Source: Crocinitomicaceae bacterium (lineage in GTDB: Bacteria; Bacteroidota; Bacteroidia; Flavobacteriales_D; Crocinitomicaceae). Taken from it: a stretch of DNA of 64,000 nucleotides. Positions 1 through 64,000 of the stretch are shown here, piece by piece. How positions within the stretch are numbered: the stretch's first letter is position 1; the number at the start of each line of letters is the position of its first letter. Under the pieces are notes generated by a model that was not told where the DNA came from, did not search any database, and saw only the letters and a list, made by a program, of their open reading frames with translations. The DNA lies in the NCBI GenBank assembly GCA_018402525.1, contig JAGYIR010000010.1, forward strand, positions 62,001 through 126,000. The letters are read 5' to 3'. A program made the position numbers and the translations under genes.

Positions 1-233
1 ATCTGGATTCTCGCTCAGCTGGCCACATTACAGTGGAGAATATAGTGTCTTCGCTGCGAGATAAGCTTCCAGAAGAAGAAATCAATTATGCTGTGGAGAA
101 TGCTCTTGTCGACTCTGGCATAATGGATCCCGAGGAGGTGGATTTTGAAGGATTCCTGAAAATTGTTCAAATGGGGTCACGTACTTCCTTGGACAGTCTG
201 GATCAGTATGATTCTAGACTGAAAGACTCATGA
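1..233 (+). CDS. C-terminal tail of a calcium-dependent protein kinase-like EF-hand protein (partial)
   Basis: The reading frame is open from the left edge and stops at 231-233, so only about 76 C-terminal residues are present. An EF-hand-like loop occurs near the start (DSRSAGHITVEN) and a second degenerate one follows (DSGIMDPEEVDFEGFL). The tail has the serine-rich SLDSLDQYDSRL pattern seen at the C-terminus of plant-type CDPKs and related kinases. Both loops have lost some of the usual calcium-coordinating acidic residues, so these EF-hands may bind calcium weakly or only play a structural role. The kinase domain would lie upstream of the window. The CDPK assignment is an inference from the tail; another EF-hand protein is possible. 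Confidence 0.5.
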   Translation, partial: LDSRSAGHITVENIVSSLRDKLPEEEINYAVENALVDSGIMDPEEVDFEGFLKIVQMGSRTSLDSLDQYDSRLKDS

Positions 234-562
234 ACATTCTTTCCATGGGGATATTTGCACTGCATATGGATAAAGAACCTTGATGGAACAAAAGAAGCAG
301 GAGTTTGCAAGCTTGCACATTCAGGTGACAAATTTCCTCAATTTGAGGACCTCAAATCCAGTGCTCAGTGAGCAATGCCCACGGACTACGTGATCACCCA
401 TGTCGAGGCCAGCCTTTGAAAACTGTAAAAATAAAACTAGCGCATTTACTAGATAACAAATCACGGATGAATCACATGATGAACGTCTTGGGGAAGTCTG
501 TCTTGTTGCGGAAGGGCTGCGGAACCCACTTCACAGCAGTCTACTGCTGCTGAATTGGAAAA
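234..562. repeat. Gene-free stretch with a cluster of perfect palindromes
   Basis: No coding region is recognised between the CDPK-like stop and the trehalose phosphatase start. The segment 306-397 is packed with self-complementary words: a 12-bp palindrome TGCAAGCTTGCA (306-317), two overlapping odd palindromes with 7- and 8-bp arms (335-349 and 341-357), one with 6-bp arms (362-374), and GTGATCAC (390-397). The position, 70-165 bp after a stop codon, fits an mRNA 3' end or a shared intergenic regulator, but no function can be assigned. Confidence 0.6.
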
Positions 563-1713
563 ATGTCCATTGACGAGGAAAATATGTTATCAAGAATAAG
601 TATCGAACCCAATGAAGAGCAGCGGCGTAGAGACAGCGTCGATGCCTCCGTTATCGAGCCTTTTGCCCAGACGTATGAGCGGTGGGAGGTACGTTTGGGG
701 GTGTATTTGCATCCAGATTCCTCGTATATAAATAATAGTGGCTGATGTACTTGAGAACCATTCGCAGGCTGAGCACCCCAATTTATTGGAGAACTTTGAG
801 CAGCTAGAGAGCCTTGCCCAGGGCAAATTGGTCACTGTGTTTTTAGATTACGACGGAACGCTTACTCCTATCGTGAACAACCCTGATTTAGCTTGTTTAT
901 CCAAGGCTACAAGGGATGTCGTGCGGCGGCTGGCCCACGTGTTCCCGACCGCAATTATCAGTGGGAGAGGTAGAAAGAAAGTAGAGGAATTTGTTCAGTT
1001 GACTGAATTGTACTATGCTGGTAGCCATGGAATGGATATTGCTGCACCTAAAAGCTCAATGATAAATCTAGAGTTTCGACCTGCGGAGAAGTACGAGACA
1101 TTAATGCAAATGATCAAACGGAGACTGGAGGAGGCTACCAGTCACATTCAAGGATCATCAATAGAAGACAACAAGTACTGCATCAGTGTCCACTTTAGAA
1201 ATTGTCACCCAGATTCTTTTGAAGAAATACTGAAATCTGTTGAGAATGTAGTAGCTCAGGAACCCCAGATATTTTTTACGAGGGGACGAAAAGTGTTGGA
1301 AGTCCGTCCACGTGTTGATTGGAATAAAGGATCGGCTCTTGTGCATCTGCTGTCCATGCTCGGTATAGCCGATGAAGAAGTATTCTGTATATATATTGGA
1401 GATGACCGGACGGATGAAGATGCTTTCCAGATCCTGTCCGACAAAAGGCTTGGAGCTGGCATCTTGGTGTCCAACAAAGTTAAACACACGAAAGGGGTTT
1501 GGTCGGTCAGGAACACAGATGAAGTCAGGAAACTTCTAGAGAAACTTGCAAACTATGGAAACTCTGGTACGTTTGCCTGCCTTGTCGCGTAGGGTTTCTC
1601 TCCATGGCAGTTTTTTCATCATGTAGTATGTCTCTGACTTGTGCAGAAAGGAACTTGTGGCATTCAAAGAGTGGTTGCAAAGGCTGGAAAATCACAAGAG
1701 AAAACTGAGGTAA
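563..1713 (+). CDS. Trehalose-6-phosphate phosphatase (plant type)
   Basis: Dephosphorylates trehalose-6-phosphate to trehalose, a sugar-signalling step in plants and algae. Exon 1 is 563-688, a 49-nt intron follows (689-737, GTACGT donor), and exon 2 is 738-1566. The HAD-phosphatase motif LDYDGTLTPIV carries the nucleophile Asp and general-acid Asp; downstream are SGRGRKKVEEFV, the plant TPP signature YYAGSHGMDI, and IGDDRTDEDAF with the metal-binding acidic residues. It is a stand-alone phosphatase of about 340 residues with no synthase domain, as in plant TPPs. The last exon is uncertain: joining the 1567-1646 intron in phase gives a short tail ending near 1709, while another frame at 1648-1713 (KELVAFKEWLQRLENHKRK) looks more like a TPP tail but needs a different junction. 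Confidence 0.9.
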
Positions 1714-2434
1714 AGTAAAGCATGCGTTCTGCGCAGAAGCATTCAATAGCGATCAATGGTGTTGCTTTGCTTTAGGTGTAGATACCCCAGATCTGGGGCA
1801 ACCAACTTCCAACAAGAATCAACTTGTCCATCGCTGGTATTTGGACTTCTTTATCTGAAAATGCGTACGCCTCACTCATTTCACTCGCTCTTTGTGTTCA
1901 TGTAACCACGAAAAGCCATGGCAATCTGGCACCTCGCATACAGAGAGGGAGTGGATGCCAATTCGCAGTGGTATCCGATCCAGCGGATCCATCGATCGAT
2001 GGATATACCCATGGTCACGACCCTAGGGTACCCCATAGCTATGGCATACGATGGACTCCACTCTCAAGATTCCCCTTGTGGCACAACATATACTCTGAAG
2101 CGATGTGCAGGATCTCTAATTCTAAATCAATGCAATAGAATACATAATTGATCACACTCCTATAGACATTCAATCGGACTGGAGTTCATGACCAGTACGT
2201 TAACTGACAAAGCACCTGAGCATTAAGTAGTAGTCTGTGCCTGGCCTAAACCTTGCATATTATCCATGATAAATTATCCAATCAAATATTGTTTGTGTTT
2301 TGGCCCACTAGCCTGAGCGAAACGCGCATGATTGTCATCCTTTCAGGCCAGATCTACCAACGTAACTGCTACAACCCAACCTCAGCTCGACACTGGCATA
2401 AGCATATTTCTCATTCCTTTCCTATTTGAAAATT
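1714..2434. repeat. Gene-free stretch with palindrome-dense core (1915-2044)
   Basis: No convincing gene is seen. Short open frames at 1824-2151 have no recognisable composition or motif. The core holds consecutive perfect palindromes: GCCATGGC (1915-1922), an 18-bp palindrome centred on CGATCG (1987-2004), CCATGG (2009-2014), ACCCTAGGGT (2020-2029), GGGTACCC (2026-2033) and CCATAGCTATGG (2033-2044). Chance alone would rarely place six palindromes in 130 bp. The right end of the stretch should contain the promoter of the deacetylase gene, but no clear TATA box was identified. Confidence 0.55.
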
Positions 2435-4877
2435 ATGTATGCTTTTGAATCTGTAGGATATCAATTATTGCCACTATTGACGTGCGGTTTGCTGCTCTTG
2501 CTAGCAGCAGTCACTGTGCAAGGTAGGTAGTACTTGTTTTATACATATGGATGTTGTACTCCAACAAATCAAACGACTGATTGACCGAATGTAGGATTTG
2601 GCCCTGACTATTATTCATGCGATCCTGTCAGCTGCCAAGGGGCGTGCCACTGCCCTTCCCTATCACCACCAGGTGGGCAAGTTCCTCAAAGCATTCCTCA
2701 GTTTGTCCTCATCACTCATGATGACGCCATCTCTCCTCTAGCGAATACCGTTGTTCGATCTGTTACAGATGGTTTCAAAAACCCAAATGGATGTAATGTA
2801 GTAGCGACGTGGTTCACGACTTCAACTGGCTCAAGCTGTGATCTTGCCAAATCTTTGTACGATGAGAATCACGAGATTGCATTGCACACTGTTAATCATA
2901 AATCTCTTTTACCAGGCTTGGCTGATATGGAGAACGAAATCATGGATGCTAGACAAGATATGGAAGCGTGTGGGATTCCTAGGGAAGAAATGGTTGGATT
3001 CAGATCTCCCTACTTGATCCACAATCCCTCTGTGAGGCGTATCCTTCACAAGCACAATCTTCTCTACGATTCCTCCATTATAGATTTCATTGGCAGTCAG
3101 TCGACGACAACAAAGAATTTTGGAAATAGACTGTGGCCTTACAGCATGGACTCTGGGATAATTCAGAACTGTGCTTGGACAGCACCAGCTGGATCCTGCA
3201 CAGAGGATGAAGTGTATCCAGGGATGTGGGAGGTTCCTTTGTGGCCTCTATTGAACGATACTGTTGACCAGCCTAATAATGGTAAGCATGCGCGTGAGAT
3301 TGATCTGATTTGACTAAAGTACTCTTATTTTTCTTGAATATTCCATCTGCAGCCTACAGCATGGATCCTGGACCAGGATTCGGGGGTGATCTTTACACAA
3401 CATTGGTGACAAATTTTGATGAAGCGTACACTGGCAACAGAGCGCCGTTCCCGCTCTTCACACATGCACAGTGGTATACAGATGAAAACATTGCAGATAC
3501 TCGAAAGTTCATTGAGTATGCTCTCGGCAAAGGCGATGTCTACTTTGTGACAATCAAAGAGCTGCTCCGTTGGATGCAGAATCCTGTCTCTGCAGCCAAC
3601 TATAGAAAAGTGGCAGATTGTAAGCCAGTAAATGTCCAGCCACCCGTGAAAAAAATGTGTCAAGTTTATGTCGTACAACCTGGGGATTATTTGGAATCGA
3701 TTGCGGGCAAATTCGGTGTCTTAAATGTGAATGATTTGACCAAGATTAACCCAACTTTGCAGACTCAAACTTTGCAGCCAGGGGACAGAGTAAATATTCC
3801 GCCTTGGGATGATACCTGTCCTCCAAGTTCAGAGATAGAAGCAACCTATAGTTCAACAGAAGAAATAGTGGTAAACAAGCCTCCAGAATGGAGCGTGGGT
3901 GGAGAAGAAGGAGCTTCAGATCCTGCAGACACTGGTGTAGGAGTGACAGGAGATGATAGAGTACCTATCGATCAGATGCCTACTCAGCATCCTGGGATAG
4001 AGGATGGACATGATCTGTGTCAGATCTGGACCGTATCTAACGGAGAGAATATACAGGGCATATCAAGAGCCACAGGTTCGACTGTGGAATCAATTAAAGT
4101 ATTGAATGGGCTGGAGACAGAAAACCTCTCCATTGGACAGAGACTGAAAATACCCCCCTATGCCCTATGCTGCGACGTGGATGCATGCGAGGGATCTCCA
4201 AACCAGGAAGAGATTGGAACAAGAGTAGATATCAGTATGAAACTGATGGGAAATCAAGCTGTTGATGATGGGGTTATTGAGCAAATCAAGTCAGTTTTGG
4301 CAGGTGAACTGGACATTCCATCTGGAGCTATTACAGCCCAGGCTTTGTCCAAAAGGAGAAAAAGAAGAAATCTTAGACAGGAAGATGTCAACACCAGCAC
4401 CCTTCTGTTCTCAATTGCCACAAGTACCCCAAGAAGATTGCATACTAAAGTGTCTGAGGAATTGAGGTATGCTTCAATGGACCTATGTGACTGCTTCATC
4501 TGCCCATTATCTTCATAACAAACATATCAAAGTATCCACATCTTGGCAAATACAATGAATTCAACTTTGACTTGTGTAGGTCTGGTGATCTTGAATCGAT
4601 TTTGTCTGGGTTGGGCTTCTCCATTGTCAGTATGCCTGCAGTCAAATCATATGAAGACGGTGTGGAGCTATCTCCAGGGACACAAATGAATACCGAAGAA
4701 CCAAATAGCAGCTCAACGTTTTGGACCACTCCTGTAATCGTTGGAGTCGCCGTCGGAGGTTCTGTTGCATTCCTTGCTGCAGGTTGTCTTATGGTCTATT
4801 GCATTCTTCGCAACAGGCGAAGTCCATGTCAAAGCAATCAGCTGAAGGGCAGAATCTTCCATCAAGGGTGCCTGTAG
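2435..4877 (+). CDS. Secreted, membrane-anchored chitin deacetylase (CE4) fused to two LysM domains
   Basis: Four exons (2435-2522, 2595-3281, 3353-4466, 4580-4877) give about 728 residues. The first ATG yields a signal peptide with a Leu/Ala-rich core (residues 12-26). A polysaccharide deacetylase domain follows: motif 1 THDD (about residues 70-73, catalytic and metal Asp), motif 2 HTVNH (metal His 127 and 131), motif 3 FRSPY (about 165-169) and a MWEVPLWPL motif. The closest pattern is the animal-type chitin deacetylase. Two LysM modules follow (about 361-406 and 481-525), then a membrane-proximal domain with a basic RRKRR run, and one transmembrane helix (about 682-705) with a short cytoplasmic end. 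An alternative last-exon frame would extend the tail to 4990. Expected role: N-deacetylation of chitin or another GlcNAc polymer at the cell surface while the LysM modules hold the chain. GFAT follows immediately downstream. Confidence 0.85.
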
Positions 4878-4990
4878 CAGAAGTTTCCTTAAGAGCATCC
4901 CATTCAAAGAAATTGGATCCTTGCGAAATTATCGTTAACACAGGTTTTGACACACCAACAACGCCCAACCAGAGGACAGCTTTCAAGTGA

Positions 4991-5410
4991 TGGTTTCTTT
5001 CATTTTTCCTTCGCAATCATCCTCGACAGTTCTATTGCATGTAAACTACCATTACAAAGATCTTTTTGAGAATCAACTATGCTGGCACTATCTTGTCGTG
5101 GCAAGATAATCGCCAGGTACAGGAAGGTGTACTCTGCAGCATAGGCATGCAGCGTTTCAGGCGCGTCAGCATCATTTGCATCATAGTGGCAAACTGTGAT
5201 GACTGGTCTTCACCATCAACTAAAGGACGGTATCTCAGCATCTTTCTCATTGTATCAATTCAATATTGAACTAATTAAAAAGCTTCTAATACAATTGAAA
5301 GAGCATATTTTGTCGGCGCCACGGGAGTAGACTCAACGAAAAAGAACAAACTTGGTTTGTATCTCATCAAAGATAAAGGCGATTCGACCCGAATATATAT
5401 CTCAGTAAAT
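4991..5410. other. Intergenic stretch before GFAT, nothing specific seen
   Basis: This AT-rich stretch contains only short frames without family resemblance. It should hold the 3' end of the deacetylase-LysM transcript and the promoter and 5' leader of the GFAT gene. No RNA gene or repeat was recognised. Confidence 0.4.
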
Positions 5411-7927
5411 ATGTGTGGTAAGATAATATCGAAGCAATTGTCTGTTCATTTCGCCGGAGTACTTAATCTCTGCGGATGACTCGGCCTAGATCTGTGTTTC
5501 CGTTGCGTGTGGAAATAGCTGTCTGACTGGATTCTACTGATTGCAGGAATCTTTGGTTTCTATTTTTATGATGTAAGTGCAAAGAAGCAGTCTTTCGGGC
5601 CGCAGCATTTTGCCGACGGAAACTGTCTGCCGATGAACGAGTTTGGGTGTGCCTTTGGGACCAACTACTTTTTCGACTGCCTTGCAGGTCCGACACTCCA
5701 AGAAGCAAATTATGGACACTTTGTTCGAAGGTCTTCGGAGGCTTGAATATCGTGGATATGACTCGGCTGGAATATCGCTGGATCTTCCTGTACAGGTACG
5801 TAGGGGCGTTTGTTTCTAGATCAAAATTGGCCAATTCTGATTTCCCTTTCCCGTTTGTACAGAGCCCAGATGAAAGCAATGAGGAGAATAAGCCTGTTGT
5901 AATCAAAGCAAAAGGAAAAGTAGCTGACTTAGTCGCATTGGTTGCCGAGGAAATGGAAAGCCTTCAGATTGACCAGGGTGCAAGTGTGACCACTCATGCT
6001 GGCATTGCACATACACGTTGGGCAACACACGGGCCCCCATGTGCCACAAATTCGCATCCCCACGTTTCATCCAGTAATCACGAGTTCGTGGTAGTTCACA
6101 ACGGCACGATAACAAATTATAGAGCCCTCAAAGAGTTTCTGTTGAAAGAAGGAGAAGAATTCATGACTCAAACAGATACAGAAGTCATTCCAAAGTTATG
6201 CAATTTCTTGTACGGAAAACTACCAGAGCCAATACCTTTTCCTCAGTTAGTATGTGAAGTTGTTAAGCAGTTAGAAGGGGCTTATGCATTGCTGATCAAA
6301 TCATCAGTGTATCCAGGAGAGCTAGTTGCATGCAGAAGGGGTTCACCCCTGATCCTAGGAATGAAATACGGTATCCAAGGGGGGCCGGCACCCAAATCAC
6401 CTGTTTCACCTAATACTCCTTTGACTCCAAAGTTGACAGGATCAACTGCATCAGCACCGCACTTTCCGGATCAAACTGGAGGGACATCAGACAATCCTTC
6501 TTATGGACTAGAACTATTCCTGGCTTCGGAAGCATCTGCTGTGGTGGAACACACTAAGCAGTGAGTCTTTTTTACCCTTTGCATGAATGATACAAAGATA
6601 CTAAACACCATGTTTTGATTTGTGTAGGGTGATTTATCTGGAAGACAACGATATAGTGCATATGAGGAAAGGAGAGTACACTGTGTATAATTGGAATGAT
6701 GTTGATTCAGCCTCTGTCGAGGTCCGAAGGACGATTCAGACACTTACGATGGAAGTCGGTCAGATAATGAAAGGTGGTTATGACCATTATATGCAGAAAG
6801 AGATATTTGAACAGGCTGAGACCATTGCTCAAACCATGCAAGGGCGCATCAAAGCAACCCCTTTATCTCCGATTAAGTTTGGTGTACCCAACGTTGATAG
6901 ACTTCTCTATCCCCGGGTAAGGTTAGGAGGGCTTGTTGACTTTGTTTCCACCATCAGACGGAGTCGCCGGATCATATTCATAGGATGTGGAACATCTTAT
7001 CATGCTGCCCTCTGCTCCAGGCAGACAATGGAGGAACTCACACAGATGCCTGTTGTGCTGGAATTGGCAGGAGATATCCTGGACAGAAGATGCCCGATAT
7101 TCCGTGATGATACATGTGTTTTTGTGAGCCAAAGCGGTGAAACTGCAGATACAATGCGAGCAATGGAATATGCCAAGGGAAGTGGTGCATTGTGTGTGGG
7201 AATCACAAATACAGTTGGCTCAGCAATTGCAAGGAGTAGTCATTGTGGTATCCATATTAATGCTGGTGCAGAGATAGGAGTTGCAAGTACCAAAGCATAT
7301 ACTTCACAAATCGTTGCAATCACAATGATGGCCATTGTTTTAGCAGATGACCAAATAAGCAAGAGGAAAAGAATCAACGAAATTGTCGATTCTTTGTTGG
7401 AGCTGCCTGATGCAATCAAAAAATGCCTGCTCTTAGATGACTCCATCAGATCACTGGCAGAGAGCTTGAAGGGCGAGAATTCACTTCTCATGTTTGGAAG
7501 AGGCCGAAACTATGCCACTGCTGTGGAGGCTGCTTTGAAAGTGAAAGAGGTATCGTATATGCACAGCGAAGGAATCAATGCCGGAGAAATGAAGCATGGA
7601 CCTTTGGCCCTTGTTGATGAACATATGCCAATTATAGTCTTTGCAACAAAGGATGAAATGCATGGGAAAATGCAGGGAGTCATACAGCAGCTCATGGCCA
7701 GGAATGCAAGGTTGATCATCATCTGTAACGAAGATGAAATAGACATTTTGGATATGGTAGGGGATAGGTACCCTCTGATTATGGTGCCCAATGCAGATGA
7801 GGCCCTGCAGCCGGTAGTAAACATTATTCCATTACAGCTGCTGTCGTATCATCTGACTTTGTTGCGGGGATTCAATGTAGATCAGCCAAGAAACTTGGCT
7901 AAAAGTGTCACTGTGACTGAAGAATAA
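5411..7927 (+). CDS. GFAT: Glutamine:fructose-6-phosphate amidotransferase (glucosamine-6-phosphate synthase)
   Basis: Makes glucosamine-6-phosphate from fructose-6-phosphate and glutamine, the committed step towards UDP-GlcNAc and so towards chitin. Exons: 5411-5417, 5547-5572, 5688-5795, 5863-6560, 6628-7927; about 712 residues. Splicing rebuilds the N-terminus MCGIFGF with the nucleophile Cys2, which must be exposed after Met removal. The glutaminase domain shows LRRLEYRGYDSAGIS, HTRWATHG and HNGTITNY. Two SIS sugar-isomerase domains follow (GCGTSYHAAL, SQSGETADT, GVASTKAYTSQ, GRGRNYATAVEAALKVKE), and the protein ends PRNLAKSVTV as this family does. A Ser/Pro/Thr-rich insert (about 6376-6500) separates the halves, as in eukaryotic forms. 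Its position beside a chitin deacetylase is notable because GFAT is otherwise a housekeeping gene. Confidence 0.97.
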
Positions 7928-8531
7928 TGCAAATTTCTTTTTTCACGTGATTCCTGAGGCAGCAAGAATTCTCCAGACTTGTCGGCACCCCTCGTGAGTC
8001 ATGAGCAACATGTCCTCCAATACTGCAGTTGGGGATCATTCGTCTCCGTTGTGAAATTATCTACAAGCGACGTTACAGGTGCAGAGATGGGATTTATTCA
8101 CTGCGACTGGAAGGGGAAATTCGAATCGCCCAGTATTCCTTCTGTGTACTGGGGGTTATTTTCAATGGAAGATGTGGTCTTGATTGTCCACCTTGCTATC
8201 CCGCTGATGGCGTCATTCCTATGTTTCCATCTAGCATCATGTAAAGAATTCAATGTCATTGAATGTCTCTCAAGCCAAACATGGAACAATGGTACTCTCA
8301 ATGAGATTGCGCCTGAGATGCAGCGCGTTGGGACTACAGCTGGGCATACGAGGCCAATGCAAGTAACATTTACTCCAATATGCTTGCATAAAAGCAAAAT
8401 CTTTTAAATCTAGAAGGAAATCTATCGGAATTGCACTATAGAATCATCGCACCCTACAATGAGAACGTCCTCGCACGAAGCAGCGCAGCAGCAGTTACAG
8501 TGACGTGTTCCGTACAGAGCGGATGTGAAGG
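7928..8531. other. Intergenic stretch after GFAT, one odd palindrome
   Basis: No supported gene. A 142-codon frame (7979-8407) has no family resemblance and overlaps another open frame, so it is treated as chance. A 17-bp odd palindrome with 8-bp arms (ATTCAATG / CATTGAAT) lies at 8248-8264, and a 7-bp-arm inverted repeat (CCCAGTA / TACTGGG) lies near 8140-8165. Confidence 0.4.
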
Positions 8532-11005
8532 ATGTCACACATAGCAAGATGTATCCTTTATTTATTCCTCTCATGTTTTGGATTGAACGTGATAGACGGT
8601 ACGGTATCTTCTTCTCGGAACGAATGGCTGGCTCTGTGCGAAACTTTGTTAAAATCCCGTCACCCTCTGCAGCGCGTCGGCTCGGATCTAACAGTGCAGA
8701 GATAAATGGAAATTATAGGTCTTTGAAACAGGAGGGCTCGTTCCCTCCTGGAGTTGCAGGCATTGTCGTTAACAGTGAAGGTGAGCTTGCCGAAGCCTTT
8801 AGAAACAAGGAGAGATTTATCAAACTGCGTTCTCATATAATTCTCTCAGGTGATTACGCTGGAGATAAAGCATTACTTCCTTCTATCAAAGCCTCCGTAA
8901 CAATCGAGGCTGAATGTCCCACGCCCTATGATGGGAAATGTATGATCAATGCCCAAGGCTTGGGGCAAATTTTCTTTGCAGACAATTCTGCATTCCTGGC
9001 CGGTGTTGAAATGTCATTCAACAATATAATTTTCATGAATGGATATGCGTCGAGTTCTCAAGGTGGTGCCCTTGGAAATCAAGGAGCTATGTCCATAACT
9101 TTCACAAACTGTGACTTTGTAGAGAACTCAGCAGGTGCCGGTGGAGCTCTCTCTTTTGTCGAGGGAGCTTTTCCTGTTCTACAGGGGTGTAAACTGGTTG
9201 AAAATGCTGCTGCTACCGATGGATCCGGATCTGGAACAGGAGGCGCAATTATCATGACAGGTGCTGGGGCATTCTCAAATTGTAGATTTGTGGGCAACAC
9301 AGCTCAGAATGGAGGTGCAGTTGGCATCGGTGGCTCTGCTAAATCTATCTTTTTTGACAACTGTGATTTTGTGGTAGGTTAAACGCTGCCCTGATGACTA
9401 AACATCCGTTCTTTACTCATTCTACTTTCTGGTATCTTGGTGCAGGACAACGATGCAGAAATTTTTGGGAATGACATCTACATGGAAAGTTGGGTTGCAA
9501 CAGTCGCGTACTTTAATCCTTTCCCTCCCCAGGCAGATGTGTATACCAATCCATTGAATATTCAGCCATTATCGTTAATGCCACCAATGTTCTATCCAGA
9601 TGCTGTGGTCTCTCCACCTCCGGCTCCACCGAACCCACCCAGTCCACCACCTCCAGCTCCGCCAGCACCTCCAAACAGAAAAGACTGGGTTTATACAGAA
9701 GATCAATTATGGGATGCCTTAAATAATGGTAATGCGACGATAACATTGGGGGCACATATTCAATTTGCTCAGCAGGGCAGATGGGCTTTCACTCCCCCTC
9801 CTCCAATCTTGTCCGAGGTGAGGGTTTATTCTATGTGTGAGGGCTATGGGTCCACATGCATCATAGATATGGCTGGTTCTCGCTTTCCACTATTTGATGT
9901 AAGGACTGGAGGCATCATTGAAGTCTATAATGTCAGAATGATGAATGCCGCAACAACAGGGGATGGTGGAGTTGTTCAGCTTAGTGCACCGCAAAGGGCC
10001 ATTTTTGATTCATGCGCTTTTGTGGGTAATTATGCAGCCAATGGCGGAGCAATCAATATCAAGGGTTCTCAGAATTCAATCATGTTTAGGAACTGCGAAT
10101 TCAATTTGAATTGGGCTGATTCAAAAGGTGGGGCAGTGTATCTTGTAGGGTCAGCAGTGCACTTTGATGGATCCTCATTCTACCTGAATCAGGCCAATAG
10201 TGGAGGGGCTATTGCAATGGGCCCTGGGTCGACAGCATATATTCTGAATGCGAATTTCACAAATAACAAAGCAGCAAAGTGGGGAATGGATGTCTTCTTG
10301 ACCACACCAGTGGGATCAAAAATATATCTCAACCAGTGGCCTCCAGAGAAGGTAATGCAAGTCTTTCCTCGTCAATCTGTGATTGAGTGGTACTATGCGC
10401 CACCACCTATTCCACCTTCACCGCCCTCACCTCCACCCAATTTCAAGAGGGCGCCGTATCCGCCTCCTGGGCCACTCCCTCCTATGAGGCAGAAAAATCC
10501 ACCACCAAGGTAAGATCCTTCATGCTTGATACTTCAAAGTGCTATATAACTCATCAATAATTTCGATTGCTTGTGCAGTCCGCCCAATTCTCCTCCTTTC
10601 CCACCTCCAGCACCTCCTTCTCCTCCAATGGACAACTTAGTTAAAGGGCCTCCCATCATATGGGGTGCAATCTATACAACTGGGATGCTGGTAATCGTCA
10701 TGCTTTTTCTCGTCTACGTAGCAATAAATCACAAGAAGTATTTCCCTCGCGTTAGAAATCCAGAGGAGTTGCGTGCAAGACTTGCAGGAGAGTATGAGGC
10801 ATCATCAGACGAAGATATCTCCGTTGCTGGTTACTCTGACATCAGCGACATCGACGAAGATTTGGCGCTCGCTGAAATATATCACGAACAGAAGCGAGAA
10901 GAAGAAATTCTTGGTTCGATAGCACATGAGGAAGCCCTGGAAACACCACTAGAGGCTAATATTGATGCATTGAAGCCGAGCAAAAAGCATGAAAAGACAA
11001 TGTAA
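8532..11005 (+). CDS. Proline-rich (pherophorin-like) beta-helix type I membrane protein
   Basis: Exons 8532-8598, 8673-9373, 9446-10509 and 10579-11005 give about 752 residues. The first exon encodes a signal peptide (MSHIARCILYLFLSC). The ectodomain has two blocks of parallel beta-helix-like repeats: recurring short units with conserved F, C, N and GGA positions (for example NCDFVENSAGAGGAL, NCRFVGNTAQNGGAV, SCAFVGNYAANGGAI), as in Chlamydia polymorphic-membrane-type and algal wall proteins. SPPP/PPAPP-rich linkers near 9608-9680, 10399-10495 and 10579-10630 resemble hydroxyproline-rich wall glycoproteins. One transmembrane helix (about 10660-10720) is followed by an acidic cytoplasmic tail of about 90 residues. 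Likely role: anchoring or shaping the extracellular matrix. It shares the + strand with the deacetylase and GFAT. Confidence 0.75.
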
Positions 11006-11488
11006 ATCCCTCACTCTCGACATTCCAAGTCAAGACTTTGAAGTGTTTCAATTGACTACAATGCGAACGACGAAGGAATTCTTGCGCATCTGCAGCTTCC
11101 TCCTCTTTGGGGGATCATGATGCGATCGAATGATTGCAGTCATGACCATTGATCAATGGAAAGACTTTGATCATATGATCATGCATGATCAACTTGATTG
11201 GCACTCATGCCCATACTCCATGATGGCCAGGGCCAACTACACTTGCAGCCTCTTGGCTGATCACCATCTGCAACGCAGACTGATTAAATTTGTGTCAGAA
11301 TAAGTCATTTCTGTGAATAAGATATTCCTGTCAAGGCTCTATTAAAGAGTCGCTACACATTCTCGTTGACCCGAAAATTACGTCAGTTGACTCCCACGTG
11401 GCCTCTCATTGGGGCAACGCCCACTAAGTATCGGTGAGAGAGGGAATGAAATTATAAATTTATCTGGATCTAGTTACTCATCGGGAAT
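11006..11488. repeat. Intergenic stretch with five TGATCA palindromes
   Basis: TGATCA occurs at 11150, 11168, 11175, 11186 and 11258, four of them within 42 bp and two separated by a single base. No gene is recognised. The right end carries an ATTGG/CCAAT-type box and a TATA-like element serving the next gene. The cluster could be a binding-site array or a fold-back element in the upstream 3' UTR. Confidence 0.5.
11453..11458 (+). promoter_or_regulatory. Candidate TATA box upstream of the small coiled-coil gene
   Basis: TATAAA lies 31-36 bp upstream of the ATG at 11489, and an inverted CCAAT box (ATTGG) lies at about 11409. The short spacing would leave an almost absent 5' leader, so the assignment is tentative. 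Confidence 0.3.
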
Positions 11489-11975
11489 ATGGGACAAGCA
11501 GACGGGGAAGATTGCCAGACTTTTCGTGGGAGCGCTTTTGAGTCTCGACCGAACGTAGAAGCGATAGATAAGCTTTTAAGAGAGCAGGAGTTCATAGAAG
11601 AAAGAAGAAGGGAAGAAAATTCGAAGAAATATATCCTCGATCAGGAAGTACGCCACTGCAAGAGTGTCACGGCATCAAATCCTCCACTGACATGTACATG
11701 TGCAATATGTGTAGGCAACGCTACTAAGTGAGCTATTGCATCAGGCATTAAAGAGAGTCCAAGAACTTGATTCGGAGATCGATACAACGATGTCTCAAAT
11801 CTTCGAAAGACAAAAGTACAACACAGCGGTAGAGGCTTTGTTCGATGAAGAAGCAGACAAGGGAAAGAAGATGAGCGAAACTCTCAAATCAATGACGATA
11901 CACGAAGATGAGCAATTGCGCCTCATTGATGCGATTGGTGAGCATCTAATCGATAGAGGGATTTCGATGAATTGA
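11489..11975 (+). CDS. Small coiled-coil protein of unknown function
   Basis: Two exons (11489-11647, 11745-11975) join in phase to give about 129 residues. The protein is charged, rich in Glu, Arg and Lys, and predicted to be almost wholly helical (for example IDKLLREQEFIEERRREENS), with no signal peptide, membrane segment or known catalytic motif. The size and composition are like many small axonemal proteins, but this is only an impression and I do not recognise the family. The stop lies 92 bp from the stop of the opposite-strand helicase, so the two genes converge. Confidence 0.55.
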
Positions 11976-12067
11976 TATTTGAATTGCAATGGTGTTGCTG
12001 GAGACTTTAATAGAGGCATACAGGATGCAATCTGAGACCAGCTTGATAACACATGCATGATTTCTTG

Positions 12068-13623
12068 TTACTCGCTATCAGAATCAAATGTGACCTTTGT
12101 AGCTTTTTGAGTGAAATCAACTTCTCTAAAATGTGCACCATATACTTTACTCTCTTTCTTTTTGACTGTGGTTCCAAATGCCAGAAGCTCCTCTGGGACT
12201 TTTTGATTGGCTTCTGATAGGACATTTATTAGTTCTCCTGCTCGAGGCTTATCCCTTGCCCCTACAAACATTGTGTGCGAAATTCCAGATTTTCCAGCCC
12301 TCCCAGTTCTTCCAATTCTGTGGACATAATCTTCAATTGTCAAAGGAAAAGAATAGTTTATGACAACCTCTACATTGGGAATATCCAGGCCACGCGCTGC
12401 CACATCAGTGGCCACAAGGAGAGGAATTTCTCCTGATTTGAATGATGAGACTGCTGCTGTCCTCTGCGCCTGGGATATGTCCCCGTGGACTGCCGCGGTA
12501 TTCCATCCCCTTCTTTGTAACAGAGACTCCACTCTGACAGCCTCTTTTTGTACAACACAAAGATCAGCACTCTGTTTTTTCTCGATGCATGGTATTTTTT
12601 CAGTAGATCATCTAAAAGACGATCTCTAACGCCATGTTCAACGACTTGGACTATTTGTTTCACAGTATGGCTAGCTGACAATTCTTCCGACCCCACAGTC
12701 ACTCTTGCTGGATCACACAAAAATTCAGATGCCAATTTTTGGATAGATGATGGCCAAGTTGCTGAAAACATCAGAGTTTGGCGATCTGCCCTGATACTTT
12801 GACATATACTACGTATATGCGGCTCAAATCCAAGATCTAGCATCCTGTCAGCCTCGTCAAGGACCAAGTATGATACCTCACTCAAGGAACAGGTTCCATC
12901 GCCAATCATATCCTCTAGGCGACCAGGTGTAGCTACAACAATACTCACCCCAGACTTTACGATCCTCGCTTGATCTCTTTTTGGCATACCACCAAACAGA
13001 CAAACGCATCTGATGCCAACTCTCTGTCCTGCATCCTCAAGTACAGAACCTATTTGCTGAGCAAGCTCTCGAGTTGGAGCAAGGACAAGAGCAACTGGGT
13101 TCCGACCATTGACGAGGCCGGCGTCTATTTGAGCTTTAATATGCTTGATGGCTGGCAATCCAAAGGCTAAAGTTTTGCCACTCCCAGTGGCTGCAATACC
13201 TACTAGGTCTCTTCCAGATAAAGCAATTGGAAGGCATTGTGATTGGATCGGAGAGGGCGTTGAAAAGTTTCTCACCGCATACAACTCATCATCGGATAGA
13301 TTGGAATACGCAAACTTGGAAATCGGCCTTATGTCACAATTTTTGACTGTGATTCTTCTGGTCTCTCTGAACTGACTCACCTCCGAATTCGCTGAATCGC
13401 TCACTTCTTCTGATTCAGTATACAAACTTTTAATTATCGGTTTACTTTCAGTCGCTAACCGCCTGTCTCCGACAAGGGCAAGAATCTTCTCGCCACCTGC
13501 ATGCTTGACCTTGGCCGCAAGCTGCGGAGTCTCAACCTTTGATCGCTTCTCTTTTCTCTCTTTCTTCTCCTTTGATGATTTTTTTGATTTTCTTTTCTTC
13601 TTCTTCTCAGAATCCTGACCCAT
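12068..13623 (-). CDS. DBP3: DEAD-box ATP-dependent RNA helicase, DBP3/RH5 type (frame interrupted)
   Basis: Nucleolar DEAD-box helicase expected to act in ribosomal RNA processing. The Lys-rich N-terminus ([20 protein letters not shown]) and the C-terminus ([12 protein letters not shown] ... KATKVTFD) match DBP3 and plant RH5. Motifs in order: ATGSGKT (I), PTRELAQQ (Ia), TPGR (Ib), DEAD (II), SAT (III), [12 protein letters not shown] (V) and [10 protein letters not shown] (VI). Translation from 13623 runs to about 12550 and then must shift frame: a run of five T on the + strand (12545-12549) encodes Lys codons in VLYKKEAVRVE, and one extra base restores the family sequence. The rest reads cleanly to the stop at 12068-12070. 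The gene is either functional with a sequence error or recently broken. Full length would be about 518 residues. Confidence 0.9.
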
Positions 13624-13863
13624 TTTGCCGCACTTGTCCTTGCACAGGGTTCTTGCCGTAGCCAAAGTGCAAACTATTTCAGCCCTTTGAAAATATCTAC
13701 ATGATGCAGGGACACAGAATGAATTCAAATTCAAAGTCATCTGACAATCATACAATTGGCAGGTTCGATGGAATAAAAAAGTCCAAGAGTAGAACTCACG
13801 CATGCACTGCTCACAACTCACGTTGAAGGGATTCAAATGATTTCCGCTACACACTGTATTGGT
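13624..13863. other. 5' flank of the DBP3-type helicase
   Basis: The reverse-strand frame stays open upstream of the helicase Met (to about 13854), but this region lacks the Lys-rich character of the N-terminus and has no family match. It is taken as leader or promoter. The LINE remnant begins immediately beyond. Confidence 0.35.
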
Positions 13864-15860
13864 TTAAAAGAATATATATATATATGATATTACATCAACG
13901 CCCCCTGACCAGGTCGCCTCGTGATCAAGCGGGATGCCTATGGTGGGGCATCCAGGGCTCCGTGAAAAGAAATAAGAAAACAAAAGGACAATGATAGAAG
14001 CAACGACGAACGTCAATCTGAATCTACTCGAGATTTGATAATCCACTTGAAATGTAACTGAGACTCTACTGAGAAGCTAAAGTCCGCTCACGTAGGTTCT
14101 ATGCAAGTATAAGCATGGTATAAGCATATTCGGAACCAGGTGAAAAAGGACTATCAAAGCAAGGGGCACAAATCTATCACTGTATCGAGTTACTGTTGAG
14201 GGGAAAACGGCGACACCAGAGGAGAGACCTCCCAGCACATTGCTTCCTGTGACCACTGAAGAGGGACTGTAGAAGCCATAGTAGGAGAGCCTTCCTCCAA
14301 AACGTGTGTGTAACACGCTAAAATGGATACGCAGACCTTGTGAGTCAGCTCTATGTAATAATCAATTGATTTGACTCTCTGGTTGCGCTGAGCCTTGTAA
14401 ATTGTCTTCCGAACTGTATCAATACTGTACGTCGTGGCAATGCATATCAAGGCCCAAGCATCCAAGGGATAATTGCCCCAGGGATGAACCATCCATATGG
14501 ATCTTATAATATCCTGAGCTGCCTGGAAATCTACCTGGAATAACTGTCTATATAAGGAGAGTGCGATGGTGCAATGGTAAAAGAAGTGAGCTCTGCCTGG
14601 TTGGACTGGACTAAACTGGCAAATACAGGGTTGATCAGTGTGAATCCTTTCACTGGTGATACCTGTCCTCATAATAGTTTCCCAGAAGGTGATTTTATAC
14701 GCTGACGGAATCGGAAGCCGAGAGAGTGGTGGTAAGATCCTATAAAGGGGGCGCCATCGGATAGGGTGCTGAAACGAGCAATCCTGAGAATCTGATATGC
14801 GTTTATCTTGTATTATTTCCAACCACTGTTGCCATCTAGAGTTTCTATCGGCTTGATGTCGTTCGGTAAGGAGGAGCGTTCCAAATTTAACTGTATAGTC
14901 TTCAAGCGGAATAGTTTTCCCACGACACTGCCACTGAGGTTGAACTTCTGGGGGCTGGAGGCATGGTAAAACTGCAGTTAGTGTCTGCAGAGGTACACCC
15001 AATTGCTTCAGGTGATACTCTGTATAGATCTTGCGCCATAATGTCCTGATCCAGGTTAAGCCGTCTGTTGCAGCCGGATGAAGGCTATGGTTGTTTCCAT
15101 GGACATATGTTAGTAGAGCCCTGAGCGGTGTGGGTAGACAGTGTATGTCTTCTGGTACTGCTTGTTGAAATTGTTTTTCCTTCAGGAGGAATATGTTCCA
15201 CACAAGTTGCACCCATATTTTGGATGTGCCCCTGGTAAAGAGTTGGCTAACCCACTTGAGATCTCTGGCTTGAAGGTGTTCCTTCAGAGGGAGGCATCCA
15301 AGACCTCCCATCTTAGTATTCGCTGGGAATATACTAGAACTCCAACCCGTCTTGGATGGTAACAAAGAACGCATAGCATGGTATATCTGCTCAAGGTGTG
15401 TCTCCAATGGGCGAATAATCTCAGCTCTATATAGTTAGAATATTTTATTATACTCGACAACGCAATGGTTGTGAACTTTACTACTCTGCCTAATTAGTCC
15501 ACTTGTCCAGGGTAGATCTTTAATCATCTGCTCATGGAGAGATGGGGGTATTCTTGGTTTGGTGGTGCATTACGAGGCCCTGGAAGTTCCCAAAGAGGCA
15601 AATAGTTCACACATTGAAGCAATGGATGAACGGCAGTGTATATTCTTGGGCACTCCCAAGATGGCCAGCTATGGTACTGTAACTCACACTGATTAATTCA
15701 TTTCCTGAATATTGAATCTAGAGAATAATCCAAAGGGACACTCGAACGTCAGACCCTGGACTGGATGACAAGTCGATGCATTCTGACGTGATCCCTCTGC
15801 AACCATTTTGAGACAGTATCACCTGCTGTCAGGAATGGCTGGGTAGTATACAGGCTTCAC
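13864..15860 (-). pseudogene. Decayed, 5'-truncated LINE-type non-LTR retrotransposon
   Basis: The longest surviving frame (14190-15407, minus) encodes the region after a LINE reverse transcriptase: IFPANTKMGGLGCLPL, HLQARDLKWVSQLFTRG, and near its end a zinc-binding-like segment (CICQFSPVQPG ... HFFYHC) like the zf-RVT domain. Upstream, conceptual translation continues to about 15840 in pieces such as LYRAEIIRPLETHLEQ, IKDLPWTSGL and LPLWELPGPRNAPP, with in-frame stops near 15439, 15690 and 15730 and at least one frame change near 15540. The reverse transcriptase core and endonuclease are absent, which is typical of 5'-truncated insertions. The element's 3' end probably lies near the (TA)n tract at about 13871-13886. 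It sits between the helicase and PDH genes and is not a working gene. Confidence 0.75.
13871..13886. repeat. Short (TA)n microsatellite
   Basis: An alternating AT tract of about 15 bp lies at the 3' (low-coordinate) border of the LINE remnant, where LINE insertions commonly leave a simple repeat or poly(A) tail. Confidence 0.45.
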
Positions 15861-15966
15861 TGTCCCGTCTCAACACCAAAGTTCAATATCTATATGGTAT
15901 TACAATGTACTCAACGGGAAAAGGTGATGCACATTCGGATAATAGAAAGCACATCTGTGTATGCAC

Positions 15967-17413
15967 CTATGATATATCTGCAGTTCCCGAGGTGAATCCT
16001 GGGTGTTCGTATCTGTATCGACCATCAGGGGCGATCCCGAAACCCTTTGGATCGGCGAAAACATTCTCCAAAAGTTGGCTCATATCAGGCTTTGGGGATT
16101 CATCGGCAAACTCCACAGCATCATCAACTTCGGCAAGCACGTCCTTCTCAATTGCATTTATCTCCTCTTCGGTGGCAATACCATTCTTCAACATGTAATC
16201 TTTCAAATGTGGAATAGGATCTCGCTTTTGATAATGTTCCTTTTCTTCCTTTGATCGCAATTCATCAGGATCTGCAAGGGAATGGCCTCTGAAACGATAC
16301 GTTTCGCATTCAATCAGAGTTGGGCCTTCACCTCGGCGAGCTCTTGCAATCGCTTCCATAGCTACTTCTCTCACTTTTAACACATCCATTCCATCCACAT
16401 GTACACCTGGCATGCCAAATGCATTTCCCTTTTTATAAATATGCGGTTCTTGGTCACCAAAAGAGCTTCCTGTTGCTCGTGCATGGCTCATACCAATTGC
16501 CCATTTGTTGTTCTCCACGACGAATATGCATGGAAGCTTGTACAATGAAGCCATATTCAAAGACTCGTAAAATTGTCCCACATTGCAGGTTCCGTCTCCA
16601 AAGAAGTTTACAGCCACGCTGTCGCAATCCTCCTCTCCAAGAACTCTTCTTCTGTAGGCACAAGAAAAAGCCGCTCCCAGCCCAACAGGAATACCCTCTC
16701 CGATGAAAGCATATCCACCCAGAAGGCCATTTTCCTTGTCAAACATATGCATAGAGCCACCTTGTCCACGGCATACTCCAGTCTTCTTTCCAAACAACTC
16801 TGCCATCACCTTCCTGGCAGATACACCTTTTGACAAGGCATGCACGTGATCGCGATACGTAGAGGACACATAGTCATCCTTTCGCAGACAGGCCTTGATC
16901 ACCCCTGCAGAAAGCGATACTCATGACATCATTCTATCAGTCACTCGAACCCAAACCTAGGTGGAAAAACGTACCAGTGGAAACGGCTTCCTGTCCCGAG
17001 TACAGATGCACAAAACCAAACATTTTCCCTCTGTAATACATTTGTGCACACATTTCCTCAAATTCCCTCCCAAGGAACATGTCTCTGTAGAGTTCTTTGG
17101 CATCTTCTGCGCTGATCTTCTGCTGTCCTTGAGACTTCTGCGGAGCAGCCGTTGCGTTGACTTTTGCGCTTGCTCTGACGGTCACATTTTTCCTTTTGCT
17201 GGGAAATCTGTTGGCCGTAGTTGCAATCGTGAACTGCGAAGGAACAGGCAGAACTGACACTTGTTGGCGCACCGAAGTGCTAGCACTCCTGGAAGTCACT
17301 GTGATGGGCCGCATTTCTGATGTGGCGCTGGATTGTATTCCACTTCGATCCAAATGTTTCAACAAATATTCTTGTTTGCTTTCCTTTATGAGTGAGCAAG
17401 CCATTCCAGGCAA
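15967..17413 (-). CDS. Pyruvate dehydrogenase E1 component subunit alpha, plastid type
   Basis: Thiamine-diphosphate subunit that decarboxylates pyruvate to feed acetyl-CoA to plastid fatty-acid synthesis. Two exons: 17413-16975 and 16904-15967, about 458 residues. The first 100 or so residues are Ser/Thr/Arg/Lys-rich with few acids, as in a chloroplast transit peptide. The mature part has the plastid-type signature [46 protein letters not shown], the thiamine-binding [10 protein letters not shown] ... NNKWAIGMS and [13 protein letters not shown]. The ending [18 protein letters not shown] is typical of plant and cyanobacterial E1-alpha. The start could instead be the Met at 17404. The gene is divergent from the SDR gene, sharing a 256-bp upstream region. 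Confidence 0.95.
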
Positions 17414-17669
17414 GTCATTGAGCGAACTCGTCCACGGTAGGGCACCGTGTCCTCGATCAACTCCTTCTTTTGAAGGGCACTGTAGCTGGGGTCTGGATTA
17501 TGGGGGGTACATGTCATCCCGGACCGGCGATGCCAGTGATGGGAACATGGCTCATGCCGTAACATGCTCGTTGGGAGGAAGACTCATGCGCGAATACATT
17601 CTCCTGTTGCAGATTACGGCGAATGAAGAGATAAATATTCTTGGGTACTTCTCCATTCTTTATCTAGGA

Positions 17670-18763
17670 ATGGAGAAGACAACCGCTTTAGTCACCGGAG
17701 GGACAAGTGGCATTGGGTATGCGTGTGCACTTCAACTGGCTAGCAGGGACATACGAGTTATATTAGGCGCAAGAGATAAAGAGAAGGGGGATAATGTGGT
17801 CAAGAGAATCAAAGAGGAGGTACACGGGGCAGATGTGCATCTTGGGCCTGTTTTGGACTTGTCCAAGCAGGATTCTATCAGGAACTTTGTGAGAAAGTAC
17901 AAGTGGCCTCTCCATGTTCTCGTGAACAATGCTGGCGTGAATTCATCAGATGATCAGCATTACCAAGGAATCGTTCCACATATTGTTCAGGTAAATTTTC
18001 TGGGTCCATTCTTATTGACGAGGTTGCTGAAGAGAAAGATGATGAAGCATGCAGGGAGAGCTTGCGTTCAATCCAGAGTGGTGAATGTTTCTTCTGTGAT
18101 GCATAGGTTAACGAAGTATCAAGGAGCAGAGTCTTTCTTAAAAGGATCCAATCCAGCCTCACTATATGCAGATAGTAAATTTGCTAATGTTTTGTTTACT
18201 TCAGAGCTTGACTCCAAGTGGGGCCCACTTGGGATACGATCAGTTGCAGTAGATCCAGGATCAGTTGTCACCGGAATCTGGAAAGGTAGCAAGTGGGAAC
18301 GCAGACCATGGTCTTGGATATTAAATAGCGTATTTGCTCCATCTAGTGACGGGGCAACATCTTTGGTTCACGCAGCCACAGTTGATCACAGTGAAAGTCC
18401 ACTGTATGGCCTACCAAGAAAAAGGCGAGATCGACAATCATGCAGGACAAACAGTAGCATATCTGCCATTAATCACTGTGAAGATAGCCCTAATTTTAGA
18501 TATTATGCAAGAGGTGCATTTTCCTGGCCAACATTGACAAACATGCCGAGCACAGCAACAGTACACAATCACGGAATCATTGCAAAGATGATGGCTTTCA
18601 ATGCACTAGTGCATGCTATGCTAGATTGGCCACTTGTAGACTTTCATTTAATAAATTGGGCTGCGAAACGATCCCGGTGCAGGCAAACAAAGCAGCTTAT
18701 GATACAGAGCAATCGGAGCAGTTGTGGAACATGTCAACCAACTTATTGGGACTGAAACAATGA
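17670..18763 (+). CDS. Short-chain dehydrogenase/reductase (retinol dehydrogenase/WWOX-like)
   Basis: An NAD(P)-dependent oxidoreductase of the classical SDR fold. The nucleotide motif TGGTSGIG lies 10 residues from the chosen Met; NNAG and the catalytic YADSK (YxxxK) follow, preceded by NVSSVMHR with the catalytic Ser. An apparent continuous frame runs to 18755, but a 47-nt intron (18636-18682, GTAGAC to GTGCAG) in phase 0 instead yields the ending AAYDTEQSEQLWNMSTNLLG, which matches the usual RDH-like tail. I therefore place the stop at 18761-18763 (about 348 residues). The substrate cannot be deduced. The open frame continues upstream of 17670, but the Rossmann motif fixes the start. The stop is 18 bp from that of the convergent CIAO2 gene. 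Confidence 0.85.
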
Positions 18764-18781
18764 CTTTGCCTTTGTCATCCA

Positions 18782-19391
18782 CTATGGCTGCCTGTTCAAG
18801 CATTTGGATACCATTGTGAGCAATGAAGGATTCTCTAGCGCTGCAGCCACCCGCTCTTTGTCATTCAGCTGCCGATTAACTGCAACCTCAGTTGCATGGC
18901 TCCCTGGGGAGAGTGTCACATCCAGTTTGAACCTTTCGGGTAGGCTTTTGGACAGTTTCACTCTAATGCATAGGCCAATTAACGTCGCCATGGAACAATG
19001 CTCAACAGTAGGAGTGAATTGTACTCGAACTGTCCCCAGTTTGTCGTCAACTTGGATGTCTTTATCTGACACAACGTTCAACTGTTCCAAAGAGTAAGGA
19101 TGTTCTGGGTCTACTATGTCTCTTATATGCTGCAAAATAAAATGTCACAGTCAAGCGCTCGTGATTTATCTCAAGGCATCAGGCAGACAAAATAAACTCA
19201 CATCATAAACTTCCTGAGAGTCAATCGTCTCTCGAACATCCTCCAGAATATTCTGGGTTCCACTCTCCTACTCATCAATGTAATTATTAGTTATAATAGG
19301 GAATTCAAAAGTGACAATGGCAGGAATGACGCACTCTTGTCGACGTTTTCTTCTCATGGATAATTGGACTGGGATTGATGAGCTGGTTCAT
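18782..19391 (-). CDS. CIAO2: CIAO2/MIP18 family cytosolic iron-sulfur assembly targeting factor
   Basis: Component of the cytosolic iron-sulfur targeting complex that delivers clusters to nuclear and cytosolic enzymes (plant AE7, animal CIAO2B). Exons 19391-19335, 19267-19202 and 19129-18782 give 156 residues, the normal family length. The N-terminus ([14 protein letters not shown]) matches the family, then [19 protein letters not shown], then [16 protein letters not shown] with the conserved reactive Cys, [16 protein letters not shown], and [10 protein letters not shown] near the end. An in-frame extension up to 19634 exists but lacks family similarity, so it is taken as leader sequence. 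FEN1 and other DNA enzymes are well-known clients of such pathways, but nothing here links the genes. Confidence 0.93.
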
Positions 19392-19680
19392 TACGAGTAT
19401 ATCTACTGGTTGATTTTTACATTTGATATCAATCTTTATAATATTAGATGAAGCACCATTGTGCATGTGCATCCTCTCAAGTGGAATTCCAGCATGGATC
19501 CAGACCATGTACCTCAAGGCACTTTGAATCACTCGATTCGAATCCCGGTGGTCGGTAACCCAATACTCTACCTCTAGTGTTGTTGACACGCTTAACATAC
19601 GGGCAAATTCTATGAGACTACCTAAAATATCCATGCTTTCAAGCGACGGCCACGTATTTCTGCTTGGAAATTCACACCCA

Positions 19681-21105
19681 TCAAGAGAAGTGACTTAGTG
19701 CATCTTTGAAGCTAACGCGCCACATGAAAGCCCTGCTTAAAACTAGTTCAATATCCCTTTCGGTCCAGTTTTCTGTTGGACAATGTTGAAGGAACATGAT
19801 GAGTTCTTGGAAATCTTTTTCTCTGAGTTCGGGAGTCCAGCTGAGAAGGAACGAGGACAAGACATAGATCAGAAAATCTTTGAGCTCCGGGCCCTCTGAC
19901 AGGTATGTATCCCAAATTCTTATGCCCAGGTTGAATGGAAGTTCTCTAAGCAGCAAACAGTTCACCCATCTAAATGCAAACTGCATGTAATGTACTCCTT
20001 CCAAAGAAAAATGCTTTGCTATGGACCCCTCAACCCTGGAGACGAGTTCCTCTACATGGAATAATGTCCTCTGAATCCCAGGCTGAGCATATGTGTAATG
20101 ATCTTGGATACCATCAAGCAGCTTGCATAGGCACCAGTACGAATCCGCTTCAATGTCTAATATTTCGTCATCAGAGAGTACATTCACATTCACATTCTCT
20201 ATGGCGCTGCAATTCCTCTCAGAACTGAAGATTGCCAAAAAAGGAGTTGCCAAATCATTTATTCCCTGAACATACCCACTGGCGGGATGTCGGATACCCC
20301 AAATGAGCAAAATGCGTTCCAATGACTTTTGAATTCTGCTCTGATGAAAAAATGGTACATTAGGCGCTGTCCTTGGTACATCAACCACAACTTGTCGGAA
20401 TGCACTCTCTTCATCACTTGCTTGTGAAACGCCTGATCCGTCCGGAATATCTGAGCTGGTCGCAATGCTATCATAGTAATCTGGTACAAAGTTCTTGTAC
20501 TCCTTGCGTTTTCTAATGAGAACCTGCTCTCGCAATTCTCTGTTTGGGGGAACATATCCCAAAAGCAAACGCCAGCATACAGGTCTAAATTCTGGTGGTA
20601 TACCGCTCCATGACAACTCGCGAAGTTGTTCAATATCAACAATCTGCTCACCCAATAGTTTTTCGAACTTTTCAGTTCTTGGAGCGCTCATGCTTCTGTA
20701 CGCGGACACTGAAACATCTTCTGACTGTCGTTCCAAGCTTGCCGAAATCATATCAGCCCTCGATGTGGTTGGATTGCGTGCATTACTGGGGCATGCTTCG
20801 CCAAGCATTGCGTCAGAAGAGTCTCTCCGAAGTTTCTACATCAAAATATCGATGACACGTGAAGCATACTCGTAGGTTCGCTGCAAACATGCCCATTTCG
20901 CAGGTGTGGGGACCTCGAAAGTCGATAGTTGCGTACTCACCTGCATATCTGACTCATTATCTTCATCTATAGTAGATCTATCACCGTAATCTTCATTTCC
21001 AGAGGTATGCTGGGCTGAGCTGAGTGTTTCCCCAACTGCTCGAGAAGAGTGTATTCTCCCAGGAAATCCCCTAAATTCTAAATTACTGCATTGAGATGCA
21101 CACAT
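19681..21105 (-). CDS. Rab GTPase-activating protein, TBC1D22-like
   Basis: A TBC-domain protein that stimulates GTP hydrolysis by a Rab GTPase at internal membranes. Two exons as modelled: 21105-20941 and 20835-19681, about 439 residues. The TBC domain begins at LRELSWSGIPPEFRPVCWRL. The arginine finger motif is VDVPRT (IxxDxxR type) and the glutamine finger is SGYVQGIND; the C-terminal part IRIWDTYLSEG and FLQHCPTENW is typical of TBC1D22. The N-terminal 130 residues are low-complexity and acidic/Ser-rich. The 5' end is unsure: a spliced upstream exon (donor at about 21186, acceptor at about 21084) is possible but lacks an ATG, so it may be leader. It is divergent from the kinesin gene. Confidence 0.88.
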
Positions 21106-21561
21106 ATTCGTTAATAAAATGATGATATGGCTGCATTTGTCAAATGGAAGTCTACCAGCAATCTAAACAAGCTCACAGGTACGTACCTGTGCCCTCCAAC
21201 GTTTTCGGGAGAGGAATCGCCCGTTCGTTGCGAATGTAATCCTTGCATACAAATATATCCGTATCTAAAAGTGCAGACTGCCGCACGAGATTTGTAGATT
21301 TGCCTAGACGAGCTCCCCAATGGAGACTCTCTCCATTGATCTGGAGAATTCAATGGAGGGACTCACAGGGATGCTGTTTCCTCATGAAACCTAGCGATCA
21401 ACGCTTTGAGGAAGATAGAAAGGAAATCATGTTTCATCTGATGTCTCTTGTTCATTCCTGTTGTTAGGCTACGGCAGAAATAATAAAGTCAACGTGGTTA
21501 CAACTCTCTGTGGGATAGAGTGACCTCTCACAGAATTTCAAGCCAAATTCTCCGGTGAAAT
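21106..21561. promoter_or_regulatory. Shared divergent upstream region of the TBC1D22-like and kinesin genes
   Basis: About 455 bp separate the two divergent starts. Part of it may be a non-coding 5' exon of the TBC gene (GTACGT donor near 21186). No TATA box or repeat could be picked out with confidence. Confidence 0.35.
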
Positions 21562-23482
21562 ATGGGGGAGAATCGAAGACCACTCGGAAATGTTCCTCCA
21601 GCTCCAAAACAAATAGAAAAATGCTCCTCGCAAAACAATGTGCCCCATCTGGGGCAATCGCAAGGCAACAAAGTCAAGGTTGGGGGACAATCAGATTCAG
21701 AAGTAGATAGCACCTTTGGGAAGGACCATGGAATGTCTTGCACACTACTGGGCAAATATTTGGGTCAAAATGTACATCATTTTGCATCAGCAAGTTGCGA
21801 TAGAGCAGGGAGCGAAGCATTTGGGACAAGATCAGCTGCTGCCAGCAGCCTGGCTCCCCCCTCTTCCGTATCAGCACTGAACTCGAAAGACTTGTGCGTA
21901 CACGATTTTCATACCCTTGGATCTAATGTAGAATCTGGAGACTATCCTAAAATTTCAGGGTATCCGCACAATCTAAAAGGGAAGATGAGGAGAGATGTTT
22001 CAAAACGAAAGGAACGGAGCCAGGGGAGTATGAGATATGGTCATGGAAACTCTGTGCCAAGTATGTCTTGGTCAGCACCTTCCATGGTGGAGTGCTATAA
22101 TTTTGATACCACAAATAATCTTTCTGCATTTGATGTGGTTGCTCGTATTCGGCCTTTGAATGATCTTGAAATATCATCAGGAGCTGAGGAGTGCATGGAT
22201 ATTGTTCAGCAAGGCCAAGATGGAGATCTCCTCAGAGTCTTTCGCAAATCTTCCAGGGAAAGACAACCCCAAGAAAAAGACATGTATCCATTGGTGCAAA
22301 ACAACTTTTCTTTCAGATCTTGCATCACCCCTGACGAGGGTCAGGATGTGGTGTTTGACAAGTGTGGCCTTCCACAATTGATCGAAGATGCACTGGATGG
22401 AATCAACGTCACAATCTTCGCGGTACGTCTCTTATATGCTCTTCCTAGAGTTATAGGAGATATTGATGAGTTTCAACCTGTCATATCACTATTCATTGTA
22501 CAGTACGGACAAACTGGATCAGGAAAAACATTCACAATACATGGTAGCCAGCCCAGGGATGATGTAGGCCTCAGTACAAAGGGCTCAGGTTGCAATGGCA
22601 TTATTCCCAATTCACTGAGGTACTTGTTTGACAAGATAGATGCAGCAAATGATTGTGGTCCGGCTGTATCATGTGGAGCTTCTTACTTGGAAATTTATAA
22701 TGAGGGTATTTATGACCTGCTCATCTCAATGGGAAACAGCCCACTGCGATTAAAATGGGCTGCGGGGGAAGGATTTTGTGTTCCAGATTTACATATACAG
22801 CCTTGTAATACGCTGGAAGATGCTAAAGCCGTCTTATCTCTCGGCAATCGTCGCAGACGCCAGCGTTCCCACCTTTTGAACACATCATCCAGCAGAAGTC
22901 ACACCATACTCACATTATATCTACATCGCACAATGCAGGAGTCTGGAACATATAGATCAGGTAAAATACATTTTGTTGATCTTGCTGGAAGCGAAAAGTT
23001 GAAAGAAACCTGCTCTGAGAGTTTGACTGCAACAAAAGAGACTACAAATATCAACAAGTCTCTTTTCCTTCTTGGGAAAGTCATTTGCGCCCTAGCTTCT
23101 GGGCAGTCTAGGAATCTAATACCTTACAGAGAATCAAAATTGACAAAATTGCTCTTTGGCTCCATGGTCAGTCCATCCAAATGCCTCATGATAGCATGCT
23201 GTTCGCCAAGGTGTGTCTTTCAAAAGCTTCTTTCACCACATTTTCTTCTCTTCTAGACCTATCGCAATGCTATGCAGTGATAACCATGTAGACGAAAGCA
23301 TTAAAACATTGCAATATGCAGGCAAAGCTAGAAATATTGCTTCCGTACCAATGGTACATTCGAGTCCAAGTGAAACAACTATTGCAGCCTTGGAGCGAGA
23401 AATCAAAATCCTTAGAACAGAGATCAGTCTACTCAAAGCCAGGGATCCAAGGAGTATGCAGAGATCACATCTTGAAGTTTGA
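21562..23482 (+). CDS. Kinesin motor protein with N-terminal extension and almost no stalk
   Basis: Three exons (21562-22422, 22504-23210, 23257-23482; the last intron is only 46 nt) give 597 residues. About 195 low-complexity residues precede the motor, which starts at FDVVARIRPLND. The nucleotide pocket is complete: GQTGSGKT (P-loop), NTSSSRSHT (switch I), VDLAGSEK (switch II), then INKSLFLLGKVI and YRESKLTKLLFGS. After the motor (QYAGKARNIA) only a short heptad-like segment (LEREIKILRTEISLLK) remains before the stop, so no long coiled coil or cargo tail is encoded. The N-terminal extension may take over targeting, as in some internal or N-extended kinesins. Further downstream exons cannot be excluded, but the next recognisable coding belongs to enolase. 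Confidence 0.88.
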
Positions 23483-23689
23483 TGAAAGCCCATCCAATCG
23501 ATGATCAGGCAGTCTATGAAACAACATTTCAGCACGTCTGCCCGCATGCCATCCTGATGCTTGATCAAGGAGGGGTTGACTCAACCAGGCTGTGGGCTGG
23601 TACCCTAAGAAAGGTGCAACTACCTTTCAAACAGCCCCTTCCATGGGTGCCCACTCCCTATTCCAGCCGATGCCCAAAAGATACTTGCC

Positions 23690-25494
<1,805 letters not shown>

Positions 25495-25738
25495 AATCTC
25501 CATCTTGAAAAGATTTGAGGATTGAGCCGCCCCCCTCGAATTCGATTGCGTTGTTTTTGATTGTCCCACTGGAGGACTCTTCCAGACAGCGAAACACGAG
25601 TGCAGGCATTTTGAATAAGGTTATCAAGGAAAACCTTCTCGTATGTAATATATCGAATATGAAACTTCCATTCAAATGATTATATCCTTCTGTGCAATGC
25701 GAGTCTGACCAATAGAGGGCTTTGGCGCAAAAGAATTC

Positions 25739-26837
25739 ATGGCTAGTTCTTCAGTCGTTTTGGCTACGGCTGGGTATGATCATACAATAAGGTATTTAAA
25801 TAGCGTTATCTGTTCCCAGCGGTATCCTGGATCTTGTACAGGGTAAACGAACGTCGATTGCGAAACTCTTCGACTCGTCGTCTTCCCCTGCAAAGTTCAC
25901 ACGGAATGCCGTTTCTCATGGTAACGTAATCTCATTGTAATATTGTAGATTTTGGGAGGCGACAACGGGCATATGTTACAGGACGTTGCAGTATCCGGAT
26001 AGCCAAGTGAACACTCTGCAAATTGCAGCAGACAAAAGCCTTGTTGCTGCTGCTGGCAATCCTCATGTTAGGTTATACGAGGTGAATTCTAACAATGCTC
26101 AGCCCATTGTATCATATGATGGGCATTCGGCAAGTGTTACTACCGTTGGATTCGAGAAAAATGGAACATGGATGTACAGTTCGAGTGAAGATGGAACTGT
26201 AAAAATTTGGGACTTGCGAGCACCGGGACCACAGAGAGAGTTTGAGCACAAGTCGGCGGTCAATCATGTGATTCTTCATCCAATAAATCAGCATGAGTTG
26301 ATTTCAGGGGATCAGAATGGTAATATACGGGTTTGGGATCTTACTGCTGGTGCTTGCTCATGCGAGCTGGTTCCCGAGGTAGGAGTTCCTGTGAGGTCGT
26401 TGACAATAGCTCCAGATGGATCATTGCTGGTAGCAGCGAATAACTCAGGAACATGCTATGTCTGGAAAACACTTCAGGGTGGAAACACGACGACGCAGTT
26501 TGAGCCTTTGCACAAGCTGAAAGCTCATGGTACATACATTCTGAAGTGTCTGTTGAGTCCTGACGTGAGACAATTAGCCACAACTTCTGCTGACAAAACG
26601 ATTAAATTATGGAATTTAGATGGTTTTACACTGGATAGAACCCTTACCGGACATCAAAGGTGGGTGTGGGACTGTGTCTTCTCAGTGGATGCAGCTTACT
26701 TGGTAACAGCAAGCTCTGACTGCTCTGCGAGATTGTGGGATTTATCATCAGGTGATGCTATTCGGGTATACAGTGGGCATCACAAAGCATGTGTTGCGTG
26801 TGCTTTAAACGACAGTGCTCTCGACGGATCCGTTTGA
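25739..26837 (+). CDS. LST8: LST8, WD-repeat subunit of TOR complexes
   Basis: Seven-bladed WD40 protein that stabilises the TOR kinase and links nutrient status to growth. Exon 1 (25739-25791) encodes [11 protein letters not shown] and, after a 157-nt intron, exon 2 (25949-26837) continues [21 protein letters not shown], the classic LST8 N-terminus. About 313 residues, the normal length. WD repeats are clear ([36 protein letters not shown]) and it closes with [13 protein letters not shown]. Convergent with the BAT2/MOS1-like gene, 86 bp between stops. Confidence 0.95.
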
Positions 26838-26923
26838 ATTGATTACCAAGTAATTGCTGCGAGCATGTGATTTGAAGGTCTAATACGAATAACTGTGTAA
26901 GCTTTACATTGCACAAATTGCCT

Positions 26924-29083
26924 TCATTTCTCAATCCATGTATAATTTGAATTATGGATCTTGGGTTTGAACGCCTGGCACAGTTTTTCCTTTCGGTTGA
27001 CTGTCCTTTTTTGATCCCGACCCTGCTGTCCTTTCTTGGATCCCGGCTTAACTGTGTTGGTTGAACGTTTCGCGTGATGAGGATCATTCTGTGATAACCC
27101 GGGAGGCGGTGCAGGTGTTGAAATCTCTCCATTAGACTTCTTCTTGGAGTCTTTTTTCTTTTTGTGCCTCATTGCCAACTTCTGTCCATCCTGGTACTTG
27201 CTTTTCGAAGAACTTGCTGCAGTTGGAGGGGAGGGGGCATCCTGTGTCTGGGTTATATTCTTGTTCTTGTTGTCCCTCCCTCTCCTCCCTCTTCCTCTAC
27301 TGTGAGGTCTGTGTGCCCTATACTTGCCTTTTATCTGATTAACTGTTTGCTGAGTTTGTAAACTTGACTCAGGGTCCACGCAACCGTCGATTGTGCTTGG
27401 AAGTAAGATATCACCGAATTGAAGTGCTTGCGAAGCATTCCTTTCTGCTGTGTTGATTGTATCCAATCCACCCAACAAGAGGCCCAGCCCTCCTGGATGC
27501 ATCTTTCCTGCATCAGAACCGAATGTCATTAATGGCTGCTGTGGCCCCTGGCCATCCCCATTTGGCATTGAAGAGAACAGTCCAGGTGGATGCTCCGTTT
27601 TACTGAAGGAATATGCATTATCAGAGTCCGTCTGTAGACTGTCATTGAAGCTTGGTTCATTCTCACCAAAGGATATTGGGTGCAAAGAAAGCCCTTGCAA
27701 AGACGGAGGGACGATAGTTCTACTGATATCCCCCGAATGTGCCTCTTTAAACTCTGGAGAAGATTTTGGCAAGTCACTAACATCTGAGAGATCAGTTTCC
27801 TTCCCCATTGGAGGGCTTTTAGTGCTCTCAGAAACTGCAGCAGCATTTGAGCCCCGCTCCACACCGTTGCTATTACTCTTTCTCTTTGAAATGGAATGTC
27901 GTTTGAGAATTTTGGATGGTTTTATCGTTTTTAAGGGCCCTTCTACCACGTTAGACTCTGCTGCTGGGGTCTTGCTGACCGCCTCCTCACAGTCTATTTT
28001 GGTGACCTCCTGGACCTCACCGTCTACTCTCATTGCTTCTTTCTCTTTCGAGACAGATCCGTCTGATTTTTTAGGCGATTTAACTCGAGGCGGAGGGGGC
28101 GGAGGAGGCGGAGGCGGTGGTGGAGGTGGCGGTGGAGGAGGCTGGGCAATTGAAGAAAGATTTTGATCAACAGAGGCCATATCAGCATCTGATTTTGGAT
28201 TGATATGACGAAAATTTTCCTGTTTTCTTGTATTATGCCGGGTGTATTGAGGTTCTTTTTGAAACCTAGCCTCATACCTGTCTTTCTGGGGGAGAACAGA
28301 GTCTCCATTCATTCCTCCTGAAGAAAATCTTGAACGTTCGCTTGTCCACCTGTTTTGCACGTGGCCATCAAATCTGGATGGGCCTTTATAATTGTGATGT
28401 TCACCGTAATATTCACGAAATTCACTCTCTGTTTCATTCGGGCGATATTGTGCAGCTCTATGATGTTCGTCAAAGGACTCCATATCCCCTGGCCGTTGTC
28501 CCTTGCTTCTACCATAGAATCGACCTTCATTTATTGATTCCTCTCGATCCCTCGCGTAATCGTCATCATAGTATCCATAGTGTCCCCTGTACTCATAGCG
28601 ATAAGGATCTCTGTCCATTCCCCGATAATCGTTCCTTCTTACTCCACGGCCGGAATGAGGTGATTCTCCAGGCACCCTGTCCTCCCATGTTGGCACTCTA
28701 TAGTCTTGTTGCGACGAAGGCTCCCTTGCATCCCTTCCCTCTGGATGGCGGCGTTCCGGCGTAGCACCTAGGTTAGGGAATTGCTCCCGGTTAGCCAGTT
28801 CGAGATTCTTCTGTCTCTCTTCTGGCAGCCCTGCGCCACCCCATGCTGGCGATGGGCGTGCAGGAATCACTCTTGGTGGCATCCGGTTCCCATCCTCCTG
28901 TGTCTCATGCTGCGATTCCTGATCAACCACTTCTCCACCAGCCCACGTTGTTGCCATCCCAGCAAAATAAGCAGATGATTCATTTCCATTGTTTTCCTTT
29001 TTCTGACTGGGCAGGTTCACTGGCTTGGGTGCTGTCACCTTTCCCAGAGAGACCATACGCCTCTGTCGTCCACTGGCATTCAT
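26924..29083 (-). CDS. BAT2 N-terminal domain protein, MOS1/PRRC2-like
   Basis: A single long exon of 719 residues. The N-terminus SLGKVTAPKPVNLPSQKKEN ... TTWAG matches the BAT2 (PRRC2) N-terminal domain, also present in plant MOS1 (modifier of snc1), where it influences expression of immune receptor genes and interacts with transcription factors. The rest is disordered: an Arg/Tyr/Asp/Gly-rich part with RGHYGYYDDDY-like runs, a run of 18 prolines (complement of about 28090-28140), and a basic C-terminus with RGRGRRGR and KKKKDSKKK suited to RNA or nuclear binding. No enzyme domain is visible. The + strand frame across it (27450-28166) with a Gly run is a shadow. Confidence 0.75.
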   Translation of the reverse strand: MNASGRQRRMVSLGKVTAPKPVNLPSQKKENNGNESSAYFAGMATTWAGGEVVDQESQHETQEDGNRMPPRVIPARPSPAWGGAGLPEERQKNLELANREQFPNLGATPERRHPEGRDAREPSSQQDYRVPTWEDRVPGESPHSGRGVRRNDYRGMDRDPYRYEYRGHYGYYDDDYARDREESINEGRFYGRSKGQRPGDMESFDEHHRAAQYRPNETESEFREYYGEHHNYKGPSRFDGHVQNRWTSERSRFSSGGMNGDSVLPQKDRYEARFQKEPQYTRHNTRKQENFRHINPKSDADMASVDQNLSSIAQPPPPPPPPPPPPPPPPPPRVKSPKKSDGSVSKEKEAMRVDGEVQEVTKIDCEEAVSKTPAAESNVVEGPLKTIKPSKILKRHSISKRKSNSNGVERGSNAAAVSESTKSPPMGKETDLSDVSDLPKSSPEFKEAHSGDISRTIVPPSLQGLSLHPISFGENEPSFNDSLQTDSDNAYSFSKTEHPPGLFSSMPNGDGQGPQQPLMTFGSDAGKMHPGGLGLLLGGLDTINTAERNASQALQFGDILLPSTIDGCVDPESSLQTQQTVNQIKGKYRAHRPHSRGRGRRGRDNKNKNITQTQDAPSPPTAASSSKSKYQDGQKLAMRHKKKKDSKKKSNGEISTPAPPPGLSQNDPHHAKRSTNTVKPGSKKGQQGRDQKRTVNRKEKLCQAFKPKIHNSNYTWIEK

Positions 29084-29276
29084 TCTTAGCTATCTAATAT
29101 TCGTTCTGCCAGAATAGTCGAGCAAACCTGCGAATTCGCATGACATGGGGTCAAAAATATACCAGCAGTGACAACCAGACAAAGACCACCCTAGTCGTTT
29201 CGAAATACGGCCATTCTCAATTCGCATAGACCAGAAAATCAGTGATTTTATACCTTCACCAATTGGAATGCTATTT

Positions 29277-29769
29277 CTAGCCATGCCAACCCCAAACCAC
29301 TCCCTCAGAAACACCAAGGGTCTCCCCTTCGAAAATGACATTCACTGCTGTACCCTTCCGAATTGAGAGGTGTTTTCCACCAAGATAAAGAAATATACTC
29401 TCATTAAATATAATCCATGTATATCCAAATGAAAAACGCACCTACTCGTGAAAGAATGCCTTCCCAAAAGTCGCCCACGGGCCTTTCAGTCTCTTTCCAG
29501 CACTTTGCCAGGTTGCTCAGGTGAGATACAAAGTCCAATTTGCTCAATGTAATTAGATCAATGGGACAGATTGGATCCAACTGCGCTCTATGGTTCTGTA
29601 GAGCAGTTCTGGAGGCGACACTATGGCAAAGTGAATCAGCCAAGCCTTGAGTTCTAGAACACCAATCCAAGGGCAGATATTGGGATATTTTCTTTTCTTG
29701 ATTAACAGTGATTGTAATAGGCACCAGCAGGTTTGATCTACAACCATGATTGCCACCACGGCGAGGCAT
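29277..29769 (-). CDS. Conserved small protein of unknown function
   Basis: Two exons: 29769-29446 and 29399-29277, joined over a 46-nt intron (GTAGGT donor), about 148 residues. The exon join gives SR followed by SIFLYLGGKHLSIRKG and ends FEGETLGVSEGVVWGWHG, a compact, conserved-looking segment that I believe occurs in plant proteins of unknown role but cannot name. The N-terminal half contains PICPIDLITLSKLDFVSHLS. No membrane segment or catalytic motif is apparent. Divergent from the Tim17-family gene with 250 bp between the starts. The gene call rests on splice and frame consistency; an alternative donor 4 nt downstream exists. Confidence 0.55.
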
Positions 29770-30019
29770 CCAATTGGGCTGCTTGCAAGCCCCCCTCTCG
29801 AGAGCTCGTATGGGCTGAGATCAAGTCATTCTGAGATCTTCAAAGGCCTGCAGAGCATCGGATTATGTTATGCTATGAAGGATGGTCCTATTAACACTTT
29901 GAATAGCTGATTTTGGAGTAGAGAATCGCAAAACCTATCACAGATACGACCAATACACATTGGACTAGATTATAGCACTGTGTTTTCCTGTGTTTCTGTA
30001 TCCGAGGCACTAGCATTGG
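29770..30019. promoter_or_regulatory. Shared divergent upstream region
   Basis: This 250-bp region separates the start of the small unknown gene (minus) from the Tim17-family gene (plus). Two palindromes lie at its left end: GCTTGCAAGC (29781-29790) and CTCTCGAGAG (29795-29804). No clear TATA box. Confidence 0.35.
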
Positions 30020-30688
30020 ATGAAGGATACCAAAGATTCAGTGATACTTCATTTAGAAGTAGGTGATAGCCTTGCTAGCAATACAAAGGACACAGTCAAG
30101 CGGAGGAAGTTTCCAGTGGTGGAGTCTGACCAAGTTCGTACTCTTGTGGACAAGAATCCTCTATCTGGAGAATCGAATGAATCTGAATTAGTCTTTAGAA
30201 CTCCGTGTACGATATCTGGATTGGGTGCAGCGTGTAGCAGTGGACTTCTCGGGTTTGTGTTTGGGTTCGGTGGTTACTGGCTCAAAGAGAGACGCAGAGG
30301 GGTATTGAGGCAAGCTCTCAAAGGTGGCTTGAGTTCTGCGAAAACATTTGCCGTATTAGGTGGATTGTATACAGGGGTGACGTGTTTCATGACGAGGCTG
30401 AGGAAGAAAAGCGATGCCTTGAATTCTGGAGCTGCTGGATGCTCGACCGGGTTAGTTCTTGGATGGAACAGTGGAGGGCATGTTGCTGCAATTCAGAATT
30501 GTGTTATGTTTGGCCTGTTCTCTTACTTTTTGGACAATGTTTCCGATGGAGATGCAATGGCCTCTGAGAATGATGCAAGGCATTTTGCAAGGAGACAAGA
30601 GCAATTGCCAGGAAATCAATCATTGTCTGCTAAAGAATGGTTGAAGCCCTGCCTGTCGACCTCTTATTTCAATTCATTTTCGCCATAA
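30020..30688 (+). CDS. Tim17/Tim22/Tim23 family membrane protein
   Basis: A single exon of 222 residues. The central part has hydrophobic, Gly-rich segments typical of the Tim17/22/23 superfamily: GLGAACSSGLLGFVFGFGGY, AKTFAVLGGLYTGVTCFMTR, then RKKSDALNSGAAGCSTGLVLGW, which matches the conserved R-x-K-x-D-x-x-N-S-x-x-A-G-x-x-T-G loop. Such proteins act in the inner mitochondrial membrane or, in plants, in the plastid envelope. The 60-residue N-terminal part is hydrophilic, and the C-terminal 40 residues look soluble. It could be a Tim22-like translocase or a plant-specific family member; the sequence does not decide. It ends 8 bp from the stop of the convergent tRNA-synthetase gene. Confidence 0.75.
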   Translation: MKDTKDSVILHLEVGDSLASNTKDTVKRRKFPVVESDQVRTLVDKNPLSGESNESELVFRTPCTISGLGAACSSGLLGFVFGFGGYWLKERRRGVLRQALKGGLSSAKTFAVLGGLYTGVTCFMTRLRKKSDALNSGAAGCSTGLVLGWNSGGHVAAIQNCVMFGLFSYFLDNVSDGDAMASENDARHFARRQEQLPGNQSLSAKEWLKPCLSTSYFNSFSP

Positions 30689-30696
30689 TTAGATAC

Positions 30697-31945
30697 TCAT
30701 GTCATATCTCTTGGAATCATGAATGCATCAACTATATCTTCTGTAACAGATGCCCTGGCATGCTGATGTCTTGTGACAATATCTATCAGGAGGCTAGAGA
30801 GAATGGACTTGATTTCTACGGTCAGCATCTCGCCCGATGAATATCGCTTTCCAATATCTGACAGTTCAGCATCATCTTCCATGAAAAAGTTGAGCCATTT
30901 CCAAGAGACATCAGTGTCTAAATTTGCACCCTTCTCCCTGTGCTCTTCAACTGTGACACCTCCCCCACTAAAAACGTATCTATTTACTTTGTTCTTTATG
31001 GTTTTGGGATCATCTGATACATAAATAGCTGATGATTCATCTGAGGCGCTCATTTTACCATTTTCTCCTTGCATTGCAGGAAAAAATCTTGCCTCTATTA
31101 ACGCTGGTTTCAAAAATCCAAGACGTGGAGCAACGTCTCTAGTCATTCTAAAATATGGATCCTGATCAATGGCACATGGTATCAGGCATCGAATATCCTT
31201 TCTTGTGCCGAACATGTGGGGAAACGATGTGGGGAACGATGGTGCTGCCTGCACAGCTGGGAATGAAATCTTCCCAATATAGTCATCTGTTGAGAATCCA
31301 AATATTCCTCGTATTTGATTCATCGTAACACATCGTTGCAGGGATACTACATTTCTGTAAAATTCGCCTCCCATATATTCGAAGTCTGAGAAAATGAAGG
31401 TTTTAGAAACATCAAATCCACATGCAATAATGTCTTTGATGTTTTCTCTTGCTAATTTCCTGGCCTGCTCGATGGTCAGGTTTTTCCATAAATACTTCTC
31501 ATCGTCTGTTACTTGGATTACTAGCGGTACATTAAATGCATCCTGTAACCATTTGGTGAACATGAAGGGGATCAAATGTCCCAAGTGGAGGGCTTCAGAC
31601 GATGGGCCCTGAAGAGCAAAATGCCAGGTTTTCGGTTTGAAACTCATCCAAAAGCTCAATTCAAACAATTTCGAAACTCACCCTTCCCGTGTACAGATAG
31701 AAAGGCTCTCCTTTCTCGTATGCGTTTAGCAATTCCTCCAAGTCTCTGTGCGCAAAAAAGACCCTTCGCTTCAGAAATGGATGGCTTGGCACACCAGTTA
31801 CCTTCTCAATCCGTTCAATCAGTTCTTGATGAATTGTTTGACATCCAAACTGTTCAACAAGCTTATTGTAGTCAATTTTCCCATCTGCGCCTCCACTCAC
31901 GTCCCAAGGAGTCACAACCTGTTCCGTGCTCTTCTGATCCTCCAT
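30697..31945 (-). CDS. WARS1: Tryptophanyl-tRNA synthetase, cytosolic type
   Basis: Charges tRNA-Trp. Exon 1 31945-31682 and exon 2 31608-30697 join in phase 0, giving about 391 residues, the eukaryotic cytosolic length. The class I signature appears as [11 protein letters not shown] (HxGH) right after the junction, and the second signature as GKMSASDES (KMSAS). Other family segments: [19 protein letters not shown], the start of eukaryotic WARS, and [20 protein letters not shown]. The first in-frame ATG (31945, [11 protein letters not shown]) is preferred; upstream sequence in frame has no Met and is leader. Convergent with the Tim17-family gene. Confidence 0.95.
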
Positions 31946-32697
31946 GGCCAGTGAATTCGCCCAGAAAGAAATCTGCGTACTCAAATTTTTCTATTACTCG
32001 TGCGTATGTAGCACTACTGTCGCTCGAATTTCCTCACGCATGGACTGCCAGTGGCAGTCTGCCACCCTGTGCACATGAGGGTCTCATGTCATGGGAGGCC
32101 CCACCACCTTTTGGACCAATTCCAGGGAATGCAATATCCCTACTCACATCCTGTAGGATTGGAGAGTATCAGATGGAGATTCGTAAACTATGACTGACGG
32201 GACATTCTGTACACCAGTATATTGCTTGAAAGGTACCATACCTTTGAGGGAGGGTTCTGGCAAATCTTATACAGACACCTGTGTATACTCGATGCATATT
32301 ATCCGTCGATACCTCAACGTGTCCTCTATTCGCATGCTTGAGATTTACTATGCAATAGACCATCTGAGACCGCACCTGAAGTACCTGAAGGTTAGCTGAC
32401 CAGTCACTGAGTACTCAGTGCCACTAGTGGCATTCAATACCAGTAATCATTACTCGTTGATGGGCGCTCAAGCTTGAGCGTTGACCATTGGGCCAGTGAA
32501 CCAAGATTGATTGCAATCCATGTTCGCGGTATTTTAAATTAAATAGTGTTCTAGTGAGACGTATTCTGCTTATATATGTCCATACAAGATACCGCCGTGC
32601 CACAGATCCGTCAAACACATTCCAACTAAAAAGTCAACAAGGCGACGCATTTCACCCGTCGAATACATTTTAGACATACTGAGACAGATAATAAGGC
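31946..32697. repeat. Divergent intergenic region with two palindrome clusters
   Basis: About 750 bp between the starts of WARS (minus) and the ORP-like gene (plus). Cluster A: 17-bp odd palindrome GACTGCCA-G-TGGCAGTC (32043-32059) and a 7-bp-arm hairpin ACATGAG/CTCATGT (32073-32089). Cluster B: 16-bp CACTGAGTACTCAGTG (32405-32420), overlapping 14-bp TGCCACTAGTGGCA (32419-32432), an odd palindrome AGTAAT-C-ATTACT (32442-32454) and 16-bp CGCTCAAGCTTGAGCG (32465-32480). No gene or transposon end was recognised. Cluster B lies 220-290 bp before the ORP-like start. Confidence 0.65.
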
Positions 32698-34003
32698 ATG
32701 AATAACATTAATTCTCGCATTTCTGAAGCGAGAAAGATTGTGCACAGGAATGATCATCATACGCTGCTCAGCAAGCTGTTACTGAAGGCGGAGAAATCCC
32801 CAGACTCTTTGGAGCGGATGCTGGCGGTGACTAGACTGGTATTCACATGTATATCCCAAATGGTCAAGCCTGGGAAAAGATCGCAGGACATCCCCACTGT
32901 GGTGCTGGGAGAGCACTATTTGTCACACAGGGAAATGGGTGAAGAGTTGCACAGGGGTGATCATACGAGGTCATATTTGCAGGAGTTGTGTGCTTATGAT
33001 CCAGTAGAGGCACCTATTAGACCACGAGTATACTATGACGAAGGTCATACGGAAGTAGCGACGTGCACTGTGCGCGTGGTGCCGCGAGCATGCGCCAAGC
33101 TCAGGAGGGAAGGCATACTTCTGGGAGGGACTGGCCAATCATACATTGAGATTGCAATGGAAGGTCAGGGAAAGATTCGTTATCCTCGTCACGATGAAGA
33201 GTACGAGTTTGAATTTCCTTCGATTATTTTAAACGACCCGTTAGCTGGAAAATGTGCCCTTGATTTGGATGGTGTTGTGGAGATTGATTGTCAGGCGACG
33301 GGCTTGCGCACAGAACTGAAATTCAAGCCATGGAGAGGCGAATATGTAAAAGGTGAAGTGAAAAGTCTTTTAGGGAGTGGTATGCAGACTATAGCGCATA
33401 TCGAAGGGCATTGGGATGCGGATGTATCTGTTCACAGCGTCACTGGTGATGCCTCTGGTGTTGTCTTTTCAACATCAGAAGACCCACCAAAACTGCAGAT
33501 TCCCCCAATGATCAACCTGGCCGATCCGGGACCGCAGACAATGAGGAGATTCTGGGTGTCCATCCTTGAAAGCATTTTATATTGTGAGCAACAGAATATG
33601 ACTGGCAGTTCAGCGAAAAAGCTGAACGAAGTTGTGACAAACATTTCATCATTGCTCAGAAAATCTCTCATGTATGAGGTTCCTGAGAATCCTCAAGGGT
33701 GCGCTATTCGTCATCTCACGGTTTCTTGCTCTCATACCTGTGTTTTGTCAAAGTGAGTAACGATGTCATATCACATGCAGGCGAACTTCCATGCCAGCCT
33801 CTGGTACAGGCGATGAGCCTGGATCACATCGTTCAACAGCAGTTGACAATAGACCAATTCCACCTGTCTGCAAAGTTCAACGAGGGATGGGAAGATTTCT
33901 CACCTATCAACTCTTTTATTCTGTCCAGACCATATCATTTCAGGCTTTAGAGCATGAAAAGTCAATCTTGCCTGGCAATTCGAGGATCCAACACCATTCC
34001 TAA
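32698..34003 (+). CDS. Divergent oxysterol-binding protein-related (ORP-like) protein
   Basis: Two exons as modelled (32698-33698, 33781-34003), about 407 residues. An early helix (SLERMLAVTRLVFTCISQM) corresponds to the region before the lid of the ORP barrel, and the later part (FPSIILNDPLAGKCALDLDG ... TELKFKPWRG ... VKGEV ... AHIEGHWDADV) follows the order of the ORP ligand-binding barrel. The family signature EQVSHHPP is not present; the corresponding stretch reads YYDEGHTEV. Without that motif, phosphoinositide binding is doubtful, so the protein may carry another lipid or be degenerate. No PH domain or FFAT motif is seen. Alternative: another lipid-binding fold with chance similarity. 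Confidence 0.55.
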
Positions 34004-34517
34004 TAACCTGACTGACAGCAATGCGTTGGTTCATAGCTCGATTCACCTCGAGTGCGCCACAAAGGAAGGATATGAATCTATGAGAGACATATGAAATCAT
34101 ACATTAATGAGAAATCGTTGTGAGCATGGAAAGCTGACTTTGTCATTGACCTGAACACACAAGAGTTCAGATGTTTCCTGGAGGGACTGTTCCCTACCTT
34201 GGGGTGAAGACATTGATCTATGTAGATAGAAATGAATCCTTGTTCCTACTGTAAAAGGTCTGCAGACCTCTCAGCTGTAAGATGTCTATACATTGGCAGT
34301 GCTGCCAGAATATGGTCTTGGTCAAGTCATGCATCCAGGTTCAATACATAAAGCTGGAACAGAAACCCTTGGTGGACTCAACTATAAATTTACACAAACT
34401 AAATCAATACTCAGATGTAGGATTCATGGGATAGTCGTGCTGAAGGAGGTTGCAGAGAAGTATATCTGCTCCCGTCAGTTCTGATCGGGAGTTCGTGGAC
34501 ACAGCTTGGAGAGCAGA
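34004..34517. other. Intergenic stretch before the antiporter gene
   Basis: No gene recognised; frames at 34293-34484 and 34450-34638 lack similarity. A 14-bp perfect palindrome AGGTCTGCAGACCT lies at 34256-34269, and an inverted repeat CTCCCG/CGGGAG near 34470-34492 could form a hairpin. Confidence 0.4.
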
Positions 34518-36576
34518 ATGCCCTTGCATTGCCGGATACGCTATTGGAAACAATTCATTAAGTTCCTCAAGTCAGTTTTTGGTCGCCAGAAGGGTACGTT
34601 CGCAATCGTTAAAAAGAAAGTGCTACAACCTGTCATGACACGCTTGTTTGGTTTGTAGACACGTATATTGATCTCGCCTTTATAATCCTGGCTCTGGTGA
34701 CGTATGGGGTACTATTTTTTGGCCTTGGTAAAGTTTTCCTACCATCCAATGAAGGTTGGGCTACCCTACTCCTGTGGGCAGGAGCAATTCTTGGTGGATA
34801 CATTGCAAACGTTTGTTTCCTGCCACGGATTGTTGGCATGCTTGTCGCAGGAATGGTTTTAATCAATGTTCCATGGGGTGCAATAGATTCATTTCCTTAC
34901 AAATGGGGTGTGCAATTCCGTGCAGCTGCGTTGGCCACCATATTTCTTCGTTGCGGTCTGGAGCTAAGCTTTCCTGCTTTGAAGAGATTCAAGTATCCCT
35001 CGGGTAAGCTGGCTATAATTCCAGGGCTCTTAGAGGCACTATTTGATGCTGGTTTAGGTGTTGCATTTTTTGGAATGCCTTTCACTCTCTCTCTCACGAT
35101 GGGCTTCATTTTGAAGGCTGTGGGTCCTGGGTTGATTGTACCCCAGATGTTTCGGTTGCAACAGCAGGGGCTAGGCACTGACCAAGACATTCCTATCGTT
35201 ATAGTTATCGCTGCTTCTTTTGATGACATTTTGGCAATTACTGGCTATGCTATCTTCAGTACTATAGCCATTCAGCCGGATGAGAGTTCGTCAGAGTCTG
35301 TGAACTCTGCATGGTCCATTGCATCTGGCCCAGTCCAGGTTATTCTTGGGGTGATCTCGGGGATTTTGGGTGGCTATGTCTTATCTTTTACTCGCGTATG
35401 GAATACTCAGCTAAAGCGTTTCCTGATTTTGTTTTTCACTGGATTGTTCTTGATGTTTTTCTTTGAGTATTGGGAGTTGCTCTCTGGTGGGGCACTTGGA
35501 GCACTCTTCACGAGCCTAATAGGATCAAATTTTTGGGAAAATGGCTCTCCAAAATGGTTCTCTCTTGGACCCAGTTTCGTGTATGGTCCAGAATGTGAGC
35601 GATGGATGAGCCTTGTTTGGAGGTGGGTCATGGAGCCAATGCTGTTTTCTACTGTGGGGGCACTTTTGAACTTTAATCAGATTGCTGGAGGAACGGTGCC
35701 AAAGGCCATTGGTATTGTTTGTCTAGGGCTTGCCGTTAGAATGCTGATCACGTTCATGACCATGTGTGGTTCTGGTTTCTCAGTCAAAGAAAAACTGTTT
35801 TTTGCCTTTGCTTGGACCCCCAAAGCAACTGTGCAAGCTGCCCTATCAGCAGCGCCGCTGACATTGATACAGAAATACAAAGAGGGAGCAGATGATTATG
35901 ACACCTGGGTCCAGTGGGGAAATGATATACTCACGACGGGGCTTTTTGCAATTCTCGTATGTGGGACTTTGGGCACTGCTGCTGCCCACGTCAGCTCAAA
36001 GCTTTTGCTTAAACAAGGCACAAAATCTAAGCTTTCAATCGAAGAACACATTCAGATGTCTAAAAGAGAAAGTGATGCGTCGGAGAGGATAGAGGAAGTA
36101 GATGCTGCTGATGGTATCCACAGAATACAAGTTCCACAAGACAGCTCCAGGCCACTCCAGAGAACCAAATCAGCAGACGAGATAGATGCGAGTGTACCTT
36201 CTAGCAGTCTTTCTCGCTTGATACCCGGAAGGGATCTAGCAATGATTGAAGAATATGTAGATGCAATAGAACAGCTCACATGTGCAACCCATGCCAAAGA
36301 GCATGATGTTCCAAGGGAGGAACTCCTGCGGTTGTCAGGGCATGTTCTCTCCATTCAAAAGGTGTGTTTCTCTGCAGTCACATGTCTTCAATGTTGTCCC
36401 ATAGACCCATGACTTTTTCCCTATGCATACAGAGAATCGAGCAAGAGATTGGAGATCGCGAGCCCTCTGTTAGAGAGCTCTTTAGGTCTGCGATGCGTCG
36501 ACGGAGTATGCATCCTCAGAAGAGGTCCACGGAACCCGCTCCATCAACCAATTCCACGGACCATGGCCATGGATGA
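34518..36576 (+). CDS. Cation/proton antiporter, CPA2 NHA/SLC9B-like
   Basis: Exons 34518-34593, 34659-36361 and 36433-36576 give about 640 residues. The body is strongly hydrophobic, with about 12 membrane segments. It shows CPA2-type features: GMLVAGMVLINVPWG, a basic-rich R..ALATIFLRCGLELSF helix, and AASFDDILAI with the two adjacent Asp residues that mark electrogenic NhaA/NHA-type exchangers. AFAWTPKATVQAAL matches the later conserved helix of SLC9B. The cytoplasmic C-terminus (from about 36000) is hydrophilic with Ser/Arg-rich parts (LQRTKSADEID), a likely phosphorylation target. It probably exchanges Na+ or Li+ (or K+) for protons at the plasma membrane or a vacuole. The N-terminal 25-residue exon is basic. 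Confidence 0.88.
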
Positions 36577-36690
36577 CTCAGGCATGAGATGGACGCTAGG
36601 ACTCCCATCTGTAGCCCGTAGACCCAATGGGAAAGCTGAATAATAATTTGTGTAAAGAAATCATCTTTCTGCTAACGTCGTGTTCGCAAA

Positions 36691-39183
36691 ATGTTCGCAA
36701 GCGCGAAACTCTTGTACTTTCTGATCGGACTGATCTTTTGCCTTGGACCTGCCCAGGGTGACGGAACACCAACCCTTGCCCATATCAAGGACCTGGACAA
36801 GAATAATTTCGAGGAATTCATCTCCAACAGTCAATACGCACTGGTGAGCGAACCTGTCTGACTTGCTGCAACTGTTTGTCAAAGACGTCTTACTGCCTCT
36901 TACTTCTGACACAGGTCGAATTTTATGCCAATTGGTGTGGATATTGTCAGGTATCGCAATCAAATGCTTTTAAAAACCATAAATTGGAATAAAGATTCCT
37001 TCGCGTATGCAGGAGTTTGCACCGATATACGAGGAAGCGGCACGAAGGCTTGCAGAACTGAACACATCCATCCTGGTGGGCAAAGTAGATGCCCCAGAGA
37101 ACGAGGATTTGGCTGATCAATACGATATTGATGGGCTACCGACTATTCGATGGTTTGTAAATGGCAAGGACGAGCATGAATATTCTGGAAGCCATAATAT
37201 GTAAGGCAATGTTTGTAGCCATCAGCTGTCCTTCTCCTGACCTGACCAAGTACAATGCATTGTTTGCAGTGATTCTTTTATGGGATGGATTAGAAAAGTG
37301 ATGACCACACCAGCCGAAGAAATCAACACAGAAGAAGACCTTGACAGATCTCGTGAGAATACACTGTCGATAATTGGTGTCTTTGATGAATATTCTGGAG
37401 ATCTTTATCAAGGATTTATGGGGCGTACGTTTTACAATGAAAGCTACAAATGAAGATATAGACACTTGTAGAGTATGCTTGTTATAATTCCCTTGCCAAA
37501 TGTGATGCAGTTGCCATGTTCAGTGAAGATGTGGTGTTCTACAGGACAACCAATAGGGATCTTGTGCAGGTTGAAAATACTCCGGGTAAGAGTACCTGAT
37601 TATACTGTTACAGAGACATGTGGATGACTAGAATCCTATCATGTGGTTTGATGCAGGCCTTGTATTCAGCAAAAACATCTCTGGGCATCCTTTTGAGGTT
37701 ATCAGAAAAGCATTGGTGGTAAGAGGTGCGTAGTTGTTCCTGGTACAAGATTTGCCTGCAGGTGTACACATCTTTTCACCAGTTGATAGAAGTCACGTAT
37801 TATGATGAAATGCAGAAGGTGAATTGGCTGAGAATGAAATCTATGACTTTATAGATGCACACAAATACCCAGATTATTTCATGTTTGGGACAGGTGCAGT
37901 TGAGAATATGACAGAAACGATTGAAAAAGTGGATAGAGAATTCCATGTGAGTAAGACTTGTGCAGATCAGTTCCAAAAGATTCTTGATGAACATTAACAT
38001 GATCTATTGTACTGCAGATCCACGTAGTTGTGAACGAGGATACCCTTGAAGATGCCAATTTTTTGGAATCGGTGAGGGAAGCTGGTAAAGATGTACGTGG
38101 AGGCCTCAGCAAATGTTAATGCTATGTATTTTCTTCCCTGTGACTCGGTGTTGTGATAAAATTATGCAGGTTCAATCCAAATGCGCCCTTTTCCTCTCAG
38201 TTTTGGATGCAAAATCTCCACTTATGGATTCATTCAAAATTCAGAATGTCAGCAATATTCAGGTAATCCAGTCTTGTTCGAACGAATACAAGCAATATAA
38301 TACTTCCTCACCACAATATTTCGAAATGTATTCAGATTTTTGCCGCACAAACGCAATCTATCCGGAAATACAGCCTGGACCCAGTTGATCCAAAGAACTT
38401 TGATCCCGAGATTGTCATTGCCTTTTCAAAGAGCATTGCTTCTGGCGAAAGGAAATATCGCCAGTATGCCTCAGGTTGGTTTTTGCATGTTGTTCATGGG
38501 TTTATTACTCAAAGAAAAGGTTGCTAAGGCATTTTTTTGGATGGCATGCAGGCGCAGCACCTGATAATAATTCCGAAAATGGCATAACAATTGTTGTTCG
38601 AGACACGATGGATTCAATTGCCAAAGATCCAGAGAAAGACGTTCTCGTACACGTCTATCAACCAGAAGATGACGAATCAGTTTATATCAACTCCGATTTG
38701 GAAAATCTTGCAAAGGCATTGGCGAATATTTCATCGATTGTATTGTCCAAGTTTGATGCCTCTGTCAACGAGCATGAAGACATTGACTATGCATTCGAGG
38801 TAAGGTGTTGCGATCGAAACCCGTATTCGATTCTATTAAAAGTTTCAAGACATCAAATTTTATGTTCTTCGCAGGAGCTTCCAAAGATTGTCTTATTCCC
38901 AGCCAAACAAAATGCAAAGCCAGTCGTCATGGATACAACCGAAGGAGCAGATGTCCAGGTATGATGAGCTCATCGATCCAAGTTTGCGCACAGCTCCTGT
39001 CTAACTTTACGATTCGTAATGCAGAGTATGGGTACATTCATCGCGGAAAACGTGGCTATCAAGTTTGAGTTGCCCAGCTTAGAACAGTATGCAAGAGAAG
39101 ATGACGAGTACACTGGACCGGAGGAAGATGATGACGATTCCGCTGCTGCTGATGAGGCCAGTGGTTCTCATGATGAATTATAG
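36691..39183 (+). CDS. Protein disulfide isomerase with one active site and HDEL signal
   Basis: Thirteen small exons (36691-36843, 36915-36950, 37013-37200, 37270-37424, 37511-37585, 37657-37725, 37816-37946, 38018-38092, 38170-38262, 38336-38474, 38552-38799, 38875-38958, 39025-39183) give 534 residues. The signal peptide is LLYFLIGLIFCLGPAQG. The first thioredoxin domain has VEFYANWCGYC, a CGYC centre in place of the usual CGHC. Two redox-inactive thioredoxin-like domains follow, and a fourth (LVHVYQPEDDESVYINSD) lacks the second CxxC found in classical PDI. The acidic tail ends in HDEL, an ER retrieval signal. The overall a-b-b'-a' layout with an inactive a' domain resembles plant PDI-like subgroups. 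Role: ER thiol-disulfide exchange or chaperone, with reduced oxidase capacity inferred from the missing site. Confidence 0.9.
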
Positions 39184-39260
39184 TCAACTAGATCTATTCA
39201 GATTTATATATGTAATTATCTGATAAAAGAGTACCGGTTTACACTTTGACTCTCGTCACC

Positions 39261-40707
39261 ATGGGCATTCAAGTACGTATCTGACTATTCAGACAGACCT
39301 TTCCTCCCGTTCTGGGCTTGTTTCTTAAACAAATTATTTTACTTGATCAGGGCCTCACAAAGTTGATTCAGGATCACGCACCTGCTGCCCTGAAAGAACA
39401 GAAATTTGAAAATTATTTTGGAAGGAAGATTGCTGTGGATGCTTCGATGTATATATATTCCTTCTTAGTGCGTTTTTCATCATATTGGAGGCTTTTATAT
39501 CGATTTCAGGGTGTACTACTGCAATCACACTGTGTTTTATGCAGGTCGCGGTTGGGCGCACTGGGGACCAGCTCTTGACAAACGAAACTGGCGAGGTAAC
39601 AAGGTAGGATGCCTCATATACCTGTGATGTCGATGTCAAAGTTGTGACACCACACACCTGAACTTGCAGCCATATTCTGGGCATGTTTTTCCGGACAACA
39701 AGGATGTTGGAAGCAGGGATAAAGCCAATGTATGTGACAATTGATATTGAATGTTTCATGCTATTCCCACTTCTGAGGCATAGCATCCCTCTTGATGTAG
39801 ATTTGTGTTCGAAGGAAAATCTCCAGCTCTGAAAAAGGAGGAATTGGCCAAACGAAGTGCAAGAAGAGAAGGCGCAACTGCTGATTTGGAGGCTGCAAAA
39901 GAGGCTGGCGACAAGGAAGGAATAGAGAAGTTTTCAAAGCGGACGATTCGAGTTACCCCAGAGCACAATGAGGATTGCAAAAAGCTCCTGAGATTAATGG
40001 GAATTCCAGTGATCGATGCACCGTCAGAAGCCGAGGCTCAGTGTGCACAACTTTGCAAAGAAGACCAAGTGTACGGAATTTCCACCGAGGACATGGATTC
40101 ATTGACGTTGGGGACTCCCAGGCTGTTACGTCATTTAATGGCCCCAGCTGCCCAAAAGGTTCCAGTTCTAGAATTCGATCATGATATGATATTGAGTGAG
40201 CTTGGTTTGACAAATGATGAGTTTATTGACCTCTGCATTCTTTGTGGGTGTGATTACACATCCAAAATTCAGGGTATCGGTCCTGTGAGGGCTTTACAGT
40301 TAATTCGGAAGCACAAGTGTATTGAGAAGATTGTCGAAGACTTGGATCCTGCCAAGTACAAAATTCCTCAGGATTTTCCGTACAATGAAGCAAGAGAGCT
40401 TTTCAGAAGTCCAAGTGTCCTGAAACAGGATGACCTTCCTCCTCTCAAATGGAGACCTCCTGATGAAGAAGCTTTAATGGAATTTCTTGTGAAAGAGAAG
40501 AATTTCGATGCGAAGAGAGTGAAATCTGCCCTGACTCGAATAGCTTCTGCAAAGAGTAAGAGCACACAAGGCCGTTTAGAAAGCTTTTTCGGACCTGTTT
40601 CTGTGAAACAAAGTTCTCGGAAGCGTGAGGCAGGAAAACCTGCCACCGGCAAGGCAACTGCCAAGAAAAAATCGAAATTGGGGAAGATCGGTGGACGAAA
40701 AGCTTGA
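39261..40707 (+). CDS. FEN1: Flap endonuclease 1
   Basis: Structure-specific nuclease that removes 5' flaps in Okazaki fragment maturation and long-patch repair. Exons 39261-39272, 39351-39467, 39545-39603, 39670-39729 and 39801-40707 give 384 residues, the usual length. [15 protein letters not shown] starts the N nuclease domain, whose Gly2 is part of the active centre; [13 protein letters not shown] and [20 protein letters not shown] follow, then the I domain [40 protein letters not shown] with metal-binding acids and the helix-hairpin-helix. The PCNA-binding box is TQGRLESFF, and the tail is Lys-rich. It begins 77 bp after the PDI stop on the same strand. Confidence 0.97.
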
Positions 40708-41209
40708 AATTCGTGCAGCTTTCTTGTTGATTACAGGAGACCTAGAAGACGAGCCCATATCTTCTTTCGACTATCTACCGGTAGATGGTACCATGCACAC
40801 CAGCATCATCCTGTTGGGTACGTACCCAGAACATGGCCATGAGAAAACACAGGATATCCTATTCCCCACACCCTGTCTGCAAATATTAAAGATTTTTCTT
40901 TTGCTTGAAATAGAAATTAAGGAATACGCAAGAATTGGGGTGGTCCGCCGTTGTTGGAACCAAACATTCATAGATCTCCGTTAGACGCAACACGGTATCG
41001 CATCCTGTCGCTTCTCACGTACATTCACCAATCGTATGCCATTAAAAGTATTAATAGAGGTATGAAAGATTGTTTGTGACAGAAAATGCCCTGATCTCAG
41101 CCGCGTATGAGACAGGGACGATAGTAACTCTGTAACGGTCGGGTAACCGCTCTGTCTGCAGATTCTAGTTTTTTGAGCACGGTTTGCAGAGGAAAGTTGT
41201 GGGCTTTTG
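40708..41209. repeat. Intergenic stretch with four perfect palindromes after FEN1
   Basis: Perfect palindromes occur at 40773-40786 (ATCTACCGGTAGAT), 40785-40794 (ATGGTACCAT, overlapping), 40815-40828 (TGGGTACGTACCCA) and 40832-40841 (CATGGCCATG), 66-134 bp past the FEN1 stop. No gene was recognised in the interval. The right half should include the promoter of the LysM gene. Confidence 0.6.
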
Positions 41210-43237
41210 ATGCCCATTCAAATGACTATTTATATAATGATGAATTTCTTAAGACTCAATAGAGGCGTCAATTGCATCTTCGCTATCCTTTTCTGTCACA
41301 GCCTTCTCTCAGTGCACTCTGCCCCTGACCAGGTTGTCCAAGATGAAATTGCAAGCAGGGGATTTTGTGAAAGTTATACCGTTGAGGCAGGGGAAAGTGC
41401 ATTGAGCATTGCGCAAAAGTTTGGTGTTGAATACGAGGACTTTGTTATAGCACTTAAAGATTGTATTGGTTACGAGGAGGGAACCTTTTTGCAAGTAGGA
41501 CAACAAGTATGTCTCCCTCCTTACTCTCCAGCTTGTAGATTTGTATCAAAAGTCGATCAGAATGATAAATGCAAGATGTATGAGGTTCAAAATGGAGATA
41601 CCCTCGCAGGTGTAGCTAAGTATTTTGACCTCAATCTTGAAGATCTGGCTTCTTTAAATCTACTCAATCTGACCACCACGGTTGTCCCTGGGATGAAGCT
41701 ATTGCTTTCGTGGGATGATACCTGTCCTGAAACTCTTCTGCCAACCCAGGGGGACGTAAATTCGTGCCAGCACACAGACTGTGATATTGAGCAGCCTCTA
41801 GGGTGCAAAATTCACATTTCAGCTCAGGGAGAGAGTCTGGAAACCGTATCTGCTCTTTATAATGTGAGTGTTCAAGTTTTAGTTCAAAACAACCCGAGCA
41901 AACAGAATCCATATCAGACGATAGAGCCTGGTGGGGAAATTTATATTCCTCTAAGGGCTGGAGGATGTCAGGAGCAAGTTCAAGTGATGCCGTACGTGAT
42001 TTGTATTTGGTATAGTCATCACCGACTGCAATATTCTTATTCACTCTAATTTAAATTTTGTAGGTCTTCGGAAGCTGCTCCTGTGGAGGTGCTTGCCCCT
42101 AGACCTTCATATCCCATTTCCAATGATGTCTCTCAGGGATGGGCTGGCACCCCTGCTTCTGATTCGAAGCCCCCAAATCTTGATGCAACGCCTGACTTTT
42201 CTGAGGAAGAAAAACTTGTGGTTGATATGATGTTAAATTGCATGACCAAGAAAGAGTTCCAACTGAAGCAAGAGGAGTATTCAGAAAACCTGGCATTCTA
42301 CATCAAGGTGCCAGTCTCAGCAGTGAAAATCCGATTTGGTGCGCAATATCTTCCACATGAAAGCATCATGATAATTTATATTCACAATTGAATGTGTGTG
42401 CATTTTGCAGTCCTTCCGGTGGCCGATGAGGTAAAGGGTAGGAAATTGTTGTCAGAAAGTCAACTGAAAGTAGATACTGCAATATTCGGAAACAAATCAC
42501 GAATTTATGACAACTTGGCGTCATCAATAGAAAATGGTGATTTGATAACACAAATGAGAGAAGATGACTTCGACATTGTGAAAATCACAGTAGTTTATCC
42601 AGAGGATGAGACACAGGTGCTCTACAATCCAAGTGAATTCCTACTAGAGACTGAGAGCAGCAGCAGTTCATTACCGCTCCCAATGGGTGCACTCATTGGT
42701 ATAGCTGTCGGTGGAGGTGTCATGATTCTTTTAGCAGTACTCTTGTGCTGCTGGGCATCTGCCAGAAAAAGACAGAAAGCCCTGGAGCAAAAGGAAAAGC
42801 AGATGCAAAAACAAGCTACTGAAAAAACCACAGGTTCAATACAATGTTCTAAGCGAAAGATAGACCTTCAAGCATATTCCGTATGCATTGGTGAAGGTTT
42901 GGGTACTAACGTACCAATACCTGTAGATCTGTCAGGAAAACCAATGAAACCATGTTTGGCAGATGCAAAAAGGCACCAGATCCATGCTGCATCTGAGCGC
43001 ATTGTGCCTGAAAGCGTCCTTGATCAAGTCCATCGATATCAAAGGTGCGACACAGTAAGGGTATATACTCGAACAGAAAGCCCCAAGAGGGTCGCTAGTC
43101 ATCATTCTCTCCTGAGACAGGAGATGAAAGAGCCAGCAACTGCCCAGCGCAGTGAGAAAACAAAAAGCAACTCAAAATTCCCTGCCACAAACCTCACACC
43201 TAGGGCTTCAAGTTTATCTCAATATATGGAACTGTAA
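41210..43237 (+). CDS. Three-LysM type I membrane protein without kinase domain
   Basis: Exons 41210-41991, 42064-42338 and 42411-43237 give about 627 residues. A signal peptide (CIFAILFCHSLLSVHS) is preceded by a choice of Met codons; the first is used. Three LysM modules follow (starts near CESYTVEAGESALSIA, CKMYEVQNGDTLAGVA and CKIHISAQGESLETVS), each ending near a Cys as in plant and fungal chitin-binding LysMs. A membrane-proximal domain leads to one transmembrane helix (about residues 444-468, IGIAVGGGVMILLAVLLCC). The cytoplasmic tail of about 160 residues is basic and Ser-rich with no kinase motifs. Order and spacing (LysM, membrane-proximal domain, TM) mirror the deacetylase-LysM protein at 2.4 kb, suggesting a shared ancestor. 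Likely a GlcNAc-polymer binding surface protein or receptor needing a partner to signal. Confidence 0.85.
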
Positions 43238-43629
43238 GCAATGTCTGTGAACCTCCACTCGGCAACTCCCTGTCAAGGCGAATGCGCGCTTCTTAGAGAG
43301 ACTCGAGTCTCATGAGCGAAGAAGTTCTGATTGCCTGGGGTCCGGGCAACGCGTTAAACTCCATGTGGATGAAAGTCCTCATCGGCGCCAAGAAAGATAC
43401 TTTCTTTTCAGCAAGAAAATTATTAGAGATATTTTCTTAGAGTTAATCGTCAAAGGTGCGATATTCAGGAACCGCGACTGCCAAACGCGATGGCGGTTGG
43501 CCTGCTGCGTCAACGCGGCGTATTATGTTCAAATGAGAGTCACAGCGTCTCATAACTTCTCTATACTGCTAAATATTGCTAAGTATATCTTAACAAAGCC
43601 TGGAACCAACTGTGCCTTGCAGACGAGGG
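43238..43629. repeat. Intergenic stretch between the two LysM genes
   Basis: No gene seen. A 14-bp palindrome GAGACTCGAGTCTC (43298-43311) overlaps CTCATGAG (43309-43316), about 60 bp after the LysM gene stop. The open frame at 43365-43727 has no recognisable features. Confidence 0.5.
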
Positions 43630-44983
43630 ATGAGATCTATAGCACTTGCGCTTGCTTTCTGCGCAGTAACCGGGGCTCTCGCCCAAACTCGTGCGTATCG
43701 CTTTTTTATGAATGCACAAGTGTATGAATATGAAATTTGAAAGGGAATACCTCGCGAAGACGATTTTCTAATCCGAAACACTGTGATTCTGTAGCCGTAT
43801 GTCCTACCTACGTGGTTCAGGCGGGAGACTCCTTGTTCAGTATTCAGCAGAAATTTGATATTCTGTCACCAGGTATGTTTGAAATGTTCTAGATAGGTTA
43901 ACAAGGCGATGTCTCACCTCGAGAACATGAAATGTAGATGACCTGACGAATGCCCTCCTGGCCTGTGGACAGCAGACTGACCTCCTCCAGATTGGTCAAG
44001 AGATTTGTCTTCCAGGTGCAGACAAGCCTGGATGCGCAAATGTGAGATCGTACAATAATGATGAAAATTGCAAGGTGTACATTGTTCAACAGGGTGACAC
44101 CATTGAGTCTGTTGCAAACAGTTTGGACATATTCCGTGACACTCTGGACAATTTGAACAAGGATGTGCAAGCCGGGGGTATTTTGCAGCCTAACAAGTAT
44201 TTAAAACTTCCTCCTTGGTCTAATCAGTGCGGTGACCCCAACAAATCAGGCGAGTCATGCAGGCTCTACATCGTGAACAGTGGTGATTTCATTGCTGGCA
44301 TTGCAGCTGCCTATGGAGTGACAGTTGATGATCTCCTTTCAGTTAATCCTGGGCTTGATGCCAATTCTGTTCTTCAGAACAGCCAGCCTATCAAAATTCC
44401 ACCCTTCCCTGCCAGTTGTGGGGCTGGAGTTCCATCCAAACCTCCCACTGACACAGTTTTAAAATGCCGAGGATACAGGGTGCAGCAAGGAGACAATATC
44501 CAGCAAATCGCGCAAGCTTTCAAAACAACAGTGAATGATATTACTGCAGTTAACCCTGAATTATCTGGAGGTGCATTGGTACAACCTGGTACAATTGTCA
44601 AGATCCCACCATATGATAACACGTGTGATAAGCCAATACTGGTTCAGCTGGATAATGCAGGAGGTAACCCACCACCCAACGGTGGTTCTACACCAGTCCC
44701 GGTCCCAGTTCCAGTCCCAGTAACAAATCCATCACCAATTCCTATTCCAGTAAGAAGCCCATCTCCCGTGCCAGTGCCAGTGCCATCTCCATCTCCATCT
44801 CCATCTCCATCTCCAGTCCCTGAGCCGATCGCCTCAGAACCCGAACCTGCAGAGTCTCCAGAGCCATCCGTTGTCGTTGCTTTGGCACCAGAGATCGCTC
44901 CCGCTCCTGCCCCAAGTAGTTCTCCTGGAGTGGACATAGCCACTTCTGCTGTCATGAGCATTCTTGCGTTCTTGTTCTTTTAA
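43630..44983 (+). CDS. Four-LysM secreted protein with probable GPI anchor
   Basis: Exons 43630-43690, 43795-43872 and 43938-44983 give about 394 residues. The short first exon is a signal peptide (IALALAFCAVTGALAQ). LysM modules start at TYVVQAGDSLFSIQ, VYIVQQGDTIESVA, LYIVNSGDFIAGIA and GYRVQQGDNIQQIA, and several end in a [KR]IPP[FYW] motif and a Cys. A Pro/Val/Ser-rich stalk with PVPVPV and SPSPSP repeats follows, then a small-residue, hydrophobic C-terminus (SSPGVDIATSAVMSILAFLFF) with no basic residue after it, as in GPI signals. It resembles plant LYM-type chitin or peptidoglycan receptors in layout. It sits between the LysM-TM gene and chitin synthase, all + strand. Confidence 0.88.
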
Positions 44984-45415
44984 TGGCATCCGCATTGGAA
45001 TAAGAGTTTCTGTAACAGGGATACTATCTAAACAGCTCTTTGATGATAATGAATCGTCTCTTCCTTGATGACAGCATCTACCGCTCTTGTGCCTCCTTGG
45101 CACTCTGAGTCCTGCGAACACAGCAGCCCATCTACCATTGGCCCTTCCTTGGACCAGGCCGACCGGACTTGCACACTGGAAGCAACAACGGTTTGGCGCC
45201 TGTCATCATCCACGAAGCACGAGTCTCATGTGGAAAACTACAAACTACAGGGGAGTCCAATATCAAAAGATTAAAACTTTGAGTTCCGAAGGTTGAAAAA
45301 CTCTGTCAATTCAGGCGTTAACCTGGTAGGTGCTGACACGAGCAGTTGCTGTGTGTCTCAGTCACGATACAAACTCTCGTGATACTCGCCACAAACAGCG
45401 ATATCTATTCTCGTA
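44984..45415. other. Intergenic stretch before chitin synthase
   Basis: No gene, RNA gene or clear repeat seen. It must hold the 3' end of the GPI-LysM transcript and the chitin synthase promoter. Several short overlapping frames on both strands lack similarity. Confidence 0.35.
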
Positions 45416-48400
45416 ATGGATCATAGTGAGAATATGAATGACGACATAGGTATGTGCGGAGGAGGTGCCGAGTCACGTGTAACACTTCCCCTGACTGGAC
45501 GCGGTTTCCCCGTCAAGTCCGCAGGAGACGCGGTCCTTTGAAGGAACCTCGCAAACACCGTCTGAATGCTGATATATACCTTTTTATATTATAGGAGAAG
45601 AATTGCCTGACCTTTTGGTGGCCAACACTGACGTCACTATACAATCTCCGATTGACGAATACTACCAAAATCTTGCGTTGAGACTGGAGGAGCTCAAGAC
45701 CGAGTTTACAAAAGTTGAGGCGAAAACAGGCAATGAGCAGACATTTGAAGACTATATTCAAGGCGATCGAGAGTTTGCCGAGGGTGTTCAACAGAATAGC
45801 CAGCGTTACTATGACGCACTCAAAGTTCTTAGGGCTGACACACAAATATTTTATCCCGTTCCAAGCGAAGTATATCGGGATGAATGGGATGATGTCATCA
45901 TGGATGATACTATGGAGTATACACATTGTCGATATACCCCAGTTGTCACAGAAGATGCCCGTGACTTTGGAATTGATGGATATACTTTGAGACTTCAACG
46001 AGAAGACAGGAGGATTCGTCTGTTGATTTGCGTCACATTGTACAACGAAGATCAGGATACTCTTCGGAAAACATTATTGGGAATATGTGATAATTTGGAA
46101 GTGTTGTACGAAAAGTTCACTCTAGCAGATGGAAGAAAAGGGCTGGATTGGCAAGAAGTTGCAGTGTGCATTATTCAAGACGGCTTGCCCATGGCAGATC
46201 AATCTGTCATCGCTGCAGCAACAGTGCAAGGGTTTTTCTCCCCAGTTGTTCTTCAGAATGATGTTCTTGGGACACCAACATCCTTGCACTTGTTTGAGTA
46301 CACTGCCAGATACAAAAAGCATGCAGGTATTGACAATTATCCCCCGTTGCAAGTGGTTTTTGCCAGCAAAGCAAAGAACAAAGGGAAATTGGACTCTCAC
46401 TGTTGGTTTTTCGATGCATTCTCTTATTTAATTCAGCCGGAATACTGTGTATTGTTTGATGCTGGGACAAGGCCCATGCCAAATGCATTGAAGGCAGTCT
46501 GTACACATTTTCAAAGGTATCCTAATGTTGGGGCGCTAACAGGGGAGCTCAAGGTTGAGAGACCATATAGAACTTTCCTCGCCTCAGTTCAATTCTGCGA
46601 GTGGAAGGTGTCTCATTTGCTTCAAAAACCAATCGAATCTATCTGTGGATTTCTCACCGTCTTGCCTGGGGCTTTCTCAGCCTTCCGGTGGTTGGCAATT
46701 GATGGAGAACCTCTTCGAAGGTATTTCTATGGTCTCTACTCCCAAGCGGAGTTGAATGCTTTTGAAGCGAACATGTATCTGGCTGAGGATAGGATTTTGT
46801 GTCTCGAAGTGGTTGCAAAGAAAGGGTGCCAGTACAGATTAGAGTATGTCAAAGAGGCTGTTGCTGAGGCAGATCCAGTCACAAGGCTGGTAAATTTGAT
46901 GAAGCAGAGACGTCGATGGCTGAATGGCACATTTTTTGCCATGCTTTATGCTTTGGGAAATATGAGCCGAATCTGGTCAGAGTCTGGGCACTCTTTCATG
47001 AGGAAGCTGGTTCTCACAACTGAATTCATCTATTTGACATTGGTGACTCTCGTAGGAACATGGTTTGGCATCGGTATTTTCTTTGTTATGCTTACAACAT
47101 TGCTGGAAGTCGCATTTACAGGACCAGGGTGGCTTCAATCAATTGGATATGCTGTTGAACTTCTCTATTTGTTCCTGCTTGTGACTCAGTTGATAATCAA
47201 TCTAAAGAACAAACCTGAACCAGTGGAAAAGGTGAGTTGACTTTTTGTCTTTTCTTCTGAAGGAGTATTATGACAATATGACAATGCTTTTCATTTTGCA
47301 GATTCACTCATTCTGTGCAATTTATTTTGCTCTTTACATGTTGGTGTTTACTGGTGTCACGATATCATTCTTCATCACAAACTCGACTTTCAGTTTCGCG
47401 AATGTCTCCTCAGACAAGCTTGGATTGCTTGTCGTCTTGCTGATGAGTGCTATTGGAGGTATTCTCTTTACTGCCTTGCTTCATGGAGATTTAGTGCAAG
47501 TGCTATGCTCTGGATTCCAATATTGGCTCATGGTGCCAACATTTTTCAATATATTGCAAGTTAATGCTTTTTGCAATGCGGATGATATTTCTTGGGGGAC
47601 AAAGAACCTGGACAAGAGGGGCGATCACGAAGCTGTGAAAACTCAGTCAAAGAAGCTTGCATACCGTGTTAGACCAACTCAAGCATCTCGTGCATTTTGG
47701 AAGGCAATGGGAGATCTTCAATCCCATCTATTTGACCAAGAGCAGGTGAAAAAATATAATGCTAGAAAAGAGGCGAAATTAAAGGCATTTGCCTCGTACC
47801 TTCTCATTGCTTGGGTGGGATCAAATATCATCTTGGTTTCAATCATCCTGATCGTTTCAAAGACAACATGGGAAGTTTGTTCCGTAACAGAATCGCAACT
47901 GGCAGTATCAGCAATAAGATCTCAAGCAGATGACTATGACAAAGCTCTAGCAATTGCAGACTTGGTTCAAACAGCAGCAACAATTCTCACGAGAGGATCA
48001 CAGCTGTATCCGTTTGATGGTTTGCAAGGCTTTCCCCAAGCGTACCCTATGCTGGTGAGTGGAGATGCTCAAGCAAATGCAGCAAGGGGGTCAAGGGTGA
48101 CTGTTTTGGCAAATGCTACAGAAATGTTCAACAATCTGGATCAAAGCATGCCTAAATTCGAGGACTGGCTGGCAGAATCAATGGGTATTAATGCATCAGC
48201 AACGCTGGAGGAGCTTGATCAAATATGGATACCAATGCCATCAAACACTACAGGATTTGATACATCAGTTACTTGCAAAGAGGAAAATGGGTACACATAT
48301 TACCTGCAAGCACAGTTCTTGCTTCTAATGATCATTGTCTGTTTCCAGGTAGGAGGCTCCATCATCTTCATAATTTTCACTTGGTGGAGAAGATTTACTG

Positions 48401-48678
48401 GAGCAGCGTTTGGAACCGGCTTTGGGCGCATTCCCGAAGGAGCATTAGGGTATGATGCAGAGGGAAAAATTTTGGACACAGATGATGAGGATGACATGGC
48501 CTCTGATTTTGAAGTGTCTATACAGCCCAATAACCTCAGATATATGACTTCCCTACGAGGAGCTCCGTCTTCGGGTGATATGGAGACGGTCACGGACAGT
48601 GGAAGTTACACACCCACATCAGATGGAAGCATGAGAGGGATGAGGCGCAGAGGCGGTTCCCCTAGATACATCGATTGA
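45416..48678 (+). CDS. CHS: Chitin synthase (GT2, fungal-like)
   Basis: Polymerises UDP-GlcNAc into chitin at the plasma membrane. Exons 45416-45449, 45595-47231 and 47302-48678 give about 1015 residues. The GT2 catalytic region contains ICVTLYNEDQDTLRKT, CIIQDGLP, FDAGTRPMPNAL (DVGT-like donor Asp), FLTVLPGAFSAFRW, YLAEDRIL (the ED of the GEDR motif) and QRRRWLNG, the signature of processive chitin synthases. About seven transmembrane segments follow, with a large external loop between the last two (about 47880-48300) and an acidic/Ser-rich cytoplasmic tail. No myosin head or chitin-binding domain is fused. The pattern is closest to fungal division I-like and protist synthases. It is the anchor of the 41-48.7 kb block. 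Start choice: ATG 45416, with 45434 as an alternative. Confidence 0.93.
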
Positions 48679-48762
48679 TCTTGTTCCAACCACATTGTAC
48701 GAATGCTGGCAAGAATTAAATGTTCTGTTCATCTCGAGTAATAATATTACATTTACAAGAAA

Positions 48763-49646
48763 TTAGAAGCCACTAAATCCCTTCTTTGCACCATCCCCAG
48801 CTGGGATAACACGGAGCACATTGAAACGAACAGTTTTTGACAGTGGTCTACATTGCCCGACAGTGACAATATCACCTTCATTGCATCTAAAGCATGGAGA
48901 AATGTGCGCTGAGATATTTGTGTGACGCTTCTCATAACGCTGGTATTTCTTTATGTAATGAAGATAATCTCTTCGGAGAACTATTGTGCGATGCATCTTA
49001 GTACTCACCACCTTTCCTGAAAGGATTCTTCCTCTGATTGATACATCTCCAGTGAATGGGCACTTCTTATCAATGTATTTGCCTTCAATGGCATCTTTTG
49101 GAGTCTTGAATCCTAGGCCAACATTCTTATACCACCTATTTCCACTCTTACCAGGGATTTTCCCACCCTTTCGCGTAGTCTTTTTGTATCTGCAAAAATC
49201 GAACCATATGTTTAGATGGGCACACACGCTACTATCGAGAAACACACGAAGATCCGGCAACCTCGAGGAAGACGGCGAGGCTGCAACTCGACCAGCCTGA
49301 ACACTCGCCCCCGCAGACATCTCACACTCCCCTCACGCATTAATTCAACACTATTACAAAAACAAATCAACGTACCCTCGGCTGATTCCAACCTGCCTCT
49401 GGAATGCCTTCTCAGTCTGCATAGCCGCAACATGGGTGTGAGCGAATTCAGATCACATTGCGCTGCTTCTAGTATCTTTCTCTCACAAAGAATAATCAAA
49501 CATTGATTGGATGGACAGCAATCAATGTCAAACCACGTATCGCTGTGTCACCCGCCCGCCTCCATGACGGGACGAGTTGTCCAGCCGTCGTGGAGTAGCG
49601 GCTTCAAGTATACGAAATCATCCTATAGACGTACCTGGTCGGCCAT
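48763..49646 (-). CDS. RPS11: 40S ribosomal protein S11 (uS17)
   Basis: Small-subunit ribosomal protein that binds 18S rRNA. Three exons: 49646-49635 (MADQ), 49416-49376 and 49189-48763 give 159 residues, the usual length. [14 protein letters not shown] is the typical N-terminus and the rest is unmistakable: [64 protein letters not shown], and [21 protein letters not shown] very short first exon followed by larger early introns is common in ribosomal protein genes. Convergent with chitin synthase. Confidence 0.97.
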
Positions 49647-50307
49647 ATTTCCTGTTTTATTTCCCTAAAATGTTTAGTGAATAACGCAATTTGCACACCA
49701 AGGACGACGGCCCAGGAAGTTGTTTTCTACCTGGGAGCCCAGTGCAGACCTTCTTTCCGAACATCATTATTCTACGGTTCTCCGGTCGAATCATATATCT
49801 GATGGGACTTTCAGTAGATAGGATAGACCCTCCCATCAAACGTCTATTTTAATGGGAGGCCTGGTGTCTCTCTGTTTGCATCTCGATCATGCCTTCCTGG
49901 CCTACCACGCGGCAACGATTCGGCCAGTCCATCCACCAAAAGTAAGCTAATTGTTTGCTGTGGTATGTTGCCCTGCTAGTTGCATGGAACTTGAGCACAT
50001 CTGGGAAAATGCGTTTCAACTGAGTGAGTATGGGGAGAGTGGAAAAGTTGTTCTATCGAACTTGCTTACGAACGCTTTATGGTTTTGAAAGCTTGCAAAT
50101 ACCTTTCACTGGAATATATGGGACCAGTCTAGTGAACTGGAGTCTAAATAGCAAGGAATCAGTGCGGCATTGGTGTGAAACTGGTGTGGCAGGTTTAAAT
50201 AGGCTTCAAGGTGGGTTTGATCACCTTTCAATGTCTGTTGTCTCTTTCAAGACGATTTTCCAGGAAACTAGGTGGTATACCAATACTTGGGTGATATGCA
50301 GATGGGA
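49647..50307. other. Unresolved stretch between RPS11 and the SirB1-like gene
   Basis: Contains the divergent promoter and probably 5' exons of the SirB1-like gene that could not be resolved (for example an ATG at 49890 with a GTAAGC donor at about 49947, and open frames near 50024-50323). An 8-bp inverted repeat CCTCCCAT/ATGGGAGG lies at 49829-49859. No RNA gene recognised. Confidence 0.35.
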
Positions 50308-51315
50308 TAGATTGCGTGAGTAGAGCTCAACGCCAGTTGCAGGTATTGCAGAATGTTGACGAGGAGACTCACAAGGTATGCACGACATCATTTCTAGGGG
50401 TGACCGTCACGTTTGTAGAAAAAGAACTCGACTGCCTTTTCAATTTCAATATAGGCTCTGAATGAATGGGGCGATGGGGTGAATGAGGTGATGAGGTATA
50501 GAAGAGAAAAGCAACTGGCTGCATTTGACTCAGAAAGTGTCATACGAGGCAATCTGATCGGTATGGAAGTCATCTCAAGGCAAATTACGGAAATTGTAGG
50601 CAATATCAGTGATTCTAGCATCTCAAATGATACGAGTCAAGGTATTAATGACGTTGCACACGACCTTGAGAGGTTGCTGGGGCCAAGGGATGATCGGCCT
50701 GAGGTAAGACTGGAGTCATTCATCCACTCCTTCTATGGGAAACTTGGATATAAATACGAGCCTTTTGAATGGCTATATGAAGGATTGAACCCAATACTCT
50801 TATCGCATGTGATGGAAACAAGGAAGGGAACACCAGCAGCCCTTGCATTGGCATTGAGCACAATAGGTCTGAAGCTAGGGATACATCTTCTACCAATGCC
50901 ATTAAATATTAGCGAAGTAGGGAGTGCAGGAGTGATAGACGAGTCGCTTGAGCCTTTGCTGGAAACTTTACCTCCCGAAGTTGCAAGTAGGCTGAACAGT
51001 GCTGGGTGTGGTCCAAACCCTTTGACGTGGATTTTGAGATTCGACGCTGGGCTTGCAGAAAGTGATGCCTTATACGTAGACTGCAAGGAAGGAATTATCT
51101 TGACAAAGTCAGATATGATGGAGAGATTCCCATCCATGGGACAGCTGACTGGAGCAGACTGGAGAGAGCAAAGTGTTCTGAGGTCATGGAATGGATTGAT
51201 AGAGCTGGCTATCCAAGCTCATCAGCGTCGAGGAGAGAGTGATTTGGTGGCACACTGGATTTATATAAGGCTGGCCATGGACCCGTTCGCGACCGAGTGG
51301 AGCATGGTACTGTGA
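50308..51315 (+). CDS. SirB1/transglutaminase-like family protein (5' end unresolved)
   Basis: The main exon is 50455-51315. An upstream exon ending at 50375 (encoding AQRQLQVLQNVDEETHK) joins it in phase to give ALNEWGDGVNEV; the start of that exon is not settled. The region YGKLGYKYEPFEWLYEGLNP ... LLSHVMETRKGTPAALALAL ... LGIHLLPMPLN follows the SirB1 / transglutaminase-like core 2 pattern (GxPxxLALxxxxxAxxLGL), but the catalytic Cys typical of transglutaminases is not evident. In plants and bacteria such proteins have an unclear role, sometimes with TPR or F-box partners. No membrane segment is seen. Confidence is moderate for the family and low for the 5' structure. Confidence 0.6.
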
Positions 51316-51348
51316 CAATCTGGTTTAATGTTTATCTTGGACTGTCCA

Positions 51349-51364
51349 ATCCCATGCATGGGAT
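51349..51364. repeat. 16-bp perfect palindrome after the SirB1-like gene
   Basis: ATCCCATGCATGGGAT is fully self-complementary and lies 34 bp past the stop codon at 51313-51315, in the 160-bp gap before the secreted-protein gene. In RNA it could fold as a short stem only with strand opening at its centre, so a protein-binding site is also possible. Confidence 0.55.
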
Positions 51365-51475
51365 GTGCCTTAAGCACAAGAAACGCGTTCTTCTTGAAAA
51401 TCTTTCTCTTTCATCTATTTGATAGTATCGAAAACCAACGGAAAATAGACCTGACCTAGTTGGTTTCTGTAAGGC

Positions 51476-52333
51476 ATGGGCGCTTTGCTGCGATTGACAT
51501 TGTTGTTGACTGCAGCTTTTAGCTGTGTCACAGCTCAGTTTCCCCAACAGTTCTCCAATGTGCTTAGCGGGCTCGGCTCCATGATGATCGATACATTTTC
51601 TAGCACGATTGGAGGCGATTTAGGCTACGCTAAATGCGTTCCTTACGAAATTCCTGCGCAATTCGAGAGCTATCAAGACTTCTGTCGCCACTTGAGTCAG
51701 ATGGAAGATGAGGAAGTTGACAACATTTTCAAAGAAGGAACAGGTCCTCAGTCTTCATACGATAGTTTTCCTTTACAAGGCTGTGTACTGGGGTGTATCA
51801 TAGGCAAAGATAGTTACGAAAGGGGTGCTTTGTGGGGCTCCGGGTCTTGGAGTGGAAAATGCATACGGAACAACAATGAGCTCAAGAATTTACTGACACC
51901 CATTCCTTCTCTCGGAGGTGCTATGACCGTGATGGACACATTTACGTGGAGTGAAATGCTTCCTGTAACTGAGAGATATCCCGGTTCAATCTCTGTGGAC
52001 TGGTCCTGGTGGGATGCTTACAACACGCTCGCATCAAGTGGTAGAATGTCCAAGGTCTGGACATTGTCGTATGATGATGTTGTCATCCCAGAGCCGTCTC
52101 CAGATGATGGGCCTTTGGGAGAACTCACCTCAGCATACCCAAAGCTTGTCAAAGGATCAAGGGACGAAGTGCGACTGATTGAACCTGGGTTGGTCTTTGG
52201 GCAGCTTTTCCGCAGGCCAAACTCGTATCTGAATCCCCTTCCTGTTCCTGTTGATAGTGGCATACGCTTCGCAATGATTCAAGTGTGTGACGGCGACAGA
52301 TATGCTATGAATGGAAATTTGAGGGATTTGTAA
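51476..52333 (+). CDS. Secreted protein of unknown function
   Basis: A single exon of 285 residues. The start gives a good signal peptide (LLRLTLLLTAAFSCVTA) followed by QFPQQF. The mature part has a few spaced Cys (for example KCVPYEIP, DFCRHLS, GCVLGCIIG, GKCIRNN, VCDGDRY), likely disulfide pairs, and is rich in Trp (WGSGSWSGK, DWSWWDAYNT). No membrane anchor or known domain was recognised. It lies 3 kb from the chitin synthase block. A cell-surface or wall role is plausible but not shown. Confidence 0.7.
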   Translation: MGALLRLTLLLTAAFSCVTAQFPQQFSNVLSGLGSMMIDTFSSTIGGDLGYAKCVPYEIPAQFESYQDFCRHLSQMEDEEVDNIFKEGTGPQSSYDSFPLQGCVLGCIIGKDSYERGALWGSGSWSGKCIRNNNELKNLLTPIPSLGGAMTVMDTFTWSEMLPVTERYPGSISVDWSWWDAYNTLASSGRMSKVWTLSYDDVVIPEPSPDDGPLGELTSAYPKLVKGSRDEVRLIEPGLVFGQLFRRPNSYLNPLPVPVDSGIRFAMIQVCDGDRYAMNGNLRDL

Positions 52334-52543
52334 TCAGAAGGGAAACGTATTTGTGATGTTGCAAGAGTACGTACCCCAAGGATCCATTAGCAATAGGAAA
52401 TTTCCTTCAAGGTGAAACAACTGTCGACTGTGACCAATTGTGGGCATCCAGTTGAAGAGTATCGTCATACATGGCCGATGGCCTTAGAGCTACAGAGCAA
52501 AGTCATTCGGGAAGAATACTTTGTAATGAAATTTATTTCGTGA

Positions 52544-54058
52544 ATGGACGAAACAACGTGGAAATGTGTGGATTTAGAACCAATTTCATTCCTGGTTGAA
52601 CAAAAGGTTCGTCTAGCCATGCAGGTTGCCGTGATAGCACGGTATTTCTACCTTCTGTAACATTTTACTATTACATATGTCACATAGGTTGATAAAGGTG
52701 ACTTTTACTCCAATTATTGGGAAAAATCACCGCTGCATGTCCAATCATCTCCAAAAACGCGAGAGCTGTTCGAGTCGCTCTTCCCTATTTCATTTTTGAC
52801 CGATGGAAAGCTCTCAGGAAATCATTTACTCCTTGGAACTGACATACTTGGTGCGAAATTCGAAAAAGGAAAGCGACATTCCCTTGCAGATGGTGAGGAA
52901 TGGACTGTGCAGAGCTTGTTGGAGCAAGGGTGGACACTGCAGGTTCATCAGCCTCAGCGTTTCGAAGACAACCTCTGGAGGTTATGTGCATCTCTGGAGT
53001 CAAGTTTAGGGTGTTTGGTGGGGTGTAATGCGTACATCACTCCCGAAGGGCATCAGGGTCTTGCTCCTCATTATGATGATGTCTCAATATTTTGCTGTCA
53101 GATCTCAGGAAGGAAGAGGTGGAAGTTGTACAGCGCAAATCCTCCTCTGGCAAATCATTGTAGTGGTGACTTGGACTCGGAATCACTCGGTGTGCCTCTG
53201 CAGGAGGTGGAGATGACCCCAGGGGATGTGCTGTATCTTCCTCGGGGAGTGATTCATCAAGCCATAGGCACAGATGAGACTTCCGTGCATCTTACTATTA
53301 GCACGTATCAGAGATGGACTTTTGGGGATTTGGCTTTGAAAGCAGTCGAAGCAATGCTATCACTTCCTCCGCTGCAACTTGCATTGCCAGATATTGCCCG
53401 AGAGAGTTTGCCAGTGACGCAGGGCAATGTTTCCAATCTCTCAAACGGGATCATCGATGCTTTTATCGCACTAGGAGCACATATGGAAAATTATGGTAAC
53501 AAAATTGCGATGCATGCGATGAATGCCCTGAAGCATGACTTCATGGAGAACCGCTTGCCTCCTCATCCAAAACAAGTTGCAGACAAAGGTCCGTGTCCAG
53601 AGCTGCAAGACACTATTGAAGCGGTCCATAGGAATTTCTTTCATCTCTTCAAGGAAATATGTACAGATGTCTATCCTCGGTATAATGAGAAAACACGCAC
53701 GGTTGATATATCAGGCAGGGAAGATTTGCAGTTGAGATTGGTATCAAGCCTGGGAAACCAAAGGGATTCTCACATGATGCCCCCTTCTTATATCAGCAAC
53801 GAGGATGAATACGAATCTGAGCAAGAAGAAGAGGAAGAGGAGGATGAAGGAGACGAAGAAATCATATTTCCTCAGTCGTACGAGTCTGTGGTAGCACAAT
53901 TATTCAAGGGTAATCCAATACAAGTGAAGAACCTCCTCTTGAATGATAACGAGGAAAAGATCTCCTTTGCCACATTGGTGTGGAATCTTGGGTTGGTGAA
54001 GACCATTATACAGGCTCCTAGGAAAAGAAAAGCTGACACCCACAAGACGGAGTCATGA
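52544..54058 (+). CDS. JmjC ribosomal oxygenase (NO66/MINA-like)
   Basis: A Fe(II)/2-oxoglutarate hydroxylase of the RIOX type, known to hydroxylate His residues of ribosomal proteins (Rpl8, Rpl27a). Exon 1 52544-52606 joins exon 2 52688-54058 in phase 0, about 477 residues. DFYSNYWEKSPLHV is the typical entry to the cupin domain. The iron-binding HxD is within APHYDDVSIF, followed by ISGRKRWKLY, and the distal His in PRGVIHQAI; LTISTYQRWTFGDL continues the family. The C-terminal winged-helix-like region is interrupted by an acidic run (about 53815-53860), and the end is basic (PRKRKADTHK). Expected in the nucleolus. Confidence 0.88.
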
Positions 54059-54183
54059 ATGTTATGGCATCACCCTTGTCAATCCGTCAGATGAAACCCA
54101 TGTCCGGGTATGAATGCTTCAATGTTCAAAAGAAAAAAGATATGAGAATTTAATATCTCAAACTTAACGCATAACAGTACATA

Positions 54184-55946
54184 ATGATGGTCCCTCGGGC
54201 TTTACACCGTCCTAGCGCACCTTCAATCAGGGCTGTACAACCTTCACGGGTGCAGATCTGCCCATATACTGTGCGATCAGGATTCTATAATGGTAAAAAA
54301 TACGGGTTTGGAACGAATCGGACCATCTGCCGAGGAGAGCCAAGCGAATTCACTGACAAGAGTGCCGAGGTTCGTTGTGTTACCAAGATGTCCTTAGTGG
54401 ATGAGAGACATAGAGTTTTGCGGTACTCAAATTGATCAATAATACATGTGTAGGATATTGAAGACGTTTCTGAGCTTCCAGAGGTGCCTGTACAGTACTC
54501 GAAAGAGTTCGTTAGGACTAGGCTCATCACGTTTGCTGGGATCGTCCTTGGGTACGCGAGTTTTTACCTGACTCGCAATAGTTTAACGTATACAGCCCCA
54601 GCTATGGTTGCTGATGCGTCTTTAGGCGTTTCGATGACTGATGTACGTGTCTGATTTGGACTGGCCCTTGTTGCATCCAGTGTCACAGAGTTACTTGTTG
54701 AGAAATGTTTTTGCAGATTGGGGCATTAACGTCTCTGTTTCCCATCATGTATGGAATGTCCAAGTTTTTCTCTGGAGTACTTGGCTCAAAAACCTCTCCC
54801 AGAATTCTTCTAGCGGGAGGACTGATGGCAACTGCAGCAATGAACATTGCATTTGGCTTCTCTGCATCCATGTTGTGGTTTTCTGTCTTTTGGTCCATGA
54901 ATGGAATGCTTCAAGGGTTGGGCGCTCCTGGATGCGCCAGAATACTGACATCATGGTTTGCAGCAAAAGAGAGGGGAACATATTGGGGCATGTGGAATAT
55001 TGCACATAATCTGGGTGGTTTTCTTGCTCCCATCCTGGCAGGAACTGCAGCAAAGATGTATGGCTGGCAATGGGGTGCGTGGGAATTTTGTTGATTGCAT
55101 TTATGAGCTGCTGTAATTCTTATCAGCCTACGTGTAGGTTTGTTTGCCCCTGGTATCATTGGAATCACCATGGGTGTTTTGGTTTTATTTGGTGTCAAGG
55201 ATTCTCCAGAGTCAGCTGGCTTCAGCCCAGTAGAAATTCGCAATTCTAACAGCAATACTCCATCAGCTACCGAAAAAGAAGAAAAAAAGGATTCTCTCCT
55301 TGATTTATTAGTGAATGATTGCCTCAAGAATCCATTTGTTGTCGGCCTTGCAGTAACATACTTTTTCATCTATGTTGTTCGTCAGGGAGTCACCTCATGG
55401 TTTGTGTTCTATCTTCTTCAGGTCAAAGATGTAGCGGATGCTGGAGCTGCATCTCTTCGAGTCTCTGGGCTAGAGCTGGGAGGTCTCTTTGGCTCTCTGA
55501 TAGCCGGGAAAGTGTCTGATATACTCATTGCGCGTTCAAAAGGCACAGAGGGTACAGTGGGAAAGAGGATCCAAGTAGTAATCGTGTATACAATAGGAAT
55601 AGCAGCTATGCTGGCTGCATTCGCAGCAACTCCTGCTTCTATGGGATCCCTCCAATGGCTCACAGTTTTCATGATTGGCTTCTTCCTGTATGGCCCACAA
55701 ATGATGATTGGGTTATGTGGGGCTGAGTTGGTCCGTCCAGATTCTGTTGGGGCATCTCAAGGATTCTTGGGCTGGGTTGCATACATTGGCGCCGCAAATG
55801 CAGGAATTCCATTGTCCATGGTGGTTCAAAACATGGGATGGGGTGCATACTTCTCAACTCTCATGGCTGCTTGTGGTATTGCCATTTTACTTTTGCTACC
55901 CATGACAAATGCGAAAAGTTACAGTCAAAATCACAAGACTATGTAA
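54184..55946 (+). CDS. UhpC-type sugar-phosphate transporter with presequence
   Basis: Major facilitator (organophosphate:Pi antiporter family). Exons 54184-54369, 54454-54642, 54717-55074 and 55138-55946 give about 513 residues. The first 62 residues are rich in Ser/Arg/Pro/Val with few acids, as in an organelle presequence. The transporter part has about 12 helices and close UhpC patterns: LGYASFYLTRNSLTYTAPAM, SLFPIMYGMSKFFSGVLG, NGMLQGLGAPGCARILTSWF, GTYWGMWNIAHNLGGFLAPI, and GFFLYGPQMMIGLCGAEL. In Archaeplastida, UhpC relatives are known and thought to derive from Chlamydiae; they would export or exchange hexose phosphates. It could also belong to the glycerol-3-phosphate permease group, but the match to UhpC is stronger. 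Ends 38 bp from the convergent gene. Confidence 0.85.
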
Positions 55947-55984
55947 TCATACAAGACAATCTATATGAAATGATATTCAGGAAT

Positions 55985-57107
55985 TCAGCGTGCTGCTGGG
56001 CAGGGCAGCATTCGTATTCCATCAATTTTCTCGTTTGCGACACTTCGTATCGCCGGAATATGCTTCTCTTTACTTCTCTGGATCAATGTTCTCAGTAACG
56101 GTCGGTAGTTTCCTTGCTGCTGAACGTTTTCAAGCTTGGTTTTTATCGGTCTCAATTTCTTGTGCACAAAGTAGTATGTTTCACCATACCCTGAATCAAA
56201 TTTCAAAAGATACACTGTATCATCGTGGGTTTCTAGTTTCTTTGCTGTTGCTGCCCTATATGCTTCGTCAAGTGCATCTTTTCCAGGATCTTTGTCGTCA
56301 CAGATACCTGTTGGACTAGGGAGTCCTGATGACAAGTCTCCACTGCTTGTGCTCGAGTAACTACAATACGGGGACAGCTCTTCCTCGCTAGCAACACGAT
56401 CCAGCGGTGCGCAAGACCACAGTGAAGAGTGATCATTAATCAAGCTCTGCTCTCTTAATGCGTCTCTTGTCAAGGACGAGGGACGATTCACGCTTCTACC
56501 AGTGAACTTTTGTATCCAATGCAGTACTGAGGCAAATCCGACCATCAGTGACAATGGGGCTATCTTCCCAGTGACGGAGGATGGATCAATTGATAATGTA
56601 CTCGAGACTATCTTCGTGAGAGGTGTCTTGACCACCACTTGGCACGCTATGAAACAAACTTGCAGCAGCAGTGCACAAGCCTTGAGACACAGAGGCTGTA
56701 ACTTTGAACTACCGACTGCTCCGTTCTCTGGAAATGCTTTCAATGACACAAAGCCAGTGAAACCAATCAATACAAGCGACACAAAGTCCCACTCTAACTC
56801 TCGTACAACTGCATAGATATTAAGAAGAATCATGAATATATTCCTAGACAGGGCAGTTTCCAACACAGCAAGAGCTGCGTCGTCATGTCTTCAGCACATT
56901 GATCGCACCTCCAATCGCAGTTAATATCGCTAAAAATGGCAATCCAATACAGAATATTACTGACTGGATCTTTCCCACTCGTCGTAAAATTGACTCGAGT
57001 AGATCCAGCTGCTGCCTGGATGGCCTCGTTCGAACACTCTTGTAGACTGGCAACTCGCGTTCAGCCGCAGGGAATGAATCTAATGCTTTGTAATGGACAA
57101 GGACCAT
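55985..57107 (-). CDS. Multi-pass membrane protein of unknown function
   Basis: Two exons: 57107-56909 and 56844-55985 (64-nt intron) give about 352 residues. A hydrophobic segment near the N-terminus (VIFCIGLPFLAILTAIGG) continues over the junction into IFMILLNIYAVV, then FVSLVLIGFTGFVSL, LCLKACALLLQVCFIAC and ISLMVG-like stretches: about four or five membrane segments. The C-terminal 200 residues are soluble, with Ser/Asp-rich parts (CSYSSTSSGDLSSG) and a compact YGETYYFVHKKLRPIKTKLE segment. No known family recognised. The join is supported by frame continuity; a shorter 34-nt alternative intron is less likely. Confidence 0.55.
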
Positions 57108-57349
57108 TACAAAGTACAATTCTTTAGCACAAAATCTGCAGAAGAAGGGCTGTGCATAAAGTCCTACGTCGGCCCTCAAGGGTAGATCTGCTGAATCACG
57201 CCCGCCAATACCTAGGTCTACTGGGCACGTAAATGACGGATATGTTACACAAATCAATTGATTTTATAGAGGAAGGGCATTGCGCTGGTAGTAAGACTCG
57301 AGGGACACGGGATCTTGGAGAGTCCCATCATGGGACCGAATCCGGGTGG

Positions 57350-58400
57350 CTACTCGGGCTTCCCGACCTGCCACGGGCCCCTTCCTCCTTGGAAGGTGAC
57401 AAGCTTGGAAGGGGTGCTTTCCTTCTGGGCGCAGGCAGTGCGCAGTGTTTCGAATGCTCGAATCAAATTTGAATGGGTCTTGGGTCCTGTATCACTCGCA
57501 ATCTGGGTTGAGACGGCATCAATTTCGTCAATATCTGAGTGCCATGTGGACCCTGGGGCACCTGTTGCTTTGGACGGTGCAGAACCAGTCCTACCAACAG
57601 GAGGCTGCTCAGATACGCGATCCAAGCCCAACAAATCCTGTAGCTGTGCTCTTCTTTCCTTTGATTGTGTCTCCTGATTTGCAATCTCAACTCTTCTAAA
57701 GTGTTCCATTTGCTGGACTTGGTCTCTCCAAGATGTATACCATTCTTCCTTGTCTTTGGCACTCTGTTGCCTGATTTTCTCAACAGCGCGTTTCATATGA
57801 TCTTTTGACTCGATGTTTCCGAGAATATTGGGGACGAGGGAGGCCATCTCCTGAGCAATGCACAAGAGCTCATGTTTCCTCTTGTGCTGCAGCTGATCAA
57901 AGAGTATCCTCTCCTTGCGGAGTCCGTCAATAGATTTACGCAAAGATTTGCATCGTAACTCTGCCTCCCCTTTGGTGAGGTTGGATTGGAACTTGTGATC
58001 CTCCAGGCGTCGAACCCGCTTCTCAGCTGAGACAGTTTCTTGGTACAGAGCATCTGGGCATCCTGTCTCCCCTCTACGGTCTTCCAGCGTCTTCTGAACC
58101 GTGTGAAACCTATTGATCTCTCTCTGTATAATATTTCTCAGATGTCGAAGCTGATTTTCCAAGTTTCTGTCCTGGACCTCCAGAGCCACCAGAGCACTGT
58201 GCTGGTTTCCATGAGGAACCAATGATGGTGCATCAAATATTTCGAAAAGATGCGCCTTCAAATTGTCATTTTCATGCTGAATAGAATCAAGAGCAAACCT
58301 GCGACAAGAACAGTCCATATCCAACGTCAGAGAATCACCTCCATGGGGTCACACGAGAGAGTTCACCCACCCACCTTCTAGATTCTGTTTGACTCTTCAT
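57350..58400 (-). CDS. Coiled-coil protein, outer dynein arm docking-like
   Basis: Two exons: 58400-58375 (MKSQTESR) and 58298-57350 give 324 residues. Almost the whole protein is coiled coil up to about residue 230, with the segment LRKSIDGLRKERILFDQL matching the conserved core of CCDC63/CCDC114 and algal DC2 (ODA1), which dock outer dynein arms on axonemal doublets. The C-terminal 90 residues are Pro/Ser/Gly-rich. It is shorter than typical family members (500+ residues), so it may be a distinct paralogue or the model may miss an exon. If right, the organism has motile flagella at some stage. Divergent from V-ATPase A. Confidence 0.6.
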
Positions 58401-58845
58401 TCTGGGCCACCCAACTGATGTCTTTGGACAAGATACTGTCATTGATCGATAGGACATATAATCTTCTCTTCCTAGCTCTGTTGACTTGAGTGTTCGTCGG
58501 CATGATCAAGGGCCCCCCTACGTGGCACCTCGATCCTTTCAATTCATGGCCATGGCCACCCCAGCTGGGGCTGCAGCCTTGTCGCATAATGCGACCCATC
58601 ATGAGACTGGGATGATGGCCAGCCATCTATTGGATCAACACAGTGCCCATCCAGTTTGAATATAAGAATTAATTAATGTTAAAAAAGACAAACCCAGACC
58701 CGAGTGTCCTTCCTGTTGGAAACTGCCCAATCATTCGACGTGCTTGATCCACTCCAATCGCCCATAGCGTATTCTCATCGATTGGTGTAGTCTCTTGGAG
58801 ATTGGGATTTAACATAATTTGGTATTTTCATTCAAACAATTAGAT
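58401..58845. repeat. Divergent intergenic region with run of palindromes
   Basis: In 58547-58618 five self-complementary elements follow each other almost without spacing: TGGCCATGGCCA (58547-58558), CCCCAGCTGGGG (58559-58570), GGCTGCAGCC (58569-58578), GTCGCAT-A-ATGCGAC (58581-58595) and a 7-bp-arm hairpin CCATCAT/ATGATGG with a 9-nt loop (58596-58618). The region separates the starts of the ODA-like gene and V-ATPase A, so a shared promoter element or insulator is conceivable. No gene recognised. Confidence 0.65.
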
Positions 58846-60862
58846 ATGGGTCGTGACGCAGAAACCCCAGAGAAGGCTTTAGGGTGAGTGGCCTTGTCCT
58901 TTCACTCTCATCTCATTTTGGCAGGGTTGGCTGCCCATCTGTTGCATTATTTATCTAATTAGTATCTATAATTATGCAGATATGTGCGCAAAGTGTCTGG
59001 GCCTGTGGTTATTGCTGCAAACATGGGTGGCAGTGCCATGTATGAGCTGGTTCGCGTAGGAACGGACAAGCTCATTGGGGAAATTATTCGCTTGGAGAAT
59101 GACACTGCCACTATCCAAGTGTATGAGGATACATCGGGACTGACTGTTGGGGATGTTGTGGTTCGAAGTGGAAAGGTGTGTTCTTCTCCTGTGACTGACG
59201 GTGTGCTTCCTCTCTTGTGGTGACTCAGGTTTGTTGTGGTTGCAGCCATTGTCTCTGGAGCTTGGTCCAGGTATTCTTGGGACTATTTTTGATGGTATCC
59301 AGCGTCCGTTGAAAGATATTGCTGTTGGGAGTGGGTCTTGCTTCATTCCAAGGGGTGTGGATGTTCCTGCTCTGAATCGCTCTGCATTGTGGGATTTTGA
59401 ACCCACCAATTTTAAAGTCGGAGACAGGATAACGGGTGGCGATATCTATGGTATTGTTCATGAGAACTCGCTCATGGATCATCGCGTGATGCTTCCTCCA
59501 GCAGCAAGAGGCAACATTTGTTACATTGCGCCACCAGGCCAGTACTCCTTGACTGACAAAGTGATTGAAATCGATTTTGGTGGGGAGAAGAAGGAATATT
59601 CCATGTTACAAATGTGGCCTGTCCGTGCACCGAGACCAGTGGCAAAGAAGATGCTGGCGAACACTCCGTTATTGACAGGCCAAAGGGTTCTAGATGGCTT
59701 GTTCCCTGCCGTTTTAGGGGGAACATGTTCCATTCCAGGTGCTTTTGGCTGCGGTAAGACTGTTATCTCTCAGGCTTTATCAAAGTACTCGAACTCTGAT
59801 GGCATTATCTATGTTGGTTGTGGAGAAAGAGGGAATGAAATGGCTGAAGTGCTGATGGACTTCCCGCAATTGACCATGACCTTGCCGGATGGAAGGGAGG
59901 AAAGCATCATGAAGAGAACAACCTTGGTCGCCAACACGTCAAACATGCCAGTAGCAGCGAGAGAAGCCTCCATTTATACTGGAATTACTTTGGCAGAATA
60001 CTTTAGGGATATGGGTTACAATTTCTCCATGATGGCAGATTCTTCATCACGCTGGGCTGAGGCCTTGAGAGAGATTTCAGGTCGCCTGGCCGAGATGCCT
60101 GCTGATTCTGGTTACCCCGCTTATCTTGGTGCTAGGCTGGCTTCATTCTACGAGAGAGCAGGAAGGGTGCAGTGCCTTGGTGGTCCAAGTAGGGAGGGAA
60201 GCGTTACCATTGTTGGTGCAGTCTCTCCTCCTGGAGGGGATTTCTCAGACCCAGTGACGACAGCTACCCTGTCGATTGTCCAAGTCTTTTGGGGATTGGA
60301 TAAAAAGCTGGCACAAAGGAAACATTTCCCGTCTGTCAACTGGCTTATTTCATATTCAAAGTATGCCAAAGCTCTGGAACCATTCTATGACAGCTTTGAT
60401 CCAGAATTTGTCTCAGTCAGGAAGACTGCAAGGAAGATTTTGCAAAAGGAGGACGATCTAAACGAAATTGTTCAGCTGGTAGGAAAGGATTCTCTGGCAG
60501 AAAATGACAAGGTGACGCTCGAGGTTGCGAGACTGATCAAAGATGACTTCTTGCAGCAAAACTCCTTCACAAAGTATGACAAATACTGTCCTTTCTATAA
60601 GACTTCCAACATGCTGCGCAACATGATAACGTTCTACGATGTTGCAAATGAAGCCATTGAGCGGTCCAGTGCATCAGGACCCGACTCCCAAAAGTTGACG
60701 TACAATGTGATAAAGAATAGACTGGGGGACCTTTTATACAAGCTTGCATCACAAAAGTTTGAGGATCCTGCAGAAGGAGAAGAAGCGCTCAAGGCGAAGT
60801 TTGAAGCCCTTCATCAGGAAATTCACGAGAGAATCGCCTCCCTTGAAGAGGAGTATAGATGA
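58846..60862 (+). CDS. V-type proton ATPase catalytic subunit A
   Basis: Catalytic ATP-hydrolysing subunit of the V1 sector, driving proton pumping into vacuoles and endomembranes. Exons 58846-58883, 58980-59175 and 59246-60862 give 616 residues, the normal length. [20 protein letters not shown] starts the beta-barrel; the non-homologous region of V-ATPase A is present ([20 protein letters not shown]); the P-loop is [12 protein letters not shown]; Walker B-type [20 protein letters not shown] follows, and the end is typical ([13 protein letters not shown]). The predicted sequence is close to plant and algal orthologues. Confidence 0.97.
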
Positions 60863-61070
60863 TGATATATGTAATTTTTGGTCTGTACCGACAGATGGAC
60901 ATGATTTGAATTTTACCGGGGTCAAATACTGGTACCGAATTACTTTGGTCCCGATGCACCCCGAGCGAGGTGACTGGAAAATCCCATAACACACAGAACG
61001 GCCCCATGCGTCAATATTCCAATATCAACTTTATCCAAAGTCAACCAAACTTTGATTATTACGTATCACA

Positions 61071-61810
61071 ATGCCTATCAAAGGAGACAAAGCTCCAGCG
61101 AAGAAGGTAGGGGTTCACAACCTCACGGTATTTCCGTTCATGTCTTTGTTGTGCGAACCAGCAGCGTGAAACCGTTATACCGTGTTTTCTCTTGATCTAT
61201 ACTTGTGAATCCATATTATATATCGTTTAAACCGCACTGTTTGCGTGAAAACGTCGCTGATGTGGATGGACAGTTACTTACCGTTTGATCGTCGTTGTGC
61301 AGACGGCCAAGAAGGTCGCCGAGAAGAGAGGTGCTCGCAAGAAGACCTCTTCAAAGGTATGTTTGGTTTTGATTATGTATCATTGGATGGCATCGTGGGC
61401 TGTTTGTGACGCAACCTGCTTTGAGGCTTGCTGTTGTTAACAACCCTTGTGACTCCAAGTATACGTTGAGATCCTCATTTCCTTTCCCCGATTGCTCCGG
61501 CCACAGGATGTAACTGTTTTTTCTGTTGTCGCAGTCTGAGACGTACAAGATTTATATCTACAAGGTGCTGAAACAGGTTCACCCAGACACTGGAATTTCC
61601 TCCAAGGCCATGTCCATCATGAACTCGTTCATCAATGATATCTTCGACAAGATTGCGAACGAAACCACCAATTTGGCCCGCTACAACAAAAAGCCAACCG
61701 TTACGTCGCGCGAGATTCAAACTGCGGTCCGTTTGATTCTTCCTGGAGAGCTCTCAAAGCACGCTGTCTCTGAAGGAACAAAGGCTGTGACCAAGTTCAC
61801 CACCGGCTAA
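61071..61810 (+). CDS. Histone H2B with two introns
   Basis: Core nucleosome protein. Exons 61071-61106, 61303-61356 and 61535-61810 give 121 residues. The Lys/Ala-rich N-terminal tail ([20 protein letters not shown]) leads to the histone fold ([58 protein letters not shown]) and ends KAVTKFTTG, as in plant and algal H2B. Replication-dependent histone genes generally lack introns; two introns here point to a replication-independent or polyadenylated gene. The 3' flank holds a near-palindrome ATTGTCA-TC-TGACAAT (61816-61831) and a stem ATGATG/CATCAT, but not a standard histone stem-loop. Confidence 0.95.
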
Positions 61811-61989
61811 GCCATATTGTCATCTGACAATGGCTGATGATGGATTTCATCATATGACTTTCGCATACGCTGACTGAACTCATTGATGGCAGGGAACCAT
61901 ACATGTGCTCCATTGCAAAATCGTGGTGCTTTCTATGTGTTGGATGTACATTCATCCATCTGTCATCGATTGTTGTAATATTACAAACA

Positions 61990-62730
61990 CTAATATCTAT
62001 ATTTGGTTGAATAATCCTTTGGAGAGATGACCAAACCCCTACCCTTCCTGGCACCTCTGTACACAGTCTCAACAATGTCTATAAATTCTTGTTTGTCAGT
62101 CATGGCCCAGTTGATTTTATTATTATTTCCCGTGCCGAGATCAATCATTATATGCTGCAGAGTCATAGACATACAGTGAAATTAGTAGCCTATCGATGAC
62201 TGTGCTCTCCATGCACACGAGTGTCATACTACACGACGCCCCTCCAACAATTGAAGAGGCAGCAATGACACAAAAGGGGCATGGACAGATGTTGCTGTAG
62301 CAAAGTGACTGCCTTGGATGTCATGGACATACTACACAGATCCAAGGTAATTTCTTTGCATAGATCTCGACCATTATCCATTTCCACGCACCTTGTTACG
62401 AAAAAAAAACATGACTGTGCAAGGGTCATACAATTCATACATGGCGTTGAAATCTGGCACTTCCGTTATGTCAACAAGATATATGACAGCAAAGTTCTTT
62501 GTTTTATCTGCGACAGAGGCCAATGTCTCATCCATTTGCATGCACGTATCATCCCAGTCATGTCCAAAACGAATGACGACAACTCTCGACTCCTCCTGCG
62601 ACAATATACAATATACTAGGTCAACAATGGCATTAAAACACAATCCATTGTTACAGAATCAAGTACATACCGTCAAAATGGCCTGGTCCACGGCAAAACC
62701 GGAGTGTAAATGAGGCAAGAGAAAGCTCAT
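61990..62730 (-). CDS. DIM1: DIM1/TXNL4A, U5 snRNP 15-kDa spliceosomal protein
   Basis: Thioredoxin-like component of the U5 snRNP and U4/U6.U5 tri-snRNP. Exons 62730-62671, 62595-62392 and 62154-61990 give exactly 142 residues, the invariant family length. The N-terminus MSFLLPHLHSGFAVDQAI, then VVVIRFGHDWDDTCMQMDET, KNFAVIYLVDITEVPDFNAM, ELYDPCTVMFFFRNK and the end RGLVISPKDYSTKYRY are almost identical to orthologues across eukaryotes. Convergent with H2B. Only 41 bp separate its start from the stop of the transportin gene on the same strand, leaving little room for a separate promoter. Confidence 0.97.
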
Positions 62731-62771
62731 GTTTTATGATTCCATCGACTCTATCCCCGGAGGGATCTCTT

Positions 62772-64000
62772 TTACAAATTCAATTTTTTTCTGACTGCTG
62801 AATGCACGCATGCTGCTATAGAATCCCATTGTCCATCGGCTTCGAATTGGAACTTGTATCCAGAAATGATGTGTGCCATGAGGGAAGGCAGGGGATCCCT
62901 TGGTGTGTGGCTCCATGATGCGAAGCATTCACATATACCTGCAAAATGGGATGTAGCAGCCAGGGGATTGGCATTGATGACGCTGCACAAGCCTTCCTGA
63001 GCATCCTGCTTTTCCTCTCCATCTCGCAACCCCCTGAGGGCAGCACACCACCCACCCATGAAAGTAGATGCATGCGGGGCTATTGTGTCAGGTGTAGATT
63101 TACCAATTTGCCCCAAACATACAGCTGCATTTTCAACTAGACTTCTCGGAAGCGCGCCGACAGGGGCTGTGAGGATTGGCAATAGTCGATCAAGTGATAT
63201 CATGGCAAATTGAGCAACATCTTGAGAGGAGCACATCTTTGCAATAACTCCTAATGCCCATACGGCATTATTGCAGGCGTCAATATTCTCTCCTGTTATA
63301 TTTTCTGGCTGTATGCATTCCAAAATAGCTTCCATGAGTGGAGAGAGAAAGGGTAAGAGTTCAAGCATGCAGGCATCTGCCAAGTCACCAACAAGTCCAA
63401 AGACACTTTGTCGTAATGCAGGACTTGAATGCACGGAAACCTTGACCAATAGCGATCCTAAGGAGCTTGAAGAAAATAAAGGGGCAATGGATGTGCCCGC
63501 TCCTTGAATAATCCCCCCCAAGGTATCTAGCGTATGCTCTATGAATTTGACCTGTTCCTCTGGGTCAACAGCTCTGGCATCTCCAGCGTGATAATACCCT
63601 TCCGCCAAAGTCATGCACGTATGGAATATATTTTCAGCATAAGGCACAAGTGACGATCCAGCCTCTGACCCAACTGTCGCAATGCAGTCCAACAATGGCA
63701 GAATCTCAGGGTCTTCAGCAGAGACTGGAGAGGCTTTGAATGAATCCAGCTTACCAAGGAGCGAGGGCAACAGAATCGATGCATATTCTTGCCTCTGTAT
63801 TATATCAGAACTTGATAATGCTATGATACTTATTGAATCGTAGACTGCTCTCAACGATCCTTTCCCGTAATGCTGGAGTCCAAATGATAAGGCACCAAAA
63901 ATCTCTGCCATGTACGCTTTGATCAATACCGGATCTTCCTCGACTAGGGTTGCCAAGCTACTACATGCAGCTATCTGGACTATTTTATTGTGGTCTTTTA
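62772..64000 (-). CDS. TNPO1: Transportin (importin-beta2/karyopherin-beta2), partial
   Basis: Nuclear import receptor for cargo with PY-type signals, such as RNA-binding proteins. The frame is open to the right edge (about 409 residues, C-terminal part). HEAT repeats are clear; the segments NNAVWALGVIAKM, LVENAAVCLGQIG, GWCAALRGLRDGEEKQDAQEGLCSVI and CFASWSHTP match the C-terminal part of transportin-1, and the edge sequence KIVQIAACSSLATLVEEDP matches the usual repeat before them. No intron is needed within the window. The N-terminal half lies outside. Confidence 0.92.
   Translation of the reverse strand, partial: KDHNKIVQIAACSSLATLVEEDPVLIKAYMAEIFGALSFGLQHYGKGSLRAVYDSISIIALSSSDIIQRQEYASILLPSLLGKLDSFKASPVSAEDPEILPLLDCIATVGSEAGSSLVPYAENIFHTCMTLAEGYYHAGDARAVDPEEQVKFIEHTLDTLGGIIQGAGTSIAPLFSSSSLGSLLVKVSVHSSPALRQSVFGLVGDLADACMLELLPFLSPLMEAILECIQPENITGENIDACNNAVWALGVIAKMCSSQDVAQFAMISLDRLLPILTAPVGALPRSLVENAAVCLGQIGKSTPDTIAPHASTFMGGWCAALRGLRDGEEKQDAQEGLCSVINANPLAATSHFAGICECFASWSHTPRDPLPSLMAHIISGYKFQFEADGQWDSIAACVHSAVRKKLNL

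Follow-up and report, generated by a model that had tools for sequence, protein, structure and literature searches.

The LYM/CEBiP and LYK proteins of plants are LysM chitin receptors. LysM proteins also occur in other green lineages, where they are tied to peptidoglycan in the excerpted text of PMC4815162. As for the polymer itself, division 1 chitin synthases have been described from the trebouxiophyte green algae Chlorella and Picochlorum, and the excerpts of PMC5122149 liken the Chlorella enzyme to those of oomycetes and ciliates, place the chitin synthases of algal viruses in fungal division 2, and leave open the route by which green algae acquired chitin synthase. The Chlorella and Picochlorum enzymes are both part of the analysis excerpted in PMC4471660, and chitin in Chlorella is the subject of a review (PMC12566737, excerpt). 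According to excerpts of PMC5408694, some green algae are reported to contain chitin, it is called rare in algal walls, and chloroviruses carry genes for glutamine:fructose-6-phosphate amidotransferase (GFAT), chitin synthase and hyaluronan synthase. A first-pass annotation of the DNA studied here had treated chitin genes as unusual in the green lineage, which holds only in part. Chitin synthase is not general in this lineage, because the excerpted text of PMC3797821 lists it among the GT2 enzymes not found in plants, but it is not unprecedented, because the Chlorella and Picochlorum enzymes are published and chitin itself has been reported.

Here, we describe a window of 64,000 nucleotides (positions 62,001-126,000 of the 603,575-base contig JAGYIR010000010.1, hereafter C6) that consists of eukaryotic nuclear DNA, in an assembly filed as prokaryote. 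The window is most likely nuclear DNA of a green-lineage, plastid-bearing eukaryote (alga), and carries a chitin synthase (CHS), a CE4 deacetylase with LysM modules, two further LysM surface proteins and GFAT. Judging from the genes, we consider it about 60% probable that this chromosome stretch serves to make a GlcNAc polymer, deacetylate part of it and tether it at the cell surface. No title or abstract opening among the papers listed in our literature search, outside of which the subscription literature largely lay, describes such a green-algal chitin neighbourhood, and the word "chitin" was absent from the main text of the green-algal genome papers probed (their text, not their genes), which lends no support to a known linkage. 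The linkage of chitin genes in a green alga is therefore likely new. The linked set, with its membrane-tethered animal-type deacetylase and LysM proteins, offers concrete candidates for chitosan-like green-algal walls, and is relevant to whether chitin binding by LysM modules had its origin, in the green lineage, in the wall of the cell itself.

Five intact genes including a chitin synthase of the division 1 type

The first-pass annotation had placed five chitin-related genes on the + strand, and all five were confirmed in position and strand. Hand-built spliced models (5/5 genes) were intact and free of internal stops, with matching domains and introns of the GT-AG type measuring 65-145 nt. 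Pfam searches covered 10 exon ORFs from this set, the spliced CHS, both LysM proteins and CE4, together with 27 other ORFs of the window and 30 ORFs of its flanks; the LysM, CE4, Chitin_synth_1 and GH18 families were searched for in the whole assembly. Genes for making, modifying and binding a GlcNAc polymer are present and, as far as the gene models allow, look functional.

The CHS gene (45416-48678, +) comprises three exons (45416-45449, 45595-47231 and 47302-48678) encoding 1015 aa, and was assigned to the Chitin_synth_1 type by Pfam, PDB match and motif alignment. The protein matched Chitin_synth_1 (PF01644; 1.3e-41, 142.7 bits against a cut-off of 25) and Chitin_synth_1N (PF08407; 9.5e-5), and Chitin_synth_1 had this single match in the whole assembly. 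The best PDB match was 7wjm (9.4e-102, 344.7 bits), which we take to be an oomycete chitin synthase, leading by a small margin 7xs6 (2.6e-97, 330 bits), presumably the yeast enzyme; identities over ~400 aa were 42% and 40%, respectively. In a three-sequence alignment with these two solved enzymes, the catalytic motifs AEDR (EDR) and QRRRW (QxxRW) were retained, their E, D, R, Q, R and W residues being identical in all three sequences. Hydrophobic segments follow the catalytic domain, the last of them after a long loop.

CHS shares its Pfam type and a green-lineage host with the division 1 enzymes of Chlorella and Picochlorum (PMC5122149, PMC4471660). Its best PDB match, by a small margin, is 7wjm, to be set beside the oomycete- and ciliate-like character of the Chlorella enzyme in the excerpts of PMC5122149; neither these excerpts nor those of PMC4471660 mention any linkage to LysM genes. 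GFAT and chitin synthase also occur together in viruses of green algae, namely the chloroviruses (PMC5408694, excerpt), whereas the genes described here are interrupted by introns and sit in a host chromosome. In addition, the algal-virus enzymes belong to fungal division 2 in the excerpted PMC5122149, whereas CHS was assigned to the division 1 type. Single-protein scans found no CHS relatives in genome_contigs or viral_contigs. The three-sequence alignment likewise found none in viral_contigs, and in genome_contigs it found two loci with 28% and 32% identity, in records labelled Cellvibrionaceae and Desulfosporosinus; none of these scans returned an algal relative. The viral scans, which were of IMG/VR, returned no chlorovirus gene either and therefore do not show that viral relatives of CHS are absent.

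A membrane-anchored CE4 deacetylase with LysM modules, and its neighbour GFAT

The CE4-LysM gene (2435-4877, +; exons 2435-2522, 2595-3281, 3353-4466 and 4580-4877; 728 aa) encodes, according to its spliced model, Pfam and PDB match, a CE4 chitin deacetylase domain followed by two LysM modules, a juxtamembrane domain and a transmembrane (TM) helix. Pfam returned Polysacc_deac_1 (PF01522; 9.6e-8, 32.5 bits against a cut-off of 23.1) and two LysM stretches, and hydrophobic segments span residues 10-28 and 682-700. The assembly as a whole gave four CE4 matches, of which the window gene is one. In the PDB, the protein best matched the chitin deacetylase 5z34 (1.4e-33, query residues 37-348), followed by 5zns (1.7e-24); we assume both to be insect (Bombyx) enzymes. 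The catalytic domain aligned end to end with both solved chitin deacetylases through the motifs THDD, HTVNH and RSPY, in which the acidic pair, HxxxH and the RxPY-type motif are kept. The metal-binding Asp and two His are also retained (THDD and HTVNH, compared with TFDD and HSISH/HSITH in the PDB enzymes). Motif 1 is one substitution away from the TFDD of both, and because it reads THDD, deacetylase activity is not certain. The likeness to insect-type CE4 deacetylases thus extends over the whole catalytic domain with its metal-binding and catalytic motifs, whereas the algal protein differs in its two LysM modules, its TM anchor and the THDD motif. Directly upstream of this gene lies a gene with a trehalose-phosphatase domain (732-1589, +; 8.3e-58).

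GFAT (5411-7927, +) has five exons (5411-5417, 5547-5572, 5688-5795, 5863-6560 and 6628-7927) and encodes 712 aa with a Met-Cys-Gly N-terminus. The spliced model matched the NCBIfam glmS equivalog TIGR01135 (3.2e-176, 587 bits against a cut-off of 418) and contained the GATase and SIS Pfam domains of an ordinary, complete enzyme. GFAT is a housekeeping enzyme that feeds precursor to all GlcNAc-dependent glycosylation, and to our knowledge any eukaryote making UDP-GlcNAc needs it. Its place next to the chitin genes may be incidental. Right after GFAT lies a surface-type gene (8504-11002, +) with weak beta-helix/PMP-like matches and proline-rich linkers, possibly encoding a wall protein.

Two LysM surface proteins and their relation to the deacetylase

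The first of the two LysM surface proteins, LysM3-TM (41210-43237, +; exons 41210-41991, 42064-42338 and 42411-43237; 627 aa), appears from its spliced model, Pfam matches and hydrophobicity to be a three-LysM type I membrane protein. Three LysM stretches passed the cut-off alone in the exon-1 ORF, and one did so in the whole model. Hydrophobic segments at residues 20-38 and 447-465, with the topology judged by eye, leave a predicted cytosolic tail of ~160 aa without a recognised domain. The second protein, LysM4-GPI (43630-44983, +; exons 43630-43690, 43795-43872 and 43938-44983; 394 aa), has four LysM modules, a Pro/Ser-rich stalk and a hydrophobic C-terminus read by eye as a GPI signal. It matched LysM at 3e-31, and 3/4 modules passed individually; the first module is split by an intron and was recognised by alignment. 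Its hydrophobic ends span residues 4-22 and 376-394.

With plant LYK/LYM receptors, these proteins share multiple LysM modules outside a GPI or TM anchor, topology and GPI signal being judged by eye. LysM3-TM differs from LYK receptors in showing no match to an intracellular kinase, and Pfam found no kinase or other signalling domain in either LysM protein. In contrast to LYM/CEBiP and LYK, the algal genes adjoin a chitin synthase, and one paralog is fused to a deacetylase. The first-pass annotation had envisaged that the GlcNAc polymer is made, modified and sensed; genes for making, modifying and binding are present, whereas sensing had been read from the LysM domains, with no kinase beside them, and was not upheld.

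In a comparison restricted to the five proteins, LysM3-TM and LysM4-GPI were 30.7% identical over 192 aa (7.9e-20), and CE4-LysM matched LysM4-GPI at 4.4e-11. CE4-LysM and LysM3-TM matched at 5.8e-9 over 380 aa, extending beyond the LysM modules through the membrane segment. The juxtamembrane part alone, from LysM to membrane, gave a modest similarity between CE4-LysM and LysM3-TM that beat 997/1000 shuffles, and this domain is split by introns in both genes. Taken together, these comparisons show the three LysM genes to be paralogs. In the whole assembly, 6/14 LysM matches fell in the window; the other eight were on contigs that look bacterial by GC, as sampled in one stretch each.

Gene spacing and the role of chance

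GFAT ends at 7927 and LysM3-TM starts at 41210, which agrees with the earlier description of two blocks 33 kb apart (33.3 kb). Between the CE4-GFAT block and the LysM-LysM-CHS block, we counted 17 unrelated gene-like ORFs in the ORF list. Twelve matched ordinary Pfam families above cut-off, one had a weak beta-helix/PMP match and four had no match; the blocks had rightly been called separated by housekeeping genes, and a neighbourhood rather than an operon. A 414-aa ORF at 14193-15434 (-), without a Pfam match, resembles by eye part of a non-LTR retrotransposon. Within the second block, LysM3-TM, LysM4-GPI and CHS stand in close tandem, with neighbours within 0.5 kb of each other.

We simulated chance placement with assumed, not measured, numbers of 8,000-15,000 genes and 5-30 LysM genes per genome. 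Under these assumed counts, a lone CHS had two LysM genes no more than two genes away in 0 to 9.5e-5 of the simulations, a CE4 gene lay at most 20 genes from CHS in 1-5% of them, and a CE4 gene adjoined GFAT in 0.05-0.26%. These simulations ignore tandem duplication, concern a gene set chosen after the fact and bear on an algal segment of only ~137 kb; in addition, the LysM genes are not independent draws, because they are paralogs of each other. Given that all five genes lie in the 137.4 kb segment, the probability that they span no more than 46.2 kb is 0.047. We consider the LysM-LysM-CHS tandem probably meaningful, as it appears to exceed chance, though only under the assumed gene counts. 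The CE4-LysM gene, by its sequence similarity, appears to join the group as a duplication relative of the LysM genes, and duplication best explains part of the grouping, because the three LysM genes share ancestry.

The strongest competing explanation, to which we give a substantial but less than even chance, is that coincidence and tandem duplication brought together the LysM pair by CHS, GFAT and, at a distance of 36 kb, the CE4-LysM gene, with no function or regulation in common. The 17 unrelated ORFs between the blocks, the housekeeping role of GFAT, the paralogy of the LysM genes and the span probability of 0.047 within the segment all fit this explanation. However, random placement with the assumed counts rarely puts two LysM genes so close to each other and to CHS, and duplication leaves unexplained why CHS should be the neighbour.

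Proposed function of the gene set

Under our preferred reading, that of a polymer made, partly deacetylated and tethered at the cell surface, CHS would polymerise UDP-GlcNAc and extrude the chain across the plasma membrane. As the chain emerges, the CE4 enzyme, anchored in the membrane, would hold it with its LysM modules and strip acetyl groups from it, giving a partly deacetylated, chitosan-like glycan, and LysM3-TM and LysM4-GPI would fasten this polymer to the wall or membrane, or monitor it. Much of the grouping could have arisen when one LysM scaffold was duplicated locally and one copy came to carry a CE4 domain, whereas GFAT would provide a general GlcNAc precursor supply, perhaps as a neighbour by chance. 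The sequence itself shows the genes with their intact frames, domains and catalytic motifs, and the LysM paralogy; from it we infer secretion of the products, their substrate, its deacetylation and tethering, the course of the duplications and whatever regulation the genes may share. A more ambitious version appears doubtful to us. In it, a green-algal lineage would keep these genes as a linked chitin/chitosan-coat module: CHS would sit beside LysM proteins binding its product, a LysM paralog would have gained an animal-type deacetylase that edits the exiting chain, and the LysM proteins would read out the alga's own wall, perhaps foreshadowing the chitin receptors of plants. Counting against our preferred reading, a regular-expression search of the eukaryotic part of the contig, a weak test, was negative for GH18 and GH20 motifs and gave only one isolated GH19-like HETGG string.

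Alternatively, the LysM proteins may sense outside microbes through fungal chitin or bacterial peptidoglycan, as plant LYM/LYK proteins would, and their adjacency to CHS may be incidental and unrelated to the alga's own wall. As a whole protein, LysM4-GPI scored 48.4 bits against the plant LYK4/5 LysM3 family (cut-off 29.3), and no single stretch of it passed. A GPI-type multi-LysM protein resembles plant LYM/CEBiP, and bacteria were probably present alongside the alga, because bacterial DNA was assembled together with algal DNA. However, neither LysM protein matched a kinase or other signalling domain, the LysM genes adjoin CHS, and their paralog bears a deacetylase domain; we regard microbe sensing as unlikely.

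Source of the DNA

In sampled stretches, the GC content of C6 is near 0.45 up to ~137 kb and 0.39-0.40 thereafter. The contig is eukaryotic to ~137.4 kb and bacterial afterwards, giving ~137 kb of algal sequence in all, with the five-gene order wholly inside the eukaryotic part. The composition switch falls within an ORF of the bacterial side, of the DNA polymerase III delta type (L013:11423-12577, C6 near 137,400; PF13177, 1.5e-37). It is very improbable that the eukaryotic DNA was misassembled and its gene order is not real: C6 is indeed chimeric, but GC in the window is steady throughout at 0.43-0.47, the genes are intact and spliced, and the join lies ~11 kb past the window end, with no other composition break in the profiled stretches before it. 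The prokaryote assembly that contains this algal sequence is rated 98.3% complete and 1.5% contaminated, and the chimeric contig serves as a warning that algal genes are present in it. A bacterial or horizontally transferred origin of the window was rejected in view of the introns, the eukaryotic housekeeping genes and the abrupt bacterial switch.

When the first 557 residues of CHS were searched against 399 genomes of the bacterium's order, six matched, including the window's own assembly. The other five matches reached 17-23 bits over ~90 residues and were read as other glycosyltransferases; there was no match in the 20 other same-genus genomes listed or in 373 further genomes. Because this search gave only the window's own assembly and five weak matches, CHS is not native to that order.

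The green phototroph proposed as the likely source in the first-pass annotation agrees with several genes. Enolase scored 621 bits against a Chlamydomonas protein and 546 bits against the next PDB entry, a margin of 75 bits; excerpts of the paper on PDB entry 7N6G name Chlamydomonas reinhardtii and enolase. An SQD1-like gene was called by eye within an epimerase match in the flanks, and the PDH E1-alpha gene found in the window by Pfam was judged by eye to be of plastid type. Pfam also identified two adjacent RelA/SpoT-type genes in the algal flank (C6:34206-36557 and 37065-39665, both -), and, in the flanks, Alg14, a GDP-fucose-synthase-like epimerase and APS kinase. The ribosomal protein uS17 adds little to the green-lineage case, because its top PDB entries, presumably plant, lead one that we take to be fungal by only a few bits. 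Chlorella variabilis is an unlikely source, with a GC content of 67% against 45% here, as is Chloropicon, with 0.5-0.7 introns per gene against 13 introns in the five genes. Picochlorum was a further candidate, being a green alga for which a chitin synthase has been published. Neither Rfam, at its gathering scores, nor tRNA scans gave a match in the window. A weak match to an outer-dynein-arm docking coiled coil, below cut-off (57353-58348, -), is a hint of possible cilia in the alga.

Searched for in the whole assembly, the GH18 family gave one match only, a chitinase-type gene in the bacterial part of C6 (C6:242584-243642), and because of this gene the associated bacterium may degrade chitin. 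Finally, the GC content of contig C4 was 0.547 at positions 1-20000 and 0.377 at positions 100001-104000; because of this difference along one contig, C4 may also be chimeric.
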